Assembly: GCF_900112315.1 (NCBI RefSeq)
Contig: NZ_FOLL01000004.1
Coordinates: 1-64,000 of the forward strand
From: Parapedobacter composti
GTDB taxonomy: Bacteria; Bacteroidota; Bacteroidia; Sphingobacteriales; Sphingobacteriaceae
Length of the DNA: 64,000 nt
Direction: 5' to 3'
Shown here: positions 1 through 64,000 of the stretch, piece after piece
How positions within the stretch are numbered: position 1 is the first letter of the stretch
Layout: each line of letters opens with the position of its first letter
The notes under the pieces: generated by a model
The model's input: only the letters and a program-made list of their open reading frames with translations
Told to the model about the DNA's origin: nothing
Database searches by the model: none
Position numbers and translations under genes: made by a program

Positions 1-468
1 ATCCCCACGCAGGAGGAGGCAGTCAATTACTTCAAGGACATCCCGGGCGGCCGGACCGCCCAGCAGCAGGCACAGGCGTTCAACGCCTTCATCGACGGCA
101 ATGAATACCTGTCATCCAGACGCGGCGACTTTACGGAGCGCAACGCGGGACGTACGCCCTGGAACGTGCAGGCCGACCTGCGCCTGGCGCACGACCTGCC
201 GGTCACCGGAAGCGGGCAGTTCCTGACGCTATCGGCCGACATCGTGAACCTGACCAACCTGCTGCACCGGAAATGGGGCGTTCAGTATTTCTCGCCGAAC
301 ACGTTCAATTCGACCAGCTCGGTGGGGCTGACCCCGACACTGTTCCCGCCGCAGCAGAATGCGGGCAACTGGCCGGTGTTCACCTTCAGCGACCCGGGCA
401 GGCCCTACAGCATCGACTACTTCAACTCCCGCGCACAGGTGCAGCTGGGGGTGAGGTATACGTTTTAA
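1..468 (+). CDS. TonB-dependent receptor, C-terminal part (5' end outside window)
   Basis: Frame 1 is open from base 1 to the TAA at 466-468, giving the last 155 residues of an outer-membrane receptor. The segment has alternating beta-barrel strands and the typical closing strand ending in ...QLGVRYTF; a terminal aromatic residue is the usual signal for insertion by the BAM complex. The ATSLNLTN-like stretch LSADIVNLTNLL is common in the last strands of Oar-like or carboxypeptidase-regulatory TonB-dependent receptors of Bacteroidota. The substrate cannot be told from this part. It is followed 31 bases later by an IPT/TIG lipoprotein, which may be its surface partner. Confidence 0.8.
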   Translation: MPTQEEAVNYFKDIPGGRTAQQQAQAFNAFIDGNEYLSSRRGDFTERNAGRTPWNVQADLRLAHDLPVTGSGQFLTLSADIVNLTNLLHRKWGVQYFSPNTFNSTSSVGLTPTLFPPQQNAGNWPVFTFSDPGRPYSIDYFNSRAQVQLGVRYTF

Positions 469-499
469 GACAGCAGACAATAGATAACAGACAATAGAC

Positions 500-2701
500 A
501 TGAGAATGGAAAGGCAACTGAATACCATGATAGTAGGCTGGTGCCTGCTGCTATTGGTGGCAGCGGTACAGGGCTGCAAAAAAAACGAAATGGAAACACC
601 TGAAGCCGCGCTGCAGGTGGAAAGCTATTATCCGAATTCGGGAAAGGGCGGTACGCTGGTAACCATTATCGGCCAAGGATTTGGCAACGACATCGGTAAG
701 CTCGTCGTGAACTTTGGCGGTAAACCGGCGGAAGTAATCAGTGCAAAGGGGGAGACCGTGGTCGTTCGTTCGCCGGCCGACGGAATAAGCGGCCCCATAG
801 CGGTAATCAAGGGCAGCACGAGCCTTGAAATCGGCACATATACTTATCAGCTGTTAAGTGTGCAATCCGCACATCCGCTTAATGGACCGGCAGGTAGCAA
901 CATCACTATACGAGGCGAAGGATTTTCCAGCACAGCAGGTCCCGCAAAAGTGGCGATCAATGGAAATGAAGCCCAGGTAGTACTGGTAACGGATACGTTG
1001 ATTGTAGCCAGCGTGCCCGAAGGCAGCGGAAAGGGAAAAATCGAGGTCAACGTAGACGGCGAAACATCCGCTGGCCCCGAATTCCAGTATCAAGCCATCT
1101 ATTCCATTAAACCGGCGTCCGGCGGCAAAGGCACGCGCGTAACCATTCAAGGGGAAGGCTTCGCCCCCGAAAAAGAAAATAATATCGTCCGGTTCCACGG
1201 CAACGTGCAAGCGACGGTTGTGGAAGCTACGGCCGATCAACTGGTAGTGATGGTGCCCGAAGGTGTTGAAACAGGCGTCATGTCCGTGACGGTTAATGAC
1301 GTTCGCACCACCGGGCAGCTATTCACCGTGGTTCCGCCCCCCACCATTACGGAAGTCAGTCCGTTAAGCGGTCCTGGGGGTACGCAAATGACCATCAGGG
1401 GGCAGCAATTCAGTACCATATTGGATGAAAATACGGTGTTGATCAATGGGCATGAAATAGCGGTTACTGCTGCCACTGCCAATGAATTGAAGCTGATGCT
1501 ACCGGGAGGCACCGGCAGCGGCAAAGTGGTAGTCATTGTCAACGATCAGCAGACAGAGGGGCCGGAATTCCGGGATCAGACGCTCGGTATCCTGCAGGTA
1601 AGTCCCGAAAGCGGCCTGGCAGGTACTCAGGTAACGATCACCGGCACCGGTTTCAGCAGCAACGCGGCTGAAAATTCGGTTACATTCAATGGCGTTACCG
1701 CAACAGTTATGCAGGCAACCGAAAACAGTTTAACAGTAATAGCACCCGAAGGATTTACCACCGGCCAATTGATGGTGCAGGTGGGTGGGCTTTCAGCCTG
1801 GGCGCCCAAGACGTTCAACCGCGCAGGTGTCGTCACGCTTGCCGGCGGACCGGGCAGCAATGTGCTCCCGATGGGTATGTTGCGTATCGCTGTTGACGGC
1901 AACAAGCAGGTATATACGGTCACCCGCTCGCAAGTGTGGAAAATCAGTGCAGACGGCAGTCAGGTGACCTTGTTGGCCGGAAGCCCTTCTGCGGCTACTG
2001 GCTACGAAGACGGACAGGGAACCAACGCTACGTTTACCAATATGTCCGGGCTCGTTGTAGATCAGCAAAACAATATCCTGGTTGTGGATGGCGGTACCAG
2101 GCTGCGCAAAATAACGTCTGGCGGCACGGTGACTACGCTGACCACCGATCTGCCCTTTGTGTCTAACCTGACCATTGACGCCCATGGAAACCTATACATG
2201 AACAGAAGTTTCCAAGGCATGGTGAGATACAATACATCGGGCGTCCAATCTACCTACATCACCCATGCCGTTTACAACGACTGCCGTCCGGCAATCGACG
2301 CAGCAGGAACGGTATATTTCAGCGGCGACCAGTTCTACTCCTACCTCAGTATGCGCGTGGTTGCTGAAAACCGCTACGTTTCCCAGTGGGCGGGAACGGC
2401 CGGATCGGGTTTTGCAGATGGCCCTTTCAACAGTGCGCTGTTTGCGACGGCTATCCGGGCGCTGGTATTTGAAAATGAAAACAACCTGCTGATTATGGAT
2501 TCCGGCAATCTTGCCCTTCGCCGCGCTCGATTGGATGTGCAGGAAATCACCACCATCTTCAAGGCAGAACGCGGTTATCAAGACGGAAGTTTCGCGGACG
2601 TCCAGATGAGCACCATTGCCGATATGGCCATAGCGCACGATGGCGATATCTACTTGTTGGATGGAGGCAACAATGCTATTCGGAGAGTATTCTTGAAGTA
2701 G
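500..2701 (+). CDS. Surface lipoprotein with five IPT/TIG domains and C-terminal NHL repeats
   Basis: The 733-residue protein starts with a lipoprotein signal ending in the lipobox AAVQGC (Cys26), so it should be lipid-anchored in the envelope. Five immunoglobulin-like IPT/TIG units follow, each with the pattern SP.SG..GT.VTI.G.GF, at about residues 38-115, 118-198, 199-280, 281-360 and 363-440. From about residue 445 to the end there are NHL-type beta-propeller repeats (for example GNNAIRRVFLK at the end). In Bacteroidota such proteins are often encoded beside TonB-dependent receptors and may bind polymers at the surface. The ATG at 500 or 506 could be used; no clear ribosome-binding site precedes it, as is normal in this phylum. 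Confidence 0.88.
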   Translation: MRMERQLNTMIVGWCLLLLVAAVQGCKKNEMETPEAALQVESYYPNSGKGGTLVTIIGQGFGNDIGKLVVNFGGKPAEVISAKGETVVVRSPADGISGPIAVIKGSTSLEIGTYTYQLLSVQSAHPLNGPAGSNITIRGEGFSSTAGPAKVAINGNEAQVVLVTDTLIVASVPEGSGKGKIEVNVDGETSAGPEFQYQAIYSIKPASGGKGTRVTIQGEGFAPEKENNIVRFHGNVQATVVEATADQLVVMVPEGVETGVMSVTVNDVRTTGQLFTVVPPPTITEVSPLSGPGGTQMTIRGQQFSTILDENTVLINGHEIAVTAATANELKLMLPGGTGSGKVVVIVNDQQTEGPEFRDQTLGILQVSPESGLAGTQVTITGTGFSSNAAENSVTFNGVTATVMQATENSLTVIAPEGFTTGQLMVQVGGLSAWAPKTFNRAGVVTLAGGPGSNVLPMGMLRIAVDGNKQVYTVTRSQVWKISADGSQVTLLAGSPSAATGYEDGQGTNATFTNMSGLVVDQQNNILVVDGGTRLRKITSGGTVTTLTTDLPFVSNLTIDAHGNLYMNRSFQGMVRYNTSGVQSTYITHAVYNDCRPAIDAAGTVYFSGDQFYSYLSMRVVAENRYVSQWAGTAGSGFADGPFNSALFATAIRALVFENENNLLIMDSGNLALRRARLDVQEITTIFKAERGYQDGSFADVQMSTIADMAIAHDGDIYLLDGGNNAIRRVFLK

Positions 2702-2734
2702 TAAGCATACGCCGTGTTATACATGGCGGGTTAA

Positions 2735-2772
2735 CCCCGGGCCGGAGCAGCAGCCGGTCCGGGTATTTTTTT
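2735..2772 (+). terminator. Rho-independent terminator after IPT/TIG-NHL gene
   Basis: CCCGGGCCGG and CCGGTCCGGG form a strong stem with an 8-base loop, followed by a run of T residues (2766-2772). It closes the transcription unit of the receptor and lipoprotein. Confidence 0.85.
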
Positions 2773-2803
2773 AATAGGGTACAGTCAATGCGGGAAAAAT
2801 CCC

Positions 2804-2811
2804 TACCTTTG
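2804..2811 (+). promoter_or_regulatory. Possible -7 promoter box (TACCTTTG)
   Basis: Matches the Bacteroidota -7 consensus TAnnTTTG and lies just after a terminator and about 97 bases before the oxidoreductase start. No TTG is seen at the expected -33 distance, so the call is tentative. Confidence 0.4.
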
Positions 2812-2907
2812 GATTAAACCTTGCACCCATACTTTACAAGCGTTTGCTGCGCCTGTAGTCGCGGCTAATGCGGTATTGTTTGTGCCAGCTAATGACCAAT
2901 TATAAAG

Positions 2908-4569
2908 ATGAGACGAGTTTTTTTTATTCTGGCTTTTTTTCCCCTCACGGTTTTTCCTTGCGTATCGCCGAATGAAACTGAAGCGTTTGATATCGTTATT
3001 TATGGCGGTACGTCGGCTGCTGTCATAGCGGCCGTACAAGCCAAGAAATCCGGTAAATCGGTGATTGTAGTGTCTCCCGACAAACACCTTGGTGGCTTGT
3101 CATCAGGTGGCCTTGGATTTACCGATACTGGTGACAAGTCAGTAATCGGAGGTCTGGCGCGCGACTTTTACCATCGGGTGTACCTGCATTACCAAGACAG
3201 CGCTGCATGGCGTTGGCAGCAGCAAAAAGAATACGGCAACAAGGGACAAGGAACACCTGCTATTGACGGAGATGCCCGTACGATGTGGATTTTCGAACCG
3301 CATGTGGCTGAGCGTATCTTCGAGGATTATGTGCGTGAGTATAGCATTGATGTGCGTCGCGATGAATGGCTGGACCGCGACAACGGTGTGGCGAAGGAGG
3401 ACGGCCGTATCGTGTCCATCACGACATTAGCAGGCAATACGTATCAGGGAAACATGTTCATTGATGCTACCTACGAAGGCGATCTAATGGCCGCGGCAGG
3501 GGTGAGCTATCATGTCGGACGGGAAGCGAACAGCCTGTACGGCGAACAGTGGAATGGCGTACAGGTAGGCGTGCTTCATCACGATCACTGGTTCAAATCG
3601 GATATCAGCCCCTATAAGATACCCGGCGATAGCACCAGTGGCTTGCTCTACGGTGTATCGTCCGAACCTCCGGGCGAATACGGGCAAGGGGATCACCGGG
3701 TGCAAGCCTACTGCTTTCGAATGTGCCTGAGTAACCATCCAGACAATCGGGTTACCTTCCCCAAGCCGGATAACTACAATCCGGACAACTACGAGCTGTT
3801 AGCGCGTGTATTCGCATCAGGCTGGAGGGAGACATTCCGCAAGTTCGATCCAATCCCCAACCGGAAGACCGATACCAATAACCACGGTCCGTTCAGCACA
3901 GACTTCATTGGGATGAATTACGATTATCCGGAAGCCAGTTACGAACGGCGGCGTGAAATAACCAAAGCACACGAAGACTATCAAAAGGGACTCATGTACT
4001 ATTTGGCGAATGACCCTAAAGTGCCGGAAGAGGTGCGGCAGGAAATGGCGCAGTGGGGGCTGGCGAAAGACGAATTTACCGATAATGGCCACTGGCCACA
4101 TCAGCTGTATGTACGGGAAGCCCGGCGTATGGTGGGGCAGTACGTAATGACCGAGCACGATGTGTTCGGTGAACGTGAAGTTGCCGATCCGGTCGGAATG
4201 GGATCCTATACGCTGGATTCGCACAATGTACAACGCTACGTAAAACCGGACGGCTACGTGCAAAACGAAGGGGACATCGGCGTAAAGCCGAAGAAGGGAC
4301 CTTACCGCATCTCGTATGGTTCACTGGTACCGAAGCGGGAAGAATGCACGAACCTGTTGGTGCCGGTCTGTGTTTCGAGCTCGCACATTGCTTTCGGCAG
4401 TATCCGTATGGAACCGGTGTTCATGATTTTGGGGCAGAGTGCAGCGCTGGCGGCCTCGTTGGCTATTAATGCAGGCGTCTCGGTGCAGGATGTAACGTAT
4501 CAGGAGCTAAAACAAACGTTGCTGGAAGAGAAGCAGGTATTATCGGCAGCCGTTAAGCCAATGGATTGA
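2908..4569 (+). CDS. Exported FAD-dependent oxidoreductase
   Basis: This 553-residue protein has an N-terminal signal peptide (MRRVFFILAFFPLTVFPC) followed by a Rossmann FAD-binding start, FDIVIYGGTSAAVIAAVQAK, and the second part GGLSSGGLG typical of the FAD_oxidored family. The C-terminal region has the conserved PYRISYGSLVP and SSSHIAFGSIRMEP blocks that close the FAD site in this family. Members are common in Bacteroidota glycan-utilisation loci, where they are often labelled xanthan lyase-like or FAD-dependent oxidoreductase, but the substrate is usually unknown. It stands alone between a terminator and a non-coding stretch. A lipobox is not certain, although a Cys is present at residue 18. 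Confidence 0.85.
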   Translation: MRRVFFILAFFPLTVFPCVSPNETEAFDIVIYGGTSAAVIAAVQAKKSGKSVIVVSPDKHLGGLSSGGLGFTDTGDKSVIGGLARDFYHRVYLHYQDSAAWRWQQQKEYGNKGQGTPAIDGDARTMWIFEPHVAERIFEDYVREYSIDVRRDEWLDRDNGVAKEDGRIVSITTLAGNTYQGNMFIDATYEGDLMAAAGVSYHVGREANSLYGEQWNGVQVGVLHHDHWFKSDISPYKIPGDSTSGLLYGVSSEPPGEYGQGDHRVQAYCFRMCLSNHPDNRVTFPKPDNYNPDNYELLARVFASGWRETFRKFDPIPNRKTDTNNHGPFSTDFIGMNYDYPEASYERRREITKAHEDYQKGLMYYLANDPKVPEEVRQEMAQWGLAKDEFTDNGHWPHQLYVREARRMVGQYVMTEHDVFGEREVADPVGMGSYTLDSHNVQRYVKPDGYVQNEGDIGVKPKKGPYRISYGSLVPKREECTNLLVPVCVSSSHIAFGSIRMEPVFMILGQSAALAASLAINAGVSVQDVTYQELKQTLLEEKQVLSAAVKPMD

Positions 4570-4961
4570 TGAAAAGCGTGCCAACAGCACCTTAACTACC
4601 CCCTTTCTTCTGACCAATTTCCCCCGTCTCCCACGGCCCGCTTTGGGCTGGTCCACGGCGTGTCCACAAAATTCCAAAGAAAAAGCAAAGCAGGGGCAAA
4701 GCAGTCCCAAAGATACGGCGGGAAATAGTGGGGAGAAAGTCAGTAAAAAGTCGGGTGTTCGCAAGGCGGTATTTTTTTGCATGAGATGCAGAAAAATGAT
4801 GGTGGAAGTGAGAATACCTTCTCCATAATTTGATAGGGAATGTAGCGTTTTTTTCGTCAACCTCGTTCTAAACAAGAAGCAAACGTATAGGCATTTAAGC
4901 CCAGTTATTTGCCCTATCACGCAACCGGAAACAATGGACTAACCACCAAATAATTAAACAT
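4570..4961. other. Non-coding stretch
   Basis: No convincing gene was found on either strand. The only notable structure is a small hairpin at 4773-4796, where GCAT and ATGC are flanked by T-rich and A-rich runs. It does not look like a normal terminator for the upstream gene, because the T run lies on the wrong side. Confidence 0.5.
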
Positions 4962-5357
4962 ATGATAGCCAAGGTAACAAAGTACACAATGATTCTCGTT
5001 TTACTTGCATCGTTGTCCTGCAAAAAAGAACCGAACGATTCTGATCTGGTATTCACAGAAACCTGTGATTTTTCAGGTTCCAAGGTCGAACGCGTCAGCA
5101 GGTTGAACGGTTCGCTCAGTTATACGAATAACATCATGAATCTTCCTCCCTCCGAACTTCCCCCCAACGCGGCGTATGTGTTTCTCATCAAGTCATCACC
5201 TCTTCTAAGGATGGTAGTTTGCAACATGCCGTCCGACTTTGAAATGGCCGAGGGAGAGTCAAGGAATGTGACATTCAGTGGGCGCGTTGTGGTGCTTCCC
5301 GATGAGGTCGACGCCTCAAGCGTCTCGATCGAATTGAGCTATTTGAAATTCGAATAA
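4962..5357 (+). CDS. Small hypothetical lipoprotein
   Basis: The 131-residue product begins with a short lipoprotein signal ending in LLASLSC, followed by KK, typical of Bacteroidota lipoproteins. The rest is predicted to be mainly beta-rich and hydrophilic, with no family I recognise. The ATG at 4962 follows an A/T-rich leader. It is the last intact chromosomal gene before the left end of the mobile element. Confidence 0.7.
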   Translation: MIAKVTKYTMILVLLASLSCKKEPNDSDLVFTETCDFSGSKVERVSRLNGSLSYTNNIMNLPPSELPPNAAYVFLIKSSPLLRMVVCNMPSDFEMAEGESRNVTFSGRVVVLPDEVDASSVSIELSYLKFE

Positions 5358-5397
5358 CGCGATATTTTATGATTTTTAAAATTAACCAACCACTATC

Positions 5398-5538
5398 ATG
5401 AAAAGAAAAAGCGTTTTACTTAAAGGAACTAAGACAAGAGGGCATTGAGATTAATGGCTGAATATTACGAACAGAACCTTATACGATATCGTGGAGAAAG
5501 GACTCGGCGGTAAGGTGAAGATTTTGATAGAGGTATAA
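5398..5538 (+). pseudogene. Possible short decayed gene next to the element
   Basis: An ATG at 5398 opens only 17 codons before a stop. A second frame reads KEKAFYLKELRQEGIEING and a third reads TLYDIVEKGLGGKVKILIEV up to the TAA at 5536. Taken together the frames look like a short protein broken by frameshifts, but no family could be named and the reading may be accidental. Confidence 0.25.
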
Positions 5539-5563
5539 TGCTACTTCCCGTTAATAAAACGTC

Positions 5564-5596
5564 AAAACCCCAACCAGCGGACGGGTTTCTTTTTTG
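5564..5596. terminator. Terminator at left flank of the element
   Basis: AAACCC (5565-5570) and GGGTTT (5583-5588) form the stem, followed by six T residues on the + strand. On the - strand it probably served as the terminator of tRNA-Phe before the element inserted, because in the empty site it would lie just downstream of the tRNA. Confidence 0.65.
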
Positions 5597-5599
5597 GTT

Positions 5600-5633
5600 A
5601 ATCAGTATAAAGGGTTTCTTGTGGTACCAGCTG
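5600..5633. repeat. attL, left 34-bp attachment repeat
   Basis: Identical over 34 bases to 23945-23978. It ends with the last 12 bases of the tRNA-Phe 3' end (in reverse orientation), so only a stub of the tRNA remains here. Confidence 0.92.
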
Positions 5634-5746
5634 TACCATAACAAGCATAAATTAAGATAAAATGTGTCCTGTTAAATCGCGCTATTAGATGTATTTAGGC
5701 TGATTGTGAAAAATATTAGCAAACCGAAACAAAGCAAAAACAAATC

Positions 5747-5790
5747 AAACCGACAACAGATTTTGATTTTGTTGTCGGTTGTTGTCGGTT
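5747..5790. promoter_or_regulatory. Putative integrase arm-binding sites, left end
   Basis: AACCGACAAC occurs at 5748-5757 and its inverse GTTGTCGGTT twice in tandem at 5771-5780 and 5781-5790, between attL and the integrase gene. The same 10-mer recurs twice just inside attR. Repeats of this kind near both ends are what integrase arm sites look like; they may also let the integrase control its own promoter. Confidence 0.65.
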
Positions 5791-5824
5791 TTACGTATAT
5801 TTGCTATGGTTAATATTTACAGCT

Positions 5825-7162
5825 ATGACAAGAAAGATCGTGACGGGTAATTTCCCCGTCAATGTCCGTTTCAATCTGCGAGCCACCAAGCCCGCTAACA
5901 AGGAGACAGCAATTAACTGCATCGTTCGGTTTAACAATGAGCGCCTGGTAATTTCGGGCGTGTCCAAGGTGCAGCCCAGGTACTGGAATGCCGAAAAGGG
6001 AATGCCCACCCAGCATGCGGGGAACGCTGACTCCGGGAAAATCCGTCAGAAGCTTCTCGACGCCGATAAAACCATCAATAGGATATTTGACGACTATGTG
6101 AACGAACACAACGCATTTCCGTGCGATTTAAAGGCGTTTCATGAACTTTTACGCCGCAGGGTATTCAATATACCCGACGAGGTGGAAAAACCCGAATTCG
6201 ACAACCTATTCGATTATCTGACCCATTTCATCATCCGGTGCGAAAAAGGGTTGAGGCTGAGCGATAAGGGACTGCCATTGACGGAAAGCAGCATCAAGAC
6301 TTATCGCACCATGCTTCGCAATGTAAAGATGTTCAGGGATGCCGGGAATGATGTGTCGTTCAATGCGCTTGGGCTTGAATTCTATGAGGATTACAGGGAG
6401 TTCTTAACGCTGACATTGAGGTATGGTGCCAATACGGTGGGCAAGCACCTGCGTACTCTCAAAGCTGTTGTAAATGAAGCAAGGGAGGATGGTTTCACCG
6501 CTGCAATATTCTCAGGCAAGAGATACAAGGTTAAAAACGAATCGGTTACTAACGTCTACCTCAACAAGGGCGAACTGCAAAGGATATGGGAGCTTGATCT
6601 ATCCGCAAACCCCACAACATTGGAACGGGCGAGGGACCTATTTATTATAGGGGCGAACACAGCGCTGCGATTTGGTGACTGGCTTAAGCTAGATCCAAGC
6701 CGGATGGTGGATGACATCATTGAAGTGAAGACGCAGAAAACGGGGGCTACCGTGGCTGTCCCGATTAATAGCATGGTAAAGGATGTCTTCGTCAAGTATT
6801 CGGATAGCCCGACCGGGTTGCCCAAGCCGATGACCAACCAGGAGCTTAACAGGTATATCAAGACAATAGCAAAGATGGCCAAGATTGACGAGCCGGTGGA
6901 GATCGAAAAGACCAAGGCCGGGAAGCGCATAACGGTCACCGTACCCAAGCATACCTTGGTGTCCAGCCATACAGCACGCCGCAGCGGTGCCACCAATATG
7001 TACATAGAAGGCATACCCACGCTTTCCATCATGAAGATAACGGGCCACACCACGGAGACCAACTTCATGAAATATATCAAACTGTCCGATAAGCAGCATG
7101 CACGCAAGGTATTGGAGGTCAGTAACCGTAAGAACCTGAAAGTAGTGGGAGGGGGGGAGTGA
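5825..7162 (+). CDS. int: Tyrosine recombinase / integrase
   Basis: The 445-residue enzyme would cut and rejoin attP with the tRNA-Phe target and, with a directionality factor, reverse the reaction. It has an N-terminal arm-binding region, a SAM-like core-binding domain (about residues 115-225) and the catalytic domain. Catalytic residues are visible: Arg282 in ANTALRFGDW, His382 and Arg385 in HTARR, His408 in ITGHTT and the nucleophile Tyr417 in MKYIKL. The architecture is that of Bacteroidota integrases with an Arm_DNA_bind_5-like start. The ATG at 5825 is preferred over the upstream TTG at 5801. The stop codon overlaps the start of the next gene. Confidence 0.95.
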   Translation: MTRKIVTGNFPVNVRFNLRATKPANKETAINCIVRFNNERLVISGVSKVQPRYWNAEKGMPTQHAGNADSGKIRQKLLDADKTINRIFDDYVNEHNAFPCDLKAFHELLRRRVFNIPDEVEKPEFDNLFDYLTHFIIRCEKGLRLSDKGLPLTESSIKTYRTMLRNVKMFRDAGNDVSFNALGLEFYEDYREFLTLTLRYGANTVGKHLRTLKAVVNEAREDGFTAAIFSGKRYKVKNESVTNVYLNKGELQRIWELDLSANPTTLERARDLFIIGANTALRFGDWLKLDPSRMVDDIIEVKTQKTGATVAVPINSMVKDVFVKYSDSPTGLPKPMTNQELNRYIKTIAKMAKIDEPVEIEKTKAGKRITVTVPKHTLVSSHTARRSGATNMYIEGIPTLSIMKITGHTTETNFMKYIKLSDKQHARKVLEVSNRKNLKVVGGGE

Positions 7163-8097
7163 TGCGGCCATATACATTTGAAGATTGGCTAAACAATAAG
7201 TTCGTTCATGAAAAAACGTGCTTCGATGTGGAATGCCTGAACGATAGTGAGAACTACTTAGAGCTAGTTCGGATGGGTAAAATGACCTATGACGTTTTAA
7301 ACCATATTCAAAGCGAACAAAACAAAGCATATTTGTTTATGATTAACTATACCCTTGAATCCTATAAGGCATTTTTTGAAAGTAAAAGATTAGTCTCTTT
7401 GGATTATAAAAAACTAATAGAGTTAAAGGTAGAAGCAATTGAACAGCTTTTCGAAAGGGAAAAAATTCTCTATACTGACGTAATTACGCCAAGAATGCAT
7501 CGTAAAATTAGATACGGAGCTAAATTTATAACATCCGACCAGTATAAAGGGTTTTTAAACGGACATTTGGACGCCAAATTTCCTCCTAGTTCTTCTTACT
7601 TTGGGAAAAACAGAATTAAGACACCAGATGGGCATGTGCGTATTGATAGTTACAGTTTGCCAATAGAAGATCAAACTGCTTATGCAAGAATGGAAGTACA
7701 AGTACTTTATCATAAATGGTTAAAAGATAAATTGTCAGAAGAGGTATCAAGTAACCATCAACAAGGCGATATTATCGACGAATCGGAAAACGAAAGTAAA
7801 ATAGGCGTAAAGGCATGGGCAATAGTATTTTATTATACTATGAGAGGTGACGAAATTAAAATAAGCGATGTTGAAGAATTTAAAACGAAACATAACTTAA
7901 AGTGCTCAACTGATAGTTTGAAAAATAAAATCTATTCCGTGCGAAAAGAAATAACCGAGGCGGCGCCTAAACGTTCAATTATTAGTCAGATAGAAAAAGC
8001 GATAGATGTTTTGAGGTTGTACTATCCAGGAAAAGTATGGAGTGCAGAAGATAGTTTAAGGGATATAAAGGTAGACATCGATCACCAAAGCAACTAG
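7162..8097 (+). CDS. AT-rich hypothetical protein coupled to the integrase
   Basis: The 311-residue protein begins at an ATG that shares one base with the integrase stop (TGATG), so translation is probably coupled. Its sequence is clearly more AT-rich than the integrase before it, which suggests a separate origin. No signal peptide or membrane segment is seen. The N-terminal two thirds are rich in Lys, Glu and Tyr and look helical; the C-terminal part (KIGVKAWAIVFYYTMRG and following) resembles a compact domain that I have seen only in proteins next to integrases of Bacteroidota elements. Function is unknown; control of integration and a cargo or exclusion role are both possible. Confidence 0.75.
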   Translation: MRPYTFEDWLNNKFVHEKTCFDVECLNDSENYLELVRMGKMTYDVLNHIQSEQNKAYLFMINYTLESYKAFFESKRLVSLDYKKLIELKVEAIEQLFEREKILYTDVITPRMHRKIRYGAKFITSDQYKGFLNGHLDAKFPPSSSYFGKNRIKTPDGHVRIDSYSLPIEDQTAYARMEVQVLYHKWLKDKLSEEVSSNHQQGDIIDESENESKIGVKAWAIVFYYTMRGDEIKISDVEEFKTKHNLKCSTDSLKNKIYSVRKEITEAAPKRSIISQIEKAIDVLRLYYPGKVWSAEDSLRDIKVDIDHQSN

Positions 8098-8161
8098 TAA
8101 TAAACATTTCTAAAATATAAATTTTTATCGTTGATTTTCAGCAGATTATAATTTTAATTTG

Positions 8162-8192
8162 TCAACAACCGGGTTAACAACTGGGTTGTTGA
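8162..8192. promoter_or_regulatory. Operator-like repeats upstream of excisionase-like gene
   Basis: TCAACAACC at 8162-8170 is inverted as GGTTGTTGA at 8184-8192. The interval can also be read as a 12-bp tandem repeat, AACAACCGGGTT (8164-8175) and AACAACTGGGTT (8176-8187). It lies 35 bases before the excisionase-like gene and is a good candidate for a regulator or excisionase binding site. Confidence 0.5.
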
Positions 8193-8226
8193 TTAGTTAC
8201 TTGCGGCCATTCTAAAACAAATAAGA

Positions 8227-8502
8227 ATGGAACAAGTAATGTTTAGCACTTCTCTCAGCAAGCTGGAGCCCATATTCAAAGGGTGGGTTAGAGAGGTCTT
8301 AGCTGAAAACAAAGTCGCCAGCGAACAGCCTAAACCGCCAGCCAGGCGTCAAGAGGCAGCCAAATTCTTAGGTTTATCCCTTCCAACTTTGGATACCTTA
8401 ATCAAGACTGGGCAAATAAAATCGTTTAGTATTGGCAGGCAGGTACGGATAGACTGGAAGGAGATAGAAGCCTTCTTAAATAAGAAAGGGGGGAGAGTAT
8501 GA
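8227..8502 (+). CDS. Excisionase-like helix-turn-helix protein
   Basis: The 91-residue protein has a MerR-like HTH_17 domain in its second half (RRQEAAKFLGLSLPTLDTLI, then SFSIGRQVRIDWKEIEAFL), the form found in small directionality factors and regulators of Bacteroidota mobile elements. Its place directly after the integrase block suggests a role in excision or in switching on the replication genes. Its stop overlaps the start of the next gene by four bases (ATGA). Confidence 0.75.
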   Translation: MEQVMFSTSLSKLEPIFKGWVREVLAENKVASEQPKPPARRQEAAKFLGLSLPTLDTLIKTGQIKSFSIGRQVRIDWKEIEAFLNKKGGRV

Positions 8503-8828
8503 CCCCGACCCCCAATAACTTTGTAAGTGACCAACGCAAAGTTAACCAAAAACCGCTTACAGTCCAAGAGATATTTCACCGGGCCAAGACCCAAAGAGCC
8601 AAACTCGTTATTGCATTGGAGCGAGCCGGAAGACCTTTGAGCATGCGCCAATTGGAATTGGCTACCGGAATAGAGCGCCCGACAATCTGCCGGAGGATTT
8701 CAGAATTGCAGGAATCCGGTTTGGTACGTATTGACCATTACGGAGTATGTACGATTTCAAGGTATCCAAAGGTAGGCTATTACGTAAACGTGAAAGGAGG
8801 TAGCCATGGGCAAGGAACACTCTTTTAA
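8499..8828 (+). CDS. Winged-helix DNA-binding protein
   Basis: The 109-residue protein contains a winged-helix fold in its middle: RPLSMRQLELATGIERPTIC followed by RRISELQESGLVRIDH. This is the DprA-WH/MarR-type layout used in phage regulators and replication accessory proteins. It overlaps the upstream HTH gene by four bases and the downstream replication gene by 23 bases, so the three are probably translated from one message. Confidence 0.7.
   Translation: MTPTPNNFVSDQRKVNQKPLTVQEIFHRAKTQRAKLVIALERAGRPLSMRQLELATGIERPTICRRISELQESGLVRIDHYGVCTISRYPKVGYYVNVKGGSHGQGTLF
8793..8801 (+). promoter_or_regulatory. Unusually strong Shine-Dalgarno sequence
   Basis: AAAGGAGGT lies four bases before the ATG at 8806. 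Such complete anti-16S complementarity is uncommon in Bacteroidota genes and supports this start for the replication protein. Confidence 0.7.
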
Positions 8829-9534
8829 TGTTGACGTAGCCAAAGAGTTCGGCATTCCGGCAGCTATAATTCTAAAAAACATCGCTTTTTGGATTGAGAA
8901 GAACGTTGCTAACGGGAAGAATCAATTTGACGGCCGCACATGGACTTACAATAGCTACAAAGCATGGCATGCACTATTCCCGTATTTATCGCAAAAGCAA
9001 TTACGAACCACGCTAAATAAGCTTGTCGAAAAAGGTGTCTTACTGAAAGGCAATTTCAATCAAAGTACTTACGATAGAACTAATTGGTATGCCTTTGCCG
9101 ATGAAAACCTATGGATGCAGACCCATTGCCCAAATGGGCAAATGGAGCGGACCAAGGGGGCAAATCAAACTGCCCAAGAGGGCGAACCTATACCAGATAG
9201 TAAACAGTTAATAAACTCAGATGGTATTGATGCCACGAAACCTGCGGTTTCTTTGGCCGATCGACAAAAAGCTTTTGGTAGGTCGTTGGAACCTTATGTG
9301 TCCAAGTACGGTGCAAAAATGATACGTGACTTTTACGAATACTGGACAGAACCCAACAAGCCTCAAACCAAATTCCGCCAAGAGCTTGAAAAGACGTGGG
9401 ATACTGCACGCCGCTTAAGAACTTGGTCCGACAACGATAGCAGAAGATTGCCAAAAAGCCAGTTTCCGAAGAATGCAACGGATGGCAGGAACCTTACCAA
9501 CATGTTTAACGACGCAATAGCATCAGGATACTAA
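8806..9534 (+). CDS. Phage replication initiator-like protein (N-terminal winged helix)
   Basis: The 242-residue protein starts with a domain found at the N-terminus of phage replisome organisers: FNVDVAKEFGIPAAIILKNI, then WTYNSYKAWHALFPYLSQKQ and LRTTLNKLVEKGVLLKG. A linker rich in Gln, Thr and Pro follows, and the C-terminal half (FYEYWTEPNKPQTKFRQELE) resembles the tail of DnaD/O-like proteins that contact the helicase loader or helicase. It is immediately followed by an ATPase of the DnaB/RepA class, which fits a role in opening the element's origin and recruiting the helicase. The strong ribosome-binding site fixes the start. Confidence 0.75.
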   Translation: MGKEHSFNVDVAKEFGIPAAIILKNIAFWIEKNVANGKNQFDGRTWTYNSYKAWHALFPYLSQKQLRTTLNKLVEKGVLLKGNFNQSTYDRTNWYAFADENLWMQTHCPNGQMERTKGANQTAQEGEPIPDSKQLINSDGIDATKPAVSLADRQKAFGRSLEPYVSKYGAKMIRDFYEYWTEPNKPQTKFRQELEKTWDTARRLRTWSDNDSRRLPKSQFPKNATDGRNLTNMFNDAIASGY

Positions 9535-9535
9535 A

Positions 9536-10534
9536 ATGAAGGTTATACGCATATCTGATTACGTTGACTCGGTGATGGATCATCATAAGACCGGCACGCA
9601 ACACGGAGCAAAGACCGGTTTTAAGTGCCTCGATGAGCTTATAAGCTTCAAACTTGGCTACAGCACCTACATCCTTGGTTTCGCAGCTGCCGGTAAGACC
9701 GAATTGCATTTTGAGCTGTTGATGAACCTATCTGCTAAATACGGGTGGAAACATGGGCTTCTTAGTGCTGAGGTAGGCGAGACCAAAGACGTGATAGCTG
9801 AACTTATCAAGAAGTATGTGCGCAAACCTTTCTTTGAAAGTGACCCTTACCATGCATCGGAAAAAGAAATATACCAGGCAATTAATTACCTCGACGAACA
9901 TTTCTTCATTGCCCCAAGTGAAAAAGACTGGAACGTACAATCGATATACGAATATTTTAAGGCGATTGAGAAAGAAAACGACATTAAACTACAAACAACC
10001 AGCATAGACCCTTGGAATGATCTCGATGAGAATTTAGTTGATTTCGGGGGGCGTGAGGACAAATACCTTACCCATGCGCTTAAACATAGCCGGCAGGTTG
10101 CCGCTGCAAATAATTGGCACAACTTCATCATCACCCATGCAGCGAACATGCCGCCATTGGTCATGAAGTCTGTAACCGGCGGGGAAATCTATAATACGGC
10201 GGTGCCCACACTGCAAAGTTTTGCCGGCGGACAGGTTTGGGGGCGCAGGGCCATGAACGTACTTGGCTTATGGAGACCGAAGCGCGGCACGATAGATCCG
10301 CAAAGCGGGATGCCATTTGCAGACAACGAGGTCAGGCTTCTTGTATTGAAATCAAAACCGAAAGGCAGCGGAAAGGAAGGCAGTTGCAGCATCTATTGGG
10401 ATTGGAAATCGAACAGGTATTATGAGAAGATTGGCGGCATGGATTTCTATGCGTTTGGTCACGAAGACAACAAAAGTTATTTGCAACCATCAATTGATTT
10501 TTATGATGCAGAGAAGGAAGAACCGGTATTCTGA
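9536..10534 (+). CDS. DnaB/RepA-like replicative helicase ATPase
   Basis: The 332-residue protein has a RecA-type fold with a Walker A motif GFAAAGKTE (residues 48-56) and a probable Walker B with Asp158 in TTSIDPW. Positions such as LLSAEVGETKDVIAEL and FIITHAANMPP match the C-terminal helicase domain of DnaB and of RepA-like ATPases, but the N-terminal primase-binding domain of DnaB is missing. It most likely unwinds the origin or loads host DnaB during replication of the element. It begins one base after the initiator-like gene. Confidence 0.8.
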   Translation: MKVIRISDYVDSVMDHHKTGTQHGAKTGFKCLDELISFKLGYSTYILGFAAAGKTELHFELLMNLSAKYGWKHGLLSAEVGETKDVIAELIKKYVRKPFFESDPYHASEKEIYQAINYLDEHFFIAPSEKDWNVQSIYEYFKAIEKENDIKLQTTSIDPWNDLDENLVDFGGREDKYLTHALKHSRQVAAANNWHNFIITHAANMPPLVMKSVTGGEIYNTAVPTLQSFAGGQVWGRRAMNVLGLWRPKRGTIDPQSGMPFADNEVRLLVLKSKPKGSGKEGSCSIYWDWKSNRYYEKIGGMDFYAFGHEDNKSYLQPSIDFYDAEKEEPVF

Positions 10535-10892
10535 CGGGCAAAGTCAATCCGAATACTATGAGGCGCTGGCAATGTCGCTTCAATTCGAAATGGAGCAACG
10601 TAATGCGCTGTCCAGGCTGATAATGGACGCAAGGGTGGTATTGGTCGGCTTGATGGTAGAACTACGGTCACACGAAGCGAAACACGGCAAATCGACCAAG
10701 TCTATGGAGCGGATGAAGCAGTACGATACGATGATGGCCGCCCTTGATGAATCGGCAAGACTCGACAACGATAACTATACCCTGAATTGCACGGTAAACA
10801 TGATGAAAGGGGAGATACAGAAATGGAAGCAAAAATACCAGGAAGCGGAACAGCAACTGGAAGCAACACGCAAGGCATGGGAAGCGGCGTAG
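10506..10892 (+). CDS. Small coiled-coil protein of the replication module
   Basis: The product, about 129 residues from the ATG at 10506 (10503 is also possible), overlaps the end of the ATPase gene. The C-terminal half is a long charged helix (MKGEIQKWKQKYQEAEQQLE) likely to form a coiled coil. No catalytic motif or known family was recognised. The longer reading from 10422 would run inside the ATPase and is not favoured. Confidence 0.6.
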   Translation: MQRRKNRYSDGQSQSEYYEALAMSLQFEMEQRNALSRLIMDARVVLVGLMVELRSHEAKHGKSTKSMERMKQYDTMMAALDESARLDNDNYTLNCTVNMMKGEIQKWKQKYQEAEQQLEATRKAWEAA

Positions 10893-11182
10893 ACCCATGG
10901 GCCAAGGCACTATCGATATTGAAAAAATTGAAGCCGGGCCAGTGGCTGAAAGTCCGGGATGTCGCTAAGCACAATCCTGAATTTTTTAAGGAGATAGTGA
11001 AACAGTTGATTCGGGCGGGATGGAGTGAGTACGAGTTCAATGGAGAGTATACAGAAATACGAAGGCTTGATTTGCCGGATTACGCCAGGGCATATTACCG
11101 AGTAGAAGGGGATACTAACGATGTTATAAATAAAGCACGTTTTGAAAACAACAAAAAAGTACAAAATGGCGAGAGGGCTTAA
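10823..11182 (+). CDS. Hypothetical protein of the replication module
   Basis: Reading from the ATG at 10823 gives 119 residues; a later ATG at 10877 (start MGSGVDPWAKAL) would give 101. The first start has a purine-rich stretch, GGGGAGA, 16 bases to 10 bases before it. The central part, LKPGQWLKVRDVAKHNPEFF, looks like a small helical DNA-binding or adaptor domain, but I cannot name a family. It overlaps the coiled-coil gene, as is common in dense phage modules. Confidence 0.55.
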   Translation: MEAKIPGSGTATGSNTQGMGSGVDPWAKALSILKKLKPGQWLKVRDVAKHNPEFFKEIVKQLIRAGWSEYEFNGEYTEIRRLDLPDYARAYYRVEGDTNDVINKARFENNKKVQNGERA

Positions 11183-11234
11183 AAAGGGAATGACAAAAAC
11201 CTGATAAAACTTGACAAAAGTTAACATTTGAGCG

Positions 11235-11330
11235 ATGACAGACAGGCAAAAAAATTCATCCGTACTGGATGAAAGGCATCAAAGAGGGTTTATTTCAGCG
11301 ATGAGAAAGATGACATGGCAAACGCTATAA
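11235..11330 (+). CDS. Possible very short gene (31 codons)
   Basis: An ATG at 11235 opens a 31-codon frame ending at 11330, with a basic, hydrophilic product. It contains a perfect 7-bp hairpin (TTCATCC / GGATGAA, 11255-11273). Nothing else supports translation; the interval 11183-11399 may simply be a leader for the tail genes. Confidence 0.2.
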   Translation: MTDRQKNSSVLDERHQRGFISAMRKMTWQTL

Positions 11331-11399
11331 AATTTGGCCGTAGTTTAAACCACTGAAAAATTATCAATTAAATTGGCAAGATAACAACAACGATAAATC

Positions 11400-11633
11400 A
11401 TGGAACACTTAGAAAGGACAATTGACATAGAATCAAAGGCAACTAAGACGAATTTCATTGAAAGAAATAACGAAGAGATAGTAACCGCTTTCGAAGCATT
11501 GAATATGGGAGGAAAAATTCGTTTCCTAAGCGATCTCCTGGAGAGCGAAGCAAAAATCCTAAACATCGACCGTGATGGATCCGGAAACGTCAGATTTGTG
11601 GTGAATAATGACAATTACATAAAATTGAAATAG
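11400..11633 (+). CDS. Small acidic hypothetical protein
   Basis: The 77-residue product has a helical N-terminal half (IERNNEEIVTAFEALNMGGK) and a short beta-rich end (GSGNVRFVVNNDNYIKLK). It stands two bases before the 792-aa tail protein gene, so the two are probably cotranscribed. No family was recognised. Confidence 0.6.
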   Translation: MEHLERTIDIESKATKTNFIERNNEEIVTAFEALNMGGKIRFLSDLLESEAKILNIDRDGSGNVRFVVNNDNYIKLK

Positions 11634-11635
11634 AA

Positions 11636-14014
11636 ATGGCAGTGAAATACACCATACCGATGCGCGATGATTTCGACCTGTTATGGCGGGCTGACATCGA
11701 TATGCCCGGCTATTCCGGCGATACCATACAGTTAACGGGCGTTGGCCGTACCGCCATGGTTGCGGAATGGAATGGGGATGTTGACGAACCATACACACCG
11801 ATAATCAGCTCCAAGGTTACGCTGCAATTCTACAACGAGGGAAACGTTGACATCGTGGAGTTGCAGAATTTGCAGGACATGGAGGCACGGGTACACGTGT
11901 ACCGAGACAACGTGCTTTGGTGGACGGGCTACGTCGTGCCTGACGGCATACAGCGCAATTTCAGGGCTACCCCATACCCTGTCCAATTGGTGGCCACGGA
12001 CGGGCTGGCATTGCTCAAGGACATCCCTTTCAATCTGCCGAATAACTGGCCCATGCCGGTAGGTGTATCAAACCGTTGCCCCATCAGCTTCATCCGGTAC
12101 GTTCTTTACGGGGCAAACCACCTTAACCAGCGCCTTCCGTTGAGGTGGGCGTCGGAAGTAAAGTCGGTTAGGTACAATGACGACTTTCTGTTTGGCACGA
12201 TGGAGTGGGGCGCACTCGGAGAGGCATGGAATAATCCGACCCTTGTTGAAGGCGGCCTTGATTCGTCAAGGAGCTGCATGTACATCCTCGAAAACATGGT
12301 TAAGTCCATCGGTGCAAGGTTTTTCCAGTTCGGCGGCAAATGGCACCTTGCCCGGATAAACGACATTACTGGCGGAACCTACAACTGGAAAGAACTAAGC
12401 ACCGACACGAACACAGCCCCTACCCTATCCGAAGGCACGGAAGACCTTACTGCGGGGCTGAATGCCGTCTATTACCCATTCATAAGCGAAGACCATGTAA
12501 TAACGAATAAGCCCGCGCTTACCGACGTGGTGGCTACGTATGAACACTACCAAGCCGAAAACATAATTCCGAACGGTGGATTCGACATGGTAGATACATA
12601 CTACCAGATACCGTTCTATTGGGGTTTTTCCGATAACCCCGAATCGGCCGCATCTTTTGAAGCATACGATTCATTAATACCCGACAATTTTGGCAATTCC
12701 GTACAGCTATCATATCCGGTCACAGGAACCGTTGATAACCGTGCGATATTCACATTGATAGGCGGACTTCCGTTGGACGCAAATCTACTGTTCAAGCGGA
12801 TGACGTTCGGATTCACGTTCATGCCACTCAATGGATTCCCTTATCAGCCATACAACCCGTCAGACCCAGACGACCCAAATGCCAATGTGATTAACTGGGA
12901 TTCACACCCTCTAAGGGTAAGGATGTATTATAAAGCAAAAGACCAACAGGGGGTAGTACGTATACTTTACCTCAATGAGTATGGTTATTGGCAATGGGAG
13001 CCGGATGAAGGTTATCTGGTTCAGGATTCGTATAATGTAACTACAGGCGGCGGTGTAAGAACTCACAAAATATCTTACTCTGGATACCCAAAACAAGGAG
13101 ACGTTATCAGGGTATTCGTAGACAACAGCGCCAACATTCTCCCTGATTTCCTATACGAACATTCAGTTACCGGTACCGAGCAGGGAGACATTGACACCAT
13201 GTTGTCCAATTTTCAGGCATACTTGGTGTCTCAGGGTTTGGTTTCAGCCACGTATTCAACGACCGGCCCTTTCAGCGGATATATCCAGTTTACTATAAAC
13301 GACAGTTTTACCGCAACAGTACATCCTTCGGTAACATCAGGGGCAAGCACCATCCTTCCCGGTAACTGGATACCTATATCCGTAAACCAAATGAAGATAG
13401 GCGACATCGCTTCCATAGTATTCCAGGGAAAGGGCGGTAACAGCGAAATACTGATGCCAGACCCCGGATTGCTGGACGGCCACCAATCAGTGGATACAGG
13501 TGTGCTACATATTGAATTTGCATTGCTTGAAGGCCAGCGGTACGTATTGGATGATGTATGGATACGTGTAGAGGAAAACAACGATGTATACCAGTCGCTA
13601 AATCCAGGAGCAACCCGCAAAAGCAACAGGCAGAATGTTAGTATTGGTATAAGCACGTCTTTCAGCGGCTTCTTCCTGTCCAACTACATGACCTCCTACA
13701 ACAAAAGCAATGAGGAATTTTTGGTTACGGACGGGAAGCACCAAAGCAGCCTCACGGGGCTATTGGCTAACGCCATGATGCGATTCCGATACAAGCCTTC
13801 GCAGATTTTCAACGGAACAATCTACACCAACGGACGTGACTGGAAATTCCATCACATGTACATGATTTCGGCATTGGGCAACAATCTATTCCTGCCAATG
13901 CAATCAAAATACAACATCGAGACATGCCAGGTAACATTGGCCGTCATCGAAGCAAGGGATGATGAAAACACATTTGACGAAAAGCACTACGCCAGCAACG
14001 ATGTGATACTATAA
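11636..14014 (+). CDS. Probable phage tail-tip / baseplate-like protein
   Basis: This 792-residue protein has no signal peptide and is rich in beta strands, aromatic residues, Asn and Gly, as is usual for phage tail-tip and fibre proteins. The N-terminal 130 residues (KVTLQFYNEGNVDIVELQNL and WWTGYVVPDGIQRNFRATPY) resemble the start of tail-tip or hub proteins seen beside tape measure genes in Bacteroidota phages. The middle holds carbohydrate-binding-like jelly-roll features (NIIPNGGFDMVDTYYQIPFY). It lies two genes before the tape measure gene, the reverse of the common order. The name rests on composition and context and remains an inference. Confidence 0.55.
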   Translation: MAVKYTIPMRDDFDLLWRADIDMPGYSGDTIQLTGVGRTAMVAEWNGDVDEPYTPIISSKVTLQFYNEGNVDIVELQNLQDMEARVHVYRDNVLWWTGYVVPDGIQRNFRATPYPVQLVATDGLALLKDIPFNLPNNWPMPVGVSNRCPISFIRYVLYGANHLNQRLPLRWASEVKSVRYNDDFLFGTMEWGALGEAWNNPTLVEGGLDSSRSCMYILENMVKSIGARFFQFGGKWHLARINDITGGTYNWKELSTDTNTAPTLSEGTEDLTAGLNAVYYPFISEDHVITNKPALTDVVATYEHYQAENIIPNGGFDMVDTYYQIPFYWGFSDNPESAASFEAYDSLIPDNFGNSVQLSYPVTGTVDNRAIFTLIGGLPLDANLLFKRMTFGFTFMPLNGFPYQPYNPSDPDDPNANVINWDSHPLRVRMYYKAKDQQGVVRILYLNEYGYWQWEPDEGYLVQDSYNVTTGGGVRTHKISYSGYPKQGDVIRVFVDNSANILPDFLYEHSVTGTEQGDIDTMLSNFQAYLVSQGLVSATYSTTGPFSGYIQFTINDSFTATVHPSVTSGASTILPGNWIPISVNQMKIGDIASIVFQGKGGNSEILMPDPGLLDGHQSVDTGVLHIEFALLEGQRYVLDDVWIRVEENNDVYQSLNPGATRKSNRQNVSIGISTSFSGFFLSNYMTSYNKSNEEFLVTDGKHQSSLTGLLANAMMRFRYKPSQIFNGTIYTNGRDWKFHHMYMISALGNNLFLPMQSKYNIETCQVTLAVIEARDDENTFDEKHYASNDVIL

Positions 14015-14048
14015 AATAAGTCGAACCAACAGGATATAAAAAAAAGAT

Positions 14049-14633
14049 ATGAATAACTCAAAAGCGCCCAAGCGATTAGATGCTTGGAAAACAGAACAGT
14101 ATTTTTTCACCAAAAACAGGGGTGATATTGACTACATTATAGCAACAAGACTGGCTGACAATAGCGTTTTCATCGTCGAAAATGATGTTATCAGGGGTTT
14201 CTTGGCAAGCGATGCGGGACTTGATGCTGCGCTACAAGACGAAAGGGCTTTTGGCCATTTCCCGGTGCTCCGATTATCAGAAAGTGAACTTAATGAGGAA
14301 TACAGCAGGGTTCACTTCTGCGGTAAGTACAGGCGGATAGAATTCAACTACACCGGCGTTGAGTATTTCAATGAAGCAGAAGCCACACTCAACAGGAACA
14401 ACAGCGAAACCTCATCCGCTTATCAGCTGAATTGCTTTGCAGCGCTTGTATTTGCAGGATTCAAGGGTTACGAAAAGCGCTATAACATGCCCTCCGATCT
14501 GACGGTCAAACAGGTAGTGGCTGAAATCGGTTTTGTGAACAAACCTGCGATTGAAAAAATTCAGGGCATTTTCAGAGACACGATACAAAACGATCCGGAT
14601 TTGGCTGAATGCTACGGATTTCAGTCGTTTTAA
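14049..14633 (+). CDS. Hypothetical protein, possible tail assembly chaperone
   Basis: The 194-residue, mildly acidic protein has no signal, membrane segment or known motif. In long-tailed phages the gene directly before the tape measure usually encodes the tail assembly chaperone, and this product has the right size and position. The sequence itself does not prove it. It starts 34 bases after the tail-tip gene and ends 57 bases before the tape measure gene. Confidence 0.5.
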   Translation: MNNSKAPKRLDAWKTEQYFFTKNRGDIDYIIATRLADNSVFIVENDVIRGFLASDAGLDAALQDERAFGHFPVLRLSESELNEEYSRVHFCGKYRRIEFNYTGVEYFNEAEATLNRNNSETSSAYQLNCFAALVFAGFKGYEKRYNMPSDLTVKQVVAEIGFVNKPAIEKIQGIFRDTIQNDPDLAECYGFQSF

Positions 14634-14690
14634 CTGTTTGTAGCAATTGAACAATAACCATCGCAATTATAAAAATAGGAGACAGAAAAC

Positions 14691-17600
14691 ATGGCCAGAC
14701 TAGAAGTAGGAATAGGCGCAACCAATAAGGAACTCAAATCGGTTCTTGCCGATTCGCAGACCCTTGTCCGTAATTTCTCGAATAACCTTCAAAAAATAAA
14801 CCTAAACATTGGTGTCAACGACCGTATAAGCAAGCGAATCGGGGACACCAGACAATCATTGAGGTCGCTGGCGTCGACCGCCAAAGAAGTAAGGGGGATT
14901 AAGATAGACCTTACGCTTGGAAACGCCATCAACGACCTTAAAAGCCTCAATACACAGCTTGCTCAAACAAAAAAGCTGTATGGAGATATAAGAACCGTAA
15001 TTCAATCCATAAACTCCACGGGACGGGCTACAGTTGGCGGTGCCGGAAGCAAGCAGGCGCTTGAAGCGGAAAAACTTGCGTTGGCACAGGCAAGAACCGA
15101 AGCGCAAAGGTATAAAAACGAAATAGCCCGCGTAAACACCGAGTTAGCCAATCTCCGATTGGCAAACGCCCAAGCGCGTCAATCCACGACGGCAGCGGCA
15201 GGAAGCTACCGGGAAGCCCAGCAGCGACTAACGGCGCTGGGTAGGGCAATAAGGGAACAGGCAGGGGGATTCAACGCCAATAACGCTGCCGTAAAGGCGC
15301 AAATAGCGGAATACCGTAAACTCAATGGACAGCTTAAGGAATTCGATGCGCTTATGGGCAACAGGCAGCGGAACGTCGGTAATTACCCATTAGGCGGATT
15401 GGGAGGCCAGTTAAAGGGATTGATAGGCACATACGCGTCACTGTATGCGGTGATGAGGGGGGCAGGTGCTGTCATATCCACCAACGTTAAGATTTCTGAC
15501 AGCATAGCCGATGTTCAGCGTACCGCTGAACTTAGCAAGGACGAAGTTAAGGGCTTGGTAACTGAATTAAAATCTATTCCTACAAGGACTGGCCTCAACG
15601 AACTGCTTTCAATCGCTACGATCGGGGGCCAACTCGGCATAGCCAAGGACGAACTCGGCGGCTTTGTCCAGGCGCTGGATTTCCTTGGCGTGGCTTTGGC
15701 CAACGAGATACCCGGCGGTGCGGCTGTGGTGGCCGAAAGCCTTGGTAAAATCAATGGCGTTTTCCGTGTCGCGGAAACACAGGGATTAACAGCCGGTCAG
15801 GCTATGCAGAAAACGGGTAGTGCCATACTCGCGCTGGGACAGGCCGGTTTGGCAACAGGTCAGTTCCTTGTGGATTTCACCCAGCGTGTTGGCGGTGCCG
15901 CCCGGACGACCGGGATAGCATTACCTACGATATTGGCTTATGGCGCGGTGCTGGAAGAAGCCGGGGTGAGCGCGGAAGTCGCGGGTACGGCAATATCCAA
16001 ATTGATAGGCCAGCTTGTCGCAAAAAGGCAGGACTTCCATGCGATAGCGCAAATAGCTGATTCCACACTGACACTAAAGCAATTCACTGGTCTGATAAAT
16101 ACGGATGCGGATGCCGCATTGAGAAAGTTCTTCGCCGGGCTTGCAGCCGGTGGAAAGACAACCACACAATTCTATGACATACTGAACAGTGCGGGCATCA
16201 AGACAGAGCGTTACCGGAACGCTGTACTTCTTTTGTCGCAGGATCAGGAGAAGCTCACAAAGCTGACGGCGTTAAGCACCAAGGAATACAATACCGGGGA
16301 AAAGGCCGCAGAGCAGTTCGCTATCAGAAATCTTAACCTTGCGGGCGTATTGCAACAGCTTGGAAGACGATTTACAGAAGCATTTGTAAACTCGGAAGCC
16401 CAGGGTGCCATTGCGCAGTGGCTCGGCCAAATGACCGGCCTTATCAGGGAAGGAGATGTACTTATCTCCAAACTCGGTGAAGTACGTGCCTCGTTCAGTG
16501 AACAGTCAGCGGAAATCAACAAACTGATAGACCGGTATGGAGACCTGATAATTAAAAAGAACAGAACCCACAAAGAAAGCGAGGAACTTAAATCGGTAGT
16601 CAACCAAGTTGCGCAGATATTACCATCAGCCGTGACCGAATGGGACAAATACGGCAACGCTCTATCGATTTCGATAGATAGGGTCCACAATCTTTCACGC
16701 GCCCACCAGCAGTTAGTAAAGGATATGAATATATCCACTGCTAAGCAGCTTAACGAAGATTTCAACGAAGTAATCAAACGCGCTGAAAGGTATCAACGGG
16801 CAATTAATAAAATGGCTGAATCCAATAAAAAGGGTTTTACGGATTGGCGCACAGGCACTAAGGGTACTCTCGATAATTTCCGGCAATGGCTTGCAGAAAC
16901 CAACAGTGAGGCGTTGAAGATAGCGCAGAATCTTCAATCCATCGGGGCTGAACTGACACAGGAACAACGGAACCTCTTGGCCTATTACGGTCTTGACGAA
17001 GCAGGCGAGGCCATGAGGAAATATGATGCATCCGTCAAGAATACGACAGCATCAGTCAAAGGGCTTGGAGAAGCATTACAAGGAGTGAATGGGGACGGAA
17101 GCAACACGACTGGCAAAGGCGGCGTTAAAGCATCAGAAAAAGCTATCCTGACTCTTGAAAAACTTACCCAACTAAGAGAGAATGCTCACCTGGAGACGTT
17201 GACTGGATGGGAAAAGGAACTGCAGGCGTCAAAGTACCGGTGGGACAAGGAGCTGAACGACGCGAAAGACAGTATCGAGCAGCAGATTGAACTTAGAAAA
17301 TACCAAGCGGCCGAAACGGCACGTATACTGAAAGATGTGGGTATGGAAACCTCATCAGGCAGGGTAGTGTTGAAGTCAGAACCTGCCGCATTAAAGGGGC
17401 TGACACGCCAACTGAATTTGGGGTTGGGTGAAGTGGTTCCGCAGGATTGGTCACGACAGATAGCTGAAAAGTTCAAAGAGGTCAATGCCCCCAATTTGGA
17501 CTGGTCTGAATTCTCGAATGGACTGAAAAGGGTAACCAACCAATTCACTAGGAACATGATGGGCGCAATTGAGCAAATAGGTGGTATGACAGAAAAGAAA

Positions 17601-18206
17601 GGTAAGGATGTAATTGGATTATTGGGGAATACCATTATCGACTCATTCAGCGGGATAACAATGAACGTTGTGTCAAACAAGCTACAGAAACACCTCGATG
17701 AATCATTTGACAATCTTGGGAAAGGCTTAAGTGAGAATACCGGAAAATGGCTACAGATCGGCATCCTTGGAGCCGGGTTAGTAGGACAAGGTGTATCAGG
17801 AGTTTCTTCACGCACCAATTCCGGGACTCAAGCGGTGGGTGGGCTATTGAAAGGAGCAGCAGCCGGGGCTTCTTTCGGATCCGTTGTTCCTGTGATTGGA
17901 ACAGCCGTTGGTGCCGCTGTAGGCGCAGTTATAGGTGGGATAGCGGGGTGGCTTGGTGGCGAGTCAGCAAAGAAGCAGGAAAAACTAACCGAGCAGCAGC
18001 TAGAGGAACAGCGTAAGCAAACAGCCTTGATGGAGCGGCGTAACGCCCTTTCCTACACATCACAAATCATAGGTCAGCAGACCAATCAGGGTTTGGTAAC
18101 CGGGGTTGACCGTGACGAGTTCGGAAACATTCGATTCAGGATTGAGGGACGGGATTTGGTGGCGTCATTGGCAAGGACTGACATAGGAATAGGGAGGGGC
18201 GTATAG
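14691..18206 (+). CDS. Phage tail tape measure protein
   Basis: The 1171-residue protein sets the length of a phage tail and probably takes part in DNA ejection. It starts with long coiled-coil helices (about residues 1-230), followed by the TP901-type core (about 262-440, with VISTNVKISDSIADVQRTAE and GTAISKLIGQLV). Further helices follow, and a Gly/Ala-rich hydrophobic stretch lies near residues 1053-1090, typical of tape measures. With about 0.15 nm per residue the tail would be near 175 nm. No tail tube or sheath gene accompanies it in the element. A preceding purine-rich AATAGGAGACAG acts as ribosome-binding site. Confidence 0.92.
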   Translation: MARLEVGIGATNKELKSVLADSQTLVRNFSNNLQKINLNIGVNDRISKRIGDTRQSLRSLASTAKEVRGIKIDLTLGNAINDLKSLNTQLAQTKKLYGDIRTVIQSINSTGRATVGGAGSKQALEAEKLALAQARTEAQRYKNEIARVNTELANLRLANAQARQSTTAAAGSYREAQQRLTALGRAIREQAGGFNANNAAVKAQIAEYRKLNGQLKEFDALMGNRQRNVGNYPLGGLGGQLKGLIGTYASLYAVMRGAGAVISTNVKISDSIADVQRTAELSKDEVKGLVTELKSIPTRTGLNELLSIATIGGQLGIAKDELGGFVQALDFLGVALANEIPGGAAVVAESLGKINGVFRVAETQGLTAGQAMQKTGSAILALGQAGLATGQFLVDFTQRVGGAARTTGIALPTILAYGAVLEEAGVSAEVAGTAISKLIGQLVAKRQDFHAIAQIADSTLTLKQFTGLINTDADAALRKFFAGLAAGGKTTTQFYDILNSAGIKTERYRNAVLLLSQDQEKLTKLTALSTKEYNTGEKAAEQFAIRNLNLAGVLQQLGRRFTEAFVNSEAQGAIAQWLGQMTGLIREGDVLISKLGEVRASFSEQSAEINKLIDRYGDLIIKKNRTHKESEELKSVVNQVAQILPSAVTEWDKYGNALSISIDRVHNLSRAHQQLVKDMNISTAKQLNEDFNEVIKRAERYQRAINKMAESNKKGFTDWRTGTKGTLDNFRQWLAETNSEALKIAQNLQSIGAELTQEQRNLLAYYGLDEAGEAMRKYDASVKNTTASVKGLGEALQGVNGDGSNTTGKGGVKASEKAILTLEKLTQLRENAHLETLTGWEKELQASKYRWDKELNDAKDSIEQQIELRKYQAAETARILKDVGMETSSGRVVLKSEPAALKGLTRQLNLGLGEVVPQDWSRQIAEKFKEVNAPNLDWSEFSNGLKRVTNQFTRNMMGAIEQIGGMTEKKGKDVIGLLGNTIIDSFSGITMNVVSNKLQKHLDESFDNLGKGLSENTGKWLQIGILGAGLVGQGVSGVSSRTNSGTQAVGGLLKGAAAGASFGSVVPVIGTAVGAAVGAVIGGIAGWLGGESAKKQEKLTEQQLEEQRKQTALMERRNALSYTSQIIGQQTNQGLVTGVDRDEFGNIRFRIEGRDLVASLARTDIGIGRGV

Positions 18207-18265
18207 TTGGCAACAAAATCTGTTTTTTCCTTGCGAATACCGAAAATATTCCCCATTTTTGATAT

Positions 18266-18381
18266 GCGAACTAGTCTTGGAGCAATCCAAGCAATTTATT
18301 TACTAACGATAAGCCCGGCGATCGGTTGCAAGTACCGAACTTTCTCTCTTCGAGACTAGTTCGCAGCGACCGGGCGTTTTT
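18266..18381 (+). terminator. Structured terminator or leader RNA after tape measure gene
   Basis: A perfect 12-bp inverted repeat, GCGAACTAGTCT (18266-18277) and AGACTAGTTCGC (18353-18364), encloses 75 bases. Inside, GCCCGG (18313-18318) can pair with CCGGGC (18370-18375) beyond the first stem, followed by five T residues. The stems either exclude one another or form a pseudoknot. A third hairpin, TCGGT / ACCGA (18322-18338), sits in the loop. The second stem with its T run is a plausible terminator of the tail operon. Confidence 0.6.
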
Positions 18382-18395
18382 AAATCTATTTAGAC

Positions 18396-18644
18396 ATGGA
18401 AAAATGTCATCTAACCAATGGGGCTGCGAATCCCACAACCAATCAACATCAGGGTATTGACCCTAAAATCAGCAGGCAATTGGCCGAGATGGGATTTCGA
18501 TCCTATCAAGCAGACGGAGGTTTCACCATCCACGAAAGGGACATTGGTACTATGGGTAAGATAGTAGTGTTCTATCCCAAATTCATGCAGTTGGTGATAG
18601 GCAGTGGCGGAGTACTTCATCTAACCAGCCAACAATCCCAATGA
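18396..18644 (+). CDS. Small hypothetical protein
   Basis: The 82-residue product starts 15 bases after the structured terminator region. It has a mixed fold with the hydrophobic end MGKIVVFYPKFMQLVIG. No family, signal or membrane segment was recognised. It is the first of four short genes on the same strand up to the terminator at 19911. Confidence 0.5.
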   Translation: MEKCHLTNGAANPTTNQHQGIDPKISRQLAEMGFRSYQADGGFTIHERDIGTMGKIVVFYPKFMQLVIGSGGVLHLTSQQSQ

Positions 18645-18742
18645 TCAGCAATCTTGTACTGATGTTCAGTGCTAAAAACGAGGTCAACAGTAAAATTATT
18701 AACCGCGGTGTAGCAAGTTGCTGCATCAAAATTTGAAAAGAA

Positions 18743-19105
18743 ATGGAAACTACAATCAAACTTGAAGTAAAACAAGAGGTTGCTCCAATCGTAGAGCAAA
18801 TCGCCGAATTTGTCAATTCAGTTATCGACCCAAAGCAGTTAGCTGACAACCTCGATGAGGTGCTTTGCCTTTACGCCCAGGCTATCGCTAAATATCCAGA
18901 GGGACAAGAAATTTACGTATCCAACGATCATGTGGACAACGTATGGGCATTGAAAGAATTGATACGCCTGTTAAGGGGTGGCCAGGTCTGGCTGAGTGAT
19001 GCCCTTGTGCAAAGGAACGCAGATTTTGCTGATGCATTGAGGATAATGCAGAAATACCTCATCGAGGGCAACAATAAATCATATCCATCAACCAATTCAA
19101 AATAA
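18743..19105 (+). CDS. Small acidic helical hypothetical protein
   Basis: The 120-residue product is acidic and mostly helical, with a pattern of Val, Leu and Ile suited to a coiled coil or helical bundle (EVAPIVEQIAEFVNSVIDPK). It is followed four bases later by the next small gene. No family was recognised; a structural accessory or anti-host role is possible but not shown. Confidence 0.6.
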   Translation: METTIKLEVKQEVAPIVEQIAEFVNSVIDPKQLADNLDEVLCLYAQAIAKYPEGQEIYVSNDHVDNVWALKELIRLLRGGQVWLSDALVQRNADFADALRIMQKYLIEGNNKSYPSTNSK

Positions 19106-19109
19106 AGCC

Positions 19110-19457
19110 ATGGCAACATACACGAAACCCGCAGACGGCAGGTACCTCATCGAATTGAATGAGGGTGAGGTATCCTATTTGAGTGAATTGTTCGATAGCC
19201 TTTTGGATGACAATTACAAGAATCGCTCAAATGATATGTCAAACATGAAATCAATGTTCGATGCAGCTTGCAAGGAAACGCCGCACCTGACCAAGGCTTA
19301 CGCGGACACCATGAACAGCATAAACGAGACTTTTTTCATCCTTGCCGACAACAAGGAAACGATAAGGGAAATGTTTAACCTGTTCACGGGTATTTACAGA
19401 ACACATATCCATAAATGTAAAACCAACAAACAACAAGACTATGAACTATCCAAATGA
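19110..19457 (+). CDS. Small acidic helical hypothetical protein
   Basis: The 115-residue protein is hydrophilic and helical (LIELNEGEVSYLSELFDSLL, DTMNSINETFFILADNKETI). It lies four bases after the preceding gene and overlaps the following one by 17 bases, so the group is probably one operon. No family was recognised. Confidence 0.6.
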   Translation: MATYTKPADGRYLIELNEGEVSYLSELFDSLLDDNYKNRSNDMSNMKSMFDAACKETPHLTKAYADTMNSINETFFILADNKETIREMFNLFTGIYRTHIHKCKTNKQQDYELSK

Positions 19458-19887
19458 CTTTTTGACTGCCGAGTGGTTGGATGACGAAGATAAGGCAAAA
19501 TTGATGGCAGTGTACAGCACAGTGCGCTGTAGGGATGTTATCGGACAAGCGCTTCAAATGCTATATTTTGACAAACCTAACTCCAGCCCGTTTGATTATG
19601 GTACATTGGTCAGGCTTGTGATTCGGGCCTGTTCGTTAGAGCCTGTCAAAAGGCTAATCGGGAACGATGAAAGAGTACAGGAGGCGCTTGATTTGCTGGA
19701 CAATATGTTGACGTTCTTTGATATTTTAAACGGAGACGATTTCCATACGCTCCTGTCAATTGACAAGGCATGCCAATACGGAGATGATCAGGGACGATAT
19801 TCGCCGGCGATAGACAGGCTTTTCATCGAGACGAAAAGCACCCTGGAGCACAGATTGAAATCTATGGAATTGAAACCCGCGTCCTGA
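19441..19887 (+). CDS. Small acidic helical hypothetical protein
   Basis: The 148-residue protein is acidic and helical throughout, with no known motif. It overlaps the upstream gene by 17 bases and is followed by a clear terminator, so it is the last gene of the operon that starts near 18396. Confidence 0.6.
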   Translation: MNYPNDFLTAEWLDDEDKAKLMAVYSTVRCRDVIGQALQMLYFDKPNSSPFDYGTLVRLVIRACSLEPVKRLIGNDERVQEALDLLDNMLTFFDILNGDDFHTLLSIDKACQYGDDQGRYSPAIDRLFIETKSTLEHRLKSMELKPAS

Positions 19888-19910
19888 ACCGTTTACAACA
19901 GTCACAATTA

Positions 19911-19936
19911 GCCTCGGTTTCCGCCGGGGCTTTTTT
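19911..19936 (+). terminator. Rho-independent terminator
   Basis: GCCTCGG and CCGGGGC pair around a six-base loop, followed by six T residues. It ends the operon of small genes. Confidence 0.85.
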
Positions 19937-19959
19937 GTTAAATCAACAATAACCAGCCA

Positions 19960-20157
19960 ATGCGCGTTGTTTCGATAAAAGCATGGCTTGTACGGGCCCA
20001 ATTGTCTATAACATCAGTAACCATATCTCTTGGCAGTGAAACCTATTTGGAGTTGAAATACGAAATATCGGGTGAAAATCTGGTGTTGGAAGGGACACTT
20101 TCGGAATATTGGGGATATTTCGCAAATGTAAAATACCGCCTAAGAAAAAGATTATAA
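19960..20157 (+). CDS. Small hypothetical protein
   Basis: A 65-codon frame starts at an ATG 24 bases after the terminator. The product is basic and beta-rich (ITSVTISLGSETYLELKYEI). No family was recognised. Confidence 0.45.
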   Translation: MRVVSIKAWLVRAQLSITSVTISLGSETYLELKYEISGENLVLEGTLSEYWGYFANVKYRLRKRL

Positions 20158-20167
20158 ATACAAATAC

Positions 20168-20230
20168 AATATTCTAATATTCAGCATCTTAAAAAGTTAG
20201 GAATATTTTTTTACAAAAAAGTGGAATATT
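20168..20230. promoter_or_regulatory. Operator-like array of AATATTC motifs
   Basis: AATATTC stands at 20168-20174 and 20176-20182, and its inverse GAATATT at 20201-20207 and 20224-20230; the last two sit inside a longer repeat, GGAATATTTTTT. The interval is AT-rich, non-coding and upstream of two related HTH genes, so it may be their control region. The rest of 20158-20459 shows no gene. Confidence 0.45.
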
Positions 20231-20459
20231 TTTTCGCGTTTTGGAAAACACACTTTTACGCAGAAAATATGCGCACTAATTCAAGATATTTATGCGTTAG
20301 ACATTTTTGCTGCACAAGTACATTTGTTGAAAAACAAAATGCCTTTTTATCAGTCTGTTGCGAGATTAATCAGCCTTGAGATCACATAAAATAGCATTTG
20401 CACAACTAGCTTCCGAAATACCAAGCTCATTAAAGCGTTTAGATTGTAAAAGTGAACTC

Positions 20460-20759
20460 ATGGAAAGAATACCATTTGACGACCTGCCCAATGAGGTAGC
20501 ATTACTGAGGCAGGAAATAGCTGAACTTAAGGCTATCGTAAAGGATAAGCTTACCACACCGGAAGGCTACGAGCCGGACGTAACCATGACGCCAGACCAG
20601 GTTGCAGAATACTTGGGGTGTACCGTCCAGAATGTTCATGACAAAAAGAACAAGGGAACATTGCCATATTACAAGATTGGACGGAAGGTATTCTTCAAGA
20701 AAAAGGACGTAGACGCAGCCACTAAGGTTAAGAGCTATAAGCGTAAATTTTTCCATTAA
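20460..20759 (+). CDS. HTH_17 DNA-binding protein, first of a tandem pair
   Basis: From the ATG at 20460 the product has 99 residues: a short coiled coil (EVALLRQEIAELKAIVKDKL), the linker TTPEGYEPD, and an excisionase-type HTH_17 domain (MTPDQVAEYLGCTVQNVHDK, then GTLPYYKIGRKVFFKKKDV). It ends in the basic tail YKRKFFH. The next gene is a close paralogue with the same order of parts. The coiled coil suggests dimers, perhaps mixed dimers of the two proteins. A longer frame from a TTG at 20376 is not favoured. Confidence 0.75.
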   Translation: MERIPFDDLPNEVALLRQEIAELKAIVKDKLTTPEGYEPDVTMTPDQVAEYLGCTVQNVHDKKNKGTLPYYKIGRKVFFKKKDVDAATKVKSYKRKFFH

Positions 20760-20797
20760 TATCCATAGCAGACCATTTGAAATTCGAACACATCCCT

Positions 20798-21070
20798 ATG
20801 TTGCTCTCTGAATTGACGAACGAAATCAAAGAGCTAAAAGCGATAGTAGAGAATAAACTGACTACAACACCGGAAGGTTACGAACCGGACACCACTATGG
20901 ACGTTCAAGAGGCCGCCGAATACCTAAGGTGTACGCCGGACAATGTTTACAAAAAGGTGAGAAGCGGAAGCCTTCCACATTATCGTAACGGCAAGCTTAT
21001 CCTTTTCAAAAAGAAAGAATTGGATGAAGCAATAAAGGTTAAACCTTATAAACGTAAGTTTTTTAAATAA
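20798..21070 (+). CDS. HTH_17 DNA-binding protein, second of a tandem pair
   Basis: The 90-residue product from the ATG at 20798 repeats the plan of the gene before it: ELTNEIKELKAIVENKLTTT, PEGYEPD, an HTH_17 domain (MDVQEAAEYLRCTPDNVYKK, GSLPHYRNGKLILFKKKEL), and the end YKRKFFK. The pair clearly arose by tandem duplication. A TTG at 20777 would add seven residues. It ends at the start of the terminase small subunit remnant. Confidence 0.75.
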   Translation: MLLSELTNEIKELKAIVENKLTTTPEGYEPDTTMDVQEAAEYLRCTPDNVYKKVRSGSLPHYRNGKLILFKKKELDEAIKVKPYKRKFFK

Positions 21071-21237
21071 CCGATAAGCAGAAACGATTTTGTGAGGAAT
21101 ATCTTGTTGATTTGAATGCAACACAGGCAGCTATTCGCGCTGGTTATAGCGAAAACACCGCTAAAGAGATCGCTTACGAAAACCTCACATACAGGAATAT
21201 ATACAAGGTCGCCAAAAGCAGCTTCAAAATAGGCTAA
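21067..21237 (+). pseudogene. Terminase small subunit remnant
   Basis: The frame reads TDKQKRFCEEYLVDLNATQA and then AIRAGYSENTAKEIAYENL, an unmistakable match to the N-terminal HTH of phage terminase small subunits (Terminase_2), which bind the packaging site. After about 40 residues the similarity stops and the frame ends at 21237. There is no normal start codon: the frame opens with ATA directly after a stop and overlaps the preceding gene. It is therefore a fragment of a packaging gene and shows that the element, or its ancestor, was linked to DNA packaging. Confidence 0.8.
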
Positions 21238-21254
21238 ATATAACACACGAAAAG

Positions 21255-21298
21255 GCAGTTTGAACCTGACAAAACCTGACATTCAAACTGCGCTTTTT
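21255..21298 (+). terminator. Rho-independent terminator
   Basis: GCAGTTTGAA (21255-21264) and TTCAAACTGC (21282-21291) pair perfectly around a loop holding CCTGACA twice; five T residues follow. It ends transcription from the regulator pair. Confidence 0.85.
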
Positions 21299-21319
21299 CG
21301 GTCGGGTGGAGAAATGTGA

Positions 21320-21366
21320 AGCCTTAGCGAAGCAGTACGCGCGCGCGCGAGGGGTTCGGTAAGGCT
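21320..21366. repeat. Inverted repeat enclosing a (CG)6 tract
   Basis: AGCCTTAGCGAA (21320-21331) is inverted as TTCGGTAAGGCT (21355-21366) with one mismatch; the loop contains twelve bases of alternating CG (21338-21349). Confidence 0.7.
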
Positions 21367-21683
21367 CAATGCGAATTGACTACACATCAATGGAACGTTT
21401 TATAACTACATGAATGAGAACTTTAAACGCAAAAATTTCTCACTATCTGTTCGAGCGCGTAATATGGCGACAAATATTGATGATGGTCATTACGTGTGCG
21501 TGTTAAAAAAGTGAGGCGTTTTCTGACGCTACAAAATGTTGTCATGAATTTTTGGAGTCCATAAAAAAGGGGATCGAATTATGTTTGGCGCGCCGGGACC
21601 TATTGGTTGAAGGTTTACAATAGTTTACATTTTAGGACTTCATAGACCGCATTTAAGAACGTGGAAGATTTTTTCCAAGTCAT

Positions 21684-21695
21684 TACGCGCGCGTA
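21684..21695. repeat. Perfect palindrome TACGCGCGCGTA
   Basis: A 12-bp perfect palindrome of alternating purines and pyrimidines in the same non-coding region. Confidence 0.7.
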
Positions 21696-21804
21696 TTTCT
21701 CTTTTGACCATTTGGTCATGAAAGTACCTCACGCAAAAAAATTCGGAACCTAATACCCAAGCTATCAATAAAACCATTTAATTTGTATAACTAAAAAAGC
21801 AATC

Positions 21805-22425
21805 ATGAACCATAATTACAAATACGTATTATCAATACTGATATTGTTGACAGCTGTTGTCACCGCCAAGGCTCAAAAGCATTACGTGTGGTGTCCCGAC
21901 GAGGTTGAGGTAAAGTCAAGGACTGGAATGGCGGAGGGTGCTGAGGTGGGCCTTGTGGTCTACGACGGACGCGTGATCAGCAAGAAGGGGAAAATAGAAT
22001 GTAGCAGCGAGGAAGTTACCAGCGCAATTGCACAATTATTAGAAAAGGTTTATCCGTCCATCCGCTTTGTTATCCTCAATGAGTCGGCATACTACAAACA
22101 AGCGACTGATGATAGGCCCACTTTAAAAATCGGGCTATCGGCCTATCATGCCGGATTTGGTGTCGATGTTTCCACCGGAGTTGGAATAGTTGGAGGGAGT
22201 TTTGCTGCTATGGCATTCCCAAAAGGAGAATGGAACGCGGCCACGGCAATCTATCTGCAATTTGAGGACGGCGAAACCTCAACGGAGAAGGAAATTTCTA
22301 ATGTGGCGTCACGCCCCAATATGCTTGGATATAAGAGTGCGCGTAAAGGCTTGCAAGAATCTTATGAGAAATCAATTCAGCAATTGCTGTTCTTCTTGGA
22401 TAAAGAGCTTGCAAAGATTCAATGA
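21805..22425 (+). CDS. Exported hypothetical protein, cargo of the element
   Basis: The 206-residue protein has a clear Sec signal peptide (YVLSILILLTAVVTAKAQ), with cleavage expected after AKA near residue 23, so it acts in the periplasm or outside. The mature part has one central Gly-rich stretch (GVDVSTGVGIVGGSFAAMAF) and ends in a charged helix. No family was recognised. An exported protein near the right end of a phage-like element could alter the envelope, for example to block superinfection, but this is a guess from position. Confidence 0.7.
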   Translation: MNHNYKYVLSILILLTAVVTAKAQKHYVWCPDEVEVKSRTGMAEGAEVGLVVYDGRVISKKGKIECSSEEVTSAIAQLLEKVYPSIRFVILNESAYYKQATDDRPTLKIGLSAYHAGFGVDVSTGVGIVGGSFAAMAFPKGEWNAATAIYLQFEDGETSTEKEISNVASRPNMLGYKSARKGLQESYEKSIQQLLFFLDKELAKIQ

Positions 22426-22482
22426 TTTTAAATCTATGGAACTAAAAGAGTCACTGATTTACCAATGTTGTTTTATTTTAGA

Positions 22483-22944
22483 TTACTCTTTTATATCTAC
22501 TGACGTGTAAGGAATAGTCGGAAGATTGCCTGATTCTTTATGGTTCAAAGTGAAAATCAACTGCTTTTTGTCTTCAGTATATGTGACTATATAATGATTA
22601 CCCTCTCTAATACATTCATATACCTTTTTAAATATTGCGGCTTTAAAATCATCGGTGATGTTGGAGGACCCCAAAGAGCCAGATTTAGGATGTACAAACA
22701 TAAGATACACAGCGTTATCTTTAATGACCAACAGGCAGTATACCCTATATCCACCCCTTCCGCACAATCTCTTTTTTATGTATGGGACTTCAGCAGATCC
22801 ATTTAGCCTGGTGCCTGTGCATAATTGCTCTGGCGTTTTGTCAAAAAAAGCCTCAATCACACATTTCGTGATGTTTTTATAGGTACTTTTAGAAACAAGT
22901 TTTTCAAACTCGCTCTTGAAATCTTCGAGACATCTTACCTCCAT
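22483..22944 (-). CDS. RelE/HigB-like toxin candidate
   Basis: The 153-residue protein carries, in its middle, KKRLCGRGGYRVYCLLVIKD followed by NAVYLMFVHPKSGS and a C-terminal helix, which follows the core pattern of RelE/HigB-type ribosome-dependent RNases (basic R-G-GYRV strand, then hydrophobic strands and a helix with Lys). About 60 extra residues precede this core. The start ATG shares one base with the stop of the upstream gene (TGATG), the usual coupling of toxin-antitoxin pairs. It is AT-rich compared with the element's tail genes. Catalytic residues cannot be named with certainty. Confidence 0.5.
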   Translation of the reverse strand: MEVRCLEDFKSEFEKLVSKSTYKNITKCVIEAFFDKTPEQLCTGTRLNGSAEVPYIKKRLCGRGGYRVYCLLVIKDNAVYLMFVHPKSGSLGSSNITDDFKAAIFKKVYECIREGNHYIVTYTEDKKQLIFTLNHKESGNLPTIPYTSVDIKE

Positions 22945-23408
22945 CACAACAAAGTAAGTTGCCTCGTTATTTCGGTGAATCCGGGCTGGTTTGGCAAATT
23001 GAAATAGATTGACTCCAAGTCTTGAGCAAGCTCCCTCAAATCGTCTACTGCTTCATTAAACCGTTCGGTTTCCTCGGTGACGTAGTTCGTGCCACCAATA
23101 ACTCCAAACCCTTCGTAATTTTTCTTTAGCATTCTGCATAAATCTCTTGCAGCTGCTATCAATTCATTCATCATCCGCAGTGATGTCTCATCAAACGGTT
23201 CGTTACTCCATGTTATCTTTTCTATCCGCTCATTCAATTGCTCGATTTGAGCAGCCTTATCAGACAAAATCTTCTTTAGATCAAGAATATGATCCAATAC
23301 AGAATTTATAAGAGCTTCAGTATTGTTGGTTTTTTCCTTGTATGAAGCATCTTTAACGGCATTAACTGTATCAAACAGCTTTTCTTGTTTTTGTTCCGCG
23401 CACTCCAT
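22944..23408 (-). CDS. Coiled-coil protein, candidate antitoxin partner
   Basis: The 154-residue, acidic and helical protein is encoded directly upstream of the RelE/HigB-like gene and coupled to it. It has a central coiled coil (ILSDKAAQIEQLNERIEKIT) and no HTH or other known antitoxin DNA-binding motif, which is unusual for partners of HigB-type toxins. The ATG at 23408 is favoured over one at 23459 because a promoter lies between 23431 and 23460. Confidence 0.55.
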   Translation of the reverse strand: MECAEQKQEKLFDTVNAVKDASYKEKTNNTEALINSVLDHILDLKKILSDKAAQIEQLNERIEKITWSNEPFDETSLRMMNELIAAARDLCRMLKKNYEGFGVIGGTNYVTEETERFNEAVDDLRELAQDLESIYFNLPNQPGFTEITRQLTLL

Positions 23409-23430
23409 AGTATAATAAATCGGTTGCCAA

Positions 23431-23460
23431 CAAATGTAATAACAAATTTGATACTTCAAA
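23431..23460 (-). promoter_or_regulatory. Promoter of the toxin-antitoxin-like operon
   Basis: On the - strand TTTG (23460-23457) is followed after 18 bases by TACATTTG (23438-23431), a close match to the Bacteroidota vegetative promoter. The first start codon lies 23 bases further on. Confidence 0.65.
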
Positions 23461-23787
23461 TATGCTATAACAAAATTGTTGTCATTTTTGATAAGTATAT
23501 AATATAAACAGAGTTAAACGAAAAAGGTTTAACGCCGCTTTTTTTTATTAAACAAAACCCACCAACTGAATGACGGGGTTAAGTGAGTTTTAGTAGGAAT
23601 CGCCGACCTTCCGATTACCTATTTTGAAAAATACCATGACTATATCTCGGAAATGCAATCTTATTGCATTAATAGTCAACATATTGTAACTAATTGATTA
23701 TCAGATTTTTTAGGAATTAACAACAAGAATGAAAGCGTATTATTTGTTGATATACAGATATTTAAGTTGTCTTCCATTATGGAAAAA
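23461..23787. other. AT-rich non-coding stretch
   Basis: No gene is seen on either strand between the toxin-antitoxin-like promoter and the terminator at 23788. Confidence 0.5.
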
Positions 23788-23822
23788 CAAAACCCCGTCC
23801 GGCTGGAAGGGGTTTTGTTTTT
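23788..23822. terminator. Bidirectional terminator inside right end of the element
   Basis: CAAAACCCC (23788-23796) and GGGGTTTTG (23809-23817) pair perfectly; five A residues precede and five T residues follow. Stem and loop resemble the inverse of the terminator at 5564-5596 on the other side of the element. Confidence 0.8.
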
Positions 23823-23898
23823 CGGTTAAAATTTACAGCCTCACGGCCTTGCTCCAAAGATACGGAATTATTGCCGGAAAATCGACCTTATCTAATCA

Positions 23899-23920
23899 AA
23901 CCGACAACGAAACCGACAAC
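23899..23920. promoter_or_regulatory. Putative integrase arm-binding sites, right end
   Basis: AACCGACAAC occurs at 23899-23908 and 23911-23920, 25 bases inside attR. The longer context AATCAAACCGACAAC is shared with the left copy near 5744. Confidence 0.65.
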
Positions 23921-23928
23921 ACAAAACG

Positions 23929-23962
23929 AAAAAAACCCTCATACAATCAGTATAAAGGGTTT
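23929..23962 (-). terminator. Terminator of tRNA-Phe completed by the element
   Basis: On the - strand AAACCCT (from 23962) pairs with AGGGTTT (ending at 23933), followed by seven T residues. The first arm lies in the attachment repeat and the second arm in element DNA. Confidence 0.75.
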
Positions 23963-23978
23963 CTTGTGGTACCAGCTG
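23945..23978. repeat. attR, right 34-bp attachment repeat
   Basis: Identical to 5600-5633. Its last 12 bases form the 3' end of tRNA-Phe, so integration leaves the tRNA gene whole at this end. Confidence 0.92.
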
Positions 23979-24039
23979 GAATCGAACCAGCGACACAAGG
24001 ATTTTCAGTCCTTTGCTCTACCAACTGAGCTATGGTACC
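23967..24039 (-). tRNA. tRNA-Phe (anticodon GAA)
   Basis: On the - strand the 73-base sequence folds as a cloverleaf: acceptor arms GGTACCA and TGGTACC, D-arm GCTCAGTTGGTAGAGC, anticodon arm with loop CTGAAAA (anticodon GAA), and T-arm with GGTTCGATTCC. CCA is not encoded. It is the insertion target of the element on its left. Confidence 0.97.
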
Positions 24040-24203
24040 TTTTTCCCTTAGCAACGCTATCGTTGTTTTGGGACTGCAAATGTAGCGCCTTTTTTCATTT
24101 TGGAAAACTTTTTTGAAAAATTATTTGGTATGTTTCGGCAAGACCTTGATAGCGTTGGGGATAAAATGACAGGGCAGCAACATAACCGTTAGGAAAATAG
24201 CCG

Positions 24204-24211
24204 TATCTTTG
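24204..24211 (+). promoter_or_regulatory. -7 promoter box of mnmA
   Basis: TATCTTTG matches TAnnTTTG and lies 18 bases before the mnmA start. No clear TTG is seen at -33. Confidence 0.5.
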
Positions 24212-24229
24212 CATTTTTATTAAAGAGCA

Positions 24230-25318
24230 ATGAGCAAAAGAGGTAGAGTATTGGTAGCCATGAGCGGGGGAGTGGACAGTTCGGTTGCCGCCGTGATGCT
24301 CCATGAGCAGGGATATGAAGTCATTGGGCTGACAATGAAGACTTGGGACTACGCTTCGTCAGGAAGTTCTTCCAAAGAAACGGGATGCTGCAGTCTTGAC
24401 AGCATCAATGACGCCCGGGCCTTGGCGGTATCGTATGGTTTCCCGCATTATATCCTGGATATCCGCAATGAGTTCGGCGATTTCGTAATCGACAACTTCG
24501 TTGAGGAATACCTGGCTGGCCGCACACCCAACCCTTGCGTGCTCTGCAACACCCATATTAAGTGGGAGGCATTGCTCAAACGCGCGGATAAACTGGATTG
24601 TGAATTTATTGCGACGGGGCATTATGCCAACATCCGGCTGCAGGATAACGGGCGCTATGTTATCTCCAAAGGTAAAGACACGCATAAAGATCAGTCTTAT
24701 GTGCTGTGGGGCGTGTCGCAGGAAAACCTTGCGCGTACCCAATTTCCGCTTGGCAGCTTTACCAAGGCCGAAATCCGCCAGATGGCCGCAGATATGGGGC
24801 AAAGGGAGCTGGCCAACAAATCGGAAAGTTATGAAATCTGTTTCGTGCCGGATAACGATTACCGGGCGTTTTTGCGCCACAGGGTGGAAGATATAGACGA
24901 ACGGATAGGGCAGGGCAATTTTGTGCTTGCCGATGGTACGGTGGTCGGAAATCATCAAGGGTATCCGTATTATACTGTGGGGCAGCGTAAGGGACTGGGC
25001 ATCGCTTTGGGACGCCCGGTATTCGTTACAGAGATACGGCCCGAAAGCAATACGGTGGTGCTCGGTGATGAGCACGAATTGCAACGGCAGGAAGCTTATG
25101 TGCGGAACGTAAACTTGATAAAGTACGCATCCATTGAGAATCCGCTGGAAGCCGTTACCAAGATACGTTATAAAGACGCCGGCATGGCAAGTACCATTGT
25201 GCAATCGGGCGACAACATGAAGGTGGATTTCCACCACGCAGTCAAAGGGATTGCTCCCGGCCAGTCTGCGGTATTTTATGAAGGCGACGACCTGTTGGGC
25301 GGCGGTTTTTTGATGTAA
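24230..25318 (+). CDS. mnmA: tRNA-specific 2-thiouridylase MnmA
   Basis: The 362-residue enzyme puts sulfur on U34 of tRNAs for Lys, Glu and Gln, using ATP and a persulfide carried by its own cysteines. The PP-loop SGGVDSS lies at residues 12-18; the nucleophile Cys106 is in NPCVLCNTH and the second catalytic Cys204 in SYEICFVPD. Length and domain order match the family. The gene stands alone beside the tRNA-Phe gene and ends in a shared terminator. Confidence 0.97.
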   Translation: MSKRGRVLVAMSGGVDSSVAAVMLHEQGYEVIGLTMKTWDYASSGSSSKETGCCSLDSINDARALAVSYGFPHYILDIRNEFGDFVIDNFVEEYLAGRTPNPCVLCNTHIKWEALLKRADKLDCEFIATGHYANIRLQDNGRYVISKGKDTHKDQSYVLWGVSQENLARTQFPLGSFTKAEIRQMAADMGQRELANKSESYEICFVPDNDYRAFLRHRVEDIDERIGQGNFVLADGTVVGNHQGYPYYTVGQRKGLGIALGRPVFVTEIRPESNTVVLGDEHELQRQEAYVRNVNLIKYASIENPLEAVTKIRYKDAGMASTIVQSGDNMKVDFHHAVKGIAPGQSAVFYEGDDLLGGGFLM

Positions 25319-25350
25319 AAAAAGCCCCGGTATGCACTACCGGAGCTTTT
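25317..25350. terminator. Bidirectional terminator between mnmA and gap
   Basis: AGCCCCGGTA and TACCGGAGCT form a stem with a five-base loop, with A and T runs on the two sides, so it can end transcription from both converging genes. Confidence 0.88.
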
Positions 25351-25373
25351 GTCAGTTAGTCGTTCCGCCGGGA

Positions 25374-27221
<1,848 letters not shown>

Positions 27222-27225
<4 letters not shown>

Positions 27226-28205
27226 ATCGATAATACGTCCATCATTTCAAGCATGTCTTCACTTAGCTTAAACGCCTTATTGCCCAATGCTTCTTCAAGC
27301 GGCGTGGTCCTGATTTCATTGCCCCATAATCCTACCATCACCCGGTTGGCTCCGGCAAAGAGGTGGCGCACGGCGGCAAAGCCCAGTCTGCTGGCCAGCA
27401 CCCGGTCGAAACTGCTGGGCGACCCGCCGCGTTGCAGGTGACCGAGAATCGTTACTTTGGTGTCGTAAAAATTAAAGCGGGCTTTCACCTCTTTGGCTAC
27501 GTGGTAGGCCCCGCCGTTGGCTTCTCCCTCGGCCACGATTACAATGGTGGATGATTTATTGCCTTTGGCGGCACCTTCAAGCATCTTGCACAGCTCTTCA
27601 ATAGCGGTATTCTTTTCCGGCAGAAGAATGGCTTCAGCGCCACCCGCAATGCCCGCGTTTAATGCAATGCATCCGGAATCGCGCCCCATCACTTCCACAA
27701 AAAACAGGCGGTCATGCGACGCTGCGGTGTCACGTATTTTATCAATTGCCTCAATTACGGTATTGGTAGCCGTGTCATAGCCCAGCGTAAAATCAGAACC
27801 ATAAAGGTCGTTATCTATGGTGCCTGGCACGCAAACCACCGGGATGTCGTGTTCGCGCGAAAAGACCTCGGCTCCGGTAAACGTACCGTCGCCACCGATA
27901 GCGATGAGACCGTCAATACCCGCGGCTTTGAGGTTATCATAAGCGAGCTGCCGGCCTTCTTTCGTGCGAAAAGCGTCACATCGCGCTGTCTTCAGAATAG
28001 TACCACCCAACTGGATAATGTTACTTACCGATCGGCTGTTCATTTCCCAGAAGTTGCCATCTATCATTCCTTGGTATCCGTGGTAAATGCCGGTAACCGC
28101 CTTGCCGGCATACAGCGCCGTGCGGACAGCTGCACGTATACAGGCATTCATGCCCGGCGCATCGCCACCAGAAGTAAATATGCCTACTTTTGTTATGTCT
28201 TGCAC
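27222..28205 (-). CDS. pfkA: ATP-dependent 6-phosphofructokinase
   Basis: The 327-residue enzyme phosphorylates fructose 6-phosphate. Bacterial PfkA motifs are present: TSGGDAPGMN at the ATP site, GGDGTFTGA, the catalytic PGTIDNDLYGSD, and MGRDSGCIAL. A Gly at the position after GGDG fits ATP use rather than pyrophosphate. It is the first gene of the operon with the sugar kinase and gap genes. The leader contains an inverted repeat that may be an operator. Confidence 0.96.
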
Positions 28206-28241
28206 TTTTCTGATAATCTTTTGTAAATTAGCAGCACGAAT

Positions 28242-28264
28242 ATAGTGTGTATTTATTACACTAT
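28242..28264. promoter_or_regulatory. Operator-like inverted repeat in the pfkA leader
   Basis: ATAGTGT (28242-28248) and ACACTAT (28258-28264) form a perfect inverted repeat with a nine-base spacer. It lies between the pfkA promoter and start codon and opposite the NrtR-like regulator gene, its most likely ligand. Confidence 0.55.
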
Positions 28265-28311
28265 CATAAATTTTTCAAGATTTATTTTTTCACTTGAAAG
28301 GTTTAAGTGAG

Positions 28312-28342
28312 CAAACTTAGCTAAATTGCCTTTTATATGCAA
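28312..28342 (-). promoter_or_regulatory. Promoter of the pfkA operon
   Basis: On the - strand TTG (28342-28340), 20 bases, then TAAGTTTG (28319-28312), which matches TAnnTTTG. Transcription would start about 100 bases before pfkA. Confidence 0.65.
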
Positions 28343-28449
28343 GTCATTGCAGCGGTATATATGGGCGGTTTAAAGACTGCTTTCTGCGGATAGCGGGTTA
28401 TAACTGGAGAAATAAACAACACAATTAGTAAACAAATTATTCAACGGCT

Positions 28450-29148
28450 TTGCAAGCAAATTTACCACACCTTCAATCTACATTCACGACAGATTGCGTC
28501 ATTTTCGGTTTTCACGAAGGAGCGCTCAAAGTGTTGCTCATTGAACGCAATGAGTATCCTTTCAAGGGATGGTGGGCATTGCCCGGCTTTTTCGTAGATC
28601 ACAGCGAAACCATTGATGATGCGGTAAAACGGATTCTATACGAGCACACCGGACTGCGGGGTATATTTATGGAGCAACTGTATACGTTTGGCGATCTGAA
28701 ACGGCATCCGCAGGGGCGTATCATCACCGTGGCTTATTATGCATTGCTGCGGCTGGATGATCTCAAGAGCCAGCCGGAGCCGGTAACTGATTATGCCCGG
28801 CAGGCCGTGTGGCATCCGTTGGACGACCTGCCGGAACTGGCTTTCGACCACAGGCATATCATTGACAAAGCCATCCAGAAAATCAGGCGAAAAATCAGCT
28901 ATAGCCCCATTGCCTTTGAATTGCTGCCTGAAAAATTTACGCTTACACAGTTGCAGCAGCTTTATGAGGCGATTTGGGGACGGAAACTTGACAAACGCAA
29001 TTTCCGGAAAAAGATGCTGAATTACAACATTTTAAAGGAACTTCCCGAGTTCCAGCGCGGCGTTTCTTACCGGGCCGCGCGGCTATACAAGCTGGATAAA
29101 CGCAAGTATGCCAAAGTTTTTCAGAATGAATTGACATTTAGCCGTTGA
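28450..29148 (+). CDS. NrtR-like transcriptional regulator (Nudix plus winged helix)
   Basis: The 232-residue protein joins an N-terminal Nudix-like domain (FGFHEGALKVLLIERNEYPF, WWALPGFFVDHSETIDDAV) to a C-terminal winged helix (FTLTQLQQLYEAIWGRKLDK and FRKKMLNYNILKEL). The Nudix box lacks the usual catalytic Glu pattern, as in regulators of this family that bind a sugar or ADP-ribose-like ligand without cutting it. In Bacteroidota such proteins control sugar use (for example AraR). It is divergent from the pfkA operon. The start is a TTG at 28450, because no ATG is available before a stop upstream. Confidence 0.85.
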   Translation: MQANLPHLQSTFTTDCVIFGFHEGALKVLLIERNEYPFKGWWALPGFFVDHSETIDDAVKRILYEHTGLRGIFMEQLYTFGDLKRHPQGRIITVAYYALLRLDDLKSQPEPVTDYARQAVWHPLDDLPELAFDHRHIIDKAIQKIRRKISYSPIAFELLPEKFTLTQLQQLYEAIWGRKLDKRNFRKKMLNYNILKELPEFQRGVSYRAARLYKLDKRKYAKVFQNELTFSR

Positions 29149-29213
29149 CCCTGCCATAGGGTTGTCACCCGCCACTGTTTTCTTTGCACGCCTCTGCTAC
29201 CCCGGTCAATGTA

Positions 29214-29257
29214 AATACTGTGTCATAAAATCCAGCGCCCGGATAGGACATAGTATT
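29214..29257 (+). terminator. Possible terminator after NrtR-like gene
   Basis: AATACTGTGTC (29214-29224) and GACATAGTATT (29247-29257) pair with one G-T mismatch, followed by a short T-rich stretch. The T run is weak. Confidence 0.45.
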
Positions 29258-29263
29258 TTATTC

Positions 29264-29294
29264 TTTGTGGTGTGCTGGAGAATTTATACTTTTG
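29264..29294 (+). promoter_or_regulatory. Promoter of the tetR-efflux operon
   Basis: TTTG (29264-29267), a spacer of 19 bases, then TACTTTTG (29287-29294): a full match to the Bacteroidota promoter. The regulator starts 45 bases further on. Confidence 0.8.
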
Positions 29295-29338
29295 ACCGAT
29301 TTTTAAGAAAAGTCAAAAAGTAAAATGGAAAATTACGG

Positions 29339-29932
29339 ATGATAGATGATAAGAAGAGCCAGATTATAGCGGCAGCGTTGAAGCGGTTTTCCCATTTTGG
29401 CATTGCCAAGACTTCGATGAGTGAAATTGCAGATGATTTAAAGCTGTCCAAAGCTAATCTGTACTATTATTTTCCCGACAAATTCTCATTGATTGAAGCG
29501 ATTGTCTATCAGATTATGGAAGAGACGGATGTTTCTGTTGAGCAGGCATTGGCGGAGATACCGGATACGTTGGCATTATTGATAAAGATGCTGGACTTAA
29601 AAAAGGAGTACTTTGAAAAATATTACATGCTGGTGATTAACCTGCATGAGATGAACATAAGCGAAGAGAAATGGCAGTCTTTGTCTAACCAGCTGTTCCA
29701 GCGGGAAGTCCAGACCATTTCCCGCATATTTAAAAAGGGAATTGACAGCGGGGAACTTGTAACATTTGACGTTGCTACTACGTCTGAACTGTACGTCGCC
29801 ATGATTCGTGGACTTGCTTTGTTTTGTGACCATGCAGCACCGCATGCGCTGATAGACAAAGCGGAATTGGTACGGATTATCCAAAAACAGAAGCAAGCTG
29901 CTTACATCTTTGTCAATGGCATTAAAAAATAG
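29339..29932 (+). CDS. TetR/AcrR family regulator
   Basis: The 197-residue protein has the TetR HTH at its start: KSQIIAAALKRFSHFGIAKT, SMSEIADDLKLSKANLYYYF, PDKFSLIEAIV. The C-terminal ligand domain is helical and variable. It is followed 18 bases later by genes for a TolC-like channel, a periplasmic adaptor and an RND pump, so it very probably represses this efflux operon and itself. Confidence 0.92.
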   Translation: MIDDKKSQIIAAALKRFSHFGIAKTSMSEIADDLKLSKANLYYYFPDKFSLIEAIVYQIMEETDVSVEQALAEIPDTLALLIKMLDLKKEYFEKYYMLVINLHEMNISEEKWQSLSNQLFQREVQTISRIFKKGIDSGELVTFDVATTSELYVAMIRGLALFCDHAAPHALIDKAELVRIIQKQKQAAYIFVNGIKK

Positions 29933-29950
29933 TTTGCACAGCAAATTCTA

Positions 29951-31321
29951 ATGAATATCAGATATATGAAAATACGATTGTTTTTAGCCGCCCTGGTAAC
30001 GGGCATATTAAGCATCAATGCGTTGTCTGCGCAGGAAGTGCTTACGTTGAAAGATGCACTCAATTATGCACTGAATAATAGCGAGGCATTGCGCAAGGCA
30101 AGGTTGGAAATCGAAGGCGGCCGCCATAAGGTGGCTGAAGTGAGGGCGTCTGCCTTGCCTCAGATTGACGCTGTAAGTACATTGACCAACAATTTACTGG
30201 TACAGCAATTCGTTTTGCCTGCTGAGTTCATGGGCGGAACACCGGGCGAATTTGTTGCGATAGAGGCTGGACAAACGTGGAACGCCATGTCTCAAGTACA
30301 GCTTAATCAGCAGATTTTCAATCAGCAGGTATTCACTGGTTTAAAGGCGGCCAAAAGTTCAGAGGAGTACTATCGATTGGCTGCTCAGCTGGCTGAAGAG
30401 AACCTTATCCAGCAAGTGGCCACAAATTATTATCAGGTAATCATTACCAGGCAGCAGCTAAATGTTGTGAAGGCTAATATCGAACGGGTTAGTCAATTGG
30501 AAAAAACTACGGAAAACCAATTTAACCTGGGGTTGGCCAAGAAGATAGACCTGGATCGGATAAGGGTTAACAAGGGTAACTTGCGGGCGCAGTATGAACA
30601 ACTGGAATACGCGGTTACGCAGCAGGAGAATCTGTTGAAGTATTACATGGGGATGCCTATTGCTCAACCGATCGTTATTCCCGAAACCGAGGTGAATAAG
30701 TTGGAGAGCGAGGCGGTGGTTAGCTTGGCCAATGGGACGTTTAATGTAGAACAGCTGGTCGACTATCAAGTACTGAAGCGGCAGGAAGATCTCCTCGGGC
30801 TGCAGCGTAAGTCGTATGTTGCTGAATATTATCCTACATTGTCCATCAGCGGGAATTACCTGTATAATTCACAAAGTAACCGGTTCAACTTATATTCGCC
30901 CAGGGCGCTGAATTATGATATGTCTGCCGTTACCTTGAATCTTCGTATCCCGATATTTGATGGAAATGCGCGTCGTTCAAGGATCAGGCAGGCCGATGTG
31001 GAGCTGCAAAAAATCCATGAGGACCTCCGCAATACGTCCAATGCACTGACGATGGCCTATGAAAATGCTAAAATCCAAATCAAGAACAGCTTGAATACCA
31101 TTGAATCACAACGGGCCAACAAGGAGTTTGCCGAAGAGGTTTTTAAGAGTACCCAAAACAACTATCAAAACGGGTTGGCCAGCCTGACCGACCTGCTTAC
31201 CGCCGAAACGGACTTGGTGGCTGCACAGAACAGCTATAACGAAGCATTGCTGAATTATAAAGTGGCTCAAATTGAACTGGTCAAATCAAACGGACAAATC
31301 AAATCATTAGTAAACGAATAA
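29951..31321 (+). CDS. TolC-family outer-membrane efflux channel
   Basis: The 456-residue protein has a signal peptide (IRLFLAALVTGILSINALSA) and the two repeated helical halves of outer-membrane efflux proteins, with LTLKDALNYALNNSEALRKA at the start and GLASLTDLLTAETDLVAAQN in the second half. It would form the outer-membrane tunnel of the RND pump encoded downstream. The ATG at 29966 (MKIRLFLAAL) is an equally good start. Confidence 0.92.
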   Translation: MNIRYMKIRLFLAALVTGILSINALSAQEVLTLKDALNYALNNSEALRKARLEIEGGRHKVAEVRASALPQIDAVSTLTNNLLVQQFVLPAEFMGGTPGEFVAIEAGQTWNAMSQVQLNQQIFNQQVFTGLKAAKSSEEYYRLAAQLAEENLIQQVATNYYQVIITRQQLNVVKANIERVSQLEKTTENQFNLGLAKKIDLDRIRVNKGNLRAQYEQLEYAVTQQENLLKYYMGMPIAQPIVIPETEVNKLESEAVVSLANGTFNVEQLVDYQVLKRQEDLLGLQRKSYVAEYYPTLSISGNYLYNSQSNRFNLYSPRALNYDMSAVTLNLRIPIFDGNARRSRIRQADVELQKIHEDLRNTSNALTMAYENAKIQIKNSLNTIESQRANKEFAEEVFKSTQNNYQNGLASLTDLLTAETDLVAAQNSYNEALLNYKVAQIELVKSNGQIKSLVNE

Positions 31322-31340
31322 ATCATCATCATACGTAAAC

Positions 31341-32402
31341 ATGAAACGAGTAATCATTACCATCGTCGTCGTCATCGGGGTATTGGCCCTTATCGGATGG
31401 GTGTTAAGTAAAAATAAAGCGGAAAATGAGGCCAAAACTGCGGTAGTGGCTGAGACGGGTGGCGCGATTGTCGTCAAGACCGCCGAGGTAAGCCGGCAGC
31501 CCATTGTGCTGGATTTTTCGGCCAACGGTAATTTCGCGGCCAATCAAGATCTCCTGCTCAAGTCGGAAGTGAGCGGCCGCGTTACGCGTATTCTGGTCAA
31601 AGAAGGCGCACGGGTAAGCAGAGGCCAGACACTGGCTTTGGTTGATCCGGAACTCTCCAGCCTGGATAAGCAGGCTGCAGAGGAGGCGCTGCAGAAGCTG
31701 AAAACAGATTATGCGCGTTACCAAAGTTCTTACGAGACCGGTGGAGTTACCAAAGCCCAGCTGGATGAAATTGAATTACAGCTTCGCAACGCCGAAATTA
31801 AGTTGCAACAGGCTAACCGCCGTGTGGCCGATGCGAACATCAAGGCACCCTTCAGCGGTATCATTAACAGCAGGCTTATCGAAGTCGGTGCTTATTTGTC
31901 TCCGGGTACCGACTTGTTCGAAATTGTGGATATTTCCCAGCTTAAACTGAAGGTTACTGCCAATGAAACCCGGGTGGTCAACCTTAAAGTGGGCGATAAG
32001 GTGACCATTACGAGTACCGTATTCCCTGATAAAGAGTTTAGCGGTACGGTAAGTTTCATCGCAGCCAAGGCAGATAATTCATTGAATTATCCGGTGGAAA
32101 TCACCGTTAACAACGCTGCTGCATCCGAGTTGAAAGCAGGCATGTATGGTACGGCACATTTTAGGTTCTCCCAGCAACAACCTGCCATCCTGATACCGCG
32201 TGGTGCATTTATCGGCGGCGTCAACAGCAACCGCATCTATGTGCTCGGTAAAGATACAACTGCGGTACCCCGCGAGGTGATTGCCGGAAGAATTTTTGGC
32301 GAACAGGTGGAAATATTAAAGGGGCTTGAGGAAGGTGAGACCGTTATCACCAGCGGACAAATCAATCTGTCTGAAGGTGCCAAGGTACAGCCTCAGGACT
32401 AA
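31341..32402 (+). CDS. RND efflux periplasmic adaptor
   Basis: The 353-residue protein has an N-terminal membrane anchor (VIITIVVVIGVLALIGWVL) and the order of a membrane fusion protein: lipoyl half (LKSEVSGRVTRILVKEGARV), a helical hairpin, second lipoyl half (ANIKAPFSGIINSRLIEVGA), a beta-barrel and a membrane-proximal domain. It links the inner-membrane pump to the TolC-like channel. Spacing to neighbours is 19 and 24 bases. Confidence 0.94.
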   Translation: MKRVIITIVVVIGVLALIGWVLSKNKAENEAKTAVVAETGGAIVVKTAEVSRQPIVLDFSANGNFAANQDLLLKSEVSGRVTRILVKEGARVSRGQTLALVDPELSSLDKQAAEEALQKLKTDYARYQSSYETGGVTKAQLDEIELQLRNAEIKLQQANRRVADANIKAPFSGIINSRLIEVGAYLSPGTDLFEIVDISQLKLKVTANETRVVNLKVGDKVTITSTVFPDKEFSGTVSFIAAKADNSLNYPVEITVNNAAASELKAGMYGTAHFRFSQQQPAILIPRGAFIGGVNSNRIYVLGKDTTAVPREVIAGRIFGEQVEILKGLEEGETVITSGQINLSEGAKVQPQD

Positions 32403-32426
32403 TATGGATTTTATATCTTATCTAAC

Positions 32427-35400
32427 ATGAAGATAGCAGAAATATCAATTAAACGCCCGTCCATTGTTATCGTGGTCTTTACCGCGCTGACACTGCTGGG
32501 TATCATGAGCTACTTCTCGTTGAATTACGAGTTGCTTCCCAAATTTACGCCCAGCGTGGTGTCTATTACCACCATTTATCCCGGTGCTTCGCCGAGTGAG
32601 GTGGAGAACACAGTCACCAAAAAGATAGAAGACGCGGTCGCTTCAATGGAGAATATCAAGAAGCTGGACGCTACATCGTTCGAGAGTTTGTCGATGGTCG
32701 TCATCGAGCTTAATAGCGGTACGGACGTAGACTATGCATTGAACGATGCGCAGCGGAAAGTTAATGCGATTTTGTCCGAACTGCCGGATGATGCGGAGGC
32801 GCCGTCTTTGGCAAAATTCTCCATGGATGACCTGCCTATCCTGTCGTTGGCTACCACGGCCAATATGGATGATGCAGCGTTCTATGATTTGATAGACAAG
32901 CGCATCCAGCCGGTATTGTCCCGGGTACCGGGTGTGGCTCAGGTTAATCTCATCGGCGGACAGGAGCGCGAAATCCAGGTGAGCATCGATGCGTCTAAGC
33001 TGGAAGGCTACGGCTTGTCTATCCTGCAGGTGCAACAGGCGATCCTGACGTCTAACCTGGACTTCCCTACGGGCAGCGTAAAGACACAGAACCAGGATAT
33101 ATTGGTGCGCCTGGCGGGCAAGTATAAATCGGTTGACGAACTGCGGAACCTGGTCGTGGCCAATACGGCTACGGGCGGGCAGATACGTATTCGTGATATC
33201 GCCGATGTACAGGATGCGCAGAAGGACGTTGAAAAAATTGCCCGCGTAGACCAAAGGAGTGCGTTGCTTCTGCAGGTACTGAAGCAATCCGATGCCAACG
33301 CCGTGGAAGTAAGCCGCGGTACGCAGGCGATTATCGCTAACCTGATGAAGACCTACGAAAAGGAAGGCCTGAAAATTGAGGTCGCAAACGACAGCTCAAC
33401 TTATACACTGGAGTCGGCCAATGCCGTTATCTTTGACCTGTTTTTGGCGGTGTTGCTGGTAGCGGTGGTGATGCTGTTCTTCCTGCACAGCTTGCGTAAC
33501 GCGGTGATTGTAATGGTGGCCATTCCGGTCTCACTCATCGCTACGTTCATTGGCATCAATCTTTTCGGCTTTACGCTCAACCTGATGTCGTTATTGGGGC
33601 TTTCGCTGGTGGTGGGTATCCTCGTGGATGACGCCATCGTTGTTATCGAGAACATCTACCGCCATATGGAAATGGGCAAAAACAAGGTAAGAGCGTCATT
33701 TGACGCAGCCAAAGAAATCGGCTTTACCGTTATTTCCATTACGATGGTTATTGTGGTGGTGTTCCTCCCCATTGCCATCAGTACCGGTATGGTGTCAGAT
33801 ATCCTGCGCGAATTCTGCGTGGTGGTCGTTATCGCTACGTTGCTCAGTCTTGTGGTGTCGTTTACCATTGTGCCGTTGCTCACATCACGCTTCGGAAAAC
33901 TGGAGCGGGTTTCCGATCGTACGATTTTCGGCCGTTTTATCCTTTGGTTTGAAAATCAGCTGCACCGGTTTACCCGTTGGGTGACCAGCGTATTGAAGTG
34001 GTCGCTCAACCATAAGGCTATTACACTGGTTGTGGTTACGCTGCTGCTGTTTGCTTCTTTCGGGCTGCTGGCCGGTGGCTTCATCGGCGGGGAGTTCTTT
34101 GCGCAGGGCGACCGCGGTGAGTTCCTGGTACAGATCGAAATGCCCAAGGATGCTTCCATCGAACAGACCAACCAGATGACGCGCAAGGCGGAAGAGTTCC
34201 TCGCTTCCAAACCGGAGGTTGTTTCGCTTATTGCAACGGTGGGGCAGTCCAGCGACGGTTTTGCGGGCACTCAGGCTACCACTTACAAGTCTGAAATCAC
34301 CGTGAAGCTGGTCGGCAGGGAAGAGCGGGAAGACCCCAGCAACATTTATGCTGCCAAACTGAAACGGGAGATGGAAAGAATATTGGTAGGTGCCAAGATA
34401 AAAACCGTTCCCATCAGTATCGTTGGTTTTGCTGAACAAGCGCCATTGGAAATGGTGGTTATGGGATCGGATTTGGACAGTGTGCTGACCTATGCCGAGG
34501 GCATCCTTGACCGGCTGCGCAAGATACCGGGAACTTCTGAGGCGAAACTTTCCGTTGAAGGCGGCACGCCGGAAATCACGGTGGAAGTCGATCGCGATAA
34601 AATGGCGGCACTCGGGTTGAATCTGCAGACCGTGGGTGCAACCATGCAGACCGCGTTTAACGGCAATACCGATGGCAAATTCCGTTCGGGCGAATACGAA
34701 TACGATATTAATATCCGTTTTGACGATTACGACCGTAAGAATGTAGATGACGTAAGGAACCTGCAGTTTGCCAATGATAGGGGGCAGTTGGTGCGGCTGT
34801 CGCAGTTTGCTGCGGTACGCGAGGGTTCAGGACCAAGCCAATTGGAACGGCGCGATAAGAGCACGTCGGTAAAAGTACAGTCGCAGGTTGTTGGCCGCCC
34901 CGTAAGTGCCATTGCCGCAGACCTGGAAAGCCAGCTGCCTGAAATCCGCACGCCGAGCGGGGTAAGCTTCGTCTGGAGTGGCGATATGGAGCAGCAATCG
35001 GAAGGATTCGGTACGCTGGGCATTGCGCTGATCAGCTCCATCCTGCTTGTCTATTTCATTATGGTGGCGTTATACGACAGTTTCGTTTATCCGTTTGTGG
35101 TGATGTTCTCCATTCCGCTGTCTATCATCGGGGCATTGCTGGCATTGGCGCTCACCAACAATACGCTGAATATCTTTACCATTCTTGGATTGATCATGCT
35201 GATTGGTTTGGTAGCTAAAAACGCCATCATCCTGGTCGACTTTACCAACCATTTGAAGGCGGAAGGCAAGTCAACGCGGGAAGCGCTGATTCTGGCCAAC
35301 CAGGCGCGTCTGCGGCCCATCCTGATGACCACCATCGCAATGGTATTCGGGATGCTCCCGATTGCCATCGCCACCGGGCCGAGCGCCGAATGGAAGAACG

Positions 35401-35600
35401 GATTGGCCTGGGTTATTATCGGTGGGTTGATCAGTTCGCTGTTCCTCACACTCATCGTGGTTCCGGTAATGTACCAGATCATGGACAACATCCTTCATCG
35501 GTTAGGGCTGGATAAAAAGGGACGGCCCATTAGCGACCTCATGGTTGAGGAGTACGTGCACAAGGAAGTGAAGGAATACGAAGACGAACCGGCGGTATAA
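32427..35600 (+). CDS. RND multidrug efflux permease (AcrB type)
   Basis: The 1057-residue permease has the twelve-helix AcrB layout with two large periplasmic loops. The proton relay is visible in helix four (GLSLVVGILVDDAIVVIENI, with two adjacent Asp), and the matching Lys in the second half occurs in MLIGLVAKNAIILVDF. The start IAEISIKRPSIVIVVFTAL is typical of the HAE-1 family. It uses the proton gradient to export hydrophobic compounds; the substrate is not told by sequence. The operon ends in a strong terminator that overlaps valS. Confidence 0.96.
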   Translation: MKIAEISIKRPSIVIVVFTALTLLGIMSYFSLNYELLPKFTPSVVSITTIYPGASPSEVENTVTKKIEDAVASMENIKKLDATSFESLSMVVIELNSGTDVDYALNDAQRKVNAILSELPDDAEAPSLAKFSMDDLPILSLATTANMDDAAFYDLIDKRIQPVLSRVPGVAQVNLIGGQEREIQVSIDASKLEGYGLSILQVQQAILTSNLDFPTGSVKTQNQDILVRLAGKYKSVDELRNLVVANTATGGQIRIRDIADVQDAQKDVEKIARVDQRSALLLQVLKQSDANAVEVSRGTQAIIANLMKTYEKEGLKIEVANDSSTYTLESANAVIFDLFLAVLLVAVVMLFFLHSLRNAVIVMVAIPVSLIATFIGINLFGFTLNLMSLLGLSLVVGILVDDAIVVIENIYRHMEMGKNKVRASFDAAKEIGFTVISITMVIVVVFLPIAISTGMVSDILREFCVVVVIATLLSLVVSFTIVPLLTSRFGKLERVSDRTIFGRFILWFENQLHRFTRWVTSVLKWSLNHKAITLVVVTLLLFASFGLLAGGFIGGEFFAQGDRGEFLVQIEMPKDASIEQTNQMTRKAEEFLASKPEVVSLIATVGQSSDGFAGTQATTYKSEITVKLVGREEREDPSNIYAAKLKREMERILVGAKIKTVPISIVGFAEQAPLEMVVMGSDLDSVLTYAEGILDRLRKIPGTSEAKLSVEGGTPEITVEVDRDKMAALGLNLQTVGATMQTAFNGNTDGKFRSGEYEYDINIRFDDYDRKNVDDVRNLQFANDRGQLVRLSQFAAVREGSGPSQLERRDKSTSVKVQSQVVGRPVSAIAADLESQLPEIRTPSGVSFVWSGDMEQQSEGFGTLGIALISSILLVYFIMVALYDSFVYPFVVMFSIPLSIIGALLALALTNNTLNIFTILGLIMLIGLVAKNAIILVDFTNHLKAEGKSTREALILANQARLRPILMTTIAMVFGMLPIAIATGPSAEWKNGLAWVIIGGLISSLFLTLIVVPVMYQIMDNILHRLGLDKKGRPISDLMVEEYVHKEVKEYEDEPAV

Positions 35601-35626
35601 TAGCTGCTATCGGATAATATATAATA

Positions 35627-35661
35627 CTGGCCAGCCCCTTAAAGGCTGGCCAGATTTTTTT
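35627..35661 (+). terminator. Terminator overlapping the 3' end of valS
   Basis: CTGGCCAGCC (35627-35636) and GGCTGGCCAG (35644-35653) pair perfectly, followed by seven T residues. The valS stop codon lies in the loop and the right arm encodes the last residues of ValS. Confidence 0.88.
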
Positions 35662-38260
35662 GCAACAGCACTATCTTTGCCTCAGCATCGGCTTTCTTGT
35701 TCCGTTCATTGGTCACGATCTCTGGCTTGGCATGCTGCACGAAGCGCTCATTGGCCAGCTTGGCATTCACGGATTTCAGGAATCCCTGCAAATACTCGAT
35801 TTCTTTGGTGATGCGTTCTTTCTCGGCTTCTACATCAATGTTCTCCGCAATGCTTACGTAGAACTCGTCCTTGCCCACGAGGAAACTGGTTGCCCCGGTC
35901 TGTTTTTCACGGACGAAACTGATGGCCGATACGTTGGCCATTTTCTGGATGCTGTCTGTGTAACGGCTGTAATCGATATCCGACGAGGCGTTAATGGCCA
36001 GGGGCAGCTGCACCTTCGGTGATAGTTGCTTGGCGTTGCGCACATTCCGGATTTCAGACACCACCTGCTGGAATACGCAGAATTCGCGGAGCGTACGCTC
36101 GTCGGCCGGCCCTGCGGCAGGGTATTCCGCCACGATACAGCAGTCGCGCTCATCCCGCTGACCGAACAGTTCATCGTGCCAGAGCTCTTCACTGATAAAC
36201 GGCATGAAGGGATGAATCAGCTTCAATACCGACTCAAAGAAACCTTTGGTGGCGTCAAACGCTTCTTGGGCGATGGGCTGTTGGTAAGCTGGTTTCACCA
36301 GCTCCAGGTACCACGAGCAGAAATCGTCCCAAACCAGCTTATAGGTGGTCATGAGTGCGTCAGATATACGGTAGCTTGCGAAATGCCCATCTATCTCAGC
36401 CAGGGCCTGGTTAAAGCGGTTGCTGAACCAATATGCCGCTTCGCGCTGCGCATCGGATATAGGCAGGTCAGCCACTTGCCATCCCTTTACCAGGCGGAAT
36501 GCATTCCAGATCTTATTGGCAAAGTTGCGGCCCTGTTCACAATAGGCCACGTCAAACATCAGGTCATTGCCGGCAGGAGAGGAGAGCAGCATGCCCACGC
36601 GCACACCGTCGGTGCCGTACTGTTCCATCAATTCGATGGGGTCGGGCGAATTGCCGAGTTGCTTTGACATTTTGCGGCCCTGCTTGTCGCGCACGATACC
36701 GGTGAGGTAAACGTTTTTGAATGGCGGTGTTGCCCGGTACTCATGCCCGAAGATGATCATGCGGGCCACCCAGAAAAAGAGAATTTCGGGAGCGGTTACC
36801 AAATCGTTGGTCGGGTAATAGTAGCGGATGTCCGCATTGTCTGGATGGCGGACGCCGTCGAATACCGACATGGGCCATAAGCCTGAGGAGAACCAGGTGT
36901 CCAGCACATCGTCCTCCTGGCGGATGCCCTCGGCCGATTTGCCCTCCGCTTCAAACAGCGCCCGGGCTTCATCCTCCGTTTTGGCTACCACCCATTCGTT
37001 GCGGGCATTGTACCATGCCGGAATGCGCTGGCCCCACCATAGCTGGCGGCTGATGGTCCAGTCTTTGATGTTTTCCATCCAATGGCGGTAGGTGCTTATA
37101 AATTTATCGGGGATGAGTCTTACCTCGCCGTTAAGTATATAGTCCACCGCCGGCTTGGCGAGCTCACTCATGCGGCAGAACCACTGCATGGATAGGCGCG
37201 GTTCGATGGCCGCGTCCGTACGTTCTGAAAATCCGACCTGGGATTTGTAGGGCTCTGTCTTTTCGAGTTGTCCGGCTTCATCGAGCAGCTTGGCCACGGC
37301 CTTACGGGCTTTGAACCGGTCTTCGCCCACCAGTATTTGTGCTTTTTCGTTCAGCGTTCCGTCCTCGTTAAGGATATCTATCACCTCAAGGTTATGCTTC
37401 AGGCCCAGTTCATAGTCATTCAGGTCGTGCGCGGGGGTTACTTTGAGGCATCCCGTGCCGAACTCCATGTCGACATACGCATCTTCGATGATCGGAATTT
37501 CGCGGTTGATGAGCGGCACGATTGCCGATTTTCCTTTCAGGTGAGCATACCTGGGGTCGTTGGGATTGATGCACACCGCCGTATCGGCCATGATGGTTTC
37601 CGGCCGGGTGGTTGCAATGGTCAGGTACGTGTCTTCTTCGGTATCTTTCACCTTGTAGCGCACGTAGTAGAGTGTCTGGTTCACCTCGCGGCGGATCACT
37701 TCCTCATCCGATACCGCCGTCCTTCCCTGCGGATCCCAGTTGACCATCCGTACACCCCGGTAGATGTATCCTTTCCGGTACAGCCGGATAAACGTGTCAA
37801 TCACCGCATCCGAAAGATCCGGTTCCATCGTGAAGCGCGTCCGTTCCCAGTCACACGAAGCCCCCAGTTTCTCCAATTGCTTCAATATGATGCCGCCGTA
37901 TTTTTCCTTCCATTCCCACGCGTAGTTAAGAAATTGTTCACGTGTCAGGTCCTTTTTACTGATACCCTTATCCTTAAGCATCGCTACCACTTTAGCTTCC
38001 GTGGCAATGGAGGCATGGTCCGTGCCGGGTACCCAACAGGCGTTTTTACCCTGCATGCGGGCGCGGCGGATGAGCACATCCTGGATAGTATTGTTGAGCA
38101 TGTGCCCCATGTGCAGCACCCCGGTTACGTTGGGAGGGGGCATCACAATGGTATACGGTTCGCGTTCATCAGGTACAGAGCGGAAAAAGCCCTGTTTTTG
38201 CCAATAGGTATACCACTTGTCTTCAGCTTCCCGTGGGTTGTATGTCTTTGTGATGCTCAT
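35639..38260 (-). CDS. valS: Valyl-tRNA synthetase
   Basis: The 873-residue class I enzyme charges tRNA-Val. It has HMGH at residues 50-53 in PNVTGVLHMGHML, the KMSKQ motif at residues 530-534, an editing domain between them (TTRPETIMADTAVCIN), an anticodon-binding domain, and a C-terminal coiled-coil arm (VEAEKERITKEIEYLQGFLK). Gln as last residue of KMSKQ is frequent in Bacteroidota. The ATG at 38260 (MSITKTYNPRE) is preferred to the longer frame from 38308, because two promoter boxes lie upstream at 38287-38304. Confidence 0.97.
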   Translation of the reverse strand: MSITKTYNPREAEDKWYTYWQKQGFFRSVPDEREPYTIVMPPPNVTGVLHMGHMLNNTIQDVLIRRARMQGKNACWVPGTDHASIATEAKVVAMLKDKGISKKDLTREQFLNYAWEWKEKYGGIILKQLEKLGASCDWERTRFTMEPDLSDAVIDTFIRLYRKGYIYRGVRMVNWDPQGRTAVSDEEVIRREVNQTLYYVRYKVKDTEEDTYLTIATTRPETIMADTAVCINPNDPRYAHLKGKSAIVPLINREIPIIEDAYVDMEFGTGCLKVTPAHDLNDYELGLKHNLEVIDILNEDGTLNEKAQILVGEDRFKARKAVAKLLDEAGQLEKTEPYKSQVGFSERTDAAIEPRLSMQWFCRMSELAKPAVDYILNGEVRLIPDKFISTYRHWMENIKDWTISRQLWWGQRIPAWYNARNEWVVAKTEDEARALFEAEGKSAEGIRQEDDVLDTWFSSGLWPMSVFDGVRHPDNADIRYYYPTNDLVTAPEILFFWVARMIIFGHEYRATPPFKNVYLTGIVRDKQGRKMSKQLGNSPDPIELMEQYGTDGVRVGMLLSSPAGNDLMFDVAYCEQGRNFANKIWNAFRLVKGWQVADLPISDAQREAAYWFSNRFNQALAEIDGHFASYRISDALMTTYKLVWDDFCSWYLELVKPAYQQPIAQEAFDATKGFFESVLKLIHPFMPFISEELWHDELFGQRDERDCCIVAEYPAAGPADERTLREFCVFQQVVSEIRNVRNAKQLSPKVQLPLAINASSDIDYSRYTDSIQKMANVSAISFVREKQTGATSFLVGKDEFYVSIAENIDVEAEKERITKEIEYLQGFLKSVNAKLANERFVQHAKPEIVTNERNKKADAEAKIVLLQKNLASL

Positions 38261-38286
38261 GGAGTTGTTCGCATTTTTAAGGGACG

Positions 38287-38304
38287 CAAACTTAGCCAAA
38301 CTTA
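38287..38304 (-). promoter_or_regulatory. Two tandem -7 boxes upstream of valS
   Basis: On the - strand TAAGTTTG occurs at 38304-38297 and 38294-38287, both matching TAnnTTTG, ten bases apart. Two start points are possible. Confidence 0.5.
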
Positions 38305-38364
38305 GCAATTAAAGCAAAAATAGACCGCATTATCCTTAACTTCGCCGGCACAAACCTCAGGTAT

Positions 38365-39225
38365 ATGGTATACGTATTACTCAGCGTGGTCTGTAGTGTT
38401 ACCGTCTCTGTCATTCTCAAGCTGGCCAGGCGGTACCATGTGGATACCCGGCAGATTATCGCCTGGAATTATCCGGTTACCGTTTTGGGGAGCTGGGCCG
38501 TGCTGCGGCCCGATTTCAGTGACGTTGTTATCACGGAGGCCCCGGTGGGCATTTACCTGTTGCTGGCCGTACTGCTTCCGGGTATTTTCGTGCTGCTCAG
38601 CGCATCCATCCGCCACACCGGCATTGTCCGTACGGAAGTTGCGCAGCGGCTTTCGCTGTTTATTTCGTTGCTGGCTGCGTTTTGGCTGTTCCGTGAAGCC
38701 CCCCATACCGGCAAGCTCATCGGTGTCGCGGTAGGGTTCGCGGGCATTTTATGCAGCATCGGCTGGCACCGGGGGAGTAACCAATACGGTCTCAACCACC
38801 GGGTGTGGCTTTATCCGCTATCCGTTTTTTTCGGTTATGGTTTGGTCGATATTCTGTTAAAGATCATTGCTCAGCATACGGGCACGCCGTATACCGTTTC
38901 GTTGTTTATCATCTTCTGCCTGGCGATGCTGGTCGCCTTTGGCTACCTGGTTGTTATTTTACAAGGCAAGGGACGGTTTTCCATGCATGCTGTATACTGG
39001 GGGTTGGTGCTGGGAGCATTTAATCTCGGCAATTTTCTGTTTTACATGAAGGCCCACCGGGCGTTGCCCGAAAATCCGTCCACCGTATTCACGGGCATGA
39101 ACGTGGGAGTCATTACCCTCGGTGCCCTTGTCGGCTTGGTTTTTTTCCAGGAAAAATTATCACGGATCAATAAAATAGGGGTAATCTTGGCCGTTGTATC
39201 CGTATTGATTATCGCCTATTCGTGA
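38365..39225 (+). CDS. DMT-family (EamA) membrane transporter
   Basis: The 286-residue protein has about ten hydrophobic helices in two halves, as in drug/metabolite transporters. The first half contains ILKLARRYHVDTRQIIAWNY and the second GMNVGVITLGALVGLVFFQE, the usual EamA ends with a Glu-Lys turn before the last helix. The substrate is unknown. It is divergent from valS and convergent with the MORN gene. Confidence 0.85.
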   Translation: MVYVLLSVVCSVTVSVILKLARRYHVDTRQIIAWNYPVTVLGSWAVLRPDFSDVVITEAPVGIYLLLAVLLPGIFVLLSASIRHTGIVRTEVAQRLSLFISLLAAFWLFREAPHTGKLIGVAVGFAGILCSIGWHRGSNQYGLNHRVWLYPLSVFFGYGLVDILLKIIAQHTGTPYTVSLFIIFCLAMLVAFGYLVVILQGKGRFSMHAVYWGLVLGAFNLGNFLFYMKAHRALPENPSTVFTGMNVGVITLGALVGLVFFQEKLSRINKIGVILAVVSVLIIAYS

Positions 39226-39254
39226 ATGACCAGCGAAGCATTTTTGGACTTCGG

Positions 39255-40151
39255 CTATTTCTTTAGCGGCTTGTCATCTTCCCATAAACCATCGTAGCTG
39301 ATATTGCCATCCGGATCGTAAAGTATCCCTCGGCCATTGCGTTTATTGTTTTTCCAGGTGCCCTCATACCGTTCGCCGCTCGGCCAGGTATATATGCCGG
39401 TTCCTTCCCGCTTATCCCTGTTGAACTCACCTTCATACCGTTCACCGTCCGACCAGGTGTATGTTCCCTGGCCGTGCCGTTGATTGTCTGCCCATTCTCC
39501 TTTATAAACGCCGCCGGAATGTTCCCATATGCCGGTGCCGAATCCGTGCGCCTTGTTGTTTTTGGTTTCGCCCAGATAGTGGATGGTGGCCCCGTCGGGG
39601 TTATTGACAACCAGCACCTGCATTTGAGCTTTCCGCTCCAAAGCCCGGTTGCGGTCGCGTATCTGCCGGCCGAGCTCGGTTATCCGGCGGTTTAGGCTGT
39701 CGGTCAATTTTGCGGATGCACGGTGCAAGCTGTCATGCTGCCGGCGCAGCAGGTTCAGTGAATCAATAACAGGCTGGCTTACCGTTCGAAAGCCGGTATC
39801 CAGTTCCAGGTTGTGTTGACGCTGAGCGATCCGGTGCGTTGCGTAATCGATACGGCTTTCCAACATATTCGTGGCGGCCGGCTGCGCGGTTTGGAGCAAC
39901 TGCCGGTAAATCTCGAGCGCTTGCTGGTAATGGCCGGCAAAGAGTAGCCCATCGGCGTTGGAAAGGCCGGCAATGCTGTCACACGGGCCCTCGCGGGGCG
40001 GGGATTGCGCCGCCACGGCGCGGAGCCGTTCATTATCTGCGGCCAACCGTTGCCTGTTTTGATAAACGAGCACCAATGCCAGTATCAGGCCCCCGATAAT
40101 GGCGGCGAGTATGATTAACGCAGTAGTCGGTTTTGTCTGTTTTCCATTCAT
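39255..40151 (-). CDS. Membrane-anchored MORN-repeat protein
   Basis: The 298-residue protein has one N-terminal membrane helix (LIILAAIIGGLILALVLVYQ), a coiled coil around residues 125-175, and four MORN repeats at the end (GVYKGEWADNQRHGQGTYTW, GERYEGEFNRDKREGTGIYT, GERYEGTWKNNKRNGRGILY and a shorter copy). MORN repeats form a flat beta sheet for binding lipids or proteins. It starts a group of three envelope genes on the - strand (39255-43067) whose joint role is unknown. Confidence 0.85.
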   Translation of the reverse strand: MNGKQTKPTTALIILAAIIGGLILALVLVYQNRQRLAADNERLRAVAAQSPPREGPCDSIAGLSNADGLLFAGHYQQALEIYRQLLQTAQPAATNMLESRIDYATHRIAQRQHNLELDTGFRTVSQPVIDSLNLLRRQHDSLHRASAKLTDSLNRRITELGRQIRDRNRALERKAQMQVLVVNNPDGATIHYLGETKNNKAHGFGTGIWEHSGGVYKGEWADNQRHGQGTYTWSDGERYEGEFNRDKREGTGIYTWPSGERYEGTWKNNKRNGRGILYDPDGNISYDGLWEDDKPLKK

Positions 40152-40198
40152 CGCAAAATTACTTTAGTAAGCATGTTCACGTCGCTAATGCGGGGGTG

Positions 40199-41026
40199 TC
40201 AGTCTTCCAAGCGTGCGCCGGGAAACCGCGCTTCCTTTTTCCGAAAATCCAACGATATGTAAACATTCGTCCGCAATATCCACCGGGACGTGTACACGTA
40301 GCCAGCATCCAATGTCTGGCCGGTGGTATACATCATGCCTACCGTATATTTCAGGCGCGGGTTTTGGATGTAACCGATGGATGGATTGATGCGTAGGTCT
40401 TCCATTGGGCTATCAACCACCGGTTTACCGCTTTGCATGATAATTTCCACATCAGGCGTAACGAAAAATGTTCCCGGAATTAGCCGACGGTTGTTAATGG
40501 GTATATTCATGTAAAATTTATACCGCCAACGGTTTCGGAATATCCAATCGGCCCCTACGGCGTTGGAACGGCTCCACCGGTGCTCGATACGTACCCGGTG
40601 GTAGGCCATGTTGCCGCCAAAAGGCATGGCAAAGAGGTATTCGTGCCAGATGCGGGGCTCCAGCACAACATCTTCAAACTCCGGATTTCCCGGTTGAGGT
40701 GTAAAGTTGAGGCGCAAGACCGGTCCCAATGAAATGCTCAGCCGGTCGTTTACCAGGTAATTCAGGGCGTGGCGGTTGTATATCTGGCCCATCCTCCCCA
40801 CATAGTCGGTGTCTCCATCACCTACGCGCCGGTAGTGGAACTGCGCATCCCAGAACAGCCGTTCGCTTAGCCGGAACCGCCCGTAGAAGCCGTTCCACAA
40901 GGCAGTGCTGGTTGGCTGGGTAATGGCCTGATTGGGCCGGCTGTCTTGGGCGTAACCGGTCGCGTTCAGGGCAAGTATAAAAATCAGTAAGCATAACGCT
41001 ATAGCATTCAGCTTGTTGGTCTCCAT
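40199..41026 (-). CDS. DUF2490 outer-membrane beta-barrel protein
   Basis: Starting at 41026 the product has 275 residues with a signal peptide (LCLLIFILALNATGYAQ). The mature part has amphipathic strands with conserved blocks of DUF2490: LWNGFYGRFRLSERLFWDAQ, YRRVGDGDTDYVGRMGQIYN and RIEHRWSR. The family is found in Bacteroidota and is believed to be an outer-membrane barrel without known function. The start lies two bases from the stop of the 680-aa protein gene, so they are cotranscribed. Confidence 0.8.
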   Translation of the reverse strand: METNKLNAIALCLLIFILALNATGYAQDSRPNQAITQPTSTALWNGFYGRFRLSERLFWDAQFHYRRVGDGDTDYVGRMGQIYNRHALNYLVNDRLSISLGPVLRLNFTPQPGNPEFEDVVLEPRIWHEYLFAMPFGGNMAYHRVRIEHRWSRSNAVGADWIFRNRWRYKFYMNIPINNRRLIPGTFFVTPDVEIIMQSGKPVVDSPMEDLRINPSIGYIQNPRLKYTVGMMYTTGQTLDAGYVYTSRWILRTNVYISLDFRKKEARFPGARLED

Positions 41027-41027
41027 C

Positions 41028-43067
41028 TCAATTCTTTGTTTGCAGTTCGGTAGCGGGCATGCCTTCCGGACGGAGGCCCAGCAGTTCAAGACATTTATGC
41101 ACATCGTTCCGGGATTTTCGCAGGTGGTTTTCCAGCGTCTTGGTATCTTCCTGCCGCAGCTCGGCCATCCTGTTCAGCAGCTGTTCCAGTGGGTTGAGCC
41201 TGGCGGATAACCCATCGCAGGACAGCTGCCGCCGTGCGTTTGCCCACACGTACGGCAAGACCGTTTCCTCGAAGGCCCGGTAGAGCCGTTCTTTTACCAG
41301 CTCGTCCATATAGGTGAAGGTGTAGGGGTTCCAAATGGAACGTGTATATTGCTGATCCAACTGTTCTAACCTGCTGTTATAGTCGACCAGTGCATGGTAC
41401 AAACCGAGATATTCCGAGTAGCAGTGTTGTAAGGAATCTACTGCGAGTAGGCGCTGGTAGATGTCAAGTGCGGCGTATTCCTTGAACGATGTGTCGATAA
41501 ACCGTTGTACGGAATCACGCATTTCCCTATGAAGCTGATTATAATCCCCGCGTTGCGTTGCATTGTTAAACCGCTGGATGACCGAATCCCGCAGGCTAAC
41601 GAGTTTACGTTCCTTTTCCTTAAGGTCGCTTTGCGCCTGGTAATCGTCAAGTGTGCCCTCCATCCGGCTGATGATCGCTGACACATCGTCGAATACCGAC
41701 GTGAGGTGCTCGTTGAGCGTGCCAGCATTGAATGCGGTCGGCGCCGGAGGGAATCGATGACGGCTCGATAGTTTTTCGTTCTGAAACGCATACCGCACGG
41801 TATCCGGATAATGGATGTCCACTGCATTGTGAGCAAGGATAGCATCATGATCCACGTATTCAGACGCTTCATCAGCCAGAAAGCGGATGACCGGCGCAAT
41901 TTGGTTCAGCCGGTCGCGGTAGATGCTCAGCACCTCATAATAACGGCTCAGGTCCTCATTAGTGAAACGCCCCATCTCGGTATTGGGATTATCAAAAAAG
42001 TCGTCGATAAGGCTCTGCACTTCGGTAAGCAGCCGTTCATTGCTTTGATTCAAATATGTTTCCGCTTCCGAAAAGGAAAACTTGCTCACTTTCACCCGGA
42101 TCGGTGGCACAGGGTCGCTGCCACCCGCGCCATGCCACACGTTGCTATCGCGGTAGCCCGCCGGCCGTATGAACACGCGTTCCAGGAATTCGTTTGCCCT
42201 GGAAATGTATTGTTGCGAGCTGTCAATATCAATCACACCGCTGATGGCCGTGGTGTCCATCACCACGTTGGTATAGCCCAGCGCGCGGAAGTAAGCCCTG
42301 GTTGCCGGGAAACGGGTGAGCAGCCCCCGGCCGCTCCTCGCCAGCGTATCAAATCCAATATGCCGGATTTCCAGCAGGTGATCATCCAATTTATAATAGT
42401 GTTTGCTGAAAAAGCCGTGATCATAGTGCCGTAATTCCTGGATTGAACGGCCACTGCCGGTGCGATGGGTGAATAGCCAGTCTCCGTTGGGAAATCCCTC
42501 TTCATCAAACTGCCCCTCCACGCGCATGTTGCGGGTGAAACCGATCAAACGGCCGGTAATATGTCCGTCGTGGTAGTGTACTTTCGAATAAAACGAGGTA
42601 TCCACCGGACGGGATTCGGCAATACGCCGGATAACCAGTTCGTAATCTCCATGCGCCCGGCCGTTATGGAAGTTGGCGTTGATCAGCCATTCCGTGCCGG
42701 AAGCGTCATAGACGATTTGGCCGCCGGTAGTTTGAGCTTCCCCCGCAACGGCATATCGGCGGAATGCGTATTTCCAAGGGCCGTGTTTCAGGGCGTTCCG
42801 GAAATTGCCGTCGAGCACAAGCCCATGGATCGAGTCTGTTTCCCGGTAATGTTCCACAAAATGGCGGAAGATAAACCGCCCATCTTTAATCGTGTCGCCC
42901 TGCTGTAACCGGTATTCGAAATCGGCTACACCTACCAGCGAATCGCGGAGAACGTATCGGCCCTGATAGCGCGAAAGCTGCTGGGCATGCAGGGATAGTA
43001 TGTTAGCTAATAGGAAAAAGAAAGTCAAGTGGAGGCGGTATGGCCAGCCTGGATGGCTTGTAAACAT
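41028..43067 (-). CDS. Large exported protein with MORN-variant start and helical body
   Basis: From the ATG at 43067 the product has 679 residues, with a signal peptide ending near LSLHAQQ. Residues up to about 200 contain YwqK-like MORN-variant repeats (DGRFIFRHFVEHYRETDSIH, NGRAHGDYELVIRR, EGQFDEEGFPNGDWLFTHRT). The remaining part is helical and charged, with several coiled-coil stretches. No enzyme motif is visible. It is the first gene of the group with the DUF2490 protein. Confidence 0.65.
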   Translation of the reverse strand: MFTSHPGWPYRLHLTFFFLLANILSLHAQQLSRYQGRYVLRDSLVGVADFEYRLQQGDTIKDGRFIFRHFVEHYRETDSIHGLVLDGNFRNALKHGPWKYAFRRYAVAGEAQTTGGQIVYDASGTEWLINANFHNGRAHGDYELVIRRIAESRPVDTSFYSKVHYHDGHITGRLIGFTRNMRVEGQFDEEGFPNGDWLFTHRTGSGRSIQELRHYDHGFFSKHYYKLDDHLLEIRHIGFDTLARSGRGLLTRFPATRAYFRALGYTNVVMDTTAISGVIDIDSSQQYISRANEFLERVFIRPAGYRDSNVWHGAGGSDPVPPIRVKVSKFSFSEAETYLNQSNERLLTEVQSLIDDFFDNPNTEMGRFTNEDLSRYYEVLSIYRDRLNQIAPVIRFLADEASEYVDHDAILAHNAVDIHYPDTVRYAFQNEKLSSRHRFPPAPTAFNAGTLNEHLTSVFDDVSAIISRMEGTLDDYQAQSDLKEKERKLVSLRDSVIQRFNNATQRGDYNQLHREMRDSVQRFIDTSFKEYAALDIYQRLLAVDSLQHCYSEYLGLYHALVDYNSRLEQLDQQYTRSIWNPYTFTYMDELVKERLYRAFEETVLPYVWANARRQLSCDGLSARLNPLEQLLNRMAELRQEDTKTLENHLRKSRNDVHKCLELLGLRPEGMPATELQTKN

Positions 43068-43394
43068 GTGACGGTATGCGTGACGGATATGACGGATATA
43101 CATAAGTAAAACGCCCGGCCGGCATTCGATGATGCCAAACCGGTATTTTCGTAACTAAGGTTGCTGCTTAAGCAAGAAGAAAACCACAAAACCGGTGATT
43201 TCGCCCCAGAAACCGAAACAAAATAATGCCGCAGTGAATGATTTTTGGGAAAAAAAATAATTCATTAGCAGCTAAGCGGTTAAACATCGTCTTGAACTCC
43301 GGTCAAATTTATTGTTTCCAAATCATTCCCCATTTTGTGGAGCTTGGTCAACACCGGAAAAGCGATAAAATATCGCCAATCCATAAATTTCGGA
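43068..43394. other. Non-coding stretch
   Basis: No gene is seen between the exported protein and the yigZ gene. A short tandem repeat, TGACGGATA, occurs twice near 43080-43098. Confidence 0.5.
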
Positions 43395-43402
43395 TAACTT
43401 TG
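43395..43402 (+). promoter_or_regulatory. -7 promoter box directly before yigZ
   Basis: TAACTTTG matches TAnnTTTG and ends five bases before the GTG start, so the message may be leaderless or nearly so. Confidence 0.5.
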
Positions 43403-43407
43403 GTCCC

Positions 43408-44025
43408 GTGAATCTGTTTGACGATACATACAAGACCATCGATACGCCCGCAGAAGGCCTGTTTAAAGACAAGGGCAGCAAGTTCATTGCCTATGCCTAT
43501 CCGTTGAAGGACGAAGGGGGCGTCAAGGAGCAGGTTGCTTCGTTGAAATCCCTGCACCCCAAAGCCCGGCATCATTGCTGGGCATACAGGCTTACGCCGG
43601 ACCGTTCTGTCTTCCGTATCAATGATGACGGCGAACCGGCCGGCACGGCAGGGCGCCCTATCCTGAATGTACTGCTGTCATACGATGTAACCAACATCCT
43701 CGTGGTGGTCGTCCGCTACTTCGGCGGTACGCTATTGGGGGTTCCGGGGCTTATCAATGCATATAAGACCGCCGCACAGGAGGCTTTGGAGGCAGCCACT
43801 ATCGTCACGGCCACGGTAGGCGATGTATACCGGCTGACCATCGATTACGAGCGGCTGAACGATGTCATGCGTATTGTAAAGGAAGAAGGACTAACCGTGG
43901 TCAAGCAGGATTTTGACAATCGCTGCCTGTTGGAATTGGAAATCCGGCAGCAGTCAGTGCAACGGGTGTTGGGCAAGTTAGCCAATGTGCAGGGACTAAC
44001 ACACCGTTACTTATATACTCGTTAA
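43408..44025 (+). CDS. YigZ/IMPACT family protein
   Basis: The 205-residue protein begins with a GTG codon. It has the UPF0029 N-terminal domain with HHCWAYRLTP, DDGEPAGTAGRPIL and VVVVRYFGGTLLGVPGLINA, then a small C-terminal domain. The family is conserved from bacteria to eukaryotic IMPACT and is linked to translation control, although the bacterial reaction is not known. Length fits the family. Confidence 0.92.
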   Translation: MNLFDDTYKTIDTPAEGLFKDKGSKFIAYAYPLKDEGGVKEQVASLKSLHPKARHHCWAYRLTPDRSVFRINDDGEPAGTAGRPILNVLLSYDVTNILVVVVRYFGGTLLGVPGLINAYKTAAQEALEAATIVTATVGDVYRLTIDYERLNDVMRIVKEEGLTVVKQDFDNRCLLELEIRQQSVQRVLGKLANVQGLTHRYLYTR

Positions 44026-44096
44026 TTGCCGCGCTACGTAAAGCGATGCGGTGCATATCCAGAAACCTTATATTTGTATAGCAATTAAACACAGCT

Positions 44097-44651
44097 ATGG
44101 AATCATTATCAGCACCCTGGCCCTGGTACGTGGGCGGCAGCCTGGTGGCCGCCATTATGCTTATCCTTGTACTGCTGGGCCGGTATTTCGGATTTTCGTC
44201 TAATTTCCGGACGTTATGTGCTGCCTTGGGAGCAGGCAGGCACTGCAGTTTCTTTGACTACGACTGGAAAGCCCAGCGATGGAACCTATGGTTCCTCGTC
44301 GGTGCAGTTATCGGTGGATTCTTGTCGGCAAATTACCTGTCAGACCACCATGTCCCCGATATCTCGGCAACAACCGTCAGCCAATTGCACCGGATGGGAT
44401 TCGCCAGCGCGGGCGACGCTTATTATCCCATCGAGCTATTTGATGTATGGACGGTCAGGAATATTGCCATTATGGCTGTTGGTGGACTGCTCATCGGGTT
44501 TGGCACCCGTTATGCCGGGGGATGTACTTCCGGCCACGCGATTTCTGGGTTAAGCGATCTGCAGTGGCCTTCGCTGGTAGCCGTTGCTGGATTTTTCATT
44601 GGCGGACTGTTAATGGTTCACTTATTGTTCCCCCTTATCTTCAAGTCATGA
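44097..44651 (+). CDS. YeeE/YedE sulfur transporter, first half protein
   Basis: The 184-residue membrane protein has the family motif GFGTRYAGGCTSGHAISGL with a central Cys. YeeE/YedE proteins take in thiosulfate or other sulfur species through cysteines along a pore. In Bacteroidota and some other bacteria the protein is split into two short genes (PmpA/PmpB-like), and the second half follows with an ATGA overlap. A TATATTTG box at 44069-44076 may be the promoter. Confidence 0.85.
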   Translation: MESLSAPWPWYVGGSLVAAIMLILVLLGRYFGFSSNFRTLCAALGAGRHCSFFDYDWKAQRWNLWFLVGAVIGGFLSANYLSDHHVPDISATTVSQLHRMGFASAGDAYYPIELFDVWTVRNIAIMAVGGLLIGFGTRYAGGCTSGHAISGLSDLQWPSLVAVAGFFIGGLLMVHLLFPLIFKS

Positions 44652-45061
44652 GATACACACTTTTTATCCTGTTAGGCATCGTATTCGGCATCGTGATGTA
44701 TAAAGCCGAGGCTGCCTCTTGGTTCCGCATCTATGAGATGTTCAGTTTTCAATCGTTTCACATGTATGGGTTTATCGGCACGGCATTGGTTATCGGGATA
44801 GTTGGCCTTCAAATCATCAAACGGAGGCAGGTCAGGGATATCGATGGCAGGGCTATTACCTTGCCTCCGAAGCAAAAGTCCCTGTCCCGTTACCTCATTG
44901 GCGGCATAGCATTCGGGATGGGGTGGGCGCTGGTAGGTGCATGTCCGGGGCCTATTTTTGTATTGCTCGGATCAGGATTGTATGCAATGCTCATCGTTAT
45001 TGCATTTGCGATTTTAGGCACTTACGTATATGGAATTATCCGCAGCAAACTACCGCATTAG
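44648..45061 (+). CDS. YeeE/YedE sulfur transporter, second half protein
   Basis: The 137-residue membrane protein starts at an ATG overlapping the upstream stop by four bases. It contains GGIAFGMGWALVGACPGPIF, the second Cys motif of the YeeE/YedE family. Together with the protein before it, it would form one sulfur transporter. The pair is coupled and complete, not a frameshift product. Confidence 0.85.
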   Translation: MRYTLFILLGIVFGIVMYKAEAASWFRIYEMFSFQSFHMYGFIGTALVIGIVGLQIIKRRQVRDIDGRAITLPPKQKSLSRYLIGGIAFGMGWALVGACPGPIFVLLGSGLYAMLIVIAFAILGTYVYGIIRSKLPH

Positions 45062-45074
45062 CCCTCAGCTGGCG

Positions 45075-47534
45075 TCAGAACTCTTTTTCTCCGAATTCGC
45101 TGCGCGGCAGTTTAAAGTCGCGCGTCAGTCTGTTTAGGTTAAAGGAAAGATTAACCATAACTACATCAACCTCATAAATATAATTTGTGGTTGTGTAAAA
45201 GTCCGGAGCCCAGGTGGTTATCCGTTGCTCGTTGCTCGACAATAAACCCATACCGATGTTCTGCCACTGCACCAGTGCGGTGAGCGCGCCGTCCATAAAC
45301 GTGTGTTTCAGTGAAAGGTTCGGTGAGAGAAACCTGGAGTCTTCCCCTTGTACGGTGGGCCGGTCTGACAGGAAATTTACATTACCCTGTATGCTGAAAC
45401 GCCGTGTCAATTGTACATTCGCGTTCGCGTTGATGGTATATACCCAAGCGGCATTTTCCAACCTATCGGCATAGTCAAGAATCACACCGCTTGTCCGGCT
45501 CTTGTATACATTAGTGCCTAAATAAAGCTGAGCCCACTTCACCGGGCTATAATTTGCACCGAGTTCGATACCCAGCCGCGTAGCCCGTTCGGCATTGGTA
45601 TATACCCGGTTCAGTATGGTATCCGCAAATACGTTATTGACCCGCTGTATCGGATTTTTGATATCCTGAAAATACACTGTCGTAAACCACGAGCCCTGTT
45701 TGAAATTCCGTATAGCACCCAGTTCAGCCAGGTAGATAAACTCCGGCAGGAGATTTGCGTCGCCCTGTTCCAACGTTTCGGAGTGTTCTCTTTCGGGAAT
45801 GGGGTTCAGCTCAAAATTGTTTGTACGTTGTACGCGCCGGCTTATTCCCGCCCTGGCTTTCCAGCGGTCATTGAATGTGTATAGGGCATTTGCTGAAGGA
45901 AAAAGGTTGTGCAGTGTCAGCTTATGTTCGCTCACATCCACGGATTGTACGTTTAAATCCCTGTCAGCATATTCATAACGCAGTCCGCCCATGTATTCCA
46001 GCCGCGCGCTGTTGCCCGAATACTGGGTATAAACCGAGTGAATCTGGTTCACCGCTTTCACCTTGCCGGTAAATTCAGGAACCACCGCAAAGTCCGCGTT
46101 GTTCATTTCACGCACGCGGTACACAAAATTCCCGTCCTGGTCATCCCGTCGGTATTGGTACCCGCTTTCCCATTTTCCCTGTCCGAGGGGTGTGCTAAAG
46201 TCTACTTTCCCACGGAATCCATTCAACGGATTGGTATAGGTACTTACCGTGTTTTGTATGGTATCAACGCCCTCAATATTGCGGTTCAAGGTAGAACCGT
46301 ACAAATCGGCCCGCTCATACAGTACAGTGAAGCTCAAAGACGCCCCGTCGGCGAACGCATGCGTATAGTCCAGGTTGCCCAGCACAAAATCTCCCTGTTT
46401 ATTCTGCAAGTTGGCATTGAAATACCGGCTCCGGCCAATAACAGCGCCCGTATTGATGTCCGTTGTCGTGTTATCATAATGGATATCGGCAATGCGATCC
46501 TGAAATTTATGACCGGCGAAAAAACCTATTGAAAACTGGTTACGTTCATCCGGTTTGAACCCCACATTGAATCGCCCGCCGTAATTATACTTGTCGAAGC
46601 TACGCTCGCCAAGCGACGGGAAAGCGGTGCGCCTGTTTCCGGTAATGGTATATACATCACCGTCCCTTAGTCCCGCATTATCGTTTCGAAGGTAATTTGC
46701 ACTCGCTGTAAGGTCCCAAGCTCCCCGGCGGTAGTTTATCGTCATGTCAGCGCCGTGGCGCTGTTGGCGTTCCATATTGCCGTAGTCTTCAATAGAAGGC
46801 AAGCCGCCCTGTACGTTGGCAACAAGTGCGAACCCATCATCCGCTCCGGCTTTAGTGATGATATTGATAATGCCGCCGCGGCCATCGGGGTCGTACTTCG
46901 CCGAAGGCGACGTGATGAGCTCAATGTCCTCCACCTGGTTGGCCGGTATCTGGCTCAGCATGGTAGCTGCATCCGCCTGTACCGGCTTTCCATTGATGAG
47001 TACAAGAAATCCCTGTGCCCCGCGCAAGGTGATCTGGCCCTGTCCGTCTACCGAAACGGAAGGCATGTTGCGGATCACGTCGATAGCCGTTCCGCCTTTT
47101 GCTGCCTGGAACTGTTCCGCCTTATAGACCTGTTTATCAATTTTGTTTACCTGCTGCAGCTGCTGCCCGGTCACCTGCACCTCATTGAGCAACTGTTGGT
47201 TGGCCAGAAGGCCAATCCGGCCGAGGGCGACATGCTGCTGGCCGTCGCCGATGACGATAGACGAAGATGCTGCCGGTTCGTAGCCCAGAAACTGCAAGCG
47301 CACCATGTACGTTCCGCGCTTCAGACCCTCGAAACGGAACAGGCCGTCCGCATCGGAAAGCTGTCCGTTTACCAACGACGAGTCTTTCATGGAGTACAAC
47401 GAAACACTCACGAATCCCAGTGGGACTCCAGCCGCCTCGTCAAAGGCGGTACCCGTGATGGTTCCCGTTTGGGACATGGCATGCAGGGTCATCACTACGG
47501 CAAGGATAACAGTTAGGAGGGCTTTTCTCGTCAT
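45075..47534 (-). CDS. TonB-dependent outer-membrane receptor
   Basis: The 819-residue protein has a signal peptide (TVILAVVMTLHAMSQTGTI), a carboxypeptidase-regulatory-like domain (GTAFDEAAGVPLGFVSVSLY) and a plug domain with RNMPSVSVDGQGQITLRGAQ, and a C-terminal barrel of the outer-membrane beta-barrel_2 type. Such receptors import iron complexes or other ligands using TonB energy; the ligand is unknown. An AraC regulator is encoded divergently in the genome order just upstream on the same strand and could respond to the same signal. Confidence 0.92.
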   Translation of the reverse strand: MTRKALLTVILAVVMTLHAMSQTGTITGTAFDEAAGVPLGFVSVSLYSMKDSSLVNGQLSDADGLFRFEGLKRGTYMVRLQFLGYEPAASSSIVIGDGQQHVALGRIGLLANQQLLNEVQVTGQQLQQVNKIDKQVYKAEQFQAAKGGTAIDVIRNMPSVSVDGQGQITLRGAQGFLVLINGKPVQADAATMLSQIPANQVEDIELITSPSAKYDPDGRGGIINIITKAGADDGFALVANVQGGLPSIEDYGNMERQQRHGADMTINYRRGAWDLTASANYLRNDNAGLRDGDVYTITGNRRTAFPSLGERSFDKYNYGGRFNVGFKPDERNQFSIGFFAGHKFQDRIADIHYDNTTTDINTGAVIGRSRYFNANLQNKQGDFVLGNLDYTHAFADGASLSFTVLYERADLYGSTLNRNIEGVDTIQNTVSTYTNPLNGFRGKVDFSTPLGQGKWESGYQYRRDDQDGNFVYRVREMNNADFAVVPEFTGKVKAVNQIHSVYTQYSGNSARLEYMGGLRYEYADRDLNVQSVDVSEHKLTLHNLFPSANALYTFNDRWKARAGISRRVQRTNNFELNPIPEREHSETLEQGDANLLPEFIYLAELGAIRNFKQGSWFTTVYFQDIKNPIQRVNNVFADTILNRVYTNAERATRLGIELGANYSPVKWAQLYLGTNVYKSRTSGVILDYADRLENAAWVYTINANANVQLTRRFSIQGNVNFLSDRPTVQGEDSRFLSPNLSLKHTFMDGALTALVQWQNIGMGLLSSNEQRITTWAPDFYTTTNYIYEVDVVMVNLSFNLNRLTRDFKLPRSEFGEKEF

Positions 47535-47557
47535 TTGGTCATATCATTTTCCGTGGG

Positions 47558-47565
47558 CAAAGGTA
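47558..47565 (-). promoter_or_regulatory. -7 promoter box of the TonB-dependent receptor
   Basis: TACCTTTG on the - strand, 24 bases before the ATG at 47534, matches TAnnTTTG. No matching -33 element was found. Confidence 0.45.
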
Positions 47566-47634
47566 GCGCAGCATCATCTGCAAATATGGTCAATTTGAAA
47601 ATAACACGGTATAATTGCTCGGCAGTCCTAAGGG

Positions 47635-48447
47635 CTAAGCCAGTCGGCGGAACGCAACCGGGGTGGTTCCGGTATGCCGTTTAAAATACTTGATAAAATG
47701 AGAGCTATCCCCGAAGTCAAGTTGGGCGGCAATTTGGCTCACGGTCATATCGGTGTACAGCAATAGACGTTTCGCTTCGCTCGTAAGGTGACCGGCCAGC
47801 ACGGCTGCCGCAGATTGGCCCGCTGCCCTGCGGCACACGGCGTTCAGGTTCTGTGGCGTGGTGTTGAGCAACGCGGCGTAATGGGCCACGCTATTCTTCA
47901 ATACATGGGTTTGTGCCAGCAATGCCTCGAAGCGCTGAAACATATCGGTAGGTACTCCGCGCTGATGTTCGTCTGCGCGTGCATATTGCAGCACCTTCGC
48001 AAGCAGCGCCTTGAGCAGCCCTTCCATTACCTCGTTGCGATGTGGAAGCGTCTGTTCCCATTCCCTGAGCAGGAGCGCGAAGAGCGAAGCTACCGCCCCC
48101 GGTTCAGGGATATGCAAGCACGTGTGTATACTCGCTTTCCGGAGGATATCCTGCAAGGATTTATCCAGACTATCATCAACATACTGTTTTTTGATAATGA
48201 GTACGTAGCCTTCGGGCTCGCCCTCCAGCTCCCAATGGTGGATTTGCTCTTTCCGGATGATGAACAGTACGGGCGGATCTACCGCATAACGCTTCCCGTC
48301 AATGGTATGCCAGCCCGCGCCTTTGGCGAGCCAGACAAACTCAAAATAGCTGTGGTGCTTGTGAGGGGCGGTGTTGCGGATATCCTTGCGGAACTCCGCT
48401 ACTTTGATAAGCTGGTGGCTGTCAATTTTGTTTTTTACGGTAAGCAT
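47635..48447 (-). CDS. AraC-family transcriptional regulator
   Basis: The product from the ATG at 48447 has 270 residues. The N-terminal half is a cupin-like sensor domain (HHSYFEFVWLAKGAGWHTID) and the C-terminal half has the two HTH motifs of AraC proteins (SVAHYAALLNTTPQNLNAVC and MTVSQIAAQLDFGDSSHFIK, then YFKRHTGTTPVAFR). It probably controls the neighbouring receptor gene or itself. A start at 48471 would add eight residues. Confidence 0.92.
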   Translation of the reverse strand: MLTVKNKIDSHQLIKVAEFRKDIRNTAPHKHHSYFEFVWLAKGAGWHTIDGKRYAVDPPVLFIIRKEQIHHWELEGEPEGYVLIIKKQYVDDSLDKSLQDILRKASIHTCLHIPEPGAVASLFALLLREWEQTLPHRNEVMEGLLKALLAKVLQYARADEHQRGVPTDMFQRFEALLAQTHVLKNSVAHYAALLNTTPQNLNAVCRRAAGQSAAAVLAGHLTSEAKRLLLYTDMTVSQIAAQLDFGDSSHFIKYFKRHTGTTPVAFRRLA

Positions 48448-48632
48448 GTGAAAAAGTGCTCGAAGATACAACTACGGTTTTGCAAATCCTATGATAACTG
48501 CATATTGAAATCAAAAACGCTTTATGTCTTATCGTGGCATTGTGAACAAATCGGTTTTTCATAAAATAAAACATCTGGTTTGCATGCTTGTTGGCTTATG
48601 TGGAAGTGATTCATAATGTGAGAACCTGAACG

Positions 48633-49172
48633 ATGGCGATACGTATAAGTTTAATTTGGTTGTGGGCTCCATGTGTGCTGCTATCGGTGGCACGGAATGA
48701 TGGCGGACGCGAGACAGGCCGTCTGAGTGATGGCGAATTTGTAGCATGGGCGGTCAGCGCAAGCCGGTTTGAAATTGAGGCAGGTGGGCTGGCTTATGCA
48801 AAAGCCGCAGACAACGGTATGATGGAGTACGGGCGTTTGCTGGCCTCCGATCGCGGCGCAATGTGTGCAGAACTGGCCATATTGGCTGATTCGGGCGGCT
48901 GGGATCTGCCTGACGGTTTGATGGCCAGCGAACAACGCATGCTAACAGCCTTAGGCGGGTTGGAAGGAGAGGCCTTTGAACGGGAGTTTATGCATAGCAT
49001 GGCACGCCACCGGGACGATATGGTGGCGTTGTTTGAGTGGGCAACGGGACCAGAGGGAGTACGGGACGATGAATTGCGGCACTGGGCTGCAACAAAACTT
49101 CAAGTAATGCAATCGTGCTTTTGGCAAGCGCCGGCCCGAACGGGCAGTATCACCGTGGCGTCTGCCCGCTAA
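48633..49172 (+). CDS. DUF4142 domain protein
   Basis: The 179-residue protein has a hydrophobic N-terminus likely to serve as signal peptide and a ferritin-like helical body with the DUF4142 pattern (LSDGEFVAWAVSASRFEIEA, GRLLASDRGAMCAELA, FEREFMHSMARHRDDMVALF). The family is exported, common in Bacteroidota, and has no proven function. The end overlaps the next gene on the other strand by 23 bases. Confidence 0.8.
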   Translation: MAIRISLIWLWAPCVLLSVARNDGGRETGRLSDGEFVAWAVSASRFEIEAGGLAYAKAADNGMMEYGRLLASDRGAMCAELAILADSGGWDLPDGLMASEQRMLTALGGLEGEAFEREFMHSMARHRDDMVALFEWATGPEGVRDDELRHWAATKLQVMQSCFWQAPARTGSITVASAR

Positions 49173-49842
49173 CCGGAGTAGCTATCGCCCGGGCGCCGGA
49201 GGCCGGTGCAAACCCTTTAATGATAAGCCAGGTGCCCAAGGCTACCTCAAATAGGCTGCTGGGAATAACCAGGTAACTGCCTATGTCCTGGCCGAACCAC
49301 TCAAACAGCAAACCTGCCAACAACAACAGATACATACTGATGCCCACGGCCGGTATTACTACCGGAACAAGGTGAAAACGCCAGAGCAGGTAGCAGAGGC
49401 CTAAACTGCTGATGGCAAGGGCAGCCATGGCCAGTGGATAACCGTAATAGTAGAAAGCTTCGGTTGTGGTGACCAGCGCTTGAAAATGGCTGGCCGGGGA
49501 AGGCGCGGTTAACGAACGGCCAATCATGGACTGCGATAGTACCGATAACGGACTGATTGCAAGAACTACCGCCTCAAACGATCGGGCACAAAGATAGCTC
49601 AGGGCGATACACTTGCTTAACGTTCTGAGCAGGGGATGGAGGAGTATGCCAAGGGCAGCAATGGCGATACAGTCGAGCACAAGCAGGATACCGCCGGTGT
49701 ATAGCATGCGATCTGCCGGCGCACCGGGGGTATACAGCCCCCCTGCAACTGCCGCTATGAAGTAGCTGCCAAACCCGTGCGCAAAAAAGGGAAGCAGGAA
49801 CAGGGCGCCGATAACGATGGAGTAATGTCTATGCAATTGCAT
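49150..49842 (-). CDS. DUF4386 membrane protein
   Basis: The 230-residue protein has about six hydrophobic helices with the DUF4386 pattern (ARSFEAVVLAISPLSVL, then FYYYGYPLAMAALAISSLGL and LLFEWFGQDIGSYLVIPSSL). It is an integral membrane protein of unknown function. It converges with the DUF4142 gene, overlapping it by 23 bases. Confidence 0.8.
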   Translation of the reverse strand: MQLHRHYSIVIGALFLLPFFAHGFGSYFIAAVAGGLYTPGAPADRMLYTGGILLVLDCIAIAALGILLHPLLRTLSKCIALSYLCARSFEAVVLAISPLSVLSQSMIGRSLTAPSPASHFQALVTTTEAFYYYGYPLAMAALAISSLGLCYLLWRFHLVPVVIPAVGISMYLLLLAGLLFEWFGQDIGSYLVIPSSLFEVALGTWLIIKGFAPASGARAIATPVSGQTPR

Positions 49843-49917
49843 AACATAGGTGTTGTTATGCAGGCAAAACTATATGCCGGAGACTGAATCTCCATTGACA
49901 TAGGTTAAGAAAACACG

Positions 49918-50361
49918 TTAGTTACAGGCTGCCGGATTGAACACCTGTCCGGTGCTGCGTACCAGCCGCCTGCCTTCTCTGAAGAAAATCTCTTCTTGGG
50001 TGCTATGCATGCCTTCTGCGTGGAAGTCATATAAGACGACCAGCGTGTCGCTTCGGAAACGGCCGGCTACGGTGCCGTGACTGTCGTCTATCTGATAGTT
50101 GTTAAATCGCAGCGTGCCGGATACGGAGTCGGCTTGGACGTGCAACCGCAGCGTGATGGTGTCCCGACCGTGTATATGTTGATAGCAGACAGTGTCTGCC
50201 AAAGGGGATATACCCGTGCTGGCCGAGACGGTGTCGTCATTGGCCGGTCGGGTTGCCGCGGTGCCGGCGTCCCCGGAAGTGCCCGTAGGCCGGCAGCCGT
50301 AACCCAACAGCAAACATAAGATTAAAAGCCGTTTAAAGCCGGCGTGTTCAAGTGCCTCCAT
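49918..50361 (-). CDS. Hypothetical lipoprotein
   Basis: From the ATG at 50361 the product has 147 residues with a lipoprotein signal, LLILCLLLGYGC, followed by a Thr/Ser/Ala-rich linker and a beta-rich domain (HIHGRDTITLRLHVQADSVS, TLRFNNYQIDDSHGTVAGRF). It resembles small Bacteroidota lipoproteins that measure charge or bind ligands, but no family is certain. Divergent from the penicillin acylase gene. Confidence 0.65.
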   Translation of the reverse strand: MEALEHAGFKRLLILCLLLGYGCRPTGTSGDAGTAATRPANDDTVSASTGISPLADTVCYQHIHGRDTITLRLHVQADSVSGTLRFNNYQIDDSHGTVAGRFRSDTLVVLYDFHAEGMHSTQEEIFFREGRRLVRSTGQVFNPAACN

Positions 50362-50458
50362 AGTTAACCTGTAAACAAAATCCATGCAAAACTGGGTATT
50401 GCCGTTGAAAACTTGCGGGTATAATTGAGTTTACTTAAGTTTGGGTGACGGTTATGAT

Positions 50459-52915
50459 ATGAAACTCATCAGATATTGCTGGCCATTGGCGGTGGCTATG
50501 GCTCTTATTTATGTATTTAACCGGGCTTGGGGCACGGTGCCACCGCTCGGCAAGGTTTTCAGTCCGTTTGTCGGGGTATTGCAAGCGGCACGGGATGCCA
50601 CTACGGAAGATACGGAGATCCGGCTGACTGGCATCCGGGGCGGGGTGGTGGTGCATTATGACGATAATGCCGTACCCCATATTTTTGCGGAGAATGAGGA
50701 AGACCTGTATTTTGCCCAAGGTTATGTGATTGCGCGTGATCGTTTATGGCAGATGGAGTTTTATACGCTCGTAGCTGCGGGAAGGCTTTCGGAAGTAGTG
50801 GGGGACGCGGCACTGGACTACGACCGTTTCAACCGCCGTATCGGTATGGCGCGGACGGCCACAGCGATTGCGGAACGCCTGGAAACGGATACGGTAGCCA
50901 ACCGGATGCTGCAGGCATATGCTAATGGGGTGAATGCCTACATCAACCAGTTGACTTACCAAGATCTGCCGGTGGAGTATAAGCTGCTGAATTACCGGCC
51001 GGAGCCTTGGTCGCCTTATAAATCCATTCTGATGCTGATGAACATGCGCTACACGCTGAACGGAGGGAGTAACGACCCGCGCCTGAGCAATGTACTTGCG
51101 AAACATGGCCCGGAGGTAGTGGCCAACCTTTTTCCGGATTATCCGGCAATGGAGTCGCCCATCGTTCCGGCGGGTACGAAATGGCCGTTTACGCCCGGAC
51201 ACATCCCTCCGGCGCCGGATACTGTAGCGGATCTGCCGGATAGCAATCCACTGGCGCTCCGCATACCGGAGCCGCGGCCGGAAATAGGCAGCAACAACTG
51301 GGCGGTGGCCGGAAACAAATCGGCTACGGGCCTGCCCATCTTGGCGAACGACCCGCATTTGCAACTGACACTGCCTTCTATCTGGTATCAGATGCAACTG
51401 TGCACGCCGGAGATGAATGTATACGGCGTGGCGTTGCCGGGAACACCGGCCATCATCATCGGGTTTAATAAGGATGTGGCCTGGGGTGTAACCAATGTGG
51501 GATCAGACGTGATGGATTTTTACCGGATCCGGTTCGGCGACGGGGGCTTTGAGAAATATTGGCATGATGGCCAATGGAAACAGACCGTGTCGTATGTGGA
51601 GCGTTTTAAACTGAAAGACGGCTCGGAAGTGTCCGACACGTTGTACTATACGCACCACGGGCCAGTGGTATACCACGATGAGCGGGATGCCGGCCGTACG
51701 CGTGGCATCCCTGTGGGATATGCCATGCGGTGGATAGCGAACGAGACTGACGGCGCGGATGTACTGGCCCTTTACTACCTGAACCGGGCTAAAAGTTATG
51801 AGGACTATCAGGAGGCACTGACCTATTTTACAGCGCCCGCGCAGAATTTCGTGTTTTCCAGCAACCAAGGGGATATCGCTATCACGGCCAACGGAAAACT
51901 GCCCCTGAAATGGAAAGGGCAGGGGAAATTCTTGCTGGATGGTACACTGCCCGCCCACGACTGGCCGGGTTGGATACCGCAGCGACATAACCCTGCGGTG
52001 AAAAATCCGGCGAGGGGCTTCGTGAGCTCGGCCAACCAGTTCCCGGCAGATACCACATACCCATACTACCTGGGCTGGCAGTTTGCCCATCCCAGCAGGG
52101 CGCTGCGCATCAATGAGCGCCTGGCAGCCATGACAGCCGCAACGGCGGACAGCATGCGGCTGTTGCAGAACGACAACTACAACGTGGACGCACAACGGAT
52201 TTTACCGTACCTGCTGCCTGTATTGGCGGGAGATGATTCCATCCGGCGGTCGGCTGAATTTGATGCTATAGAAAGATGGGATTACCGGAATGACGCGGAT
52301 GCCGTAGGGGCCACCATCTTTGAGCAATGGCTGGCCGATTTACGCAGGGCTATCTGGGCGGATGAATTCCCGGAAGCGGAACACTTGCTGCTGCCCAGCC
52401 TTGACCGTACATTGGAGCTGATTGAACGGGATCCCGGAGCCAAATGGTTCGATAACGTAACTACCACGGATCGGGTGGAAACCATGGATGATATTATCCG
52501 CGAAAGCTTCAGGACGACGGTGACCGGATTGCGTGAACGGTATGGGGATATGACGGCTGCAAACTGGGCGTGGGGCAAAGTGAAAGCGACGCGCATCATG
52601 CACCTCGTACCAAACTTCACTTCGTTCGGCCGTAAGGAGGTGATCAACGGCGGTGGTGCGGGCATCGTAAACGCCACAACGGGCACGCATGGTCCATCAT
52701 GGCGGATGGTGGTGCAACTGGACAGGGAATGGCCCGTGGCTTATGGTGTGTACCCGGGCGGACAATCAGGTAACCCGGGAAGCCGGTACTATGATAATAT
52801 GATTGACCGCTGGGCCGAGGGCGAGCTGGATACGCTGCTGTTTATGAAACATGCCGGAGAGCGCTCAGGAAGATTGATACACCAGATTGTATTGAAACCA
52901 GCATCAAAACCGTAA
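50459..52915 (+). CDS. Penicillin acylase family amidase
   Basis: The 818-residue precursor has an N-terminal membrane or signal segment (YCWPLAVAMALIYVFNRAWG). It then has the order of N-terminal nucleophile amidases: alpha chain, spacer, and beta chain starting at Ser278 in EIGSNNWAVAG, which becomes the nucleophile after self-cleavage. The oxyanion and substrate blocks LANDPHLQLTLPSIWYQMQL and WGVTNVGSDVMDFY are present. Related enzymes cut acyl amides such as penicillin G or acyl-homoserine lactones; the natural substrate is unknown. The ATG at 50459 is preferred to the upstream TTG at 50441. Confidence 0.93.
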   Translation: MKLIRYCWPLAVAMALIYVFNRAWGTVPPLGKVFSPFVGVLQAARDATTEDTEIRLTGIRGGVVVHYDDNAVPHIFAENEEDLYFAQGYVIARDRLWQMEFYTLVAAGRLSEVVGDAALDYDRFNRRIGMARTATAIAERLETDTVANRMLQAYANGVNAYINQLTYQDLPVEYKLLNYRPEPWSPYKSILMLMNMRYTLNGGSNDPRLSNVLAKHGPEVVANLFPDYPAMESPIVPAGTKWPFTPGHIPPAPDTVADLPDSNPLALRIPEPRPEIGSNNWAVAGNKSATGLPILANDPHLQLTLPSIWYQMQLCTPEMNVYGVALPGTPAIIIGFNKDVAWGVTNVGSDVMDFYRIRFGDGGFEKYWHDGQWKQTVSYVERFKLKDGSEVSDTLYYTHHGPVVYHDERDAGRTRGIPVGYAMRWIANETDGADVLALYYLNRAKSYEDYQEALTYFTAPAQNFVFSSNQGDIAITANGKLPLKWKGQGKFLLDGTLPAHDWPGWIPQRHNPAVKNPARGFVSSANQFPADTTYPYYLGWQFAHPSRALRINERLAAMTAATADSMRLLQNDNYNVDAQRILPYLLPVLAGDDSIRRSAEFDAIERWDYRNDADAVGATIFEQWLADLRRAIWADEFPEAEHLLLPSLDRTLELIERDPGAKWFDNVTTTDRVETMDDIIRESFRTTVTGLRERYGDMTAANWAWGKVKATRIMHLVPNFTSFGRKEVINGGGAGIVNATTGTHGPSWRMVVQLDREWPVAYGVYPGGQSGNPGSRYYDNMIDRWAEGELDTLLFMKHAGERSGRLIHQIVLKPASKP

Positions 52916-52921
52916 ACCGTT

Positions 52922-53284
52922 ATGTTATTGTACCTGCTGATTTTGTTGATAGGCGGACTACTGGCCGCAGTTGGGCCCTGGTGGATCATGGCCCCGGTAT
53001 GTTTTGGTCTATGCTTTTTTCTTGCACGCAGCGCATCCCGCGCGTTCCGGATATCGGCATGGGCGGGCGTTACGCTATGGGTGGGGTATTCACTTTATCT
53101 GCACCTGAAGGCAGAGGCAGACCTGGCTGGGCGCGTAGCGGGGATTTTCACGGGTGGGATGTCCGGTGTGCCGGGCATTGTGGTGGTAGCCGCGATAGCC
53201 GCGTTGGTGGCAGGGTTGGTCTGTGGCTTTTCCGGTCTGGCAGGCGCAAAGATGCGACAGCTTATACGCCGGCTTCCTGAATGA
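52922..53284 (+). CDS. Small membrane protein
   Basis: The 120-residue protein has about four hydrophobic segments (LLILLIGGLLAAVGPWWIM, SAWAGVTLWVGYSLYL, GVPGIVVVAAIAALVAGLVC). It starts seven bases after the acylase stop, so it is probably cotranscribed. No family was recognised. It ends 23 bases inside the next gene on the other strand. Confidence 0.65.
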   Translation: MLLYLLILLIGGLLAAVGPWWIMAPVCFGLCFFLARSASRAFRISAWAGVTLWVGYSLYLHLKAEADLAGRVAGIFTGGMSGVPGIVVVAAIAALVAGLVCGFSGLAGAKMRQLIRRLPE

Positions 53285-54197
53285 CCGACAGGGTCTTCCG
53301 CAGGCCGGTTTTCGCCACTTCCAGCAGATCTTGCTTCCAATAGTCCGGATTGTACAGTTCCAACGAAACACATTTTTCGAAACCGATGGCTTTCAGATCG
53401 CTGAGTATCTGCACCAGAGGCAGGATACCGTCTCCGGGGTATACCCGGTGGCTATCGTCCAACTGGGCGACGGCAGGTGCCGCCGGGGCATCGGCAAACT
53501 GGAAAATGGCAATGCTTTTGCCGTTGAGGAGCTTCAGCCCTTCGAACCCGCCTTCGGAAATGTACATGTGATAGGTATCTGGTATAACCATAGCGCCCGG
53601 ATGGTTGGCATCCAGTGCTACGGCCATAGCCTGGCCGAGCGTCTTTAACGGAAAGTATTTGACAAACACGAGCGCAGCTTCCAGGTTGTAGTCGTTCTTG
53701 GCCAGCTCAATAATATCACGGTAGCGTGCAGCTACCCACCGCTGATCGTAACCTTCACCTACGGTGTTAGGGATCGTCTGGATATGCTGTGAGCCGATGT
53801 CGGCAGCCATCCTCAGCCGTCGGCGTGTGTCAGCCAACGAAGCTTCGAACAATTCGGGGGTGGGTGGAAGGGCGTTCCACAGGCCGATCACGCTCGGCAC
53901 AAACAGTCCCCGATCTCGAATTTCCCTGCCCAGCTCTTTTAGATTGCCGCCCTCCGCTTCGAACTTCTCTAACTCGCCGTCCCAAGGTTCAATGGCATCA
54001 TATCCCGCTTCTGCGGCGATACGGACTTTCTCCGGTAGCGAAGCGGGCCGGATGGTGGCGGTATCCAGGCAGATGGGCCAGGGACTGGCGCCTTGCTGGT
54101 AACGCTTCTGCGGGGCGCGAACATCGGTAAGGGCGGAGGGGCTGGCCAACCATGCGCCGGAAACGGCACTTGCCGAAATGAATTGCCTGCGATCCAT
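53262..54197 (-). CDS. Exported sugar-phosphate isomerase/epimerase-like TIM barrel
   Basis: The 311-residue protein begins with a twin-arginine-like signal (MDRRQFISASAVSGAW). The mature part is an AP_endonuc_2/xylose isomerase-like barrel with EAGYDAIEPWDGE near the first strands, then MAADIGSQHIQTIP and PDTYHMYISEGG, and the closing SLELYNPDYW. Metal-binding Glu, Asp and His are expected at those places. The family includes isomerases and epimerases for keto sugars and inositols; the substrate is not known. The tail overlaps the small membrane protein gene. Confidence 0.83.
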   Translation of the reverse strand: MDRRQFISASAVSGAWLASPSALTDVRAPQKRYQQGASPWPICLDTATIRPASLPEKVRIAAEAGYDAIEPWDGELEKFEAEGGNLKELGREIRDRGLFVPSVIGLWNALPPTPELFEASLADTRRRLRMAADIGSQHIQTIPNTVGEGYDQRWVAARYRDIIELAKNDYNLEAALVFVKYFPLKTLGQAMAVALDANHPGAMVIPDTYHMYISEGGFEGLKLLNGKSIAIFQFADAPAAPAVAQLDDSHRVYPGDGILPLVQILSDLKAIGFEKCVSLELYNPDYWKQDLLEVAKTGLRKTLSVIQEAGV

Positions 54198-54243
54198 AGT
54201 GGTCTTGTTAAGGGGTTTCCCAAATATAGCCGACTTGGTTTAC

Positions 54244-54999
54244 TTACACAAATAAAAAAAGGGTGGAGGCCAGGATGAGCGTAACCATCAACAGTTTGAA
54301 TTGCTTTTCGGGCAAAACATGCACAATGCGTATACCCATAAGACCGCCGATGATGATGAAGGGCAAGGCGGTTAAATCCAGCAGGAAGCCGGTCCACGAC
54401 AGGTTGTCCCACACGAAAATCTGCAGGGGGATTTTGGCGTAGTTCAGTATCATAATGAACCACGCTCCAGTGGCAACAAAGGCATATTTGGGTAATCGCA
54501 TAGATAGGAGGTAAACCGCCAAAGCCGGGCCTGCAGCATTGCCAATCATCGTGGAAAATCCCACGATGAAACCAAACAGGGGTGAAAACCAAGGGGCAGC
54601 CGCTATTGCCTCTATTTTGCCCGCACGTTCCATCCAAAACAGGATAACCAGGCCCAGCAAAATGCTGCCTCCCATCAGGAATTTGAAACCCGCTTCAGGT
54701 ACGGCATGCCCGGCGGCAAGAGCCACAAGGAGGCCAGCCAGCGCCCAAGGCAGCGGCTTCAATACAAGTTGGCGGTGAAAGGCTTTACGGTAATAGACAA
54801 TGGCCATGACATCTGCCATGCAAAGAAGGGGAAGAACGATGCCTGTGGAGTGCTTGGCGCCGAAGAGCAGGGCAAACAACGGTACGGTGAAGGTGCCGAT
54901 GTTTTGGATACCGGTTTTGGACATGCCGATGAGCGTGGCACAGCAGAAAAAGAGAACCCACTCTGCGGGACTCTGGAGCAGGTGCGTGAAGTCAGCCAT
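54244..54999 (-). CDS. TauE/SafE family permease
   Basis: The 251-residue protein has seven or eight hydrophobic helices and the family blocks ATLIGMSKTGIQNIGTFTVP and FGFIVGFSTMIGNAAGPALA. Members export sulfite or organosulfonates, or move other small anions. The start overlaps the HAD phosphatase stop by eight bases, so the two are probably cotranscribed. Confidence 0.88.
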   Translation of the reverse strand: MADFTHLLQSPAEWVLFFCCATLIGMSKTGIQNIGTFTVPLFALLFGAKHSTGIVLPLLCMADVMAIVYYRKAFHRQLVLKPLPWALAGLLVALAAGHAVPEAGFKFLMGGSILLGLVILFWMERAGKIEAIAAAPWFSPLFGFIVGFSTMIGNAAGPALAVYLLSMRLPKYAFVATGAWFIMILNYAKIPLQIFVWDNLSWTGFLLDLTALPFIIIGGLMGIRIVHVLPEKQFKLLMVTLILASTLFLFV

Positions 55000-55660
55000 T
55001 GCCGGACGCGAATAGCTGCTTAACCCGTGTTGCGTCTACCCCGCGGTAGTCGTAAACATAATCATGGCAGGGCGGAAGTTGTTCGCGCGTGTGGGAGGTG
55101 AGCACGCCCACTACCTTGGTACCCGCACGGATGGCGGCAGTGACGCCTGAATGGGAGTCTTCAAAGACTACACAATGTGTGGGGTCAACACCGAGGTTCT
55201 GCGCCGACTTCAGGTAGATTTCAGGATCGGGCTTATGGGCCTGGACGTCTTCGCTGGAAAGGACAGACGCCATCTGTGTGCGGAAGCCGAGGCCGTCCAT
55301 AATCAAATCCAGATTGGCACGGGGCGCGGAGGTAGCCACCCCCGTACGGAAGCCCGCGGCCTTTAATGACGCCAGGAATTCCAGAAAGCCATCAATGGGC
55401 TTAATCTGGGCTTTATAAATTTCCCTGAACAGGCCTTCTTTTTCGTCCTCCAGCCGCTTAAGCTCATCGCCGCGGACAGGGCGCTTGAAGAAATGGCTCA
55501 TGATATAGCTGTTGTGCTTTCCGTACATGTGTTCTTCAAATTCCTGCTCGGTGTAAGGAACCCGGTACTTGTCAAAAAATTGCTTGAAAGCTTCGGTATG
55601 GTAAGGGTTGGTGTGGGCGATAACCCCATCCATGTCAAAAATGACCGCGTAGTTGTCCAT
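54992..55660 (-). CDS. HAD-superfamily phosphatase (beta-phosphoglucomutase-like)
   Basis: The 222-residue protein has the HAD motifs VIFDMDGVIAHTNPYHTEAF (motif 1, Asp-Met-Asp), GVATSAPRANLDLIMDGLGF (motif 2) and KPDPEIYLKSAQNLGVDPTH with CVVFEDSHSGVTAAIRAG (motifs 3 and 4). The cap type fits phosphatases or mutases acting on sugar phosphates. It is encoded before the TauE-like gene. Confidence 0.9.
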   Translation of the reverse strand: MDNYAVIFDMDGVIAHTNPYHTEAFKQFFDKYRVPYTEQEFEEHMYGKHNSYIMSHFFKRPVRGDELKRLEDEKEGLFREIYKAQIKPIDGFLEFLASLKAAGFRTGVATSAPRANLDLIMDGLGFRTQMASVLSSEDVQAHKPDPEIYLKSAQNLGVDPTHCVVFEDSHSGVTAAIRAGTKVVGVLTSHTREQLPPCHDYVYDYRGVDATRVKQLFASGNG

Positions 55661-55725
55661 GCCCGCAAAGGTAAGGGTTTTCGACGGAATGTGAGGGCCG
55701 GCGATAAACCGCCGTTTTTCTCCAG

Positions 55726-55941
55726 CTATGTCGTTAACGGCTCCGCTTTGAACCCCGCTTTGGCAACGGCGTTGATGACCGCCTCTTCCGTGGCGGCCTG
55801 AACAGCTACCGTGAGCACCTTATCGGGGTCGTTGATGTCCACCTGCCAATTTCCTTTGCCCACCGCCTCGTTGAGGGATGGCGTAACGGCTGCCACGCAG
55901 CCTCCGCAATTAATCGTTGTTTTGAATTTGAATGATTTCAT
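55726..55941 (-). CDS. Heavy-metal-associated domain protein, copper chaperone
   Basis: The 71-residue protein is a single HMA domain with CGGC in FKTTINCGGCVAAVTPSLNE. The usual form is M-x-C-x-x-C; here Asn takes the place of Met. It lies 30 bases downstream of the copper ATPase on the same strand and probably hands Cu(I) to it. Confidence 0.88.
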   Translation of the reverse strand: MKSFKFKTTINCGGCVAAVTPSLNEAVGKGNWQVDINDPDKVLTVAVQAATEEAVINAVAKAGFKAEPLTT

Positions 55942-55971
55942 ATGGTTTTGTTTTTTTTCTTTTCCTAATCA

Positions 55972-58197
55972 TTAACCCCAACGTAACCGCAGGCTATTGC
56001 TCACAACACTTACGCTGCTGAGCGCCATGGCGGCCCCCGCAACCATCGGATCCAATAGAAAGCCATTTATAGGATATAGCAATCCTGCGGCGACCGGTAT
56101 ACCGATTACATTATAGATAAACGCCCAGAAGAGGTTTTGTTTGATGGTAGCTACCGTCTTGCGGGAAAGATGGATGGCCTGAGATATGTGGGTAAGGTCG
56201 CCCGAAATGATGGTCATCTTAGCCACATCCATGGCAATGTCGCTCCCCCTGCCCATGGCAATGCTCACATCGGCTTGGGCAAGGGCATTGCTGTCGTTGA
56301 TGCCATCGCCCACCATGCCCACCACCTTGCCCTGGGCTTGCAGCGCGTTGACGAATGCTGCCTTTTCGGCAGGCAATACATTGGCCTGGTAGTGGGAAAT
56401 GCCTGTTTGCCTGGCCACAGCCGCTGCGGTTTGTTCATTGTCTCCGGTAAGCATGTACACCGCCACACCTGCAGACTGCAGCCGGTTTATGGCCCCCGCC
56501 GAGGTGGGCTTGATTTTATCGGCAATGGCAATGGTGGCCAGCAGGGCGGATTCGTCCGCAAAATGGATGACCGTATGGGCAAGGTCCAGTTGTGCCGCAA
56601 CCCATTGGCGGGCGTCGTCGCTCAGATCGACTCCGTGGTCCTGCAGCAGTACCGCATTGCCGATGAGATAGGTTTTCCCTTTATATTGGCCACGTATACC
56701 TTGTCCGGCGAGGTTTTCCACGTCCAATCCCTGCAGGAATATGGCTTCGTCGCGAAGTGCTTTCACGACGGCGTCGGCCAGTGGATGTTCAGATGTTTTT
56801 TCGATGCTGTATAGAATATTTCGCAGTTCGTCCGTTTCGGGCACAAACCACCGATGTGTCACCACTTCCGGCTTGCCTTCGGTGATGGTACCCGTCTTGT
56901 CAAGGATGATAGCATTCAGCTTTTTGGCACGTTCGAGGCTTTCGGCGTCTTTAATGAGTATGCCCTGTTCGGCACCTTTCCCCACGCCAACCATGATGGC
57001 CGTGGGGGTAGCCAGCCCCAATGCACAGGGGCAGGCGATGACCAGCACGGTGACCAGTGCCAATAAGCCGTGCGTAAACCCTTCCGGACCGCCGAATACG
57101 ATCCACAGCACCAGGCTCAGCGTGGCAATGCCGATGACGATGGGCACGAAGATGCCCGAAATTTTGTCTACCAGCTTTTGCACGGGCGCTTTGCTGCCCT
57201 GTGCATCCTGCACCAGTTTGATGATTTGCCCGAGCAACGTTTCTCCGCCGACTTTTTCGGCTTTGAACTGGAAGCTGCCTTTTTGATTGATGGTGCCTGC
57301 AAAGACGGCTGAACCCGCTTGTTTGGCCACGGGAACGGGTTCGCCGCTGATCATGCTTTCGTCTACATAGGAGCCGCCGGCGATCACAGTACCGTCCACG
57401 GCCACTTTTTCGCCCGGCTTCACCAACAGTACATCGCCCACTTTTACCCTGGCGATGGGTATTTCCACTTGGTGGCCGCCCTGGTGAACCACGGTCACCG
57501 TCTTGGGCTGCAACCCCATCAACTTTTTAATGGCAGAAGACGTGTTGCCTTTTGCCCGCTCTTCCAGCAATTTTCCCAAAAGGATAAAGGCGATCACTAC
57601 GCCTGCTGTTTCAAAATAGGTATGGGCATGCAGCCCCCGGCTGTGCCAGAAATCGGGAAACAGCGTGTTGAAGACGCTGAATAGATAGGCTACCCCCGTG
57701 CTCAGTGCCACCAGGGTATCCATATTGGCCGAGCGGTGCTTGGCCTGCTTGTAAGCACCGGCAAAAAACTGCCTGCCGAAGATGAAGATGATGGGGGTGG
57801 CCATCAGCCACATGACGTAGTTAGCCCAGGCCTGGGCCATCAGCGTGGGGGTCATGCCGATGATGATCAGCGGAACCGCCAGCACAATGGCACTTACGGT
57901 TCGCCTTTTCAGGGATCTGAAATGTGCCTGCCGCAGGGTCGCCAGTGAGTCGGCTGCTTCCTCGGTTTCCTCCACCATCAGGTCATACCCAACGGACTGC
58001 ACGGCGGCTTTCAGTTGCCGGGCGTCCGTGATGCCAGGTACATATTCCACCCGGGCGGTAGCGTTAGCATAGTTGACCGATGCGGAAACCACGCCGGGCT
58101 GTGCCTTAAGGATGGTTTCTGTACTGCTGGCGCAAGACGCACAGGAGAGATTAAGTACGGGGAACGTTTGCTTAACGGTATCCATGCTATATTCCAT
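55972..58197 (-). CDS. copA: Copper-exporting P1B-type ATPase
   Basis: The 741-residue pump has one N-terminal HMA domain with Cys19 and Cys22 (LSCASCASST), eight membrane helices, the membrane CPC motif (ACPCALGLATPTAIMVG), the phosphorylation site DKTGTITEGKPEV, the SEHPLADAV nucleotide loop, MLTGDNEQTA, and VGDGINDSNALA. These are the signs of Cu(I)-exporting ATPases. The chaperone gene follows. A start at 58185 (MDTVKQ) is possible. No CueR or CsoR regulator gene is nearby. Confidence 0.96.
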   Translation of the reverse strand: MEYSMDTVKQTFPVLNLSCASCASSTETILKAQPGVVSASVNYANATARVEYVPGITDARQLKAAVQSVGYDLMVEETEEAADSLATLRQAHFRSLKRRTVSAIVLAVPLIIIGMTPTLMAQAWANYVMWLMATPIIFIFGRQFFAGAYKQAKHRSANMDTLVALSTGVAYLFSVFNTLFPDFWHSRGLHAHTYFETAGVVIAFILLGKLLEERAKGNTSSAIKKLMGLQPKTVTVVHQGGHQVEIPIARVKVGDVLLVKPGEKVAVDGTVIAGGSYVDESMISGEPVPVAKQAGSAVFAGTINQKGSFQFKAEKVGGETLLGQIIKLVQDAQGSKAPVQKLVDKISGIFVPIVIGIATLSLVLWIVFGGPEGFTHGLLALVTVLVIACPCALGLATPTAIMVGVGKGAEQGILIKDAESLERAKKLNAIILDKTGTITEGKPEVVTHRWFVPETDELRNILYSIEKTSEHPLADAVVKALRDEAIFLQGLDVENLAGQGIRGQYKGKTYLIGNAVLLQDHGVDLSDDARQWVAAQLDLAHTVIHFADESALLATIAIADKIKPTSAGAINRLQSAGVAVYMLTGDNEQTAAAVARQTGISHYQANVLPAEKAAFVNALQAQGKVVGMVGDGINDSNALAQADVSIAMGRGSDIAMDVAKMTIISGDLTHISQAIHLSRKTVATIKQNLFWAFIYNVIGIPVAAGLLYPINGFLLDPMVAGAAMALSSVSVVSNSLRLRWG

Positions 58198-58289
58198 TTA
58201 GCTATTATCTGCATACAAATATCGGTCAATGCGGGTTCAAGGGTTTATGGTATATTGGGAAAAGTTTATGTTTTACTTGGGAAAAACAA

Positions 58290-58297
58290 TACATTTG
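58290..58297 (+). promoter_or_regulatory. -7 promoter box of the M16 peptidase gene
   Basis: TACATTTG matches TAnnTTTG and stands 21 bases before the ATG at 58318. No clear TTG at -33. Confidence 0.45.
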
Positions 58298-58317
58298 GAC
58301 ACAGAATTTTTGGACAC

Positions 58318-61170
58318 ATGTATTTTAACCAACGCACATGCTTTGCAATGGTGCTGCCATTGCTTTTTTTGCTGACTTCTTTACAGGGCTTGGCCAAGCC
58401 CGTCGGTTTGCCAACAGACACCCTAAACTACACCACTGCACTGCCCATGGATACCGGCGTGCTCCGGGGAACACTGCCTAACGGATTCCGGTATTATATA
58501 CGCCACAATGCGGAGCCGAAGGATCGCGTGGTGATGTATTTGGCCACCAAGGTGGGTTCTATATTGGAAACCGACGATGAGCTCGGTTTGGCACATTTCC
58601 TGGAACACATGCAGTTTAACGGCACTAAGCATTTCCCGAAGAACGAACTTGTTGATTACCTTCAGAAAGCGGGGGTGCGCTTCGGTTCGGATCTGAACGC
58701 CTATACGTCTTTTGACGAGACGGTATACCAGCTGCCCATTCCATCTGACGATCCGGAGCTGCTGAAAAACGGGTTGCAGGTGATGCGCGACTGGGCCCAG
58801 GACGCGTTGCTCGACGGGGATGAAATAGACAAGGAACGCGGCGTGGTGCTTAACGAGATGCTGGGCGGGCGTGGAGCACAGCAACGCATGCGCGACCAGT
58901 ATTTTCCGATGATCCTCAACCAATCGCGCTATGCGGATCGGTTGCCCATAGGTACCAAAGACATCATCGAGGGGTTCAGCCACGAGACGTTGCGTGATTT
59001 CCATCGCAAGTGGTACCGGCCGGACTTGCAGGCGCTCATCGTGGTGGGCGACATTGACGTGGTGGAGATGGAGCGACAGATAAAGGTGCTCTTTGCAGAC
59101 CTTAAGCAGCCGGACAACGCGCCCGAACGCGAGGAATACAGCATTCCCCTGACGGGCAAGAACCAATTTATGGCTGTAACGGATCCCGAAATGCCGCAAA
59201 CCGTGATGCAGGTGATCATCAAACACCGGGAGGCCGACGTGAAAACCGTGGGCGACTACCGAACACAACTGGCCAAATCGCTTTTCAACCAGCTGGCGGC
59301 GGCTCGGTTTTCAGAACTGACCCGGCAATCCGACCCGCCGTTCATCCAGGGCGGGGGCAGCATCGGCGGCTTCCTTCGAGGGCTGGATGCGTTTACCCTC
59401 TACATGGCAGCCAAACCGGGCGAAATAAAACGGGGATTTGATGCCGTGGTAACCGAGTTTGAACGCATCAAGCGGCATGGCTTTACGGCTACCGAGCTGG
59501 ATCGGGCAAAACGCAATTTCATCACCAGCGTGGAGTCTGCTTATGCAGAACGTGATAAGCGGAAGTCCGAAAGCTATGTGGCCAGTTACCTCAACCATTT
59601 CCTGCAAGACGAGAACGTATTGAGCAATGAAGACCGTTACCGGCTGGGCAAACAGTTAATCGGCACGATAACGCTTGACGAAGTGAATGCGCTTGGCCGG
59701 GAATACTATGTAGACCGTAACCGGGACATCTTGATTATGGCACCGGAAAAGGATAAAGAGACGTTGCCCGATGAACAGACAGTGGAAGGCTGGCTTGCCG
59801 CAATCGGCCAAAGCGATATCGCGCCGTATGATGACAATGTGCAGGATATTCCGTTGCTGGAAGAACAGCCTTCGGCCGGGACCGTAACGGAACGCAGGGA
59901 GCGGCCTGAACTGGGTGTCACCGAACTGACACTGAGTAATGGTGTGAAGGTGGCCCTTAAACCCACCGACTTCAAAAATGACGAAATCAACATAACAGCG
60001 TTCAGTCCGGGTGGCACATCGTTGTACAGCGACGACGAATTCCTGTCGGCTACTTATGCCGCCACCGTGGTGGGAGGAAGCGGACTGGGGCCTTACGACG
60101 CCACGCAGCTGACGAAGTACCTGAGCGGCAAGAAAGTGTCTGTACGCCCATATATCGGCGAGCGCAGCGAAGGATTCAGCGCTTCCAGCGGCAAGAAAGA
60201 TCTGCAGACAGCCTTTGAACTGATACACGGGTACTTTACGGTACCGCGCTTGGACTTGGCGGTGTTCCAGGGATATATGCAGCGCGTCAAAGCGTCACTC
60301 GCCAACAGACTTGACGACCCCAATGCAGTGTTCGCAGATACCATAAACGCCGTGCTGTATAACAATAATATCCGACGGACGAGTATGACCGTGGAGCAGG
60401 TAGACCAGATAGATCCCCAACGGGCTTTCGATATCTTCAAGGAACGCTTTGCAGACGCATCGGATTTTACCGTAACCATTGTAGGCAGCTTTACCGAGGA
60501 TGAGATCATGCCGCTGGTGCTGCAATACCTGGCGAGCCTACCTGCAGCCGGACGGGAAGAGGCGGCGCCTGATTTGGGCATCTATCCGCCTGAGAAAGGC
60601 TTGCAGCAAACCGTTTACCGCGGAAAAGAGGAAAAATCGAGCGTACGGCTTTATTATTTCGGCGATTACGATTATTCGGAAGACGAAAACCTACAGCTGG
60701 ACGCGCTGGAAAGTATCCTGAACATCAAATTGATTGAACGGTTGCGTGAAGCGGAAAGCGGTGTGTATGGCGTTTCTGCCAGTGCGAGCTACGCAAAATA
60801 TCCCCGCCATCGCTATTCGTTCAGTATAGCCTACGGCACCAGTCCGGACAAAGTGGAACCGCTGATGGCTTCGGCACTGGATGAGGTCGATAAGATAAAA
60901 CAGCAGGGACCGGAACAGGTGGATATCGATAAGTTCATCAGTGAGCAGAAACGCCAACTGGAAGTGCAACTGCGGGAAAACGGATTCTGGCTTGGGCACC
61001 TGTCTAATTCCTACCAAAATGAAGAAGACCCGGCCTATATCTTGGCGTATCTGGATAAATTGAGCCAGGTAACTACTGAAAGCGTGAAAGCCATAGCGAA
61101 CAAGTATTTGGTCGACGACCGTTTGTTCCGGTTTATATTGATGCCGGAAGCAGCGGCCGAAACCCCATAG
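58318..61170 (+). CDS. M16-family zinc peptidase (pitrilysin-like)
   Basis: The 950-residue product starts at the ATG at 58318, with a signal peptide (FAMVLPLLFLLTSLQGLA). The zinc-binding HFLEH lies at residues 93-97, and Glu173 is 76 residues further, as expected for the third ligand. The second half repeats the M16 fold without HxxEH and acts as a partner domain. These periplasmic peptidases degrade short peptides, such as signal peptides. The frame is open up to 58015, but that upstream part overlaps copA and is not coding. Confidence 0.95.
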   Translation: MYFNQRTCFAMVLPLLFLLTSLQGLAKPVGLPTDTLNYTTALPMDTGVLRGTLPNGFRYYIRHNAEPKDRVVMYLATKVGSILETDDELGLAHFLEHMQFNGTKHFPKNELVDYLQKAGVRFGSDLNAYTSFDETVYQLPIPSDDPELLKNGLQVMRDWAQDALLDGDEIDKERGVVLNEMLGGRGAQQRMRDQYFPMILNQSRYADRLPIGTKDIIEGFSHETLRDFHRKWYRPDLQALIVVGDIDVVEMERQIKVLFADLKQPDNAPEREEYSIPLTGKNQFMAVTDPEMPQTVMQVIIKHREADVKTVGDYRTQLAKSLFNQLAAARFSELTRQSDPPFIQGGGSIGGFLRGLDAFTLYMAAKPGEIKRGFDAVVTEFERIKRHGFTATELDRAKRNFITSVESAYAERDKRKSESYVASYLNHFLQDENVLSNEDRYRLGKQLIGTITLDEVNALGREYYVDRNRDILIMAPEKDKETLPDEQTVEGWLAAIGQSDIAPYDDNVQDIPLLEEQPSAGTVTERRERPELGVTELTLSNGVKVALKPTDFKNDEINITAFSPGGTSLYSDDEFLSATYAATVVGGSGLGPYDATQLTKYLSGKKVSVRPYIGERSEGFSASSGKKDLQTAFELIHGYFTVPRLDLAVFQGYMQRVKASLANRLDDPNAVFADTINAVLYNNNIRRTSMTVEQVDQIDPQRAFDIFKERFADASDFTVTIVGSFTEDEIMPLVLQYLASLPAAGREEAAPDLGIYPPEKGLQQTVYRGKEEKSSVRLYYFGDYDYSEDENLQLDALESILNIKLIERLREAESGVYGVSASASYAKYPRHRYSFSIAYGTSPDKVEPLMASALDEVDKIKQQGPEQVDIDKFISEQKRQLEVQLRENGFWLGHLSNSYQNEEDPAYILAYLDKLSQVTTESVKAIANKYLVDDRLFRFILMPEAAAETP

Positions 61171-61209
61171 CGCAGCGGCCCGGATTAAGCCGTACTGACG
61201 AATAAAAAA

Positions 61210-61243
61210 AACGCCCCGCGAAAATGCGGGGCGTTTTTTTTTG
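61210..61243. terminator. Bidirectional terminator between M16 peptidase and rpoD
   Basis: AACGCCCCGC and GCGGGGCGTT pair around a six-base loop; A and T runs lie on both sides, so it serves both converging genes. Confidence 0.92.
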
Positions 61244-61262
61244 GGGCTATACCTCGTATAGG

Positions 61263-62123
61263 CTAACCCAAATAAGATTTCAAAATACGGCTGCGCGACG
61301 TATGGCGAAGCCGTTGCAAGGCTTTGTCCTTGATCTGCCGCACCCGTTCACGGGTGAGGTTGAATTTCTCGCCGATTTCTTCCAACGACAATTGATGGTT
61401 GGAACCGAGACCGAAGAACAGGACGATAATCTCGCGTTCCCGTTCAGTCAACGTAGCCAGCGAACGCTTGATCTCTTCCGAGAGCGATTCGTCAATCAAC
61501 GTGCTGTCCGTATCCGGGTCGCTGTTTTCCAATACATCAAGCAGCGTATTTTCTTCGCCCTGTACAAAGGGAGCGTCCATGGACACGTGGCGGCCGGAGT
61601 TGCTCAGCGTATCGGATACCTTGTCTACCGTGGTTTCAAGGATATCTGCCAACTCTTCAGGTGAGGGTTCCCGTTCATATTCCTGCTCCAGCTTGGAGAA
61701 GGCTTTGCTTATTTTACTCAATGAACCTACCTGATTCAGTGGCAGGCGCACGATACGCGACTGCTCGGCAATGGCCTGCAGGATGGATTGTCGAATCCAC
61801 CATACGGCATACGAAATGAATTTGAATCCCTTAGTCTCGTCAAAACGTTTCGCCGCTTTGATTAGACCCAGATTCCCTTCATTGATCAAGTCGCCCAAAG
61901 TAAGCCCCTGGTTCTGGTACTGCTTGGCTACGGAAACCACAAAACGCAAGTTGGTTTTGGTTAACCGCTCCAAAGCAGCCTGATCCCCTTCACGGATTTT
62001 CTGGGCGAGAATGACCTCTTCTTCGGCTGTGATTAAGTCTACTTTACCAATCTCGTGCAAGTATTTGTCTAACGACTGTGACTCACGATTGGTAATGGAT
62101 TGTGTGATCTTGAGCTGTCTCAT
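61263..62123 (-). CDS. rpoD: Primary sigma factor RpoD/SigA
   Basis: The 286-residue sigma factor directs RNA polymerase to the TTTG/TAnnTTTG promoters of this phylum. Region 1.2 is at the start ([20 protein letters not shown]), region 2 holds [20 protein letters not shown] and [20 protein letters not shown], region 3 follows with [16 protein letters not shown], and region 4 ends in [19 protein letters not shown]. Region 1.1 is missing, as is normal for Bacteroidota primary sigma factors. Confidence 0.97.
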
Positions 62124-62159
62124 TTAATCTGTTAAGTACCTACCTTTCTAAAAAGTTCG

Positions 62160-62167
62160 CAAAAATA
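62160..62167 (-). promoter_or_regulatory. -7 promoter box of rpoD
   Basis: TATTTTTG on the - strand matches TAnnTTTG, 37 bases before the rpoD start. The -33 part is weak. Confidence 0.45.
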
Positions 62168-62311
62168 CGGATTTCTTAATCATAATAACTGATTTTTTTG
62201 GAAAAAGTTGTCTGATTTAGAGGAAATTATAAGATATTTTTGCACTTTTTAAAGCATCAAAAATTGTTCCAAAAACAGGAGCGTGGCAGTAATGATCAGC
62301 CAAATCACCAA

Positions 62312-63250
62312 TTATGAAGGAAATGTGACAGAAGAAGGGCGATATCCCCGAAGAAAGGACACCACATCCATTCGCTTTTTGCCCTCCAATTGCAGCTCTA
62401 AAACCTGAATATAACCGTCTGTACAGGCAAATTTCAGCAAGGTTTTACCGTCTGTGAAGTAAGTGCCCGGCTCATGCTGCACGGCTGTTTTCTCTTTCTT
62501 AGCCCTGAATATTTTCAACGTTTTGCCATCGAACGATGTATAAGCCGTAGGATAAGGACTTAGTCCGCGGATGTGGTTATGGATGGTATCCACTGGGCGC
62601 TGCCAGTCAATTTGACAGTCTTCTTTGAAAATTTTCGGAGCATGCTTCAGCGCAACGCCTGCCGCCAGTACTTCTTGGGGTACCGGCACGGCAGTGCCCG
62701 CGGCGATGGCCCTGACCGTCCTGACCAACAGGTCAGCACCGACAACCATCAGCTTGTCGTGGAGGTCGCCCGCCGTATCGTCAGCCGCAATGGGCACTTT
62801 CTCCGAAAATAGGATGCTGCCGGTATCGATTTCGTGGCGGAGCATGAATGTGGTGACGCCGCTCTGGTTTTCCCCATTGATTATGGCGTGGTTGATGGGG
62901 GCTGCGCCGCGGTATTGGGGCAGGAGGGAAGCATGGAGATTTACCGTGCCAAGAGGGGGCATATTCCAAACCGATTCGGGCAGCATACGGAAAGCAACAA
63001 CTACCTGTAAATCGGCTTTCAAAGCCGCCAGTTCGGTCAGGAAACCGGGGTTCCGCAGCTTCTCCGGCTGCAATACCGGCAGCCCCCGGGCTAAGGCAAA
63101 CCGCTTCACGGCCGATTGGTGCAGCTTCTGCCCCCTGCCGGCCGGCTTGTCCGGCGCGGTAACGACAGCGACGACGTTTTCTCCTGCCTCAAGCAACGCC
63201 TCCAACGAGGCTACGGCAAACTCCGGTGTACCCATGAATACAATGCGCAT
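62312..63250 (-). CDS. fmt: Methionyl-tRNA formyltransferase
   Basis: The 312-residue enzyme formylates initiator Met-tRNA from 10-formyl-tetrahydrofolate. It has the start MRIVFMGTPEFAVASLEAL, the formyl-donor site with HASLLPQYRGAAPINHAII (containing the catalytic His and Arg) and the C-terminal tRNA-binding domain. The ATG at 63250 is preferred to 63313 because the family starts with this MRIVFMGTPEF. Confidence 0.96.
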   Translation of the reverse strand: MRIVFMGTPEFAVASLEALLEAGENVVAVVTAPDKPAGRGQKLHQSAVKRFALARGLPVLQPEKLRNPGFLTELAALKADLQVVVAFRMLPESVWNMPPLGTVNLHASLLPQYRGAAPINHAIINGENQSGVTTFMLRHEIDTGSILFSEKVPIAADDTAGDLHDKLMVVGADLLVRTVRAIAAGTAVPVPQEVLAAGVALKHAPKIFKEDCQIDWQRPVDTIHNHIRGLSPYPTAYTSFDGKTLKIFRAKKEKTAVQHEPGTYFTDGKTLLKFACTDGYIQVLELQLEGKKRMDVVSFLRGYRPSSVTFPS

Positions 63251-63271
63251 AGAACTGATTACCTCCGATTC

Positions 63272-63302
63272 TTCGAATTGTGATTTTTTCAAATTACCTT
63301 TG
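63272..63302 (+). promoter_or_regulatory. Promoter of the permease gene at the right edge
   Basis: TTCG (63272-63275), 19 bases, then TACCTTTG (63295-63302). The -33 box differs by one base from TTTG. Confidence 0.55.
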
Positions 63303-63328
63303 CGAAGGTACAAATTATATCGAGAGGC

Positions 63329-64000
63329 TTGAACTTCCCGTATTTTTTAGCGAAAAGAATTGCTGTAAGCGGCCAGCGGACGTTTTCCAAACTCATTGTG
63401 CGGGTCGCCATCGGTGCTATCGCGCTCGGTGTAGCCGCAATGATGCTTTCCATAGCGGTATTAAAAGGATTCAAAGGGGAAGTGACGGCCAAGCAACGCG
63501 GCTTCTTCGGAGACATCATGCTGAATACATACGACCTCAACACGTCGTTCGAGCAAGCGCCGTTTCGGCTCAGCCCTGCCGATATCCAGGAGCTGAAGTC
63601 TATACCCGGAGTGTCTGACCTGCGGTATTACGCCACCAAGCCGGGTATCATCAACGTTAATGATGAGGTGGAAGGTGTCTTGTTCAAGGGAATCGATGCC
63701 CAGTACGACCAACGCTTCCTTGCCGATGTACTGGTGGCGGGAAGCTCCCTGGATTTTGCGGACAGCATCAAAGCAAACGGGCAGATACTGATTTCTCAAC
63801 ACACGGCAAACAGGCTGCAGTTGCATGTGGGCGATGATTTTATCATGTATTTTGTGCAGGAGCCGGTGCGGAAACGCAAGTTCGAAATTGCGGGAATATA
63901 CCACACGGGTGTGGAAGAGTTGGATAAAACCTATGTGGTGGGCGCATTGCCCTTGATTAGGCGGCTGAACAACTGGGAAGATGATGAGGTAGGGGGATAC
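63329..64000 (+). CDS. LolC/LolE-FtsX type ABC permease, N-terminal part (3' end outside window)
   Basis: The open frame starts at a probable TTG and reads LNFPYFLAKRIAVSGQRTF, then a first membrane helix (VAIGAIALGVAAMMLSIAVL) and a periplasmic MacB-like domain (LSPADIQELKSIPGVSDLRY and following). This plan fits LolC/LolE-like permeases that release lipoproteins from the inner membrane. At least 224 residues are present before the window ends. Confidence 0.8.
   Translation, partial: MNFPYFLAKRIAVSGQRTFSKLIVRVAIGAIALGVAAMMLSIAVLKGFKGEVTAKQRGFFGDIMLNTYDLNTSFEQAPFRLSPADIQELKSIPGVSDLRYYATKPGIINVNDEVEGVLFKGIDAQYDQRFLADVLVAGSSLDFADSIKANGQILISQHTANRLQLHVGDDFIMYFVQEPVRKRKFEIAGIYHTGVEELDKTYVVGALPLIRRLNNWEDDEVGGY

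What the first reader, a model, noticed from the sequence alone, without database searches (positions are those of the whole stretch)
5600..23978. Tail-bearing, capsid-less integrative element: candidate new type of phage satellite
Between the two att repeats I see an integrase, excisionase-like HTH, winged-helix initiator, DnaB/RepA-like ATPase, a 1171-aa tape measure, a probable tail-tip protein, small genes and cargo, but no large terminase, portal, capsid, tube, sheath or lysis gene. A tape measure cannot make a tail alone, so the element is either the remains of a prophage or a satellite that brings its own tail-length and tail-tip proteins and borrows capsid, tube and packaging from a helper. 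Known satellites usually carry capsid-changing or packaging genes; a tail-changing one would alter host range. The compact, overlapping, intact genes argue against simple decay.
Basis: partly seen in the sequence, partly recalled or inferred. Interest (0 to 1): 0.8.

Follow-up and report, generated by a model that had tools for sequence, protein, structure and literature searches.

The report
Capsid-less mobile element carrying tail genes
An 18-kb mobile DNA element in a Bacteroidota bacterium keeps two phage tail genes but no recognisable head or packaging-motor genes, and a relative in a second species looks the same, so it is probably a phage parasite that builds part-own, part-stolen tails, as recently shown for a cholera phage parasite.

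Summary
The element is real: exact 34-bp repeats at 5600-5633 and 23945-23978 (the right one overlapping tRNA-Phe), an adjacent tyrosine integrase, and arm-like sites (AACCGACAAC x5) only at its two ends. It holds replication genes, a 1171-aa tape measure protein (TMP) and a 792-aa tail hub/tip protein. No terminase large subunit, portal, capsid, tube or lysis gene was recognised, and the four ORFs above 312 aa are all assigned. A second copy in Parapedobacter soli (18.3-kb contig, different site) lacks the same block, has other replication genes and a shortened small terminase gene. TMP and hub are 75% and 73% identical between the copies although synonymous sites are near saturation, so selection kept both. 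Other TMP relatives reach at most 50%, over part of the protein. I read this as a helper-dependent satellite lineage making chimeric tails, as published in 2026 for the Vibrio PLE satellites; so not new in kind, though a Bacteroidota case would be new to the literature I searched. Against: two broken small-terminase remnants in the window copy, only two members, no known helper, no evidence of transfer. Side finding: a pseudoknotted leader RNA (18265-18375), found in 20 of 251 family genomes and not in Rfam.

The parts
5600..5633 (.). attL, 34 bp exact copy of attR
5748..5790 (.). three AACCGACAAC arm-like sites next to the integrase gene
   Evidence: 5 sites in 64 kb, all at the element ends; 0 of 100 shuffles reach 5; three such sites also beside the P. 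soli integrase
5801..7162 (+). tyrosine integrase (first Met at 5825)
   Evidence: PF00589 and PF13102; 41% to the P. soli copy
7159..8097 (+). 312-aa ORF, unknown; a 317-aa ORF without BLAST similarity sits at the same place in P. soli
8227..8502 (+). HTH_17, excisionase-like
   Evidence: 53% to P. soli
8499..8828 (+). winged-helix MarR-like regulator
8806..9534 (+). replication initiation protein
   Evidence: PHROG 11233 1e-39
9536..10534 (+). helicase-like ATPase
   Evidence: PHROG 5482 2e-42, PHROG 239 (DNA primase/helicase) 8e-20
11166..11196 (+). remnant of a DUF5681-like gene (first ten codons)
   Evidence: 90% over 48 bp to the P. soli gene, whose PF18932 matches are below the curated cut-off
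11197..11262 (.). block 64/67 identical to P. soli around the dead small-terminase start: candidate packaging or other cis site
   Evidence: fourfold-degenerate sites 36% identical
11235..11330 (+). small terminase remnant, 31 codons
   Evidence: P. soli homologue PF03592 1.4e-17
11400..11633 (+). 77-aa ORF preceding the tail genes in both copies
   Evidence: 50% over 46 aa to P. soli; no match to tail chaperone candidates
11636..14014 (+). tail hub/tip protein, 792 aa (by synteny and homology, no structure)
   Evidence: 73% to P. soli; homologue follows the TMP in P. soli, G228, G231 and L060; PHROG 23570 virion structural protein; structural proteins of 8 Cellulophaga phage records
14049..14633 (+). 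194-aa ORF, unknown, not found in the P. soli contig
14691..18206 (+). tail tape measure protein, 1171 aa
   Evidence: TIGR01760 1.1e-19, PF10145, PHROG 25337; 74% to P. soli
18265..18375 (+). pseudoknotted leader RNA upstream of the 82-aa ORF
18396..18644 (+). 82-aa ORF shared with P. soli
18743..19105 (+). 120-aa ORF shared with P. soli
19110..19457 (+). 115-aa ORF shared with P. soli
19441..19887 (+). 148-aa ORF; 2 of 399 family genomes, both these elements
20376..20759 (+). HTH_17 regulator (first Met 20460 by alignment to P. soli)
20777..21070 (+). HTH_17 regulator
21067..21237 (+). second small-terminase remnant: no start codon, similarity continues in another frame
21434..21793 (.). stretch without assigned gene, 69% identical to P. 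soli
21805..23459 (.). cargo-like ORFs of 206 (+), 154 (-) and 171 (-) aa, no assigned function; the P. soli contig ends before this region
23899..23920 (+). two AACCGACAAC arm-like sites at the right end
23945..23978 (.). attR, overlapping the 3' end of tRNA-Phe (23966-24039, minus strand)

Best explanation
The stretch 5600-23978 is an integrated, helper-dependent phage satellite of a capsid-less lineage. It integrates at tRNA-Phe with its own tyrosine integrase and HTH excisionase-like proteins and replicates with its own initiator and helicase-like ATPase (inferred from family matches). It supplies its own tape measure and tail hub. A siphophage helper supplies capsid, portal, large terminase, tail tube and lysis, so that virions carrying the element have chimeric tails (inferred by analogy with the published PLE case). 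The P. soli copy still has a shortened small terminase protein; in the window copy that gene is broken, and packaging would rely on the helper recognising a site, possibly 11197-11262 (inferred). Shown here: element boundaries, gene content, missing block, a second copy with the same missing block at another site, purifying selection on both tail genes. Not shown: excision, helper, particles, transfer.
For: att repeat at tRNA-Phe and arm-like sites at both ends. Second copy in P. soli: integrase, HTH, 77-aa-like ORF, TMP, hub, 82/120/115/148-aa ORFs and HTH in the same arrangement apart from TMP/hub order, no recognised TerL/portal/capsid, other replication genes; it is not beside that strain's tRNA-Phe, whose contig shows none of its element genes in 19.9 kb. 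TMP 75% and hub 73% identical, with pS 0.76 and 0.73 (saturated) and pN 0.175 and 0.190; both ORFs open in both copies. The 148-aa gene occurs in 2 of 399 family genomes, both capsid-less elements. The hub occurs in 2 of 9 held genus genomes. PF03592 N-terminal half without TerL in P. soli. Conserved block 64/67 where fourfold sites are 36% identical. Published precedent for TMP plus hub in a satellite (PMC12987554).
Against: Two small-terminase remnants and a DUF5681-like remnant show that the window copy has lost genes. Only two members known. The P. soli contig is cut near the element's right end, so its att site was not seen (inferred). No tail chaperone recognised (one weak PHROG match of the 120-aa ORF, E 0.034). 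No resident helper recognised with TerL profiles phrog_2 and phrog_38, and phrog_2 missed the TerL of the G228:C6 prophage, so that search is incomplete. PHROG files the hub's family under head and packaging. Other short stretches are as conserved as 11197-11262, e.g. 59/60 at the start of the 82-aa ORF. Independent deletions from two related prophages cannot be excluded.
Confidence: 0.55

Rival explanations
1. Two related temperate siphophages each lost the terminase-to-tube block by independent deletion; both elements are dying prophages whose tail genes have not yet decayed.
For: Small-terminase and DUF5681-like remnants in the window copy and a shortened small terminase in P. soli; a relative with TerS, TerL, portal, MCP and tube upstream of TMP and hub exists (G228).
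Against: The same block is missing in both known copies, and the order small-terminase remnant - 77/109-aa ORF - tail genes is shared; the 148-aa gene was found in no other genome of 399; the best other TMP relatives are 44-48% over about half the protein (G262, head genes not scanned) or 50% over 152 residues (G126).
Confidence: 0.27
2. The element is a mobile island that uses TMP and hub as decoys or poison subunits to spoil tail assembly of incoming phages; it is not packaged itself.
For: Tail assembly interference is a known defence theme (Tai, PMC11364771; Rta, PMC12987554; passages read).
Against: Tai and Rta are dedicated inhibitors and not TMP or hub proteins; the P. soli copy has a small-terminase domain; PADLOC gave only weak matches (best LmuB, 4e-4, 171-aa ORF).
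Confidence: 0.1
3. The missing head and packaging genes lie elsewhere in the same genome (split prophage).
For: The window genome is in 61 contigs and P. soli in about 180, so parts could be apart.
Against: No phrog_38 TerL in either genome, and only weak short phrog_2 matches of the kind seen in all 12 genomes searched; no temperate phage split in this way is known to me (recalled).
Confidence: 0.04

Closest known systems
PLE satellites of Vibrio cholerae, chimeric tails (PMC12987554, passages read)
   Same: Satellite with its own TMP and tail/baseplate hub that takes the capsid from a phage; the hypothesised mechanism is the same.
   Different: Host phylum; TMP of the TP901 type in a siphophage-like setting instead of a contractile tail; no Rta-like gene or tail chaperone recognised here; no known helper; transfer untested. 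No PLE sequence was compared.
PICI, including SaPI (features recalled; starts of abstracts)
   Same: Integrase, own replication initiator, size, and in the P. soli copy a small terminase without a large one.
   Different: Carries tail structural genes; the small terminase is truncated or dead; no capsid-size gene recognised.
cf-PICI (Alqurainy et al. 2023, seen only as a citation and in the passages)
   Same: Satellite that brings one half of the virion and takes the other; some carry putative tmp genes according to PMC12987554.
   Different: cf-PICI bring capsids and steal tails; here the other half is carried.
Sphingobacteriaceae siphoprophage of the G228 type (also G231, L060 by ORF layout only)
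   Same: Homologous TMP and hub genes in tandem.
   Different: G228 carries TerS, TerL, portal, head morphogenesis, MCP and major tail protein upstream of TMP; hub identity about 30-35%.

Membership tests
Phage satellite (general) | Integrative element with own integrase and replication genes, lacking a complete virion gene set | tested here: met
Phage satellite (general) | Induced and packaged by a helper phage | not testable with these tools
   needs an experiment; no helper known
Phage satellite (general) | Recurs as a lineage without capsid genes | tested here: inconclusive
   two copies, both lacking the block; n = 2
PLE-type chimeric-tail satellite | Encodes TMP and hub | tested here: met
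   TMP by family models; hub by synteny and homology only
PLE-type chimeric-tail satellite | Encodes a tail assembly chaperone | tested here: inconclusive
   no match of the 77/109-aa or 194-aa ORF to chaperone candidates of related phages (1-3 sequences per profile); 120-aa ORF to a chaperone PHROG at E 0.034
PLE-type chimeric-tail satellite | Common descent with PLE genes | not tested
   no PLE sequence was compared
PICI | Own terminase small subunit redirecting packaging (recalled) | tested here: not met
   window copy: two remnants only; P. soli: 86-aa protein with the N-terminal part (1-60 of 141) of PF03592
cf-PICI | Encodes own capsid genes | tested here: not met
Complete temperate siphophage | TerL, portal, MCP, tube | tested here: not met

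The most novel reading that the evidence does not exclude
A Bacteroidota satellite lineage, unrelated to PLE and cf-PICI, that evolved tail replacement independently: it discards capsid, packaging motor and tube but keeps tape measure and hub, so that tail length and receptor specificity of its particles are set by the satellite and not by the helper.
Probability: 0.45. Interest if true: 0.75.

Novelty: new variant of a known kind. Interest (0 to 1): 0.6.

Why it matters
If true, chimeric-tail piracy is not confined to the cases shown so far but has arisen in another phylum, and a satellite could set the tail length and host range of its own particles independently of its helper. My searches of the held library listed no satellite family from Bacteroidota (listings only, and a large satellite survey was not held). 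The leader RNA found beside the tail genes is a candidate new regulatory RNA family with a testable start-codon switch.

Tried and rejected
Structure prediction of the hub (pLDDT 31) and of the 148-aa protein (pLDDT 48) failed, probably for lack of relatives, so no fold searches were run and hidden folds are not excluded at fold level. Scans of viral contigs with the 82-aa and 120-aa pairs found no relative; tblastn of the 120-aa protein in plasmids and of the 148-aa protein in phages found none. Exact search in viral contigs of 50 bases of the conserved block and of a 22-nt RNA core: none. The conserved region as DNA in 399 family genomes: the two elements plus short marginal matches in four others. 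Empty-site comparison: tRNA-Phe and its right flank were found in all nine genus genomes, but the left flank of the window was not found next to it in the 2.4-39.8 kb fetched for eight genomes, so no clean empty site was shown. Considered and rejected: tailocin (no tube or sheath gene recognised); gene transfer agent (no head genes). phrog_2 as a TerL test was too unspecific (matches in 13 of 14 control genomes and in 12 of 12 searched) and missed the G228:C6 TerL, so phrog_38 was added.
Full report
1. Boundaries. The reported repeat is real: 34 identical bases at 5600-5633 and 23945-23978, the right copy overlapping a tRNA-Phe gene on the minus strand, 23966-24039. A tyrosine integrase begins just inside the left repeat. 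The decamer AACCGACAAC occurs five times in the 64-kb window, all at the two ends of the element (5748-5790 and 23899-23920); none of 100 shuffles reached five. The same decamer occurs three times beside the integrase gene of the relative described below. I take these as integrase arm sites (inference).

2. Content. Family scans give integrase, HTH_17, MarR-like winged helix, replication initiator (PHROG 11233, 1e-39), helicase-like ATPase (PHROG 5482, 2e-42), tape measure (TIGR01760 1.1e-19; PF10145 6e-10; PHROG 25337 2.4e-37) and a virion structural protein (PHROG 23570, 5e-13, residues 4-132; labelled head and packaging). The TMP also matches 50 phage records, none over 80% of its length; the hub matches structural proteins of 8 Cellulophaga phage records at 24-30% over 16-30% of its length. 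Of 22 ORFs considered, 20 were scanned with Pfam and 20 with PHROGs; none matched TerL, portal, capsid, tube, sheath or lysis families convincingly. The weak matches were: 120-aa ORF to a tail assembly chaperone family, E 0.034; HTH protein to a small terminase family, 0.22; 171-aa ORF to a spanin family, 0.47. The ORFs above 312 aa are integrase, ATPase, hub and TMP, so TerL and portal are absent by size as well. Small tail or head proteins could hide among the unknown ORFs: both structure predictions were unusable (pLDDT 31 and 48).

3. The relative. Of 301 genomes of the family, 38 have a TMP match; apart from the window genome, one same-genus genome (G003) matches over the full length at 74%, and the other matches are partial, at most 50% identical. 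A contig of the same length, 18,329 bases, with a 70% hub match is titled Parapedobacter soli KCTC 12984 Scaffold74; I treat G003 as that strain and the window as a Parapedobacter (inference). In the same orientation the P. soli contig carries integrase (41%), HTH (53%), an ORF like the 77-aa ORF (50% over 46 aa), TMP (74%), hub (70% by BLAST, 73% in the alignment), the 82/120/115/148-aa ORFs (44-64% by BLAST) and an HTH protein (71%). The replication initiators show no BLAST similarity to each other, although both match PHROGs 270, 428 and 678; no counterpart of the ATPase was found in P. soli. No TerL, portal or capsid gene was recognised in P. soli: ten of its ORFs were scanned with PHROGs and six with Pfam, and its ORFs above 320 aa are integrase, initiator, TMP and hub. 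TMP precedes hub in P. soli; the window has hub, a 194-aa ORF, then TMP. The P. soli element is not beside that strain's tRNA-Phe: 19.9 kb there show none of its element genes (the one match is between its second recombinase and another recombinase), so the two copies sit at different sites.

4. Selection. Between the two copies pS is 0.76 (TMP) and 0.73 (hub), near saturation, while pN is 0.175 and 0.190; both ORFs are open in both copies. At fourfold-degenerate sites the identity is 36% pooled over TMP, hub and integrase, not far above random. So both proteins were under purifying selection through most of the time since the copies split. If the ancestor already lacked capsid genes, this means a use for TMP and hub in a capsid-less element. 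If each copy was deleted separately and recently, it says nothing about satellites. For the first: the same block is missing in both; small-terminase remnant, 77/109-aa ORF and tail genes follow each other in both; and the 148-aa gene was found in 2 of 399 family genomes, both being these elements. For the second: only two copies are known, and both show terminase damage.

5. Terminase remnants. P. soli has an 86-aa protein matching positions 1-60 of 141 of PF03592; it has matches in 17 of 251 family genomes, its two best apart from itself lying in open frames of 244 and 260 codons. In the window the same gene is cut to 31 codons at 11235-11330, preceded by the first ten codons of a DUF5681-like gene (11166). 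A second small-terminase fragment, without start codon and continuing in another frame, follows the last HTH gene at 21067-21237. This contradicts 'intact genes' and is the main evidence for decay. Around the first remnant, 64 of 67 aligned positions (11197-11262) are identical to P. soli; no 67-nt window of the TMP, hub or integrase codon alignments reaches 64 (best 62). It is not the only such patch: 59 of 60 positions at the start of the 82-aa ORF and 51 in a row at the start of an HTH gene are identical too. I read the block as a candidate packaging or other cis site; a recent exchange between the copies is an alternative.

6. Capsid-bearing relatives. The G228 locus has TerS (PHROG 606), TerL (PHROG 38), portal (PHROG 12), head morphogenesis, major head protein (PHROG 10) and major tail protein (PHROG 1407), followed by TMP and hub. 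G231 (L055) and an IMG/VR contig (L060) show a similar ORF layout but were not scanned. Hub identities to the window are about 30-32% for G228 and 33% for G231 and L060. A search of 300 genomes of the order with the hub alignment gave 18 genomes; only G003 is close. TerL in the window genome and P. soli: phrog_38 none (one of 9 genus genomes, G093, weak, E 1e-3); phrog_2 gives only weak short matches of the kind that the searched genomes share, apart from G057 and G228. So no resident helper was recognised, with incomplete sensitivity.

7. Comparison with the literature. The present element would be another case, apparently unrelated (no PLE sequence was compared). My searches for satellites in Bacteroidota listed none (listings only; PMC11389934 passages).

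8. Site use. tRNA-Phe and its right flank were found in all nine genus genomes. Two other genomes (G093, G028) have AACCGACAAC sites beside the tRNA without the element genes in the 39 kb examined, compatible with older integrations at the same site (inference).

9. Leader RNA (side finding). Between TMP and the 82-aa ORF, at 18265-18375, lies a structured RNA. Window and P. soli keep all 18 pairs of a 12-bp stem P1 and a 6-bp pseudoknot P2, with six double-sided changes. A model built from the two finds matches in 20 of 251 family genomes, the two elements included, and in 2 of 59 phylum genomes, both of this family. On 31 aligned copies P1 and a hairpin have 96% standard pairs against 68% in shuffles; 13 of 16 pairs have changes on both sides (shuffled mean 10.7); the alignment was fitted to the model, which leans towards it. 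P2 of at least 5 bp can form in 30 of 31; with partners dealt among sequences the mean is 19.5 and the maximum 24. In 25 of 31 copies the P1 3' strand is complementary to at least 10 of 11 bases running from the G of the downstream start codon; the dealt control gives mean 1.2, maximum 5. The two alternative helices are close in energy (mean -17.1 and -18.0 kcal/mol over 26 copies). This looks like a start-codon switch (inference). Of 10 downstream proteins scanned, two are SymE-toxin-like and one RadC-like. In the window and P. soli the start-codon complement is missing. Rfam has no match there nor on the RNA in the eight of twenty other loci scanned, and one paper search listed nothing fitting.

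10. Verdict. Real element; capsid-less by sequence tests; most likely a satellite lineage with tail genes (0.55), else decaying prophages (0.27). Novelty: variant of a known kind.

Noticed in passing
window 18265-18375; L152-L171 (20 loci): Candidate new leader RNA family: 12-bp stem P1 plus pseudoknot P2 with covariation, in 20 of 251 Sphingobacteriaceae genomes; 6 of the 20 loci fetched hold more than one copy. In 25 of 31 copies the P1 3' strand is complementary to the start codon region of the downstream gene (control mean 1.2 of 31), suggesting a start-codon switch; 3 of 10 downstream proteins scanned are SymE- or RadC-like.
   Followed up: partly
window 11197-11262: Block 64/67 identical to P. 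soli although fourfold sites are near saturation and the overlapping small terminase gene is dead in the window: candidate cos/pac site.
   Followed up: partly
L105/L110 (G093), L104/L112 (G028) beside tRNA-Phe: AACCGACAAC arm-like sites beside tRNA-Phe without the element genes within 39 kb, possible scars of earlier integrations.
   Followed up: partly
L035:17476-18249 (+): A second, different tyrosine recombinase gene lies beyond the integrase end of the P. soli element, suggesting neighbouring mobile DNA.
   Followed up: no
L163:3107-3174: Flavo-1 RNA match below gathering score (35.1 against 42) about 230 bases upstream of two tandem copies of the leader RNA.
   Followed up: no
L062 (G057:C16:172734-173957): A same-genus genome holds a large-terminase match (phrog_2, 2.4e-43) interrupted by two stop codons, probably a decayed prophage.
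   Followed up: no
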